From an uncultured Prevotellaceae bacterium (GTDB lineage Bacteria > Bacteroidota > Bacteroidia > Bacteroidales > Bacteroidaceae), in the NCBI GenBank assembly GCA_902782305.1, contig CACZMV010000026.1, forward strand, positions 1-33,617: 33,617 bases of DNA, in the 5' to 3' direction. This document shows, one piece after another, positions 1 through 33,617 of the stretch; the stretch's first letter is position 1; each line of letters begins with the position of its first letter. The notes under the pieces are model-generated. The model was not told the DNA's origin. It was given only the letters and a program-made list of their open reading frames with translations, and ran no database searches. The translations under genes were made by a program, and so were the position numbers.

Positions 1-1
1 A

Positions 2-130
2 CTGAACCTGCGTATGTCATCAGAATTGCATTCTCGCGTCGCAGCATTTGTTGCAGCCACTGGCACCACTATCAACGACTTCATCAACGATGCCATCAAG
101 AACGAGTTGAAGCACGCTGCTGCTTTATGA
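2..130 (+). CDS. HicB-like antitoxin, C-terminal part (partial at window edge)
   Basis: The reading frame is open from the window edge to the TGA at 128-130 and gives 42 residues. The peptide starts LNLRMSSELHSRVAAF and continues into a TTINDFIND segment. This is the layout of the ribbon-helix-helix end of HicB-family antitoxins: a short beta strand, SxELH, a helix, then a T(T/S)xNDFI second helix. HicB proteins bind DNA through this domain and neutralise the HicA mRNA interferase. The N-terminal HicB domain and any hicA lie outside the window, so a toxin cannot be confirmed. The stop overlaps an ATG in an ATGA arrangement, implying a coupled downstream ORF. Other short ribbon-helix-helix repressors are possible. 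Confidence 0.55.
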   Translation: MNLRMSSELHSRVAAFVAATGTTINDFINDAIKNELKHAAAL

Positions 131-283
131 GTACAATCATTGAGAAATTAGAGTAGCATCAGCCTGCCTCACCATCAAGATGGAGAGAAAACTGAGTTTA
201 GACAAGCACACAAGAAATTGCTTCGTACATTGCTGCAACAACAAATGCAGTTGTTAGATGAAATAGAGAAAGACAAAAAATAA
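127..283 (+). pseudogene. Small frame-disrupted ORF coupled to the HicB-like gene
   Basis: An ATG at 127 overlaps the previous stop and encodes nine residues (MSTIIEKLE) before a TAG at 154-156. In the +1-shifted frame an ORF runs from 152 to the TAA at 281-283. It has a lysine- and glutamine-rich helical character and ends LLDEIEKDKK. Skipping one base near the TAG would join the pieces into a protein of about 51 residues, probably a coiled coil. I do not recognise it. It could be a decayed partner of the upstream gene, a sequencing error or two unrelated fragments. Confidence 0.3.
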
Positions 284-295
284 AGATGAATTAAC

Positions 296-328
296 ATGGG
301 TGTAGTTTAGGGGTAGTACTGCACCCAT
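296..328. repeat. Inverted repeat opening the 12-bp repeat array
   Basis: The 11-mer ATGGGTGTAGT (296-306) can pair with ACTGCACCCAT (318-328) across an 11-nt loop. The only mismatch in DNA would be a G-U pair in RNA. The right arm is the first copy of the tandem repeat that follows, so the left arm could pair with several alternative right arms. Confidence 0.5.
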
Positions 329-377
329 TACTGCACCCATTACTGCACCCATTACTGCACCCGTTACTGCACCCGTT
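318..377. repeat. Five tandem copies of a 12-bp unit
   Basis: The unit ACTGCACCCATT occupies 318-329, 330-341 and 342-353. Two copies with G in place of A (ACTGCACCCGTT) follow at 354-365 and 366-377. The copies are otherwise identical, and there are no spacers, so this is not a CRISPR array. No gene covers the stretch. On the minus strand it would read as an MGAV repeat, but that ORF has no coding support. Confidence 0.9.
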
Positions 378-400
378 CTTAAAAAAACATTATTATTCGA

Positions 401-448
401 TTGTACAAAGTAACCACATATTTCATAAACTGTGGTAGTTTTGTACAA
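401..448. repeat. 18-bp imperfect inverted repeat with TTGTACAA ends
   Basis: The left arm 401-418 and right arm 431-448 match with three mismatches around a 12-nt centre. Each outer end is the 8-bp palindrome TTGTACAA. A third partial copy, TTTTGTACA, lies at 484-492 over the 3' end of the tRNA gene and repeats 439-447 exactly. It could be an operator, a recombinase site or a cruciform. Confidence 0.6.
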
Positions 449-462
449 CACATAAAAAAAAA

Positions 463-486
463 AAAGAGAGGTAAAAACCTCTCTTT
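463..486 (-). terminator. Rho-independent terminator of tRNA-Lys
   Basis: Read on the minus strand just after the tRNA, a 9-bp stem (478-486 with 463-471) closes a short T-rich loop. A run of T residues follows (complement of the A run at 454-465). It lies only a few bases past the mature tRNA 3' end. Confidence 0.75.
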
Positions 487-488
487 TG

Positions 489-561
489 TACACCCGCAGG
501 GGTTCGAACCCTGGACACCCTGATTAAGAGTCAGGTGCTCTACCAACTGAGCTACGGGTGC
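489..561 (-). tRNA. tRNA-Lys (anticodon CTT)
   Basis: The reverse complement folds as a standard 73-nt cloverleaf. The acceptor stem GCACCCG pairs with CGGGTGT (G1-U72 wobble), followed by discriminator A. The D arm reads GCTCAGTTGGTAGAGC. The anticodon stem CCTGA/TCAGG encloses the loop CTCTTAA, giving anticodon CTT. The T arm contains GGTTCGAACC. CCA is not encoded. It has its own promoter upstream and terminator downstream, so it appears to be a single-gene transcript. Confidence 0.95.
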
Positions 562-583
562 ATCGTTTTCTCGATTGCGGGTG

Positions 584-615
584 CAAAGGTACGCAGTATT
601 TTTGAATCCACCAAA
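584..615 (-). promoter_or_regulatory. Promoter of tRNA-Lys
   Basis: On the minus strand, TACCTTTG (complement of 584-591) fits the Bacteroidetes -7 element TANNTTTG. TTTG (complement of 612-615) lies 20 nt upstream as the -33 element. The start of transcription would fall shortly before the tRNA 5' end at 561. Confidence 0.7.
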
Positions 616-651
616 CTTTTTCGAGACTTTTTTCAAAAAAAGTAGGAAAAA

Positions 652-676
652 GGCTCATTTTCCGATGAAATGAGCC
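652..676 (-). terminator. Terminator downstream of hppA
   Basis: The 9-bp stem GGCTCATTT (652-660) / AAATGAGCC (668-676) has a 7-nt loop and lies 15 nt past the hppA stop. In the minus direction it is followed by TTTTT. Confidence 0.75.
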
Positions 677-691
677 CTTTCCCTGTGGATT

Positions 692-2878
692 TTAGATAAA
701 GAGGATGGTTAAACCAGCCATTACAATGCTGACCATCGACATGAGTTTGATGAGAATATTGAGCGATGGACCAGAGGTATCCTTGAAGGGATCGCCCACG
801 GTGTCGCCCACGATGGTAGCCTTATGAGCAAACGAGCCCTTACCACCAAAGTTGCCTTCTTCGACCATCTTCTTGGCATTGTCCCACGCACCACCTGCAT
901 TGGCCATAAAGACAGCAAGGGTGAAGCCTCCAGCCAATCCGCCAACCAACAGGCCTAACACACCTGCAACGCCGAGCACGCAACCTACGACGATAGGAAT
1001 GGCAATGGCGAGAAGCGAGGGGAATATCATTTCGTGCTGAGCAGCACGGGTTGAGATTTCAACGCAGGAACCATAGTCGGGAGTGCCTGTGCCTTCGAGG
1101 ATGCCAGGAATTTCGCGGAACTGACGGCGAACCTCTTCAACCATCTTCTGAGCAGCACGACCTACAGCCTCCATGGTGAGTCCGCAGAACAGGAAGGCAG
1201 CCATAGCGCCGATGAAAGCGCCCACGAGCACCTTGGGGTTCATGAGGTTGACCTGGAAATAGTTCATGAAATCAGGGATGGTGGCCTGAGCGGCATTGAT
1301 GGTTTCGCCCTTGACATTCTCCATCATGATGCCGGCACGCTCCATAGCAATCTTGATTTCCTCGATGTAAGAGGCGAGGAGAGCGAGGGCGGTGAGGGCT
1401 GCAGAACCAATGGCAAAGCCTTTACCGGTAGCAGCAGTGGTGTTGCCCAGAGCGTCGAGCGCGTCGGTACGATGACGAACCTCTTCGCCCAGTTCAGACA
1501 TCTCGGCATTACCACCGGCATTGTCGGCAATAGGTCCGTAAGCGTCGGTGGCCAGCGTAATGCCCAGCGTAGAGAGCATACCTACAGCAGCGATACCAAT
1601 GCCATAGAGTCCGTGAGCCAGACTCTCGCTAGACATGGAGAGGTCGAAGCCATTGGCAAAGCCGAAGCTGAGAATGATGGCGACACCAATGGTGATGACG
1701 GGGATGCAGGTAGAAATCATGCCCGTGCCTATACCTTTAATAATAACGGTGGCAGAACCTGTAAGACCAGCCTCAGAGATTTTCTGGGTGGGCTTGTAGG
1801 AATGAGAGGTGTAATACTCGGTGGCTTGACCGATGATGACACCTGCAGCCAGTCCGCTGATGACAGAGAAGGAGAGGCCGAGCCAGTTTTCAATGCCAAG
1901 GAAATAAAGGATGCCGAAGGTGGCAATGGCAATGAGAATGGCACTGACATTGGTGCCAAGGGCCAGAGACTTCAGCAGGTCGCGCATGGTGGCTCCCTCC
2001 TTGGTGCGAACCAGGAAGATGCCGAAGAGCGACAGGAAGACGCCCACAGCGGCAATCAACATGGGGGCAATGACAGCACGCAACTGAACCTCGAGACCAG
2101 CCACAGAGAAGGCGGCAGCACCAAGGGCAGCAGTAGAGAGCACAGAACCGCAATACGACTCGTAGAGGTCGGCACCCATACCAGCCACGTCGCCTACGTT
2201 ATCGCCTACGTTATCGGCAATGGTAGCGGGGTTGCGTGGATCGTCCTCAGGAATGTCGGCTTCGACCTTACCCACAATGTCGGCACCCACGTCGGCGGCC
2301 TTGGTGTAGATACCTCCACCAACACGGGCGAAGAGGGCCTGCGTCGAGGCACCCATACCAAAGGTAAGCATGGTGGTGGTGATGGTGATGAGTGAATCGT
2401 CAGTGAATCTGTTCAGCGCAATGAACCAGATAGCAATGTCGAGCAGGCCGAGACCTACGACGGTGAGACCCATGACGGCACCTGAGCGGAAGGCAACCTT
2501 CAAACCGCTGTTCAGACTCTGGCGGGCAGCATTAGCCGTGCGGGCAGAAGCGTATGTGGCGGTCTTCATGCCGAAGAAACCAGCCAATCCAGAGAAGAAG
2601 CCACCCGTGAGGAAGGCAAACGGCACCCAGGGGTTCTGCACATTCAGACCGTAGGCCATGAAGGCAAACAGGGCGCAGAGCACCACAAACACAATGCCTA
2701 CGACCTTGTACTGTTGCCACAGATAAGCCATAGCACCTTTACGAACGTAGAGGGCAATCTCCTTCATGCGGGGCGTTCCCTCGTCTTCGCCCATCATCTG
2801 ACGGAAGAAGAAAAAAGCCATGCCCAGAGCAACGATAGATGCAATGGGCACGAGCCAGAATACACATGGAATGTTCAT
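692..2878 (-). CDS. hppA: Membrane-bound ion-pumping pyrophosphatase
   Basis: The 728-residue polytopic membrane protein hydrolyses pyrophosphate and uses the energy to move H+ and/or Na+ out of the cytoplasm. Family signatures are clear. The substrate loop DVGADIVGKVE lies near residues 195-205, followed by DNVGDNVGD and later acidic motifs such as DAYGPIADNAGG, DALGN and DTVGDPFKD. The GNTTAATGKG segment has Ala where K+-independent enzymes carry Lys, which marks the K+-dependent class. That class includes Na+-pumping and Na+,H+-pumping members known from gut Bacteroidetes; the coupling ion cannot be read by eye. Length is normal. It lies 60 nt downstream of the acidic hypothetical gene on the same strand and is followed by a good terminator, so the two are probably one transcript. 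Confidence 0.97.
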   Translation of the reverse strand: MNIPCVFWLVPIASIVALGMAFFFFRQMMGEDEGTPRMKEIALYVRKGAMAYLWQQYKVVGIVFVVLCALFAFMAYGLNVQNPWVPFAFLTGGFFSGLAGFFGMKTATYASARTANAARQSLNSGLKVAFRSGAVMGLTVVGLGLLDIAIWFIALNRFTDDSLITITTTMLTFGMGASTQALFARVGGGIYTKAADVGADIVGKVEADIPEDDPRNPATIADNVGDNVGDVAGMGADLYESYCGSVLSTAALGAAAFSVAGLEVQLRAVIAPMLIAAVGVFLSLFGIFLVRTKEGATMRDLLKSLALGTNVSAILIAIATFGILYFLGIENWLGLSFSVISGLAAGVIIGQATEYYTSHSYKPTQKISEAGLTGSATVIIKGIGTGMISTCIPVITIGVAIILSFGFANGFDLSMSSESLAHGLYGIGIAAVGMLSTLGITLATDAYGPIADNAGGNAEMSELGEEVRHRTDALDALGNTTAATGKGFAIGSAALTALALLASYIEEIKIAMERAGIMMENVKGETINAAQATIPDFMNYFQVNLMNPKVLVGAFIGAMAAFLFCGLTMEAVGRAAQKMVEEVRRQFREIPGILEGTGTPDYGSCVEISTRAAQHEMIFPSLLAIAIPIVVGCVLGVAGVLGLLVGGLAGGFTLAVFMANAGGAWDNAKKMVEEGNFGGKGSFAHKATIVGDTVGDPFKDTSGPSLNILIKLMSMVSIVMAGLTILFI

Positions 2879-2903
2879 AGTTTATAGATTAGAAATAAAA
2901 ATA

Positions 2904-2938
2904 TAGTTTCAGGATTCAAGTTTCAGGATTCAAGAATC
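2904..2938. repeat. Heptad tract, five units, touching a stop codon
   Basis: In minus orientation five 7-mers run from 2938 down to 2904: GATTCTT, GAATCCT, GAAACTT, GAATCCT and GAAACTA. The first directly follows the TAA stop of the upstream hypothetical gene. The tract fills more than half of the gap before hppA. TGA recurs across unit junctions, so the tract contains stops in more than one frame. Confidence 0.85.
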
Positions 2939-3754
2939 TTACTCGTCAGCGATGAAATCGGAGAGCGATTCAGCGTCCTCGTCAGGATCGGCAGCGATAT
3001 CGAACGTGGTACGATAGTTGTTCTCGTTGATTTCGTCGTCGTTGGGATCGTCGATTTCAACATCGTCCTCATCGGGGCTGTTGTAATCGTCAACGATTTC
3101 AACGTCTGCATCCTCGTCGTCCTCGTCGCCAAAGCCCTTAGGTTCGTCGAAGCGCATGCGTGGCTTGATGGTTTCAGGTTTCAACTTGGCAAAGATGGCC
3201 TCTACCCAAGAACCTTTTGCCACCTCGAGCACCTCGTAGCCGTCGGCAACCTTCTTCTCGTACATGCCGCCCTTCTTGTGCAGACGCTCTTTGGGAAGGG
3301 TAGTGGTGGAAATGTCGAAACCACTCTCAATGATGTCCTGAATGGACTGCGACAGTGAGTCCCATCCGCCGCCGAAATTGCGGTCTAGTACCTCGATGAG
3401 CTTGGCAGCCGTGATGTGGCGAATGTTCTCGTAAGTAAGGTCGGTAACGCGAACAATGGGGCGCTTCTTGATGGCCCACGTAATCTTCTGGTCTTCGCTA
3501 AACTTAATACTGCCTACTTTATAGCCCTGCTTGGCATATTTCTCGAGAACGGGCTTGCTGTCGTCTTTAACATCTTCTATCATAAAAGCGCTCCTGATGA
3601 TGTCGGCATAGTGGCGCAGATTGTCTTTCAATTCTGCATCCTTCTCTGCTGCATCGAGCATGCGAAAGATGTCGTTTTCCTGTACGTCCCATACGCTGCT
3701 CTTTGTCAGCGACTTCAGACTAAGTGCTTTGTTGCTTGTTGTTTCTTTTGCCAT
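2939..3754 (-). CDS. Conserved-type hypothetical protein with strongly acidic C-terminus
   Basis: I do not recognise a named family. From the ATG at 3754 the product has 271 residues. The first ~200 look like a folded, soluble, mixed alpha/beta region with several lysines. The last ~65 residues are almost entirely Asp, Glu and Asn (for example GDEDDEDADVEIVDD) and are probably disordered. There is no signal peptide or membrane segment. A longer in-frame start at 3874 would add a 40-residue extension that runs across the promoter, so I reject it. The acidic tail could bind a basic partner or mimic nucleic acid; that is inference only. It is divergent from rarA and upstream of hppA. Confidence 0.8.
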   Translation of the reverse strand: MAKETTSNKALSLKSLTKSSVWDVQENDIFRMLDAAEKDAELKDNLRHYADIIRSAFMIEDVKDDSKPVLEKYAKQGYKVGSIKFSEDQKITWAIKKRPIVRVTDLTYENIRHITAAKLIEVLDRNFGGGWDSLSQSIQDIIESGFDISTTTLPKERLHKKGGMYEKKVADGYEVLEVAKGSWVEAIFAKLKPETIKPRMRFDEPKGFGDEDDEDADVEIVDDYNSPDEDDVEIDDPNDDEINENNYRTTFDIAADPDEDAESLSDFIADE

Positions 3755-3787
3755 AGTGTAATTGTATATTTTTTGTTTATTTGCTTG

Positions 3788-3795
3788 CAAATGTA
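3788..3795 (-). promoter_or_regulatory. -7 element for the acidic hypothetical gene / hppA
   Basis: TACATTTG on the minus strand matches TANNTTTG and lies about 35 nt upstream of the ATG at 3754. No convincing -33 TTTG was found at the usual spacing. Confidence 0.45.
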
Positions 3796-3803
3796 CGAAA
3801 AAA

Positions 3804-3831
3804 AGTGTAAAGTGTATAGAGAAAAGAGAAA
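3804..3831. repeat. Heptad tract between divergent genes
   Basis: Four 7-mers in plus orientation: AGTGTAA, AGTGTAT, AGAGAAA and AGAGAAA. This is the one tract that does not touch a stop codon; it sits upstream of the minus-strand promoter. Confidence 0.7.
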
Positions 3832-3889
3832 AATTTGCTGTAGAACTAAAAAAATATGCATTCCAGATGATCAATTCTTATTTATTTTG

Positions 3890-3897
3890 TACCTTTG
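3890..3897 (+). promoter_or_regulatory. -7 element of rarA
   Basis: TACCTTTG fits TANNTTTG and ends 10 nt before the rarA ATG. The mRNA leader would be very short or almost absent. The -33 element is unclear. Confidence 0.5.
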
Positions 3898-3907
3898 CAT
3901 CTGAATT

Positions 3908-5188
3908 ATGGCTGAACCGTTAGCAGAAAGATTACGTCCGCGCTCGCTCGACGATTACATTGGGCAGAAGCATTTGGTAGGCGAGGGTGCCGTGCTGCGT
4001 AAGATGATAGACGCAGGACGCATCTCCTCTTTTATATTATGGGGACCTCCAGGAGTGGGCAAGACTACGCTGGCGCAGATTATTGCCAATAAATTGCAGA
4101 CGCAGTTCTATACGCTATCGGCCGTGACGAGCGGGGTAAAGGATGTGCGCGAGGTGATAGAAAGGGCGCAGAAGGGTAGATTCTTCAACGAGGCTTCGCC
4201 CATACTGTTTATCGATGAAATCCACCGTTTTTCCAAATCGCAGCAGGATTCGCTGTTGGGGGCTGTAGAAAAAGGTATCGTGACGCTGATAGGTGCTACG
4301 ACGGAGAATCCATCGTTTGAGGTGATTCGTCCGTTGTTGTCGCGCTGTCAATTGTATGTGCTGAAATCGCTGGAAAAGGAAGATTTGCAGGAACTGCTTC
4401 AGCGCGCCATTACGAAAGACATCATCTTAAAGGAACGCAAGATAGAGCTGAAAGAGACATCGGCCATGATGCGGTATAGCGGAGGTGACGCTCGTAAGTT
4501 ATTAAATATCTTGGAATTAGTAGTTGAGAGTTCAAGCAATGATGAGATTGTAATCACTGATTCTATCGTGGAAGAATGCTTGCAGCAGAACCCACTGGCA
4601 TACGACAAAGACGGCGAGATGCACTACGACATCATATCGGCATTCATCAAGTCGATTCGTGGCTCAGACCCTGATGCTGCACTCTACTGGATGGCCCGTA
4701 TGATTGAGGGTGGGGAGGACCCACAGTTCATAGCGCGCAGACTGGTTATATCGGCTGCAGAGGATATTGGATTGGCAAATCCCAATGCATTGTTGCTGGC
4801 GAATGCCGCTTTCGATGCTGTGATGAAGATAGGATGGCCAGAAGGTCGCATACCATTGGCAGAATGTGCCGTCTATCTGGCCACATCGCCCAAGAGTAAT
4901 TCAGCATATCTGGGCATAGGGGCCGCGTTGGAATTGGTGCAAAAGATGGGCAACCAGCCTGTGCCGTTGCACCTGCGCAATGCGCCAACATCGTTGATGA
5001 AAGACCTGGGATATAGCGACGGATATAAATATCCACACGATTTCATCGGCCATTTTACGCCCCAGCAATATATGCCTGATGCGCTGCAAGAAGAGCGTCT
5101 GTGGCACGCCCAGCATTCGCCGGCAGAAGAGAAATTGTATGAACGAATGGTGAATTATTGGGGGAAACGCTTCGCTAGTGAAAAGTGA
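3908..5188 (+). CDS. rarA: Replication-associated recombination protein A (AAA+ ATPase)
   Basis: The 426-residue cytoplasmic ATPase belongs to the RarA/MgsA/WRNIP1 family, which acts at stalled replication forks. Walker A is GPPGVGKT (residues 46-53) and Walker B is the FIDEIHRF region (about 101-108), followed by the ATTENPSFE sensor-1 segment. The C-terminal half carries the family tetramerisation region, with RGSDPDAALYWMARM and GAALELVQKMG. Length is normal. The ATG at 3908 is preceded by a promoter and begins the typical MAEPLAERLRP. The last three residues and stop (SEK then TGA) are encoded within an AGTGAAA-type heptad tract, so the tract supplies the natural stop. Confidence 0.97.
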   Translation: MAEPLAERLRPRSLDDYIGQKHLVGEGAVLRKMIDAGRISSFILWGPPGVGKTTLAQIIANKLQTQFYTLSAVTSGVKDVREVIERAQKGRFFNEASPILFIDEIHRFSKSQQDSLLGAVEKGIVTLIGATTENPSFEVIRPLLSRCQLYVLKSLEKEDLQELLQRAITKDIILKERKIELKETSAMMRYSGGDARKLLNILELVVESSSNDEIVITDSIVEECLQQNPLAYDKDGEMHYDIISAFIKSIRGSDPDAALYWMARMIEGGEDPQFIARRLVISAAEDIGLANPNALLLANAAFDAVMKIGWPEGRIPLAECAVYLATSPKSNSAYLGIGAALELVQKMGNQPVPLHLRNAPTSLMKDLGYSDGYKYPHDFIGHFTPQQYMPDALQEERLWHAQHSPAEEKLYERMVNYWGKRFASEK

Positions 5189-5281
5189 AGGTCGCGATTA
5201 AGTGAGAACAGAGCTAAGCTTGCTTAAGCTATGTCGAACGTGAGCGAGCTCGATGTGAAACATCAATAGTGAAAAGTGGAA
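5177..5281. repeat. rarA-TRIC spacer: heptad ends, 12-bp direct repeats and palindromic core
   Basis: The 12-mer TAGTGAAAAGTG occurs exactly at 5176-5187 and 5267-5278, bracketing 79 bp. The left copy contains the rarA stop; the right copy leads directly into the start of the next gene. Inside are AGCTAAGC / GCTTAAGCT (5212-5230, one bulged base) and GATGT-gaa-ACATC (5252-5264). The 10-mer AAGCTTGCTT (5216-5225) recurs at 33379-33388. The arrangement resembles a REP-like palindromic element. Confidence 0.65.
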
Positions 5282-5899
5282 ATGGAGTACGAGAATATCA
5301 TACAGCAGATTATTGAGTTTTTAGGTACGTTTGCCTTTGCCATATCAGGTATCAGACATGCAGCTGCAAAGCATTTCGATTGGTTTGGCGGCTATGTGTG
5401 TGGTATTGCGGTAGCCATTGGTGGTGGTACCATTCGCGACGTGATGTTGGGAGTAACACCATTCTGGATGACCAATCCGTTTTATATGATCTGTACGGCG
5501 TTGGCGCTGATTTTTGTTATTATTTTTACAAAACACATGGAGGGTTTACGCAACACATGGTTTGTGTTCGATACTTTGGGATTGGCGCTGTTTACGATAG
5601 CAGGAATCCAGAAGTCGCTACTCTTCGGACAACCTTATTGGGTGGCCATCATCATGGGCTGTATCACGGGTTCAGCAGGTGGTGTCATCCGCGATATATT
5701 ATTAAATAATGTACCTGTAATCTTCCATAAGGAAATCTATGCAATGGCGGCAGTTCTTGGAGGTATAACTTATTGGTTACTAGATATTCTTATGGTTCCC
5801 ATTGAAGCAACAGTTATAGCGTCTTTCATGGTAACTTGCTTGATTAGATTCCTGGCTGTTCGCTATCATCTGTCGCTTCCAACGCTAAAAGACGAGTAG
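5282..5899 (+). CDS. TRIC/YadS-family (UPF0126) membrane channel protein
   Basis: The 205-residue integral membrane protein contains two homologous three-helix repeats. Each carries the family glycine-rich turn, GGGTIRDV near residues 50-57 and GGVIRDIL in the second half. E. coli YadS and the structurally studied prokaryotic TRIC channels share this plan and length. Those proteins form trimers permeable to monovalent cations, especially K+; the physiological role in bacteria is unclear. I place the start at the ATG at 5282. An in-frame GTG at 5276 would add two residues that lie in the heptad tract. The gene follows rarA on the same strand and ends in a bidirectional hairpin. Confidence 0.9.
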   Translation: MEYENIIQQIIEFLGTFAFAISGIRHAAAKHFDWFGGYVCGIAVAIGGGTIRDVMLGVTPFWMTNPFYMICTALALIFVIIFTKHMEGLRNTWFVFDTLGLALFTIAGIQKSLLFGQPYWVAIIMGCITGSAGGVIRDILLNNVPVIFHKEIYAMAAVLGGITYWLLDILMVPIEATVIASFMVTCLIRFLAVRYHLSLPTLKDE

Positions 5900-5903
5900 G
5901 GGA

Positions 5904-5934
5904 AGCGAGTAGGGGAGATACCCCCCTACTTCGC
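5904..5934. terminator. Bidirectional hairpin between convergent genes
   Basis: GCGAGTAGGGG pairs with CCCCCTACTTCGC around a short AGATA-type loop. It lies just past the TRIC-type gene stop and overlaps the last codons and stop (5926-5928) of the convergent alcohol dehydrogenase gene. There is no long T run on either side, so terminator efficiency is uncertain. Confidence 0.55.
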
Positions 5935-7107
5935 CAACTTATAAATGTCGCGCATAGCCTTAGCGTCCAACACCTCCATAGCACCTATGTTAATGGTGCC
6001 TCCGCGAGAACATTTGTCAACTAAAACGTCGATTTCATCGTCAGTAATCTCACGTCCTATCAATTCGTGGATATTGATAGGCATACCAATCTTGTGATAG
6101 AAATCCTCAATAGCACGAATACCTTTTTCAGCGGTTTCATCGGGATGCGCAAAATCGTTGTCAACGCCCATTACATTCACAGCAAACTGGACAAAACGGC
6201 TCAAATGACGGTCTTTGACATAACGAGCCCATGAAGGCCACAAAGCGGCCAATCCAGCGCCATGAGTAACGCCGAATAGGGCGCTCAGCTCGTGTTCGAG
6301 CTTATGGGTGGCAAAATCTTTCTCCATTCCCAATTCCGTTAAATCGTTATGTGACAAGGAGCTAGCCCACATAATTTGGGCACGATTGCGATAATCGTCA
6401 GGATGCAGTAAAACCACCTGTACAGCGTCTTTAACGGTGCGCAGTAGGGCCTCAGAAATGGCATCCGTCAGCGTCATGTCCTCATATTTAGTGAAATAGC
6501 GCTCCATGGTGTGCATCATGATATCAGTAGCACCTGCAGCAGTCTGATAAGCAGGCAAGGTGTAGGTGCGCTCAGGATTCATGACAGCAAACTTACAACG
6601 GCATAAATCGCTGTTAACACCGCGTTTCAGTAAGCCTTCGTCCTTGGTAATAACGGTGCTGGACGACATTTCTGAACCAGCAGCAGGAATTGTGAGCACA
6701 GCTCCAACAGGCAGGCATTTTTCAGGAGTTTTTCCACACCAGAAGTCCCATACGTCGCCATCGTAAGGAACACCATAGCCAATGGCCTTAGAAGAGTCGA
6801 TAACGCTTCCGCCACCAACGGCTAGAATAAAATCGACGTTTTTCTGACGACAAATCTCAATGCCTTCGTAAACCTTAGATAAAAGTGGATTAGGCACAAC
6901 GCCACCAAGTTCTGTAAACGGAATGCCTGCATCATTGAGTTGCTGACGAACCACAGACAACAAGCCTGAGCGTTCGGCTGATCCGCCACCATAATGAACA
7001 AGAACATGGGTTGCACCTTGTGATTTTACCAGCTGGCCAATCTTAGATTCAGCCTCACGTCCAAAAACGACGCGAGTTGGTGCATAGAAATTAAAATCCT
7101 TAATCAT
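5926..7107 (-). CDS. Iron-containing alcohol dehydrogenase, YqhD/BDH-like
   Basis: The 393-residue cytoplasmic enzyme of the group III alcohol dehydrogenase family is likely an NAD(P)H-dependent reductase of aldehydes. The cofactor-binding segments are HYGGGSAERSG (38-48) and LAVGGGSVIDS (95-105). Four metal ligands can be placed by comparison with E. coli YqhD: Asp195, His199, His268 and His282, with the expected 4 and 14 residue spacings. The ATG at 7107 (MIKDFNFYAP) is chosen because an in-frame ATG at 7137 would lie inside the promoter. Substrate cannot be inferred from sequence. It is monocistronic and convergent with the TRIC-type gene. Confidence 0.95.
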   Translation of the reverse strand: MIKDFNFYAPTRVVFGREAESKIGQLVKSQGATHVLVHYGGGSAERSGLLSVVRQQLNDAGIPFTELGGVVPNPLLSKVYEGIEICRQKNVDFILAVGGGSVIDSSKAIGYGVPYDGDVWDFWCGKTPEKCLPVGAVLTIPAAGSEMSSSTVITKDEGLLKRGVNSDLCRCKFAVMNPERTYTLPAYQTAAGATDIMMHTMERYFTKYEDMTLTDAISEALLRTVKDAVQVVLLHPDDYRNRAQIMWASSLSHNDLTELGMEKDFATHKLEHELSALFGVTHGAGLAALWPSWARYVKDRHLSRFVQFAVNVMGVDNDFAHPDETAEKGIRAIEDFYHKIGMPINIHELIGREITDDEIDVLVDKCSRGGTINIGAMEVLDAKAMRDIYKLAK

Positions 7108-7134
7108 AACCTTATAGTTTTTGCTAATTTTCTG

Positions 7135-7167
7135 CAAAAATACAATTTTAATTCCAAAATCAGCAAA
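7135..7167 (-). promoter_or_regulatory. Promoter of the alcohol dehydrogenase gene
   Basis: On the minus strand, TATTTTTG (complement of 7135-7142) fits the -7 consensus. TTTG (complement of 7164-7167) lies 21 nt upstream as the -33 element. Confidence 0.65.
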
Positions 7168-7257
7168 AATGAGTAGGGAAATATTGAATACAATATACTC
7201 TATTTATCATAATACGTATTATTTTGGAAAACAAATATATATTTATAAGGTGTAAGA

Positions 7258-7289
7258 TTTGGCAGTTTCAGAATAAATACGTATCTTTG
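7258..7289 (+). promoter_or_regulatory. Promoter of purU and the downstream run
   Basis: TTTG (7258-7261) and TATCTTTG (7282-7289) are separated by 20 nt, an excellent Bacteroidetes promoter. It gives a leader of roughly 35 nt before the ATG at 7332. No other promoter of this quality was seen in front of the following his genes. Confidence 0.75.
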
Positions 7290-7331
7290 CACCTAATTTT
7301 AAAAGGATTGAAACAAAAGAAAGATTTAGAA

Positions 7332-8195
7332 ATGAAACCAACAGCAATTTTGCTTCTGCACTGTCCTGATCAGCAAGGCATTATATCAGAAGTAACTAGA
7401 TTTATTACGGATAACAAAGGTAACATTGTATACCTTGACCAGTACGTGGACAAACAAGACGGAATGTTCTTCATGCGAATTGAATGGGAACTGGACGGAT
7501 TCTTGATCCCACGCGATAAGCTTTATGACTATATATCAACGCTTTATGCCCAGCGTTATCAGATGAAATTCAGCCTCTATTATAGTGACAAACGTCCCAG
7601 AATGGCGATTTTCGTATCGAAAATGAGCCATTGTCTGTACGACCTGCTGGCTCGCTGGAAAGCTGGAGAATTTAACTGCGATATTCCGTGTATTGTATCT
7701 AATCACGAAGATTTGCGCTATGTTGCTGAGCAGTTTGGCATTCCTTTTTACGTGTGGAGCATCAAAAAAGACCATTCTAACAAACAGGAAGTGGAACAAG
7801 CTGAAATGGAGCTGCTGAAGAAGGAAGACGTCTCGTTTATCGTACTGGCCCGTTATATGCAAATCATTTCAGACGAAATGATTGCTGCTTTTCCGCATCA
7901 TATCATCAACATCCACCACTCGTTCTTGCCCGCTTTTGTGGGCGCAAAGCCCTACCATCAGGCTTGGGAACGTGGCGTGAAGATTATCGGAGCCACCAGC
8001 CACTATGTAACTGCAGAACTGGATGCTGGTCCGATTATTGAGCAAGATGTTACGCGCATCAGTCATAAGGACACACCAGAAAGTCTGGTGCTGAAAGGAA
8101 AAGATTTGGAGAAAATTGTGCTTTCTCACGCTGTTTCCAAGCATATTCAGCGTAAGATATTGACTTACAAGAACAAAACGATTATTTTCTCGTAA
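7332..8195 (+). CDS. purU: Formyltetrahydrofolate deformylase
   Basis: The 287-residue cytosolic enzyme hydrolyses 10-formyl-THF to formate and THF, balancing one-carbon pools and supplying formate for purine synthesis. An N-terminal ACT domain (about 1-80, starting MKPTAILLLHCPDQQG) is followed by a formyltransferase domain. The catalytic triad is visible: Asn193 and His195 in INIHHSFLP, and Asp231 in ELDAGPI, with the same 38-residue spacing as in glycinamide ribonucleotide transformylase. The ATG at 7332 is chosen because an in-frame start at 7224 lies upstream of the promoter. It is 37 nt upstream of hisH on the same strand. Histidine synthesis yields AICAR, whose formylation uses the same cofactor, so the linkage makes metabolic sense. 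Confidence 0.96.
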   Translation: MKPTAILLLHCPDQQGIISEVTRFITDNKGNIVYLDQYVDKQDGMFFMRIEWELDGFLIPRDKLYDYISTLYAQRYQMKFSLYYSDKRPRMAIFVSKMSHCLYDLLARWKAGEFNCDIPCIVSNHEDLRYVAEQFGIPFYVWSIKKDHSNKQEVEQAEMELLKKEDVSFIVLARYMQIISDEMIAAFPHHIINIHHSFLPAFVGAKPYHQAWERGVKIIGATSHYVTAELDAGPIIEQDVTRISHKDTPESLVLKGKDLEKIVLSHAVSKHIQRKILTYKNKTIIFS

Positions 8196-8232
8196 AACGA
8201 ACACGAATTTCACAAATTGAATGGATTGTTTT

Positions 8233-8859
8233 ATGAACGTAGCCATCGTAAAATATAACGCAGGAAACATCTACTCAGTGGTTAACGCGCTGCGCAGATT
8301 GGGCGTAGAGCCTTTGCTGACGGACGATGCCGAGCAATTGCAGAAGGCCGACCGTGTGCTGTTTCCTGGGCAAGGCGAAGCTCGTGGAGCTATGGAATAT
8401 CTGAAGGCACGGCGTTTGGACGAGGTTATCAAGAACCTGAAACAGCCCGTTTTCGGTATCTGTGTGGGCCAACAACTGCTCTGCAAGCACTCTGAGGAAG
8501 GAGATGTGGACTGTATCGGCATCTTCGACGCAGAAGTGAAGCGCTTCTCCCCTACTCGTCACGAAGATAAAGTGCCCTGCATGGGATGGAACGCTTTAGA
8601 TGTAAGATGGAAGAAGGAAGATGGAAGAGAGATAGGCGATGTAAAATGTAGCATTTTCGAGGGTTTAGGCGATAATCCTTACGTTTATTTCGTACATTCC
8701 TATTACGTTCCTTTGTGCGAAGACACTGCAGCCATCGCTGATTATATACAGCCTTACTCAGCTGCCTTACAGAAAGACAACTTTTATGCCTGCCAATTCC
8801 ACCCAGAGAAAAGTGGACGCGTGGGTGAACAAATCATCAAGAATTTCTTAGCATTATGA
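8233..8859 (+). CDS. hisH: Imidazole glycerol phosphate synthase, glutaminase subunit
   Basis: HisH hydrolyses glutamine and passes ammonia to HisF, the fifth step of histidine synthesis. It is a class I glutamine amidotransferase. The nucleophile is Cys77 in FGICVGQQLL and the other triad residues are His190 and Glu192 in CQFHPEKSG. The start at 8233 (MNVAIVKYNAGN) matches family N-termini; an in-frame ATG at 8221 would add four residues. The product has 208 residues, against about 196 for E. coli. The excess is explained by a 13-codon heptad-tract insertion at residues 123-135, between two in-frame GATGTAA repeats. Removing it gives WNALDVKCSIFEGL, a typical HisH sequence. The stop overlaps the hisA start. 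Confidence 0.96.
   Translation: MNVAIVKYNAGNIYSVVNALRRLGVEPLLTDDAEQLQKADRVLFPGQGEARGAMEYLKARRLDEVIKNLKQPVFGICVGQQLLCKHSEEGDVDCIGIFDAEVKRFSPTRHEDKVPCMGWNALDVRWKKEDGREIGDVKCSIFEGLGDNPYVYFVHSYYVPLCEDTAAIADYIQPYSAALQKDNFYACQFHPEKSGRVGEQIIKNFLAL
8599..8644. repeat. Heptad tract inside hisH with 7-bp flanking direct repeats
   Basis: GATGTAA occurs at 8599-8605 and 8638-8644, exactly 39 nt apart. Between them lie four 7-mers at 8602-8629: GTAAGAT, GGAAGAA, GGAAGAT and GGAAGAG. The insertion is a multiple of three and has no stop in the hisH frame. The same unit order, one GTAAGA-type unit then GGAAGA-type units, occurs at 31602-31622 on the minus strand. Confidence 0.8.
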
Positions 8860-9578
8860 TAGAACTGATACCTGCCATAGACATCATTGAAGGACAGTGT
8901 GTACGACTGACCAAGGGCGACTATGACCAAAAGACCGTTTACGGCAATCCGCTGGAAATGGCGCAGGAGTTTGAGCGAATTGGTTTTCGCAGACTTCATA
9001 TGGTTGACCTGGATGGTGCCAAGTCGAAGCATATTGTCAATGACGAGGTGCTGAACCGTATCACGAAAGCAACCAACTTGATTGTTGACTTTGGTGGAGG
9101 AATCAAGACCGATGAAGACATTCGCAAGGCTTTTGACAACGGTGCCTCGATGGTAACGGTTGGTTCGATAGCTGTGACTCAGCCAGAGCTGTTTCTGTCG
9201 TGGGTTGAGCAATATGGCGCTGAACGATTGATTCTTGGCGCAGATGTGAGGAATGGGAAAATCAGCATTAACGGATGGAAGGAAGACTCTACGGAAGACC
9301 TCCTACCCTTCCTGCGTCGCTACATTGATGCTGGTGTAAGAAATGTGCTATGCACAGAAATTTCAAAGGACGGAACGCTGCAGGGGCCTGCCATTGAACT
9401 CTATCAGCGTGTGATGAAGGAATACCTCAAGTTGCATCTCATTGCCAGCGGAGGCGTTTCTTCCATTGAAGATATCAAGTCGCTCGATGCTGCGGGAATA
9501 CCCGCCGTGGTGTTCGGAAAGGCTATCTATGAAGGAAAAATTAATTTGCAAGAACTATGGGACTGGCAAAACGCATAA
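8856..9578 (+). CDS. hisA: ProFAR isomerase
   Basis: The 240-residue (beta/alpha)8 barrel isomerises ProFAR to PRFAR, the fourth step of histidine synthesis. It begins [18 protein letters not shown] with the conserved catalytic Asp8. The second catalytic Asp is in [10 protein letters not shown], and the phosphate-binding segments DFGGGIK and ASGGVSS are present. Length matches the family. The ATG overlaps the hisH stop (ATGA at 8856-8859), and the 3' end overlaps hisF by 22 nt, so translation is coupled. Confidence 0.98.
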
Positions 9579-10315
9579 TACCCTGTCTGGATGTGAAGGA
9601 TGGTGAAACCGTAAAGGGCACCAACTTCATCAATCTTCGCTCTGCTGGCGATCCTGTAGAGTTGGGAAAGACCTATAGCGAGCAAGGTGCTGACGAGCTT
9701 TGCTTCCTTGACATTACAGCCTCTTTCGAAGGTCGTAAGACCTTTACAGAGATGGTGACTCGAGTGGCAAAGGAGATCAACATTCCGTTTACCGTTGGTG
9801 GTGGTATCAACGAACTAAAAGACGTGGAGCGACTGCTTTATGCTGGTGCCGACAAGGTTAGCGTGAATAGTGCTGCCATTCGTCGTCCAGAACTTATTAA
9901 TGAAATCACCACCCGTTTCGGCTCGCAGGTTTGTGTGGTTGCCATAGATGCCCGTCTGGATGAAGACGGCTGGCATTGTTACCTAAAAGGTGGACGCGAG
10001 CGCACAGAGCGCGGACTCTTTGAATGGGCTCGTGAGGCACAGGAACGTGGTGCTGGCGAGATTCTCTTTACGTCGATGAATCACGATGGAACAAAACAAG
10101 GATTTGCCAATGAGGCACTACGCGAATTGTCTGATACCTTGAGCATCCCCATTATCGCTAGTGGTGGCGCAGGATGTAAGGAACACTTCCGCGATGTCTT
10201 TGTGGAAGGGCATGCGGATGCAGCCTTAGCAGCCTCTGTGTTCCATTTTGGCGAGATTCCTGTGCCAGAACTCAAGCAGTATTTACACAATGAAGGAATA
10301 AACGTTAGACTATGA
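9557..10315 (+). CDS. hisF: Imidazole glycerol phosphate synthase, cyclase subunit
   Basis: The 252-residue (beta/alpha)8 barrel combines PRFAR with ammonia from HisH to give imidazole glycerol phosphate and AICAR. It begins [16 protein letters not shown] with the catalytic Asp near residue 12, and has the second catalytic Asp in VVAIDARLD. The loop KGTNF and the phosphate-binding GGGIN and ASGGAG segments are also present. The start lies inside hisA, and the stop overlaps the hisIE start as ATGA. Length is normal. Confidence 0.98.
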
Positions 10316-10959
10316 AGATAGATTTTGAGAAAATGGGTGGTCTTGTACCTGCTATCATACAAGACGCTGTGACACAGAAGGTGCTGATGCTGGGCTTCAT
10401 GAATGAAGAGGCCTACCAGAAAACGCTGGACACCAAGCACGTCACCTTCTGGAGTCGTACACGAAATACGCTCTGGACAAAGGGTGAGACATCAGGAAAC
10501 TTTCTGAATCTGGTGGATATCAAAGTGGACTGCGATAATGACACACTGCTCATTCAGGCTCATCCCGATGGTCCCACCTGCCATACAGGGACAGACACCT
10601 GCTGGGGAGAAGAGAATCATGCCAATCCCCTACTCTTCTTAACGGAATTGCAGGACTTTATCAATCGCAGGAAAGAAGAGATGCCAGAAGGTTCGTACAC
10701 CACGAAACTCTTCAAGGAAGGCATCAATAAGATAGCCCAGAAAGTGGGCGAAGAAGCACTGGAGACTGTGATAGAAGCCACCAATGGCACTAGCGACCAT
10801 CTGGTCTATGAGGCCAGCGATTTGCTGTATCACCTTCTGGTGATGTTGACAGAGAAAGGTCTTCGTATCGAGGAAGTGGCTCAGGAGTTGCAAAAGCGCC
10901 ACGACCCGAATTGGGACAAGAAGCGCCGTGAAGCCAAAGCTGCAGGCACAATGAAATAA
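10312..10959 (+). CDS. hisIE: Bifunctional phosphoribosyl-AMP cyclohydrolase / phosphoribosyl-ATP pyrophosphatase
   Basis: The 215-residue fusion performs the second and third steps of histidine synthesis. The HisI domain (about 1-105) carries the metal-binding DCDND (73-77) and [10 protein letters not shown] (89-98) motifs. The HisE domain follows, with [22 protein letters not shown], an all-alpha MazG-like region. Fusion of these two is common in Bacteroidetes and enterobacteria. It is the last his gene here; hisG, hisD, hisC and hisB are absent from the window. A heptad tract starts right after its stop. Confidence 0.97.
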
Positions 10960-10994
10960 TAAATCGTAAATTGTAAATCGTCAAATTGTAAATT
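10960..10994. repeat. Heptad tract after hisIE
   Basis: GTAAATT-type units lie at 10966-10972, 10973-10979 and 10988-10994, with an 8-nt variant GTCAAATT at 10980-10987. TAAATC precedes them right after the hisIE stop (10957-10959). The 29 nt from 10966 match 27364-27392 at 27 positions, including the 8-nt third unit. Confidence 0.85.
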
Positions 10995-10999
10995 TCAAG

Positions 11000-11761
11000 A
11001 TGCTAATAGATTACAAAAAAGCGAATATCTACCAGAAAGATGGAATCCTCGTACTGAAAGACGTTGATTTCCATGTGGATGAAGGTGAGTTTATATACAT
11101 CATCGGACGTGTAGGTGCAGGAAAGAGCACGCTGCTGAAAACACTCTACTTCGAATTGGACGTCGATGAGGCAGAGAATGCTTTTGTGTTGAATCACGAC
11201 TTGCGTGGCTTGAAGCGGAAATACATTCCAGCCTTGCGCAGACAGATGGGCATTATCTTCCAGGACTTCCAGTTGTTGAGCGACCGTACCGTTCGTGCTA
11301 ACCTGGAGTTCGTTCTGAAAGCTACAGGATGGAAGAAGAAGGACGAGATAGAGGAACGCATCAAGGACGTTTTGGAAGATGTGGAGATGCAAGACTATGC
11401 CGACCGTTTCCCACACGAATTGTCTGGTGGTGAGCAACAGCGCATAGCCATTGCTCGTGCCATCCTGAACAAGCCCAAGGTGATTATTGCTGATGAGCCT
11501 ACGGGCAATCTGGACCCAGAGACAGCAGCAAATATCCTGCAGTTGTTGCGTCAGATTACGCAAACGGGTACCGCTGTTATTATGACCACTCATAATATTC
11601 CTCTGCTTGCCCAGTATCCTGGAATTGTTTATCGTTGTATCGACCAGCGTCTGGAAGAGATTACCAACGATTATAACAAGATAGCACTCTGTCAAGAAGA
11701 GGATGGTGACGATGAGGTTCGCACGCTGGATTATTCCACTCGTGAGGATCTGTCGATGTAG
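11000..11761 (+). CDS. ftsE: FtsE-like ABC ATPase
   Basis: The 253-residue cytoplasmic ATPase belongs to the FtsE/LolD/MacB branch of ABC proteins. Walker A is GRVGAGKS (36-43), the Q-loop Gln is about 88, the signature is LSGGEQQR (141-148) and Walker B is VIIADEP (161-167), with a TTHN switch histidine near 199. In other bacteria FtsE pairs with FtsX to control peptidoglycan hydrolases at the septum. It starts [15 protein letters not shown], typical of FtsE. A C-terminal ~30-residue acidic extension (EEDGDDE) goes beyond the usual ABC length. No ftsX is in the window, so the partner would lie elsewhere. The ATG at 11000 follows a heptad tract. Confidence 0.85.
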
Positions 11762-11773
11762 CGCGTTCGCTAG

Positions 11774-11801
11774 TTGATAATTGATAGTTGATAATAAATA
11801 A
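11774..11801. repeat. Heptad tract after ftsE
   Basis: The units are TTGATAA, TTGATAG, TTGATAA and TAAATAA, beginning 12 nt past the ftsE stop. Each carries stop trinucleotides, and because 7 is not a multiple of 3 they fall in all frames. The preceding TTCGCTAGT (11766-11774) also precedes the tract at the rarA 3' end (5171-5179). Confidence 0.8.
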
Positions 11802-11816
11802 AAACAAGATAAGACA

Positions 11817-13136
11817 ATGAAAGTAATGAAGTTTGGCGGAACATCGGTAGGAACACCGAGCCGCATGATGGATGTAACTGAGTTAGTAACCAAGTCGGGC
11901 GAGCCTGTATTTGTTGTATTGTCTGCAATGGCGGGCACCACCAATTCACTCGTTGAAATCTCTGACTATCTCTACAAGAAGAATCCAGATGGAGCCAATG
12001 AGGTCATCAACCAGCTGGAGCGAATGTACATGAAGCACGTGGAAGAGCTCTACTCTACTGAGGAGATGAAGAGCCAGACACGTGAATTCCTTCAGTCTGA
12101 AATGAACTATCTCCGCTCGTTTACCAAGGAGCTGTTCACCTCTTTTGAGGAGAAGAGTATTGTTGCTCAGGGCGAGATGATGTCGACCAACATGGTTGTA
12201 AACTACATGAAGGAAAAAGGCATCAAGGCTGCCTTGATCAATGCGCTCGACTTCATGCGTACAGACAAGAACTCTGAGCCAGACCCCGTATATATCAAGG
12301 AGAAGTTGGCTGCTATCATGGAGCAAAACGAAGGTCAGCAGGTTTACATCACCCAAGGCTTTATTTGTCGCAATGCCTATGGCGAGATTGACAATCTGCA
12401 GCGTGGTGGTTCTGACTATACCGCTTCTCTGATTGGTGCTGCTCTGAATGCTGAAGAGATTCAGATCTGGACCGATATCGATGGTATGCACAATAACGAC
12501 CCTCGCGTGGTTGACCACACAGAGCCCGTTCATCAGCTTCACTTCGAGGAAGCAGCTGAGTTGGCATATTTTGGTGCAAAGATTCTGCACCCCACTTGTG
12601 TTCAGCCAGCTAAGTATGCCGGTATTCCCGTTCGTTTGCTGAACACCATGCAGCCTGACGCTGAGGGTACTACCATTTCTAACAAGACAGAATATGGCAA
12701 AATCAAGGCCGTTGCCGCTAAGGACAATATCATCGCCATTAAGATTAAGTCCAGTCGCATGTTGCTGGCTACAGGTTTCCTGCGCAAGGTATTCGAGATT
12801 TTCGAGTCATACCAGACTCCCATCGATATGGTTTGCACATCAGAGGTTGGAGTATCAATGTCTATCGACAACTCTGCTCATCTGGGCGAAATCGTTGACG
12901 AGTTGAAGAAATACGGTACCGTTACCGTTGACACCGGCATGTGTATCATCTGCGTTGTCGGCGACCTCGACTGGTCTAACATTGGCTTCGAGACAATGGT
13001 GATGGACGCCATGAAGAATATCCCTGTTCGCATGATTTCCTATGGCGGTTCCAACTACAACATCTCATTCCTCATCAAGGAAGAAGACAAAAAGCGCGCT
13101 TTGCAATCATTGAGCGACAACCTCTTTAACAAATAA
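11817..13136 (+). CDS. lysC: Aspartate kinase
   Basis: The 439-residue cytosolic enzyme phosphorylates aspartate, the first step towards diaminopimelate, lysine, threonine and methionine. The N-terminal amino-acid kinase domain begins MKVMKFGGTSVGTP and contains the aspartate-binding FICRNAYGEIDNLQRGGSDY and WTDIDGMHNNDP segments. Two ACT domains for feedback control fill about residues 300-439. No homoserine dehydrogenase domain follows, so it is monofunctional, like the E. coli LysC type. It is followed after 24 nt by lysA, which suggests a lysine/diaminopimelate role. Confidence 0.97.
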   Translation: MKVMKFGGTSVGTPSRMMDVTELVTKSGEPVFVVLSAMAGTTNSLVEISDYLYKKNPDGANEVINQLERMYMKHVEELYSTEEMKSQTREFLQSEMNYLRSFTKELFTSFEEKSIVAQGEMMSTNMVVNYMKEKGIKAALINALDFMRTDKNSEPDPVYIKEKLAAIMEQNEGQQVYITQGFICRNAYGEIDNLQRGGSDYTASLIGAALNAEEIQIWTDIDGMHNNDPRVVDHTEPVHQLHFEEAAELAYFGAKILHPTCVQPAKYAGIPVRLLNTMQPDAEGTTISNKTEYGKIKAVAAKDNIIAIKIKSSRMLLATGFLRKVFEIFESYQTPIDMVCTSEVGVSMSIDNSAHLGEIVDELKKYGTVTVDTGMCIICVVGDLDWSNIGFETMVMDAMKNIPVRMISYGGSNYNISFLIKEEDKKRALQSLSDNLFNK

Positions 13137-13160
13137 TAAAACGACAAGCACAAAACTAAC

Positions 13161-14318
13161 ATGAAGGGAATTTTTCCAATCGAGAAACTGGAACGAATAC
13201 AAACACCGTTCTATTATTATGATACGGAGTTGTTGAGAGCAACGCTCCGTGCCATTAACGCGGAAATACAGAAACACGAAGAGTTTGTGGTACACTATGC
13301 CATTAAGGCCAATGCTAACCCCAGAGTTCTTCGTATCATCCGCGAGGCAGGTTTGGGAGCCGACTGTGTCAGTGGTGGCGAGATAGAAGCTGCGCTGAAG
13401 GCAGGTTTTCCAGCAAAAAAGATTGTATATGCAGGCGTTGGCAAGAGTGACTGGGAAATCAATTTAGGTCTGGATAACGATATCTTCGCATTCAACGTAG
13501 AGAGCATTCCAGAACTGGAAGTGATTAACGAGTTGGCTGCCAAGAAGGGAAAGGTGGCGCGAATAGCATTACGCATCAATCCCAATGTTGGAGCTCATAC
13601 CCATGCCAATATCACTACTGGACTTGCAGAAAACAAGTTTGGTATTGCTATGCGTGATATGGAAGATGTCATTGAGCGGGCATCAGCTATGCAGAACGTT
13701 CGCTTTGTAGGCTTACACTTCCATATTGGTTCACAGATTCTCGATATGGGCGACTTTGAAGCACTATGCAATCGTGTCAATGAATTGCAGACACAATTGG
13801 AGAACCATCGCATTCGTGTAGAAAACATCAATGTCGGTGGTGGATTAGGTGTTGACTACCAACACCCCAATCGGGTGCCCATTCCTGACTTCAAGGCCTA
13901 CTTCGACACCTATGCCAAGAAGTTGAAGCTTCGCCCTGGTCAGACCCTTCATTTCGAATTAGGACGTGCCGTTGTAGCACAATGTGGTTCCCTTATCGCG
14001 CGTACCTTATATATAAAGGAAGGCGCTTGCAAGAAGTTCTGTATCGTGGATGCCGGTATGACGGACTTGATTCGTCCTGCCCTCTATCAGGCTTATCATA
14101 AGATTGAGAACATCAGTAGCGATGAACCCAAGGAAGCTTACGACGTGGTGGGTCCTATTTGCGAGTCGAGCGATGTGTTTGCCAAACAGATAGACTTGAA
14201 CTGCTCGCACAGAGGCGATTTAATCGCTATCCGTTCTGCTGGAGCCTATGGCGAGATCATGGCTTCGCAATACAATTGCCGCAAACTGCCTCAAGGCTAT
14301 GCGAGCGATGAAATATAA
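13161..14318 (+). CDS. lysA: Diaminopimelate decarboxylase
   Basis: The 385-residue PLP enzyme makes L-lysine from meso-diaminopimelate, the last step of the pathway. It is a fold type III (alanine racemase-like) barrel. The Schiff-base lysine is Lys49 in HYAIKANANP. The segments HFHIGSQ (186-192) and GGGLG (226-230) are present, the latter binding the PLP phosphate. CESSDVF (334-340) supplies the second-subunit active-site Cys, and RSAGAYG lies near the end. It follows lysC and precedes a glycosyltransferase gene by 8 nt. Confidence 0.97.
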   Translation: MKGIFPIEKLERIQTPFYYYDTELLRATLRAINAEIQKHEEFVVHYAIKANANPRVLRIIREAGLGADCVSGGEIEAALKAGFPAKKIVYAGVGKSDWEINLGLDNDIFAFNVESIPELEVINELAAKKGKVARIALRINPNVGAHTHANITTGLAENKFGIAMRDMEDVIERASAMQNVRFVGLHFHIGSQILDMGDFEALCNRVNELQTQLENHRIRVENINVGGGLGVDYQHPNRVPIPDFKAYFDTYAKKLKLRPGQTLHFELGRAVVAQCGSLIARTLYIKEGACKKFCIVDAGMTDLIRPALYQAYHKIENISSDEPKEAYDVVGPICESSDVFAKQIDLNCSHRGDLIAIRSAGAYGEIMASQYNCRKLPQGYASDEI

Positions 14319-14326
14319 TATTTAGA

Positions 14327-14962
14327 ATGACATCAGAAAGACCAAAGATTTCTGTCATCATGGCTGTGCAGGATCAGGCTCATGATTTAGAGCAAAACCT
14401 GCCTATCTTCCTCACCCAACAAGGCGAGGCGGATTATGAAGTCATTGTGGTAAACGACTCATCAACCGATGAAACAACCGACGTGCTGAAGCGCATGAAG
14501 ACAGAATATCCTCATCTTTATACCACTTTCCTACCCTCTTCCATTGTGCCTTATCCCAGCAGACTGCGACTGGCTCTGACAATCGGTGCCAAGGCTGCTC
14601 ATGGCGAATGGATTGTGTTGGCCGACATCACTCGTCCTCCGTTGTCGGACAGATGGATTTACACGCTGGTGGGCAATCTTGACAATCACTCAGAGGTTGT
14701 GATAGACTATCACGACAAGTCCAATATTATCCAGTCGTTCAATACATTGGACGAGGCAGCCTCTTATATCCTAAAGGCAGAGCGTAAGTCTAGACGTGGT
14801 CATCAAGGCCGTTTATTCTTGTTCCGTCGAGGCTTGTATAGCACGATGATGGTGAAATCGACCTGTATTCACGAAGCCATCAAGTTATTCGACCAGAAAA
14901 TCAACGGGGCAAAGTTGCTAAGCCTTCGCATGCACGTGTTAAGTAAGAATATGTTTTATTAA
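14327..14962 (+). CDS. Family 2-type glycosyltransferase, short form
   Basis: The 211-residue protein has a GT-A fold. The start region KISVIMAVQDQAHDLEQNLP and the VVNDSSTDETTDVLKRM nucleotide-sugar segment (about 42-58) are typical of family GT2. The usual DxD is represented by ADITRP near residue 100, which is atypical, so metal use and activity are uncertain. It has no membrane segment and is shorter than most GT2 enzymes. The gene sits 8 nt after lysA and 11 nt before another sugar-transfer-like gene. The acceptor is unknown. Confidence 0.8.
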   Translation: MTSERPKISVIMAVQDQAHDLEQNLPIFLTQQGEADYEVIVVNDSSTDETTDVLKRMKTEYPHLYTTFLPSSIVPYPSRLRLALTIGAKAAHGEWIVLADITRPPLSDRWIYTLVGNLDNHSEVVIDYHDKSNIIQSFNTLDEAASYILKAERKSRRGHQGRLFLFRRGLYSTMMVKSTCIHEAIKLFDQKINGAKLLSLRMHVLSKNMFY

Positions 14963-14973
14963 TCCATACCTAG

Positions 14974-16071
14974 ATGAGAATATTGCATTTCTATCCCAAA
15001 GACGACAGCATGATCAGCCTTTATGTGACCATGCTTCACGAAGGTATGGGCTTAGAGTGTAGTAACGAAATGGTGACGGAGGCCAAGGAAGCTCAACAGA
15101 ACCTTCGCTCATCTCATTACGACATCTTGCATATTCATGGTTGCTGGAACAGTTCTCTGTATTTCATTGCTCGTCAGGCTATTAAGTCAGAAACACGCAT
15201 CGTCCTTTCGCCCTATGGACAATTAGAGCCTTGGGTGATGAAGGATAACTATTGGAACGAGAAACTCCCCAAGCAATTGCTTTATCTGAAAAGGATGGTG
15301 CAGCAGTCTTATGCTGTTATTATCCAAGGAAAGATGGAAGAAGAGTGTATGCGCAAACTGGGATGGAACGACCGAACAGTCATCATCAAGAATGCGATTA
15401 TCACGCAATCCATCACCAGACAGGAGATGGCCCGCCAGACTTTCCATATCTATCGAAAGGTAATGGATTCTAACCAGCTGGAACTGATGGACGAGGAAAT
15501 GCAGTCTACGCTCCAACAACTTATCATCACGGGTGTTACCGGTAGTCGGCAATGGCTGGCTGAAGAGCCCCACTCTGCTCCTGACACATTGGAAAAATGG
15601 AGACTCTTGCTCTGCTATGCTCATCAGGAGAAGATTACCAATACCATTCTTCGAGGCATTCAAGTCATGAACTTTCAAGCGCCTGACTTTGACGTGGAAA
15701 AGATTGACTATTTCCTGCCGTCAGGTTATGAAACGCCTCATTCTATCGAGAGTGTCATCGGCATTAGCTTCGTTTCTGAGAACGACCGTTTGCTGGCAAC
15801 CTTCAAATATCTGAAGAAACTGGTTCTTCGCAACCAACTCACCATCATGCATCTGATAGAATTGGACAAGGAACTTCGCCAACATGATTGCGAGGAAGAC
15901 AGGCTCTGTGAAAAGTTGGAAGAACAGAACCTGCTGAAGATGGCAGGTCGACTGATGCAAGTGATGCACGATTTGACCGGTTTCACCGAAGGCTTCATGC
16001 CTGTTCCTCCGCTCAACGACCGAATTACAAAGCGAATAAGACTACAAGTAGAAAACCACCTAAAAATATAA
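14974..16071 (+). CDS. GT-B-like N-terminal domain fused to an unknown helical C-terminus
   Basis: Residues 1 to about 145 resemble the acceptor half of GT4-type glycosyltransferases: MRILHFYPKDD at the start, HYDILHIHGCWN, then SPYGQLEPWVM and a segment like CMRKLGWNDRTVIIKNAI. The expected second half, with the nucleotide-sugar-binding Rossmann fold and its E-x7-E motif, is absent. Instead about 220 residues of mostly helical, charged sequence follow that I do not recognise. There is no frameshift or stop, so it is an intact ORF. It might be a non-catalytic binding protein. It sits between a GT2-like gene and fbp in the same run. Confidence 0.65.
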   Translation: MRILHFYPKDDSMISLYVTMLHEGMGLECSNEMVTEAKEAQQNLRSSHYDILHIHGCWNSSLYFIARQAIKSETRIVLSPYGQLEPWVMKDNYWNEKLPKQLLYLKRMVQQSYAVIIQGKMEEECMRKLGWNDRTVIIKNAIITQSITRQEMARQTFHIYRKVMDSNQLELMDEEMQSTLQQLIITGVTGSRQWLAEEPHSAPDTLEKWRLLLCYAHQEKITNTILRGIQVMNFQAPDFDVEKIDYFLPSGYETPHSIESVIGISFVSENDRLLATFKYLKKLVLRNQLTIMHLIELDKELRQHDCEEDRLCEKLEEQNLLKMAGRLMQVMHDLTGFTEGFMPVPPLNDRITKRIRLQVENHLKI

Positions 16072-16075
16072 GACT

Positions 16076-18058
16076 ATGAGTAAGACAACTATTCATCGTG
16101 ACATGCACTATCTGGAGTTGCTCTCTACCTCGTTTCCGACCATTGCATCGGCAGCGACAGAGATTATCAATCTGGAGGCTATCATGAACCTGCCAAAAGG
16201 TACAGAACATTTTCTGGCCGACCTGCATGGAGAAAGCCAGGCTTTCCAACATGTATTGAAAAATGCATCGGGTAATATCCGACGCAAGGTAAGTGAACTG
16301 TTTAGAGGCGACATTCGCGAGTCGGAACGTCGCGAACTATGCACCCTGATTTATTATCCTGAGGAGAAATTGGAACTGATCAAAGCTTCCGAAGAAGATA
16401 TGGACGACTGGTATCACATTACCATCCACCGCTTGGTCAGCGTTTGTCGTGATGTTTCTTCAAAATATACTCGTTCTAAGGTGCGCAAATCGCTCCCTGA
16501 GGAGTTCGCTTATATCATTGAGGAACTGCTTCACGAGCGCACCGACGATATTGACAAGGCCGCTTATGTGAATGTGATTGTCGATACGATTATTTCAACA
16601 GGACGAGCCGACGATTTCATCGTGGCTGTCTGCAACGTCATCCAACGTCTTTCCATCGACCAATTGCACATCTTGGGCGACATCTTCGACCGTGGCCCTG
16701 GTGCTCACATTATTCTGGACACCTTGCGCCAATATCATTCCTGGGACATTCAGTGGGGCAACCACGATATGTTATGGATGGGCGCTGCTGCCGGCAACAA
16801 TGCCTGTATCTGTAATGTGTTGCGCCTCTCATTGCGTTATGCCAATCTCACTACCATCGAGGAAGCCTATGGTATCAACCTTGTACCTCTGGCCACCTTT
16901 GCAATGGAGATCTATGGCGACGACCCCTGCGAGGAGTTCATGCCCAACCTGCTGAGAGGCGACACGATGGAGGAAAAATATCAGCGACTGACCGCCCAGA
17001 TGCACAAAGCCATTTCGGTTATACAGTTTAAGAAGGAGGCTCAGATATTCCATCGTCGTCCTGAATGGAAGATGGAAGACCGTTGCGTGCTGGAGCACAT
17101 CGACTACAAGCGTGGTGTCTATATCGTTGACGGAAAAGAATATGAGATGCGCTCATGCCACTTCCCTACCGTCGACCCAGAGCATCCCAACGAACTCACT
17201 CCTGAGGAATATCAGTTGATGGAACGCCTTCACCATTCTTTCCGCGTCAGCGAGAAATTGCAGAAGCACATCAAGATGTTACTCTCTCATGGTTGCATGT
17301 ATTCCATCTGCAATCAGAATCTGCTCTATCACGCTTCTGTTCCGCTCAATCCCGATGGAACGCTGAAGGAAGTAGAACTTTACAAGGGCGAGTTCTATAC
17401 TGGCAAGGAGTTGATGCATAACATCGGAATGATGGTTCGTTCGGCTTACAATACTGATACGGAAAAAGAACAGCGTCAATATGCGCGCGACTATTTCCTC
17501 TATCTCTGGTGTGGCAAGGATTCTCCCCTATTCGACAAGTCGAAGATGGCTACCTTCGAGCGCTATTTCCTGAGCGACAAGGAAACTTTCAAGGAGGAAA
17601 AGGGAGCCTATTTCCAGTTGCGCGACAACGAAGAAGTGTGCGACCGTATTCTCGATGCCTTCGGCGTTACTGGCAACAATCGCCATATCATCAATGGCCA
17701 CGTTCCCGTTCATGCCTCTAAGGGTGAAAATCCCATCAAGGCCAATGGCAAATTGATGGTGATTGACGGAGGATTCTCTGAGGCTTATCATAAGGAAACG
17801 GGTATTGCAGGATATACGCTGGTTTACCATAGCCGCGGTTTCCAACTTGTTCAGCATGAACCATTTATGAGTGCTAGAGACGCTATCGAAAGAGGGATTG
17901 ACATCAAGTCTACCACCCAACTCGTCGAGCTCTCTGCCCACCGCATGTTAGTGGCTGATACCGACAAGGGCGTTGAACTGCGTTCGCAGGTTGAAGACCT
18001 TCGCGAACTGCTTTATGCTTATCGTCACGGCATCCTCACAGAGAAGAACAAGGTATGA
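16076..18058 (+). CDS. fbp: Fructose-1,6-bisphosphatase, class III
   Basis: The 660-residue cytosolic enzyme hydrolyses fructose 1,6-bisphosphate to fructose 6-phosphate in gluconeogenesis. It is a calcineurin-like metallophosphatase, unrelated to the E. coli class I enzyme. Metal-binding motifs are FLADLHGE (46-53), LGDIFDRGPG and WGNHDMLWMG, with a later NGHVPVHASKGE. The class III type occurs in Firmicutes and Bacteroidetes. Length is normal. The start follows the preceding gene by 4 nt and the stop overlaps the next start as ATGA. Confidence 0.97.
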   Translation: MSKTTIHRDMHYLELLSTSFPTIASAATEIINLEAIMNLPKGTEHFLADLHGESQAFQHVLKNASGNIRRKVSELFRGDIRESERRELCTLIYYPEEKLELIKASEEDMDDWYHITIHRLVSVCRDVSSKYTRSKVRKSLPEEFAYIIEELLHERTDDIDKAAYVNVIVDTIISTGRADDFIVAVCNVIQRLSIDQLHILGDIFDRGPGAHIILDTLRQYHSWDIQWGNHDMLWMGAAAGNNACICNVLRLSLRYANLTTIEEAYGINLVPLATFAMEIYGDDPCEEFMPNLLRGDTMEEKYQRLTAQMHKAISVIQFKKEAQIFHRRPEWKMEDRCVLEHIDYKRGVYIVDGKEYEMRSCHFPTVDPEHPNELTPEEYQLMERLHHSFRVSEKLQKHIKMLLSHGCMYSICNQNLLYHASVPLNPDGTLKEVELYKGEFYTGKELMHNIGMMVRSAYNTDTEKEQRQYARDYFLYLWCGKDSPLFDKSKMATFERYFLSDKETFKEEKGAYFQLRDNEEVCDRILDAFGVTGNNRHIINGHVPVHASKGENPIKANGKLMVIDGGFSEAYHKETGIAGYTLVYHSRGFQLVQHEPFMSARDAIERGIDIKSTTQLVELSAHRMLVADTDKGVELRSQVEDLRELLYAYRHGILTEKNKV

Positions 18059-18411
18059 CCGCACATCGTGTCCTGATAGCCTTGGGTTCCAACCATCGCC
18101 AGCCCGTTTTCATCCAATGGGCCTCTCAGCGAATGGCCGTGCTGTTGCGCAATCCACGCTTCAGTCCTACCCTATGGACAAAGGACATCAAGGGCACTGG
18201 TCGCCTGTACATGAATCGACTCGTTGCAGGCGACACCCTACTCTCTGTCTCTGAAATCGAACAAGTATTGAAGCAATTCGAGGTCGAGGCCCGTCGCACT
18301 CACGATCAGGTTACCATCGACCTCGATTTGATGCAATATGATTCCGACCGCTATCATCTTCGCGACTGGCCACGTCCTTATATCACCAAACTCTATGACC
18401 AGCTCCCTTAA
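18055..18411 (+). CDS. Short HPPK (FolK)-like protein
   Basis: The 118-residue protein resembles hydroxymethyl-dihydropterin pyrophosphokinase, the folate enzyme FolK. It has the opening LIALGSNHRQP, and RRTHDQVTIDLDLMQYD carries the two metal-binding aspartates in the D-L-D pattern. DWPRPYITKLYDQLP resembles the C-terminal PHP.. segment. It is shorter than typical FolK (about 130-160), and the middle pterin-binding part is reduced. A normal folK may exist elsewhere, in which case this would be a divergent paralogue. It overlaps fbp by 4 nt. Confidence 0.65.
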   Translation: MTAHRVLIALGSNHRQPVFIQWASQRMAVLLRNPRFSPTLWTKDIKGTGRLYMNRLVAGDTLLSVSEIEQVLKQFEVEARRTHDQVTIDLDLMQYDSDRYHLRDWPRPYITKLYDQLP

Positions 18412-18431
18412 ACGATAGCTAAAAATCTACG

Positions 18432-19187
18432 TTATTTCCTGACTATCACACTTCCACTTGCCTGATGCGTAGCCAGTATCAATACTTCTGCTATCTGGAC
18501 GTGAGCAGGAGCATTGGCAGCATAGACCGCAACATCGGCAATATCGTCTCCAGTCAAAGGCTTAATGCCTTGATACACTTTTGTTGCACGCTCCTTGTCG
18601 CCATGAAAGCGAACATTACTGAAGTTCGTTTCAACCAAACCAGGCTTTAGCGTAGTCACACGAATGGCCGTATTAGCCACATCAATGCGCAGGCCGTCGG
18701 TCAACGCTTTAACAGCTGCTTTGGTGGCACAATACACATTACCTCCAGCATAAGCCGCATCGCCAGCCACCGAACCAATATTAATAATATGTCCGCTATT
18801 ACGCTCTACCATTCCAGGCACCACAAGTCGTGTCATGGTCAGCAAGCCCTTGATGTTTGTGTCAATCATCACTTCCCAGTCGTTCAGATCGCCTTCATAC
18901 TCAGGTTCTAGACCAAGGGCCAAACCAGCATTGTTTACCAGCACATCTATCTCTTTCCATTCCTCAGGCAGATTGTCAATCTGTTGTTTGGCTTTCTGGC
19001 TGTCTCTCACGTCAAAGGTCAAAATCAACACCTTTGTTCCCTTTTCCTCCAATTCCTTACGGATTTCCTCCAGACGCTTCTCGTTTCTACCCGTCAGAAT
19101 CAAGCGGTCACCATTTTCTGCAAACTTGCGAGCGCAACCAAGTCCTATGCCACTCGTTGCTCCTGTAATCAATACTGTTTTGTTCAT
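18432..19187 (-). CDS. Short-chain dehydrogenase, YdfG-like
   Basis: The 251-residue cytosolic oxidoreductase has a classical SDR fold. The nucleotide-binding motif is TGATSGIG (8-15), with Arg34 in TGR suggesting NADP preference. NNAG is at 85-88 and the catalytic Ser139, Tyr152 and Lys156 (YCATK) are present. The PGLVETNFS segment and the C-terminus are like E. coli YdfG, which oxidises L-allo-threonine and 3-hydroxy acids. Substrate here is unproven. It lies 46 nt downstream of the EptA-type gene on the same strand and ends 20 nt from the convergent folK-like gene, with no clear terminator between. Confidence 0.92.
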   Translation of the reverse strand: MNKTVLITGATSGIGLGCARKFAENGDRLILTGRNEKRLEEIRKELEEKGTKVLILTFDVRDSQKAKQQIDNLPEEWKEIDVLVNNAGLALGLEPEYEGDLNDWEVMIDTNIKGLLTMTRLVVPGMVERNSGHIINIGSVAGDAAYAGGNVYCATKAAVKALTDGLRIDVANTAIRVTTLKPGLVETNFSNVRFHGDKERATKVYQGIKPLTGDDIADVAVYAANAPAHVQIAEVLILATHQASGSVIVRK

Positions 19188-19233
19188 ATTTTCATGTTGT
19201 TAAGTCATAATTCTTTTTTTTTTACTGATATGC

Positions 19234-20760
19234 TTATTCAAACACATCGAAATCCTTGTTGTAGGCGGGCGACTGGATAGACAGCAGGTTCAGCACGGAA
19301 TGGAAAACGAAATGCTGGTCAAGAACAGCAGGTAATTGGCTCGAAGGCTTGTGGTTTCTGAAACCGTCAGAGGTCCATACCAGAAATGGTATTTCATACT
19401 GCACCTTAGGCGCCAGTTTCATGGGCAGTCCGTGCATGAACATCTTGTTCTCGCCAAGCGATTCGCCATGATCAGAAACGAAAATCATGGCACTTTTCCA
19501 ATCGTCCATCTGGCGCAGGGTGCGAATGAGATTGTCAAGCAAATAGTCGGTATAGCGAATGGTATTGTCGTAGGCATTGATGAGTAGGTTGAGGTGTTTC
19601 TCGCCTTCCTCAATGCTATTAGCCACGGGCTTATACACTTCGAATTCCTTGGGATACTTGTCAACATAGCGTGGACCGTGACTGGTGCTGGTATGCAGAA
19701 TGATGAGCACCTTGTCTTTCTTACTAGACATGATGCGCTCACGGAGTCCGGTAAAGAGCAGTCCGTCATAGCGTCGGTCCACCTCAGGATAGAGCTTGGA
19801 AAGTTCCTGGTCGGTCAAATACTCGTCAATATGAATGGGTGGCTCGCCCCAGTTGTAGGTGCGCCACGACACGTCAACACCCATGCGGAAGGCATAGTTG
19901 GGCAGGAGTTCATAGAGGTCGTCGCTATTTTGGGGTTCCAGAATAGCCTTGGTACCAGCAGTAGTATAGGTAGCACAAGAATTGGCTTGGAACACCTTCA
20001 GATCTTTCTGTTTAGACAATAGCGGATTGGTGTCGCGCTTGTAGCCGTAGAGCTGGAAGTTGGCCTTGCGTGCCGACTCACCGATGACGAGCACCACGAC
20101 CGCCTTCTCATGGTCGGTAATCTTACCGTCGGGTAGTTTTATTTCCTCAACCTGTTCATCATGCTGACTGCTTATCACGCGACCGATATTCACCACATAA
20201 GACCAAGGCTGCAATAGTCCACCCAACTCCGTGTCGTGCTGACTGATCCATAATGTCTGGCCGATATTCATGGCGGCAACAACCAATATGATAACCAACG
20301 AAGCGCCACAATAAGCTCCCATTTTCTTGGCACTACCCAAGACTATGGGCTGAAAAATGCAGTATAAGGCGGGAAGGAGTCCAAAGACCAGGATGAACAG
20401 GAACATCCACCAACTGAAGAAAGCTGAAGCTTCTACATATCTGGTATTGAACACGTTTTCAATGGTGGTGGCATCGATAATAGCATGATAGGTAAAAATG
20501 AAGTAGAAAGCCGTAGCGTTGATGACAGAAAAGACTGCCAACAGGATGCGCCCCACCATTCGCAACAACCACATGGCAAGATAGGTCAGCATGAAGTTGA
20601 GCACCAGCATAACCACCATCAGGGAGGTCAGCAGGAACAGCTTTCCACCAAGGCTGGACTCTGAATTCTGAGCCACATAAAGGAAGAACGGAATGTTGTA
20701 GACCAACAGCGTCCAAAGGCTCACAATACTGGAGAAAGTGACTAGCGTTATCTTTTTCAT
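19234..20760 (-). CDS. Phosphoethanolamine transferase, EptA-type
   Basis: The 508-residue inner-membrane enzyme has about five N-terminal transmembrane helices (residues 1-180) and a periplasmic alkaline-phosphatase-like domain. Visible motifs are VVLVIGESARKANFQLYGY (metal-binding Glu), a Thr-rich SCATYTTAGT segment where the nucleophilic Thr is expected, and FVSDHGESLGENKMFMHG (metal Asp and His). EptA-family enzymes move phosphoethanolamine from phosphatidylethanolamine to lipid A or other surface glycans. In enterobacteria lipid A addition lowers sensitivity to cationic peptides; the acceptor here is not known. A weak TATCTTCG element overlaps its start region, so it may be read from the membrane-protein gene upstream. 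Confidence 0.9.
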   Translation of the reverse strand: MKKITLVTFSSIVSLWTLLVYNIPFFLYVAQNSESSLGGKLFLLTSLMVVMLVLNFMLTYLAMWLLRMVGRILLAVFSVINATAFYFIFTYHAIIDATTIENVFNTRYVEASAFFSWWMFLFILVFGLLPALYCIFQPIVLGSAKKMGAYCGASLVIILVVAAMNIGQTLWISQHDTELGGLLQPWSYVVNIGRVISSQHDEQVEEIKLPDGKITDHEKAVVVLVIGESARKANFQLYGYKRDTNPLLSKQKDLKVFQANSCATYTTAGTKAILEPQNSDDLYELLPNYAFRMGVDVSWRTYNWGEPPIHIDEYLTDQELSKLYPEVDRRYDGLLFTGLRERIMSSKKDKVLIILHTSTSHGPRYVDKYPKEFEVYKPVANSIEEGEKHLNLLINAYDNTIRYTDYLLDNLIRTLRQMDDWKSAMIFVSDHGESLGENKMFMHGLPMKLAPKVQYEIPFLVWTSDGFRNHKPSSQLPAVLDQHFVFHSVLNLLSIQSPAYNKDFDVFE

Positions 20761-20793
20761 GCCACGAAGATACGAACAATGCTTAGACTCTAT

Positions 20794-21339
20794 TTATCTT
20801 GGCAAACGTTCCTTGACATTGGTGTAAGCCTTGTAGGAAGTAAAACCGCTGGCCTCGGCAGCTGCCTCTGGTATAGAATTAGGATGCTGAGCCATATAGT
20901 GGTCATAGTAGTCGAAACGCAGACCGTTGACATAGTCGTAGAAACTACCAAAGCGCTCGGCATGCAATATCAAAGGCAACATGGCCAGAAACGTAATGAT
21001 GGCCGCTATCAGATTGGTGGTCTTCCACATTTTCCATTGTTTCACCGTGCCGAAGAAGCAGAATATCAGCGAACCGCAATAGAAATAATAGGTACACGGG
21101 AAATACGACTTCATCAGAAGCCACGCTGCCTCGCTATGGGGATTCAATACATAAGGCAAAAGCACGAGGGCGGTGAGATAAATGCAAACCTGCATCTTAC
21201 GGTCGGGCCAAATGTAGTCTCTACGCTCTTTCGGAGTGCCGCAATTATGGAATGCTCTTACTGCTGAAAACATCATGCACGTCACGATATAAACCGCTGC
21301 CGCCACTCCATACCAATAATAATTATTTGTTTCTATCAT
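20794..21339 (-). CDS. Polytopic membrane protein with AraC-like helix-turn-helix tail
   Basis: The 181-residue protein has about four predicted membrane helices between residues 8 and 125. The tail after the last helix reads FYDYVNGLRFDYY, then SIPEAAAEASGFTSYKAY. This matches the second half of an AraC-type DNA-binding domain (xFxxYIxxLR ... SIxEIAxxxGFxSxxxF). The first HTH and the final FKxxxGxxPxxYR part are missing, and the ORF stops at NVKERLPR. It may be a membrane-tethered regulator or a decayed one. It has its own promoter and is divergent from the deleted histidine kinase. I do not recognise a named family. Confidence 0.75.
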   Translation of the reverse strand: MIETNNYYWYGVAAAVYIVTCMMFSAVRAFHNCGTPKERRDYIWPDRKMQVCIYLTALVLLPYVLNPHSEAAWLLMKSYFPCTYYFYCGSLIFCFFGTVKQWKMWKTTNLIAAIITFLAMLPLILHAERFGSFYDYVNGLRFDYYDHYMAQHPNSIPEAAAEASGFTSYKAYTNVKERLPR

Positions 21340-21363
21340 AATCGTAATTTACCAATTTGATGG

Positions 21364-21371
21364 CAAAGATA
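21364..21371 (-). promoter_or_regulatory. -7 element of the membrane/HTH gene
   Basis: TATCTTTG on the minus strand fits TANNTTTG, about 25 nt upstream of the ATG at 21339. It directly abuts the inverted repeat at 21371-21394. Confidence 0.55.
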
Positions 21372-21394
21372 CACTTTTTTTTGTGATAAAGTGT
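21371..21394. promoter_or_regulatory. Possible operator: ACACTTT inverted repeat
   Basis: ACACTTT (21371-21377) and AAAGTGT (21388-21394) form a 7-bp dyad with a 10-nt centre. It lies where the -33 region of the minus promoter should be, and no normal TTTG box is present there. A dimeric regulator could bind it. Confidence 0.4.
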
Positions 21395-21421
21395 CAATCT
21401 TGATAATTATTTCGTAACTCT

Positions 21422-21447
21422 GCCAAAAACTTGGCGAAGTTACTTCG
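21422..21447. repeat. Two adjacent small hairpins in the divergent spacer
   Basis: GCCAA-AAAC-TTGGC (21422-21435) is followed at once by CGAAG-TTA-CTTCG (21435-21447). They sit upstream of the plus-strand promoter. Their role is unknown. Confidence 0.5.
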
Positions 21448-21473
21448 TCTCGGCAAAAAAAGAAAAGATTTTC

Positions 21474-21504
21474 TTTGTTTTGCTCTCGACTTTTCGTAAC
21501 TTTG
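21474..21504 (+). promoter_or_regulatory. Promoter of the deleted histidine kinase gene
   Basis: TTTG (21474-21477) and TAACTTTG (21497-21504) are separated by 19 nt, a consensus Bacteroidetes promoter. Transcription should start near 21511, just before the ATG at 21522. Confidence 0.7.
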
Positions 21505-21521
21505 CAGCAAAATATGGATAT

Positions 21522-21995
21522 ATGACAATTATAGCATCGATTCTTATCATTCTGGCCTTCTGCCTTTTCATCATTATTCGCCCTCGTGCAGCGATGAGAC
21601 TGGAGGATGCCTATAAAGACCTGGAGCGGGCCAACGAACGGGCTAAGGAATCGTCGCGCATGAAGAGTGACTTCATCCAGCAGATTTCCCACGAGATTCG
21701 CACGCCCCTCAATATACTTTCGGGCTACACCCAATTGCTGACCACGCCCGGCATGCAATATGACGAAGAAACCCTTGACGAAATCAAGCAACAGATAACC
21801 GAGATCGGCATTCCCCATAAGGAGGCCGAGCGCATCTTCGAAGAATTCGTGCAGTTGGACGAATATTACAATGGCACAGGTATCGGTCTGACGGTGGCTC
21901 GTTCCTTGGCTCGTCGTATCGGTGGCGACATCATGCTCGACACAGCCTATATCGGTGGTTCACGTTTCGTCATGACCTTACCCCTTAAACAATAA
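21522..21995 (+). CDS. Histidine kinase with internal deletion of the ATP-binding core
   Basis: The 157-residue protein starts MTIIASILIILAFCLF, one membrane helix. A linker and the phosphoacceptor box SHEIRTPLNILSGYTQLL (His at about residue 57) follow. The sequence then passes directly from DEIKQQITE to IGIPHKEAERIFEEFVQLDEYYNG, which is the end of the G1 box and the F box, and on to GTGIGLTVARSLA (G2). The second dimerisation helix, the N box and the first Asp of G1 (DxGxG) are missing, about 100 residues. ATP binding is therefore unlikely. The reading frame is kept and a strong promoter precedes it, so it may still be expressed. The ATG at 21522 is chosen because a frame-matched start at 21480 lies within the promoter. 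Confidence 0.8.
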   Translation: MTIIASILIILAFCLFIIIRPRAAMRLEDAYKDLERANERAKESSRMKSDFIQQISHEIRTPLNILSGYTQLLTTPGMQYDEETLDEIKQQITEIGIPHKEAERIFEEFVQLDEYYNGTGIGLTVARSLARRIGGDIMLDTAYIGGSRFVMTLPLKQ

Positions 21996-21997
21996 AT

Positions 21998-22300
21998 ATG
22001 AATAAGGTACGCATCACGGCTATCCGCCAAACGGTCTATTCCGACTTGATGGTCCAATATGAGAACCCGATAGATCACACTTGCGATGTAAGCACGGGTC
22101 AGCAATGGATTTCCATTGACGGTCAACGCCCTGAAGGTTTGTGCCCCTCGGCATGGGAATCTATGCGCACCTTTGTGGAATCATTGGCCAAGGGTGAGGG
22201 CAATTTCTACGACGGGTGGATGAAGAATCCGATGAGTGCCATGATCAGTTGTAACGATGGGTTTCGCCCCTTCAGCTTCTATATTGAAGTGGTGTCGTGA
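21998..22300 (+). CDS. TIGR04076-type small protein
   Basis: The 100-residue soluble protein matches my memory of the TIGR04076 family. It begins MNKVRITAIRQTVYSDLM, has a QYENPI segment and a cysteine, then CPSAWESM, and ends with NFYDGWMKNP and SCNDGFRPFSFYIE. Function is unknown; conserved Cys, Trp and Asp suggest a redox or metal role, but that is a guess. It starts 2 nt after the kinase stop and is likely co-transcribed with it. Confidence 0.8.
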   Translation: MNKVRITAIRQTVYSDLMVQYENPIDHTCDVSTGQQWISIDGQRPEGLCPSAWESMRTFVESLAKGEGNFYDGWMKNPMSAMISCNDGFRPFSFYIEVVS

Positions 22301-22330
22301 CTTTTTTTTGCACATATTTTTCTATTTTTC

Positions 22331-22361
22331 TTTGTCATTTGGAAATTATTTCTTATTTTTG
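22331..22361 (+). promoter_or_regulatory. Promoter of dcuB
   Basis: TTTG (22331-22334) and TATTTTTG (22354-22361) are spaced by 19 nt. The leader would be about 24 nt. Confidence 0.65.
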
Positions 22362-22391
22362 CAGACTAGAATAACTTAAAACTATAAAAAT

Positions 22392-23723
22392 ATGACATTA
22401 CTAATGATTCTGCAACTCATGATCGTGCTGGGAGCACTCTGGGTTGGCTCACGTTACGGTAGTCTTGCACTTGGTGCTATTTCGGGTATCGGCCTTGCCA
22501 TTCTTGTCTTCGGATTCAGCTTAAAACCAGGCACTCCCCCGACCGATGTTATCTACATCATCATAGCTGCCGTGACCTGTGCGGGCATTATGCAGGCATC
22601 AGGAGGTATGGACTGGTTGATACAGATAGCCGAGCGCCTTTTGCGTAAACATCCAGACCGCATCACCTTCCTGGCTCCCCTTTGTACCTTCTTCCTGACG
22701 GTATTGGTAGGTACTGGTCATGTGGTTTATACGTTAATGCCGATTATCTGCGACATTGCACTTAAGAAAGGCATTCGTCCTGAGCGTCCTTGCGGTGTAG
22801 CATCTATTGCTTCGCAGGTGGGTATCACTTGTTCGCCCATTGCTGCCGCTGTGGTTGCTTTCGTTAGTATCTCAAACACCAACGGTTTCGACATTACGAT
22901 TCCTGGTGTGCTGATGATTTCCATTCCTGCCTGTGTCTGTGGACTGATGGCAGCAGCTGCCGCTTCCTATCATCGCGGACTGGACCTTGACAAAGACCCC
23001 GTGTTCCAGGCTAAGCTGAAAGACCCTGCACAATATGAGTATATCTATGGTTCATCAGCAACAACCCTCGACAAGGACATTCCCAAAGAGGCCAAGCGTG
23101 CCGTTTACGTCTTCGTTGCAGCTCTCTGCGTCATCGTATTGTTTGCTGCCGTTCCTTCTCTCCTGCCCTCATGGGATGGAAAGTCGCTGAAGATGAACAT
23201 CGTCATCCAGATTGTAATGATCAGCGCAGCTGCCCTGATGATTATCTTCTGTAAGGCATCGCCCAAGAAAGCCGTTGCCGGTCCTGTATGGCAATCAGGT
23301 ATGGTGGCTGTAGTTGCTATCTACGGTATTGCCTGGTTGGCCGACACCTATTTCTCTAATTATATGGAAGAGATGCAGGTAATGCTGACAGACATCGTGA
23401 AGGAATATCCCTGGTCTATAGCCTTCGTATTCTTCTTGGTTTCTGTGCTCATCAACTCACAAGGTGCGGTGGTAGTTGCTATGTTACCCTTGGCTTACTC
23501 CTTGGGAATAGCCGGTCCGATATTGCTGGGTGTGCTCCCATCCGTTTACGGATATTTCTTCATCCCCAATTATCCAAGTGATATTGCCACGGTGAACTTC
23601 GACCGATCGGGCACAACGGTAATTGGTAAATACCTGCTGAACCACTCGTTCATGATGCCTGGATTGATTAGCGTATTTACCTCAACCATTGTGGCTTACC
23701 TCTTGTCAATGCTAATATATTAA
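22392..23723 (+). CDS. dcuB: Anaerobic C4-dicarboxylate transporter
   Basis: The 443-residue inner-membrane antiporter with 10 or more hydrophobic segments belongs to the Dcu family. It follows E. coli DcuB more closely than DcuA: ASGGMDWLIQIAERLLRKHP, GTGHVVYTLMPIICD, IRPERP, YHRGLDLDKDPVFQ, SATTLDK and FDRSGTTVIGKYLLNHSF. DcuB exchanges external fumarate, malate or aspartate for internal succinate during fumarate respiration, which suits a succinate-producing anaerobe. It has its own promoter and the HD-domain gene begins 1 nt after its stop, so the two are co-transcribed. Confidence 0.93.
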   Translation: MTLLMILQLMIVLGALWVGSRYGSLALGAISGIGLAILVFGFSLKPGTPPTDVIYIIIAAVTCAGIMQASGGMDWLIQIAERLLRKHPDRITFLAPLCTFFLTVLVGTGHVVYTLMPIICDIALKKGIRPERPCGVASIASQVGITCSPIAAAVVAFVSISNTNGFDITIPGVLMISIPACVCGLMAAAAASYHRGLDLDKDPVFQAKLKDPAQYEYIYGSSATTLDKDIPKEAKRAVYVFVAALCVIVLFAAVPSLLPSWDGKSLKMNIVIQIVMISAAALMIIFCKASPKKAVAGPVWQSGMVAVVAIYGIAWLADTYFSNYMEEMQVMLTDIVKEYPWSIAFVFFLVSVLINSQGAVVVAMLPLAYSLGIAGPILLGVLPSVYGYFFIPNYPSDIATVNFDRSGTTVIGKYLLNHSFMMPGLISVFTSTIVAYLLSMLIY

Positions 23724-23724
23724 T

Positions 23725-24948
23725 ATGAACGAACATAAAATAATTAGTGATCCCGTTTTCGGGTTTATAAAAATTAAAAGAGGATTGCTGTATGATATCG
23801 TACAGCATCCTTTTTTTCAGCGTCTTAACCGTATCAACCAACTCGGCTTGGCCTCCGTAGTGTATCCCGGGGCACGACATACACGCTTCCAACACTCTCT
23901 CGGGGCTTTCCATCTGATGTCAGAAGCCATTAAGTCGCTAACGGAAAAAGGTGTTTACATCTTCGACTCCGAAGCCGAAGCCGTACAAGCCGCTATCCTA
24001 ATGCACGACATCGGGCACGGACCGTTCTCGCATGTCTTGGAGAACACGCTGATTCACGGCATTTCCCATGAGGACATATCCTTGATGATGATGGAACAGA
24101 TAAACCACGATTTGAAAGACCAGCTGAATCTGGCCATCTCCATTTTCAAGGACGAATATCCCAACAAAATATTCCATCAACTGATTTCCAGTCAACTGGA
24201 CATGGACCGCTTGGACTATCTTCGTCGCGACTCCTTCTATACCGGCGTTACAGAAGGAAACATCGGTTCGGCACGCATCATCAAAATGCTGAACGTGGCC
24301 GACGACAAGTTGGTGGTTGACTCGAAAGGTATCTATTCCATCGAGAACTATCTGACCACCCGCAGATTGATGTATTGGCAGGTCTATCTGCACAAGACGG
24401 CAGTTGGTTACGAGAAAGTGCTGGTCAATACCCTGAAGAGGGCCAAGTATCTGGTTCGACAGGGTCTGAACGTTTTCGCCACCCCTGCCCTCGCCTACTT
24501 CCTCAAGAATGATATCGACGCCCAGTGGTTTGCCTCTCATCCTGAAGCTCTGCAAATGTATGCCGAACTCGACGATTCCGACATCTGGAGTGCTCTGAAG
24601 GTGTGGAAGCATAGCGAAGACAAGATCCTCTCGACATTGGCAACAGATATGACAGACCGTCATCTGTTCAAGGTAGAAGTGACCGAGCAACGTTCTGAGG
24701 ATGATTATCTGCAAGAGAAAATGCACCAGATAGCCGTTGCCATGGGCATTCCAGATGAGGACGCACACTACCTTCTCACTCTGACGGAGATTGGAAAAGA
24801 CATGTATAATCCTGAGGATGACAGCATCGGAATTTTATACAAAGACGGTACCGTTAAGGACATTGCAGAGGCTTCCGAAATCTTAAATGTTCAATTACTT
24901 TCTAAAAAAATACGTAAATATTACCTTTGTTATCAAAGAATTCAATAA
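23725..24948 (+). CDS. HD-domain phosphohydrolase, SAMHD1/dGTPase-like
   Basis: The 407-residue cytosolic protein belongs to the HD superfamily (COG1078-type). The segments GARHTRFQHSLG (49-60) and HDIGHGPFSH (94-103) contain the first metal ligands, including His94-Asp95. QLDMDRLDYLRRD carries the closing Asp159. The substrate is a dNTP or another nucleotide in characterised relatives. Length is normal for the family. The start lies 1 nt after dcuB with no functional reason obvious. The last codons overlap an alternative TACCTTTG promoter element for lpxD. Confidence 0.92.
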   Translation: MNEHKIISDPVFGFIKIKRGLLYDIVQHPFFQRLNRINQLGLASVVYPGARHTRFQHSLGAFHLMSEAIKSLTEKGVYIFDSEAEAVQAAILMHDIGHGPFSHVLENTLIHGISHEDISLMMMEQINHDLKDQLNLAISIFKDEYPNKIFHQLISSQLDMDRLDYLRRDSFYTGVTEGNIGSARIIKMLNVADDKLVVDSKGIYSIENYLTTRRLMYWQVYLHKTAVGYEKVLVNTLKRAKYLVRQGLNVFATPALAYFLKNDIDAQWFASHPEALQMYAELDDSDIWSALKVWKHSEDKILSTLATDMTDRHLFKVEVTEQRSEDDYLQEKMHQIAVAMGIPDEDAHYLLTLTEIGKDMYNPEDDSIGILYKDGTVKDIAEASEILNVQLLSKKIRKYYLCYQRIQ

Positions 24949-24956
24949 ATATTTTG

Positions 24957-24964
24957 TAACTTTG
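24957..24964 (+). promoter_or_regulatory. -7 element of the lpxD operon
   Basis: TAACTTTG lies 27 nt before the lpxD ATG. A second match, TACCTTTG (24922-24929), lies inside the end of the HD gene. No TTTG at 19-21 nt spacing was found, so the -33 element is weak. Confidence 0.5.
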
Positions 24965-24991
24965 CAGCGTTTATTAAAACTCTGATTTTAT

Positions 24992-25978
24992 ATGATGCAA
25001 TTTACAGCCAAGCAAATAGCCGATTTTATCGGTGGTCGTGTGGAAGGCAATGAGAATGCTACCGTCAGCACGTTTGCAAAGATTGAAGAAGGTAAGGAAG
25101 GATCTATCACTTTCCTCTCAAATCCTAAATATACTCCGTATATCTATGAGACAAAAGCCAGTATCGTGCTCATCAATGAGGACGTTCAACTGGAGAAGCC
25201 CGTCAGCGCTACGCTCATTCGCGTGAAGAACGCCTATGAGTGTGTGGCCAAGCTGTTGCAGATGTATGCAGCTTCGCTTCCCAAGAAGACGGGCATCCAT
25301 CCATTGGCTTTCGTTTCTGAATCTGCCGAGATTGGCAAGGATGTTTATATCGGTCCGTTCACTTTTGTGGGTGAAGGCGTGAAGATTGGCGATGGTTCTA
25401 TCATCAATCCCAACGTCACCATCTACGATGGTTGTCAGATTGGCAAGAATGTAACCATCCATGCCGGTAGCGTGATTGGTGCCGACGGCTTTGGTTTCGC
25501 ACCTAACACCGAAGGTTACGAGAAGATTCCTCAGTTGGGTATTGTGATTATCGAAGATAATGTGGAGATTGGTGCCAATACCTGTGTCGACCGCTCTACC
25601 ATGGGACAGACCGTTATCCATAAGGGTGTGAAGCTCGACAACCTTATCCAGGTGGCCCATAACTGCGAAATCGGCGAGAACACCGTCATGTCTGCTCAGG
25701 TCGGCATGGCTGGTTCTACCAAGATTGGTTCATGGTGTATGGTTGGCGGACAGGCTGGTTTTGCAGGTCATATCCACGTGGCTGACAAGACGATGGTGGG
25801 CGCTCAATGTGGCGTTATCAACAACACCAAGGGCAATGGCGAGAATCTCATTGGTTCACCCGCTATGGATCCCAAAGACTTTTTCAAAGCAAAGGCTCTC
25901 TATCGTCGTTTGCCCGACATGTATAAGGAAATCAGCGCTCTGCGCAAGGAAATAGAAGAACTCAAGAAAAAACAATAA
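24992..25978 (+). CDS. lpxD: UDP-3-O-acyl-glucosamine N-acyltransferase
   Basis: The 328-residue cytosolic trimeric enzyme adds the second 3-hydroxyacyl chain in lipid A synthesis. The N-terminal uridine-binding domain (about 1-100) precedes a left-handed beta helix of hexapeptide repeats (about 105-280) and a helical C-terminus. The catalytic His is His223 in [10 protein letters not shown]. An ATG also stands at 24995, so the N-terminus is uncertain by one residue. It opens an operon: its stop overlaps the lpxC-fabZ start by one base (TAATG). Confidence 0.97.
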
Positions 25979-27360
25979 TGAAACAGAAGACACTTAAAGG
26001 CAGTTTCTCTCTCTTCGGAAAAGGACTGCATACGGGTTTAAATCTGACAGTAACATTTAATCCTGCACCTGAGAATACTGGTTATAAAATCAAGCGCATC
26101 GACTTAGAGGGAGAACCCGTTATCGATGCTATTGCAGAGAATGTAGTTGACACCCAGCGTGGTACAGTACTTGGAAAGGGCGATGCTCGTGTATCTACGG
26201 TAGAACACGGTCTTGCAGCTCTCTATGCTCTGGGTGTCGACAACTGTATGATTCAGGTAAACGGTCCTGAGTTCCCCATCCTCGATGGTTCAGCCATCCA
26301 GTATGTTGAGAAAATCAAGGAAGTGGGTATCGAGGAACAGAATGCCCCTAAGGACTGGTACATCATCCGCAAGAAGATTGAGGTGAAAGACGATAAGACA
26401 GGTTCTTGCATCACCATTCTTCCCGACGATGAGTTCTCGCTGACTGCCATGTGCTCCTTCGATTCGAAGATTATCAATTCTCAGTTTGCTACCCTCGACA
26501 ATATCCAGCAGTTTTCTACTGAGATAGCAGCTGCTCGCACCTTTGTCTTCGTTCGCGACATCGAACCCCTGTTGCAGGCCAACCTCATCAAGGGTGGCGA
26601 CATGGACAATGCCATTGTCATCTACGAGCGTCAGACCACCCAAGAGCGTCTGGACATGTTGGCAGACATGTTGGGCGTGGAGCACAGAGATGCTACAGAA
26701 CTGGGATATATCCAGCACAAGCCTTTGGTTTGGGAGAATGAATGTACCCGTCACAAGCTGTTGGATGTGATTGGCGATATGGCGCTCATCGGCAAACCCA
26801 TCAAGGGTCGCATCATTGCCACTCGTCCTGGTCATACCATTAATAATAAGTTTGCCCGTCAGATGCGCAAGGAGATTCGCAAGCACGAAATCCAGGCTCC
26901 TATCTACGATCCCAATGAGGAACCCGTAATGGACGTGAACCGTATTCGCGAGTTGCTTCCCCATCGCTATCCTATGCAGTTGGTTGACAAGGTTATCTCT
27001 TTGGGAGCCAATACGATTGTGGGTATCAAGAATGTCACTTCCAACGAGCCATTCTTCCAGGGGCACTTCCCCGAAGAGCCCGTTATGCCCGGCGTTCTTC
27101 AGGTAGAGGCTATGGCTCAATGTGGTGGTCTGCTCATTCTTAACACGTTGGAAGAACCAGAGCGTTGGTCAACCTATTTCATGAAGATTGACGATGTGAA
27201 GTTCCGTCAGAAAGTGGTTCCAGGCGACACCTTGATTTTCAAGGTCGACCTGCTGGCTCCCGTTCGTCACGGCATCTCTTCGATGAAGGGCTACATCTTT
27301 GTGGGCGACCATGTAGTGGCCGAAGCCACATTCACCGCACAGATTGTGAAGAATAAATAA
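25978..27360 (+). CDS. lpxC-fabZ: Bifunctional LpxC deacetylase / FabZ dehydratase
   Basis: The 460-residue fusion is known from Bacteroidetes. LpxC (about 1-300) removes the N-acetyl group from UDP-3-O-acyl-GlcNAc, the committed lipid A step. Its zinc ligands are His77 (VEHGLAAL), His259 and Asp263 (TRHKLLDVIGD), and His286 (RPGHTIN) is the catalytic His. FabZ (about 315-460) dehydrates 3-hydroxyacyl-ACP in fatty acid elongation. It shows LLPHRYPMQLVD and the hot-dog active site GHFPEEPVMPG with His363, plus Glu377. Both domains look intact. Both enzymes compete for the 3-hydroxyacyl-ACP pool, so fusion may balance phospholipid against lipid A. Confidence 0.97.
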   Translation: MKQKTLKGSFSLFGKGLHTGLNLTVTFNPAPENTGYKIKRIDLEGEPVIDAIAENVVDTQRGTVLGKGDARVSTVEHGLAALYALGVDNCMIQVNGPEFPILDGSAIQYVEKIKEVGIEEQNAPKDWYIIRKKIEVKDDKTGSCITILPDDEFSLTAMCSFDSKIINSQFATLDNIQQFSTEIAAARTFVFVRDIEPLLQANLIKGGDMDNAIVIYERQTTQERLDMLADMLGVEHRDATELGYIQHKPLVWENECTRHKLLDVIGDMALIGKPIKGRIIATRPGHTINNKFARQMRKEIRKHEIQAPIYDPNEEPVMDVNRIRELLPHRYPMQLVDKVISLGANTIVGIKNVTSNEPFFQGHFPEEPVMPGVLQVEAMAQCGGLLILNTLEEPERWSTYFMKIDDVKFRQKVVPGDTLIFKVDLLAPVRHGISSMKGYIFVGDHVVAEATFTAQIVKNK

Positions 27361-27363
27361 ATT

Positions 27364-27392
27364 GTAAATTGTAAATTGTCAAATTGTAAATG
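27364..27392. repeat. Heptad tract joining lpxC-fabZ stop to lpxA start
   Basis: GTAAATT units lie at 27364-27370 and 27371-27377, the 8-nt GTCAAATT at 27378-27385, and GTAAATG at 27386-27392. The ATG of that last unit is the lpxA start codon. The block is nearly identical to 10966-10994. Confidence 0.85.
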
Positions 27393-28160
27393 AATAACAT
27401 TCATCCTTTAGCAGTTGTAGACCCCGAGGCCAAGCTTGGCGACGGTAACGTAATCGGTCCCTTCTGCGTGATTGACAAGAATGTCGTTATAGGCGATAAT
27501 AATAAGTTATTAAATAATGTAACCCTCCACTTTGGTGCTCGTATTGGCAACAACAACGAATTCTTCCCCGGTGCCTCTATCTCCACAAAGCCACAGGATT
27601 TGAAATTCCAGGGCGAGGAGACCACTTGCGAGATTGGCGACAACAACTCCATTCGCGAGAATGTTACCATCAGTCGTGGTACGGCATCAAAGGGCAAGAC
27701 GGTTATTGGCAACGGCAATCTGCTGATGGAGAATATGCACATCGGTCACGACTGCGTCATCGGTAATGGATGCATCATCGGCAATTCCACGAAGTTTGCT
27801 GGCGAAGTGATTGTCGACGACAATGCCATTATCTCAGCTTGTTGCCTGTTCCATCAGTTCCTGCATGTGGGTGGTTACATCATGTTCCAAGGTGGCAGTC
27901 GCACCTCGCAGGACATTCCTCCCTACGTCATTGCTGGCAAGGAGCCCATCCGCTATGCAGGTGTTAACCTCATCGGTCTGCGTCGTCGCGGATTCCCCAA
28001 CGAGGTCATCGACGCTATTCACGATGCCTATCGCATCATCTATGCCAAGGGCATCCTGAAAGATGGTGTTGCTGAGGCTCGCGCCAAGTATCCTGACTGC
28101 AAGGAGGTGGAATACATCTGCTCGTTCATTGAAAATTCGAAGCGCGGAGTCATCCGTTGA
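27390..28160 (+). CDS. lpxA: UDP-N-acetylglucosamine O-acyltransferase
   Basis: The 256-residue cytosolic trimer transfers a 3-hydroxyacyl chain to UDP-GlcNAc, the first step of lipid A synthesis. The left-handed beta helix covers about residues 1-185, starting [20 protein letters not shown]. The catalytic base is His120 in [10 protein letters not shown], corresponding to His125 in E. coli. The C-terminal helical part has the [11 protein letters not shown] segment. Length is normal. The start codon is formed by the last unit of a heptad tract, and another tract begins 2 nt after the stop. Confidence 0.97.
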
Positions 28161-28162
28161 TA

Positions 28163-28197
28163 GTTTACAGTTTACGGTTTACAGTATACGGTTTAAG
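28163..28197. repeat. Heptad tract joining lpxA stop to miaA start
   Basis: Five units fill the gap: GTTTACA (28163), GTTTACG (28170), GTTTACA (28177), GTATACG (28184) and GTTTAAG (28191-28197). The lpxA stop ends at 28160 and the TTG start of miaA is at 28198. This is the cleanest tract in the window. Confidence 0.9.
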
Positions 28198-29094
28198 TTG
28201 AACAAACTCATCGTCATCACGGGCCCAACCGCTGTAGGCAAAACGGCACTAACCCTTGAGATTGCCAAGCACTACGGCATACCAATCATCAATGCTGACT
28301 CACGTCAGATCTACAAGGAACTGAGGATTGGCACGGCCTCCCCGACGGTTGAGCAGATGCAGCAGGTTTACCACTATTTCGTAGGTACCAAGAGCATCAG
28401 CGACTATTACAATGCTTCGATGTACGAACAGGAAGTCATGCAGTTGCTGCAATCGTTATTCACTACATCTCCTATCCAAATTCTTTCGGGAGGAAGCATG
28501 ATGTATATTGATGCGGTATGCAATGGCATCGACGATATTCCGACCGTTCGCGATGATATTCGCAATGAGATGAAACGTCGCTATGAGGAAGAAGGATTGG
28601 AGAGCCTTTGTGAAGACCTTCGTCGCCTTGACCCCGAGCACTACGAGGTGGTAGACCGTCAGAACCATCGTCGCGTCATCCATGCGCTTGAGATTTGTTA
28701 CCAGACGGGCAAGACCTATACCTCTTTCCGTACACAAGCCAAGAAGCAACGTCCTTTCCAGATTATCAAAATCGGACTGAATCGTGATCGCGACGAACTC
28801 TATCAACGCATCAACCAGCGTGTTGACGACATGATGGCAGAAGGTCTTCTGGATGAAGCAAAGGCGATGCTTCCATATAGAGAAGCGAATGCCTTAAACA
28901 CCGTAGGCTACAAAGAACTGTTCGACTACTTCGATGGACGATGGCCCCTCGCTGAAGCGGTAGAGCGCATCAAGGGCAACACCCGTCGTTATGCTCGCAA
29001 ACAACTCACTTGGTATAAGCGTGATGAACAAGTTACATGGTTTCATCCCCATCAACAACAAGAAATTCTGAATTTAATTTCGCACTATGAATAA
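28198..29094 (+). CDS. miaA: tRNA dimethylallyltransferase
   Basis: The 298-residue cytosolic enzyme isopentenylates A37 of tRNAs that read UNN codons. The P-loop is [10 protein letters not shown] (7-16), followed by [12 protein letters not shown] and the TASPTVEQ segment. The start is taken as TTG at 28198 ([12 protein letters not shown]), which matches family N-termini. The frame is open upstream to an ATG at 28063 inside lpxA, giving 343 residues, but that extension is translated heptad tract plus lpxA in another frame and is improbable. The last 8 nt overlap the penicillin-binding protein gene. Confidence 0.95.
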
Positions 29095-31567
29095 TTACTT
29101 AGAAATGGTTGGCACATTCTTCCAGAAAGGATGGCAATGGTATAAGGGACTCTATCAGGGACGTCGCTGGTACGTCAAGATTGGTGCAGTTATCGCTTCG
29201 CTCGTCGTGGCATTCCTGCTCTATCTCATCATGGTCGACATCAACTTCCTGTGGCTTTTCGGTAAGTCGCCCTCCATGAGCGATGTCAAGAACACCCACC
29301 CTGCCGAGGCCTCGCAGATCTATAGTGCCGACGGCAAGGTGATTGGCAAGTTCTTCAGCGAGAACCGCATGCCCGTGGACTACGACGATGTCAGCCCGAA
29401 GTTCTGGGAAGCCCTTATCGACACCGAGGACGAGCGTTTCTATCGCCATCATGGCATCGACTATCAGGCTTTTGGAGCAGCTTTGAAAGACTATGTCTTG
29501 CATCGTGATGCCCGTGGTGCTTCCACCATCACCCAGCAGTTGGCCAAGAACCTCTTCCGTGTCCGCACGCAATATTCAACAGGACTATTGGGCAATATCC
29601 CTGGCTTGAAGATGCTCATCATGAAGAGCAAGGAGTGGATTACCGCCTATAAGTTGGAATGGTATTTCGATAAGAACGAGATATTGACCATGTATGCCAA
29701 TACCGTTGACTTCGGTTCCAATGCCTTTGGCATCAAGACCGCTGCCAAGACCTATTTCGGCACTACTCCCAAGCATCTCACCACCGACCAGTCTGCCATT
29801 CTGGTAGGACTGCTCAAGGCCACCACCTATTATAATCCGCGCATCAATCCGAAGAATTCCCTCAGTCGTCGCAATGTGGTGCTCGACAACATGCTTCGCC
29901 ACGGTCATCTCACACCTGAGGAGTGCAAAGCCCTTCAGCAGAAGGAAATCAAGCTGGACTATAGTGTGGAGGATGCCTATGACGGCAATGCCAACTACTT
30001 CCGTGAAGCGGTGGCCGACTGGATGAAGTCGTGGTGTAAGGAGTATTATGGCGACGACCGTGCCTATGCTTATTATACCGAAGGTTTGAAGATTCACACC
30101 ACCCTCGACAGTCGCATGCAGCATTATGCCGAGGAAGCTGCCATCAAACAGATGAAGCAGGTGCAGAAGACCTTCAATCAGCATTGGGGCAATGTCAATC
30201 CATGGCAAGACGAACACCATGTAGAAATTCCCCATTTCATCGAGGATTTGGCTAAGAAGACACCTTATTATAAATTGCTGAACCAGAAGTACGACGGCAA
30301 CCAAGACTCCATTTCCTATTATCTCAATCTTCCCCATAAGGTGAAACTCTTCGATTATGAGAATGGATATATCGAGAAAGAGATGTCGTCTATGGACAGC
30401 ATCCGTTATATGGAGCACTTCATGCATTGTGGCTTCGTGGCCATCGAACCTCAGACCGGACATGTCAAGGCCTGGGTGGGCGACATCGACTTCAAGACGT
30501 GGAAATACGACAAGGTAACGGCCATGCGCCAGCCTGGCTCTACCTTCAAGCTCTTCGTCTATTCCGAGGCCATGAACCAAGGCATCACGCCTTGCGACAC
30601 CCGCAAGGACGAGTACTTCTCAATGAAAGTCATGGACCATGACAAGGAGGTCACGTGGGCTCCCACCAATGCTGATGGCCGTTTCTCGGGTGCCAACATC
30701 ACCCTGAAGCAAGCCTTCGCCATGAGTATCAACAGCGTGGCCGTTCGTCTGGGTCAGGAAGTAGGCATCGACCGCATTGTCCAGACGGCTCACGAGATGG
30801 GTATCAAGTCCAAGCTCGACCCCACTCCTTCGTTGACGCTTGGTGCCAGCGATGTCAATCTGCTCGAATTGGTAGGCTCCTATTGTACGCCCGTCAATAA
30901 TGGTAAGGCCATCGACCCCGTATTGGTAACCCGTATCGAGGATCGCGACGGCAACGTCATCTATGAAGCCAATCCCGAAGAGCGCCAAGCCCTCTCTCCC
31001 AAGAGCGCTTTCTATGTTCAACAGCTGTTGATGGGAGGCATGAGTGGCACATCCTCTCGTCTGCGTGGTTTCGTGGGCGATGCTAATAACGATACCGACT
31101 TCGGTGGCAAGACCGGCACGTCCAACAATCACTCCGACGCCTGGTTTGTGGGCACCACGCCCCGTCTGGTTTGTGGCGCCTGGGTGGGTGGCGAATACCG
31201 TTGCATCCACTTCCGCACCGGTCAGCTCGGACAAGGCAACCGCACCGCCCTACCCATCTGTGGCTACTTCCTAGGCTCCGTCCTTGCCGACAAGCAGTTC
31301 AAGCACTATCGCGTCAAGTTCAACAAGCCCGAGGGCATCGGCGATGCCATCGATTATAACTGTGGTGGCTATTTCAAGGCACCTGCTGATTCCGACTCGC
31401 TGGCCGTTGATAGCCTGGCTGCTAAGCCCGAAATGGAAATGGTGCTCGATGAATTCGGCAACGAGGTGGTTCGTCCTAAGGAACATCACGACAATGTGAA
31501 CACGCAATCTTCGCCCAATGCTCCGCAGGCTGCTGAGGAACCCAAACAAACCAAAATCGAAGATTAA
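29087..31567 (+). CDS. Class A penicillin-binding protein 1A
   Basis: The 826-residue bifunctional cell-wall synthase has a short cytoplasmic N-terminus, one membrane helix (about 32-50) and two periplasmic domains. The GT51 transglycosylase domain has its catalytic Glu114 in [12 protein letters not shown], plus [12 protein letters not shown]. The transpeptidase domain has SxxK at Ser485-Lys488 (GSTFK), SxN at Ser547-Asn549, and KTG at 675-677. The C-terminus ends in an acidic, Pro/Ala-rich linker. It is the counterpart of E. coli mrcA/ponA. It overlaps miaA by 8 nt and closes the lpx operon with a strong terminator. Confidence 0.96.
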
Positions 31568-31604
31568 AAAAAAGGTAAGGGGTGAAAACCTCTTACCTTT
31601 TTTC
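31567..31604. terminator. Bidirectional terminator between PBP1A and the C69 peptidase
   Basis: AAAAGGTAAG pairs with CTTACCTTTT around a GGTGAAAACC-type loop. A-rich and T-rich flanks lie on either side, so it can stop transcription from both directions. Confidence 0.85.
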
Positions 31605-31622
31605 TTCCTTCTTCCTTCTTAC
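31602..31622. repeat. Heptad tract at the C69 peptidase stop
   Basis: In minus orientation the units are GTAAGAA (31622-31616), GGAAGAA (31615-31609) and GGAAGAA (31608-31602). The peptidase stop codon TAA is inside the first unit. Unit order and sequence match the tract inside hisH. Confidence 0.8.
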
Positions 31623-33268
31623 TTCTCCTCCGGAGCTAAATACCTATCACCCGTTTCTTTCACGATTCTTCGTGCAAACGCAGGCGAATATCCTGGGCGC
31701 TTAACCCTTGCTCCCAGTCCGTATTTTCCTCGTTTAAACTGCCCGTTTTCATCAGGTTTAACGGCCATATCGTTATACTTCACTATCAGGTATGTGGCCA
31801 GTTTCTTCCATCTCGCCAACATGCGCTGAGCCTGCGCCACGCTATAGTCGTTCAGGTATTTCTGCCTGGCAGCTGGTTCCATGCCCTTTGCCTTCTCCTC
31901 GATGGCCGTCTGTTGCATGAAGTACGATTTCTCCAGCGAGTCGCGCACCTCACGGAGCGATGGGAACAAGGCCGAATAGCGCGGATAAACCATGTTGCTC
32001 ACCCAGTTCTCAACCCAGAAAGCATTCTTATCACTGAAAGTAATGTCGTCAGCCCCAGGCGTGTTGTAACACTCAGGCTGTTCCGTCATCGAACAATAGA
32101 TAGGCGTATAAGCCACCATGTTCGGGTCGTCGTTGCCGAACCACAGACATCCGCCCACCTCACGAGGCAACCACGAACGCATCTGTGCCACGAATGTCCA
32201 TGCCGTTTGTTGCGTTGAAACCGGGCGTTCGTTGAAATACTTCTTGCCGTCCACCTTATAATATAAAGGTGTCGGACGATAAGGCATCTGCCAGATACCA
32301 GCACCCACATCCGTTGAGTCAATAGCCATCGGCGTACCCTCGTAATGGTCGCGCATAGCCGCCATCACATCCTGCACACTCACCTTTCCATCGGGAATCA
32401 CCCACAGCGGCATGTCCTCCGCATCCTTGTCCTTACCCATTGCCCAAGGCAGATAACGGTCCATACCCTTCACGTGGCGATTGAAGAAGGTCCACACGCG
32501 GGCGTCACAGATACGACGACCACCGAAATCGGGGAAAGCATAAGCGTTCTTCCACGAAAAATCCTCGTCTTTACCGGTAAACCATCCCATCTTGCGTGCA
32601 TACTTAATCACGTTCTTCGAGTACATCACGTTCTCCTTGTCCTTCAGTGGGAACTTACCGATACGGCTCTGGTTCGCATGTCCACAAATGGCATTATCAG
32701 GTATTCTCCAGGCCACCCATACCACACGCTCCTTCGACTTGCTACGGTCCGGACCACATCCCTGCATCTCCAGAATCCAAGCCTCGTCAGGGTCGCAGAT
32801 GGTAAACGTCTCACCCTCCGAGTAATATCCGTAAGTCTCTACAAGCGAGGTCATTATCTTGATAGCTTCACGTGCCGATTTAGCGCGTTGCAATCCGATG
32901 TATATCAACGAACCATAGTCAATAATTCCCGTTGAATCCACCATTTCTTCGCGACCACCATAGGTTGTCTCGCCAATGGTCACCTGCCATTCGTTCATGT
33001 TGCCAATCACGTTGTAGGTCTCCTCCGCCTCAGGAATCTCGCCCAGCGGTTTGTTTGTGTCCCACTCCACTATCTTTCTCATCTCGCCCTTCTGGTGCTT
33101 AGCTGCCGGATAGTGATACAGCCACATAAAAGCCCCATACGAGTCAGCATTGTACGAGCAGATAACGCTTCCGTCCACCGAAGCCTTCTTGCCCACGATA
33201 AAGTTGGTGCAGGCCATCGCATACATTCCAGCCACGATTCCTGCCGTTAAGATAAATAATCGTTTCAT
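31619..33268 (-). CDS. Secreted C69-family dipeptidase
   Basis: The 549-residue exported peptidase belongs to the PepD-like N-terminal nucleophile family. A signal peptide (MKRLFILTAGIVAGMYAMA) ends directly before Cys20, which starts CTNFIVGKKASVDGSV, the usual C69 catalytic N-terminus. Signal cleavage would therefore expose the nucleophile. DEAWILEMQG, YGSLIYIGLQRAKSAREAI and further C69 segments follow. The start is ATG at 33268; a GTG at 33274 would add two residues. The cysteine could also be misread as a lipoprotein site, but AMAC is a poor lipobox. The role is probably in peptide nutrition. Confidence 0.9.
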   Translation of the reverse strand: MKRLFILTAGIVAGMYAMACTNFIVGKKASVDGSVICSYNADSYGAFMWLYHYPAAKHQKGEMRKIVEWDTNKPLGEIPEAEETYNVIGNMNEWQVTIGETTYGGREEMVDSTGIIDYGSLIYIGLQRAKSAREAIKIMTSLVETYGYYSEGETFTICDPDEAWILEMQGCGPDRSKSKERVVWVAWRIPDNAICGHANQSRIGKFPLKDKENVMYSKNVIKYARKMGWFTGKDEDFSWKNAYAFPDFGGRRICDARVWTFFNRHVKGMDRYLPWAMGKDKDAEDMPLWVIPDGKVSVQDVMAAMRDHYEGTPMAIDSTDVGAGIWQMPYRPTPLYYKVDGKKYFNERPVSTQQTAWTFVAQMRSWLPREVGGCLWFGNDDPNMVAYTPIYCSMTEQPECYNTPGADDITFSDKNAFWVENWVSNMVYPRYSALFPSLREVRDSLEKSYFMQQTAIEEKAKGMEPAARQKYLNDYSVAQAQRMLARWKKLATYLIVKYNDMAVKPDENGQFKRGKYGLGARVKRPGYSPAFARRIVKETGDRYLAPEEK

Positions 33269-33281
33269 AAACACATGTTTT

Positions 33282-33302
33282 CAAAATTATGGTGCGAAAT
33301 TA
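33282..33302 (-). promoter_or_regulatory. Probable promoter region of the C69 peptidase gene
   Basis: Two -7-like elements lie on the minus strand: TAATTTTG (33282-33289, consensus but only 14 nt from the ATG) and TAATTTCG (33295-33302, one mismatch, better spacing). No clear -33 element is seen. Confidence 0.35.
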
Positions 33303-33316
33303 CGAAAAATAAATGA

Positions 33317-33336
33317 GACTGCCAAATCTGGCAGTC
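33317..33336 (-). terminator. Terminator of the M15 peptidase gene
   Basis: GACTGCCA (33317-33324) pairs with TGGCAGTC (33329-33336) around a 4-nt loop. On the minus strand it is followed by a T-rich stretch. About 70 nt separate it from the stop codon at 33407. Confidence 0.75.
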
Positions 33337-33406
33337 CCAATTATCATCGTTTAAACTTTTGGAGCAGCGAGCACCATCAAGCTTGCTTGGTTAAAAAAAA
33401 GCAGAG

Positions 33407-33617
33407 CTACTTATAGTACCCTACTCTAACATAATGTCTTGGTGCTGCGAAGGGATTCCACGAGATGTGGAGCCAGCCGTTGCCTGTCAGTAGTTGGTCG
33501 GTATAAGGACTGGTGCGAAGGAAGTCGACCAGAAGCTGGAACTTCCGAGGGTCCTTGGGGCGGATGTCGGCCGCCTGGCCCGTGAGGTGCTGCGAGTTCT
33601 TGACACCGCCGACATGG
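33407..33617 (-). CDS. M15-family peptidase, C-terminal part (partial at window edge)
   Basis: The frame is open from the window edge to the TAG complement at 33407-33409, giving 69 residues. SQHLTGQAADI carries the zinc-binding SxHxxGxAxD motif and NGWLHISWNP carries the last zinc-ligand His. Together these indicate a small M15 peptidase of the D-Ala-D-Ala or L-Ala-D-Glu type. Such proteins remodel peptidoglycan or act as phage-type endolysins; which one applies cannot be decided without the N-terminus and neighbours. The spacer to the C69 gene (33275-33406) holds only the terminator, a weak promoter and the AAGCTTGCTT repeat. Confidence 0.8.
   Translation of the reverse strand, partial: HVGGVKNSQHLTGQAADIRPKDPRKFQLLVDFLRTSPYTDQLLTGNGWLHISWNPFAAPRHYVRVGYYK

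Follow-up and report, generated by a model that had tools for sequence, protein, structure and literature searches.

Known heptamer repeats

Heptamer repeats have already been described in cyanobacteria, Beggiatoaceae, Xanthomonas, and five Bacteroidetes. The latter, which include Paludibacter, are described as carrying direct repeats of TAACTGA, adjoined by other heptamer repeats in three of the five (MacGregor 2015, PMC4679880); the remark of a first, sequence-only reading of this DNA that it was aware of no account in Bacteroidales therefore does not quite hold as a statement that the group has none. In the P6b stem of the tRNA-Leu intron of Nostoc, heptanucleotide repeats are reported to pair into a hairpin (PMC3488679). 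Among other short dispersed repeats, the palindrome of REPINs carries a tag given as GTAG or CGTC (PMC3733652).

Heptamer tracts in the window

The window (the entire stretch of 33,617 nt analyzed here) contains ten stretches of degenerate heptamers. A tandem 14-mer of two heptamers (AGTTTCAGGATTCA, 2.1 copies; 2904..2938, no strand assigned) separates the start of an H+-pyrophosphatase gene (692-2878 (-); Pfam) from the stop of a gene without a match in a Pfam search (2939-3754 (-)). The AGTGTAA/AGAGAAA tract at 3802..3832 (+) lies in a divergent gap 5' of a rarA-like AAA gene (Pfam) and adjoins the promoter-like CAAATGTA, which would contain a -7 box when read on the opposite strand. The stop codon of the rarA-like gene (5186-5188) sits within an element at 5168..5190 (+), where two units (AGTGAAAAGTGAA) follow a small palindrome (CGCTTCGCT), and two AGTGAAA units at 5268..5282 (+) reach into the ATG at 5282 of a gene of the glycine transporter family (Pfam); both elements are weak on their own. 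The AGATGGA/AGAAGGA tract at 8598..8628 (+) is located in frame inside hisH (glutamine amidotransferase class-I family, Pfam). hisIE is separated from an ABC ATPase gene, presumably ftsE-like, by a TAAATTG-family tract in which one step measures 8 nt (GTCAAATTGTAAAT; 10958..10994, +), and the gap between this ATPase gene and what we assume to be lysC holds three TTGATAA units after a small palindrome (GCGTTCGC; 11763..11795, +). Two tracts take up whole gaps, namely a TAAATTG-family tract between lpxC and lpxA, from stop codon to next ATG (27358..27392, +), and an AGTTTAC tract between lpxA and miaA that reaches as far as the TTG start codon at 28198 (28162..28197, +). The GGAAGAA tract at 31602..31626 (-) lies between converging genes, overlaps the stop of one of them (31619-33268 (-)), and adjoins a hairpin that, by eye, is terminator-like.

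The best period-7 scores of these stretches are 6 (2904-2938), 12 (3804), 6 (5177), 5 (5268), 15 (8602), 9 (10966), 10 (11774), 15 (27364), 12 (28163), and 15 (31602). Higher scores were obtained at period 14 for 2904-2938 (16), 11774 (11), and 28163 (16), and at period 15 for 10966 (11); the shuffles covered periods 7 and 14. The window maximum in 60 shuffles of the window averaged 7.5 at period 7 (95th percentile, 9; highest, 11) and 7.65 at period 14 (95th percentile, 10; highest, 11). Six of the ten stretches (2904, 3804, 8602, 27364, 28163, and 31602) exceed all shuffles, and 10966 and 11774 fall into their upper tail. The heptamer stretches named in the sequence-only reading are thus confirmed in part, but 5177-5190 and 5268-5281 show no excess over the 60 shuffles when taken alone; both resemble an AGTGAAN family present elsewhere in the genome. 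An exact TTGATAA triple has no match across the whole assembly.

Period 7 across the genome and in other species

Heptamer tracts are real in this genome, and their period is specific: 833,617 bases contain 108 tracts at period 7 versus 0-9 at periods 4-6 and 8-13. The supposed excess over shuffled sequence was borne out, with 58 tracts in 433,617 bases versus 0-1 in five block shuffles. Of the 108 tracts, 62 have 4.x units, 11 have 5.x, and 21 have 3.x, which corresponds to a length peak at 28-34 nt (about 4-5 heptamers) in a distribution whose short end is trimmed by the score threshold.

Period 7 is less dominant in other species than here. A total of 378,268 b from 20 members of the genus yielded 17 tracts at period 7 versus 6 at each of periods 8 and 9, and in three pattern-rich species (8, 7, and 6 tracts at period 7), another period reached 7, 8, and 5. 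Within the genus, some members lack any match to the pattern and others have several hundred overlapping ones, so that comparison among them might identify the responsible factor.

Unit families, inverted pairs, and the origin of the tracts

The reading that best accommodates these observations, to which we assign a probability of about 0.56, is that the tracts are REP-like dispersed short repeats, each of about 4-5 heptamers, whose new copies would arise from other copies more than by local slippage. Most units in this genome fit the loose pattern N-A-R-T-K-A-R on the purine strand, and the common unit grammar of 60 tracts scores 277 versus 205-215 in ten column-permuted nulls, with the strand of each tract assigned by a unit model learned partly from the same data. 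A selective advantage of stop codons and of A-rich leaders could also contribute to this grammar. A single universal grammar is ruled out, as other species favor other units; in several members of the genus (G007, G027, and G049), a reversed control pattern is commoner than the unit pattern.

The tracts fall into families, some of which have common flanks. Copies of AAGTTCA share their left flank (identity 0.431 versus 0.262, reached by 0 of 500 randomizations), those of AAATGAG their right flank (0/500), and those of AAGTGAA both (1/500 on each side). Sharing is weak or absent on the opposite flanks of AAATGAG (407/500) and AAGTTCA (426/500) and on both flanks of TAGTGAA (35 and 52 of 500) and TAATTCA (387 and 43 of 500).

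Copies occur solo or as inverted pairs. The purine-rich arm comes first in all 11 pairs sampled in this genome and second in none, and three of the 11 combine different families. A search of 60 genomes of the genus recovered purine-first pairs at 7 loci in 3 genomes and no pair in reversed order; five further pairs were recognized by eye in other species. The same inverted form is present in contigs titled Nostoc, Treponema, Caldilineaceae, and Fibrobacteres, with AATGAGT/ACTCATT pairs in a contig titled Nostoc sp. NMS7 (L172). Telomere-like addition at broken ends, prompted by this polarity, was also considered. The interiors of eight pairs in this genome have nothing in common among matches of at least 45 nt, which leaves a fixed mobile unit that includes the core without support in this genome; in one other genome, a core appears by eye to be common to four loci. 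Folding z-scores of the cores were set aside because the cores retained residual heptamers. Across species, arms of the same pair are closer than arms of different pairs (0.871 versus 0.817, p = 1.6e-6), but this comparison mixed species, and the likeness disappears within six groups (24 pairs; 551 of 2000 permutations), one of which pools several Hymenobacter genomes; copying of one arm in place from the other is thereby rejected.

That same-pair arms are no closer than others speaks against the REP-like reading and would be expected if the tracts were long simple sequence repeats that grew in place by slippage from local seeds, with selection for stops and A-rich leaders making the units alike. 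Heptamers are reported to be the commonest class of such repeats in the majority of genomes studied, and slippage of the polymerase has been proposed as the cause (Mrazek 2007, as cited in PMC4679880 and PMC4692102), and long regular arrays do exist in some species (e.g., G209, G351, and G049). However, slippage from local seeds does not readily explain the common flanks of some families, AAGTGAA among them, or the AAATGAG arms at unlinked sites, which match each other by 84-94% over 46-66 nt; the sharp length mode, the fixed polarity of the pairs, and the single unit dictionary of this genome also argue against it. We therefore regard growth in place as rather unlikely.

Placement at gene junctions and in protein loops

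The tracts lie at gene junctions, in protein loops, and directly 5' of promoter-like -7 boxes. Their density is 1.11 per kb in noncoding versus 0.060 per kb in coding sequence, and 61 of 108 are mostly noncoding. Another 35 lie inside crude ORFs, called as the longest ORFs of at least 80 aa with miscalled starts and thus including some tracts 5' of the likely true start (3802 in the window; L001 19995). Among the options offered by the sequence-only reading, selfish repeats fit best, but their restriction to gaps does not stand. In-frame tracts are found also in an ECF sigma factor, prmC, valS, and mutS2, and the tract-bearing loops of rsmF and hisH vary between species when compared with their orthologs.

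In the window, seven of the ten stretches lie at or about 12 nt or less from a stop codon (that of gene 31619-33268 (-) in the case of 31602), as had been noted; the exceptions are 8602-8629 inside hisH, 3804-3831 between two divergent starts, and 5268, which runs into the ATG at 5282. In the genome sample, this proximity is no closer than chance would give: 28 of 50 tracts in the co-directional gaps are near stops versus 26.4 +/- 2.7 by random placement, and 671 of 2000 randomizations reach 28. Targeting of stop codons is therefore ruled out, and neither a clean-up terminator nor a spacer for re-initiation is needed to explain the position of the tracts. The median gap is 45.5 with tracts versus 14 without, but longer gaps could merely be those with room for a tract.

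A function as signals for operon gaps, be it an all-frame translation stop, re-initiation, or an A-rich leader, would agree with the orientation of the tracts. The purine strand is the sense strand in 38 of 50 co-directional tracts (p = 0.0003), and the stop of the upstream gene is contained in 20 of 38 sense but only 2 of 12 antisense tracts. Because 7 and 3 have no common factor, a purine-sense tract provides stops in every frame, as the sequence-only reading had correctly deduced, and its reverse encodes one peptide in all frames; the difference between sense and antisense tracts in holding the upstream stop is a visible outcome of this. However, selection alone already predicts the sense bias, stops are not enriched over random placement, and tracts are present also in coding loops and beside promoter-like boxes. 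Moreover, 121 of 135 orthologous junctions lack a period-7 score of 8, and 13 of 60 genomes of the genus match neither the pattern nor its control, which makes such a function very unlikely.

Orthologous sites nevertheless carry a specific signal, with a score of at least 8 in 14 of the 135 junctions at period 7 versus 5, 1, 1, and 4 at periods 5, 6, 8, and 9, and the units differ between species. At the hisH-hisA junction, the genes overlap in 11 of 19 species, and a 44-nt tract is present in L044. No empty site at nucleotide resolution was found in comparisons with one genome per species, nor any target duplication; the aligned relative carries another repeat at that site.

Candidate mobilizers and proposed mechanism

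Movement of the tracts as REPIN-like elements by a RAYT (Y1 transposase) would account for the coexistence of solo copies and inverted doublets, which is the arrangement described for REP/REPIN (PMC3116915). Genomes with a Y1_Tnp hit over the cut-off also have more pattern matches than those without (median 69 versus 22, p = 0.009; overlapping matches of pattern plus control), and such hits are more frequent among rich (19 of 27) than among empty genomes (4 of 13; p = 0.038); the association takes no account of relatedness or completeness. However, the four empty genomes do have Y1 genes, and eight of the rich ones lack them. The one clear Y1 gene of this genome has no period-7 segment (score of at least 8) in its 3,357-b locus, with the nearest scored tracts about 5 kb off in the surrounding 20-kb stretch, and 20 Y1 loci of other species (119,367 b) contain only 4 tracts. 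With a weak association between genomes and none at the loci, a RAYT as mobilizer is highly improbable. Reverse transcriptases (RVT_1) show no association at all (p = 0.64 and 0.30).

If the tracts are REP-like repeats, their copying by transposition or short-patch conversion would be the work of some enzyme, and purifying selection would spare copies only where nearly any sequence is tolerated; in a genome that is 93% coding, such places are short gaps and linkers. Through their all-frame stops or peptide, some copies may by now serve as stop codons or as apparent signals for export, but such roles would be secondary and not the cause of tract presence. The reverse array CTCATTT encodes the hydrophobic LISHFSF in every frame, and four inverted pairs seem to supply apparent signal peptides. 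A more far-reaching proposal, which we consider doubtful, is that some enzyme system inserts purine-first arrays of heptamers into the genomes of Bacteroidota and perhaps, using related units, also into those of Nostoc, Treponema, Caldilineaceae, and Fibrobacteres. Such a system would maintain a standing supply of ready-made export signals and linkers, given that an array encodes the same peptide in all frames.

Small repeats that alter the loops of conserved proteins and supply apparent signal peptides are of importance when genomes of Prevotella-like bacteria are annotated or compared, and the tracts offer a test bed for the prevalence of 7-nt units among bacterial simple repeats.

Comparison with described systems

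Like the heptanucleotide STRR/LSSR of cyanobacteria (PMC3488679), the tracts consist of degenerate heptamers, arranged in tandem beyond chance and mostly outside genes, but they differ by their several unit families, the common flanks of some, a narrow length range, positions at promoter edges and in protein loops, and apparent signal peptides. The TAACTGA repeats described in marine Beggiatoaceae, in cyanobacteria, and in five Bacteroidetes are likewise located at gene junctions, with stops in all frames and, as described, no clear mechanism; the genome studied there is reported to have one dominant unit, near-variants that are rarely or never repeated, and an indirect repeat in 1 of 170 sets (PMC4679880), whereas many units and regular inverted pairs occur here. 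GGGAATC in Xanthomonas and GGGGA(C/T)T in Nostoc are also intergenic heptamers, some of them inverted and variable among related species, but, unlike the common units of this genome, they are G-rich and were studied as G-quadruplexes (Rehm 2015, PMC4692102). REP/REPIN sequences are similar in size and share the solo and inverted-doublet forms (PMC3116915), but the arms here are tandem heptamers, and no RAYT gene was found beside the copies. The enterobacterial units RU-1 and RU-2 also give rise to hydrophobic or signal-peptide sequence when inside genes, but they are unrelated, 103-168 bp long, and do so in particular reading frames (PMC2759123), whereas the heptamer tracts encode the same peptide in all frames.

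Occurrence and specificity of the heptamer tracts

The assembly of G000, the genome holding the window, comprises 2.94 Mb in 68 contigs, with a completeness of 88% and a contamination of 2.8%, and the window represents all of contig C26. The tracts of the sequence-only reading were recovered by a tandem repeat search and by our own scoring, but not all of them exceed shuffled sequence. By period scoring, six of the ten stretches surpass every one of 60 shuffles of the window, those at 10966 and 11774 fall in the upper tail, and those at 5177-5190 and 5268-5281 are not above the shuffles. The claim of a dispersed period-7 family was borne out by a scan of the first 433,617 bases of G000, which yielded 58 tracts vs 0-1 in five shuffles. 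When the sample was extended to 833,617 bases (the window and 40 further stretches), 108 segments of period 7 reached a score of at least 11, compared with 0, 0, and 9 at periods 4-6 and 8, 7, 4, 8, 6, and 5 at periods 8-13; the multiples of 7 gave 84 (period 14) and 58 segments (period 21). An exact triple of TTGATAA, a unit from the window, has no match in the assembly. An unrelated 12-nt tandem (TACTGCACCCAT, 4.8 copies, 97% matches) is located near the contig end (317-374).

Unit grammar and flanking sequences

Alignment of 60 tracts in register and strand revealed the common loose unit Y-T-M-A-Y-T-N (N-A-R-T-K-A-R on the other strand), with a fit of 277 vs 205-215 in ten column-permuted sets. 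The most frequent units are AAATGAG, AAGTGAA, TAGTGAA, AAGTTCA, and TAATTCA; some others, including AGATGGA and CCATCAG, fit poorly. Tract length is narrow, with 4.x units in 62, 3.x in 21, and 5.x in 11 of the 108 tracts.

The similarity of the 16 nt preceding AAGTTCA (AATCAT or similar) is above that of all 500 random sets, and this flank is present also in a second species (hisA-hisF gap of L052). Several flanking motifs are largely tied to scored tracts, which adjoin all five occurrences of AATTTGCTNCCGC in the sample, seven of the ten of CGCTTCGCTAGTG, two of the three of AATCATAAAGTTC, and seven of the eight of AAATGAAGAAATG. The overall flank test gave a weak result for TAGTGAA and TAATTCA and was negative on one side of AAATGAG and one side of AAGTTCA; the small palindromes that precede TAGTGAA differ in sequence (by eye).

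Inverted pairs

Among the 18 neighboring tract pairs less than 250 nt apart in the G000 sample, seven have both tracts in the same orientation and 11 are inverted; in all 11 the left arm is the purine-rich one, and the reverse inversion does not occur. Eight of the inverted pairs are of the AAATGAG type and three combine different families. The AAATGAG arms align with each other over 46-66 nt (84-94% identity), and no match of at least 45 nt, the lengths reported, was found in the DNA between them. Within genomes, arms of the same pair are no more alike than arms of other pairs (551 of 2000 permutations), which speaks against in-place copying of one arm from the other.

The same inverted form, each with its own units, was recognized by eye in stretches of other species (L101, L104, L112, L113, L125, and L044, the last with AGGTGGC arms). 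A search of 60 genus genomes for the purine-first form returned seven loci in three genomes, and the reversed pattern, although one base laxer, returned none. A scan of a contig collection, which targeted the purine-first form only, yielded 49 pairs in 48 stretches. Of these stretches, 33 are titled Prevotella, Prevotellaceae, Rikenellaceae, or Bacteroidales and 15 fall elsewhere (Hymenobacter, 4; Caldilineaceae, 3; one bin, 3; Chitinophagaceae, Saprospiraceae, Nostoc, Treponema, and Fibrobacteres, 1 each); many come from metagenome binning, and individual taxon titles may be wrong. In one bin, a core common to four pairs (L141, L154, L166, and L185) is visible by eye. The 104-nt purU-hisH gap of another species (L042) holds an apparent inverted pair of TAAATTG-type arms (by eye).

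Position relative to genes and promoters

According to crude gene calls, 61 tracts are mainly noncoding and 47 mainly coding, which corresponds to densities of 1.11 and 0.060 per kb, respectively. Co-directional gaps have a median length of 45.5 nt with a tract vs 14 nt without, which may be partly because only long gaps have room. The purine strand is the sense strand in 38 of the 50 tracts in such gaps (p = 0.0003), and the upstream stop codon lies within the tract in 20 of these 38 vs 2 of the 12 antisense cases. The closeness to stop codons noted in the sequence-only reading does not exceed that of random placement in these gaps (28 vs 26.4 ± 2.7 tracts).

The promoter-like motif CAAANNTA, which on the opposite strand reads as the -7 box TANNTTTG, occurs within 25 nt on the 5' side of the purine strand in 17 of the 108 tracts vs 6, 2, and 4 in the other three arrangements; the background is 4.2% of random noncoding 25-mers. 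It lies within 60 nt of 8 of the 49 pairs on named contigs, in seven cases on both sides. The picture is one of tracts that extend right up to whatever is constrained. In four related, apparently divergent promoter regions from different bins (L164, L165, L174, and L181), pairs are situated between promoter-like -7 boxes (by eye). Between converging genes of the window, the GGAAGAA tract is adjoined by a hairpin that resembles a terminator and has A and T tracts (31570-31602, by eye).

Tracts within genes and apparent export signals

Crude ORFs enclose 35 of the 108 tracts, some of which lie upstream of the real start. Pfam-confirmed tract-bearing genes include rsmF, an ECF sigma factor, prmC, valS, and mutS2, and also hisH in the window, where the tract occupies a loop in which other species have different insertions (20 aligned proteins, including that of the window). 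In rsmF (57 genomes with a hit, 24 aligned), inspection of the proteins by eye revealed three species-variable loops with apparently repeat-coded peptides; in several cases a pyrimidine-type peptide comes directly after a purine-type one. At the DNA level, the left rsmF arm is identical between G000 and the related species G040 (33 of 33 positions), compared with 76% over the whole aligned stretch, and its sole unit with a would-be in-frame TGA reads TTA in both genomes (a single case, with the frame taken from coordinates). The right arm is absent from G040, which has another palindromic repeat at that place. The rsmF gene of G040 (L076) contains a palindromic repeat with GGGACTGTCCC twice, in loops that bear heptamers in G000.

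The CTCATTT repeat encodes LISHFSF in all frames. G000 has eight AAATGAG-type pairs, and in four of them the second arm appears to form a signal-peptide core, as judged from N-termini read by eye. In a GH106 gene (L007; ...FLIPHSSFLIC-AQ) and in a gene of the phospholipase D family (L010; ...TFLISHFSFLIC-P), the two arms flank the first start codon; this codon lies in the first arm, with a further ATG between the arms, in a gene with no Pfam hit (L016; ...FLTSHSSFLIC-G) and in L020. A solo tract likewise appears to provide the signal core of an outer-membrane beta-barrel gene (L010, position 34453 of the joined stretch; scanned as L064). A similar appearance among the 49 pairs on named contigs was found in L162 and L186 (near-identical genes), L175, and L179 (titled Treponema).

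Turnover between species

Gene names outside the set scanned with Pfam are putative. Across 135 comparisons, which covered seven junctions around the his operon in 20 species, a score of at least 8 was reached 14 times at period 7 vs 5, 1, 1, and 4 times at periods 5, 6, 8, and 9. In the hisIE-ftsE gap, where four of the 20 species reach this score, the units are TAAATTG in the window, AGTGAAN in L033 and L043, and AATTGAT/AATGGAT in L044. The window tract of this gap has more than 40 dispersed sites among the matches listed, of which G000 contains three and other members of the genus the remainder. In 11 of 19 species, hisH overlaps hisA; in L044, a 44-nt tract at this junction includes both the stop and the start. 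In L050 and L052, which come from other species, the hisF-hisIE, hisIE-ftsE, and lysA-side junctions are filled by other short palindromes (GCCCTGAAAGGGC and CCCTTAAGGG).

One 20-kb region from each of 20 genus members (378,268 bases) yielded 17 segments at period 7 and six each at periods 8 and 9, and three pattern-rich species had eight, seven, and six period-7 segments, about as many as at the next most frequent period. This weaker excess indicates that G000 is exceptionally rich; it slightly lowers our confidence in REP-like dispersal and raises that in slippage in place. Pattern counts (overlapping matches) range from 0 to 363 within the genus. The unit pattern is matched by 99 of 296 genomes in the phylum sample, but the reversed control is equally frequent in many of them, which indicates that the unit grammar is not universal. 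Long tracts (up to 11 units) with a different dictionary (ATTGAAG/ATTGAAA) occur in G049, another genus member (L114, L117, and L118).

Candidate mobilizer

G000 encodes one clear Y1 transposase (RAYT-like) and has one further match below the cut-off. Period-7 segments that score 8 are absent from both loci (3,357 and 2,092 bases), and in a 20-kb stretch that includes the clear gene, about 5 kb separates this gene from the closest scored tracts. The surroundings of Y1 genes in other species contain four tracts in 20 stretches (119,367 bases). Across 60 genomes, the presence of Y1 is associated with higher pattern counts (p = 0.009), and Y1 is present in 19 of 27 rich vs 4 of 13 match-free genomes (p = 0.038), with statistics that ignore descent and completeness; reverse transcriptase showed no association with pattern counts in the same 60 genomes. 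The clear Y1 gene (L053, 475-2262) directly follows a phage-type gene, which we presume to be BRO-like.

Comparison with known repeats

Heptamer repeats have long been known in cyanobacteria, as in the Calothrix case cited in PMC4692102, which also describes G-rich heptamers in Xanthomonas and Nostoc. Other sources report hairpin-forming heptamer repeats in the tRNA-Leu intron of Nostoc (PMC3488679), TAACTGA repeats in Beggiatoaceae, cyanobacteria, and five Bacteroidetes (MacGregor 2015, PMC4679880), and small repeats that supply signal peptides in enterobacteria (PMC2759123). Among the matches listed, which include little subscription literature, no title besides MacGregor 2015 refers to heptamers in Prevotella, Bacteroides, or Bacteroidetes. 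We regard the tracts of G000 as a variant of the heptamer repeats with a REP-like organization, and we give REP-like dispersal a probability of about 0.56.
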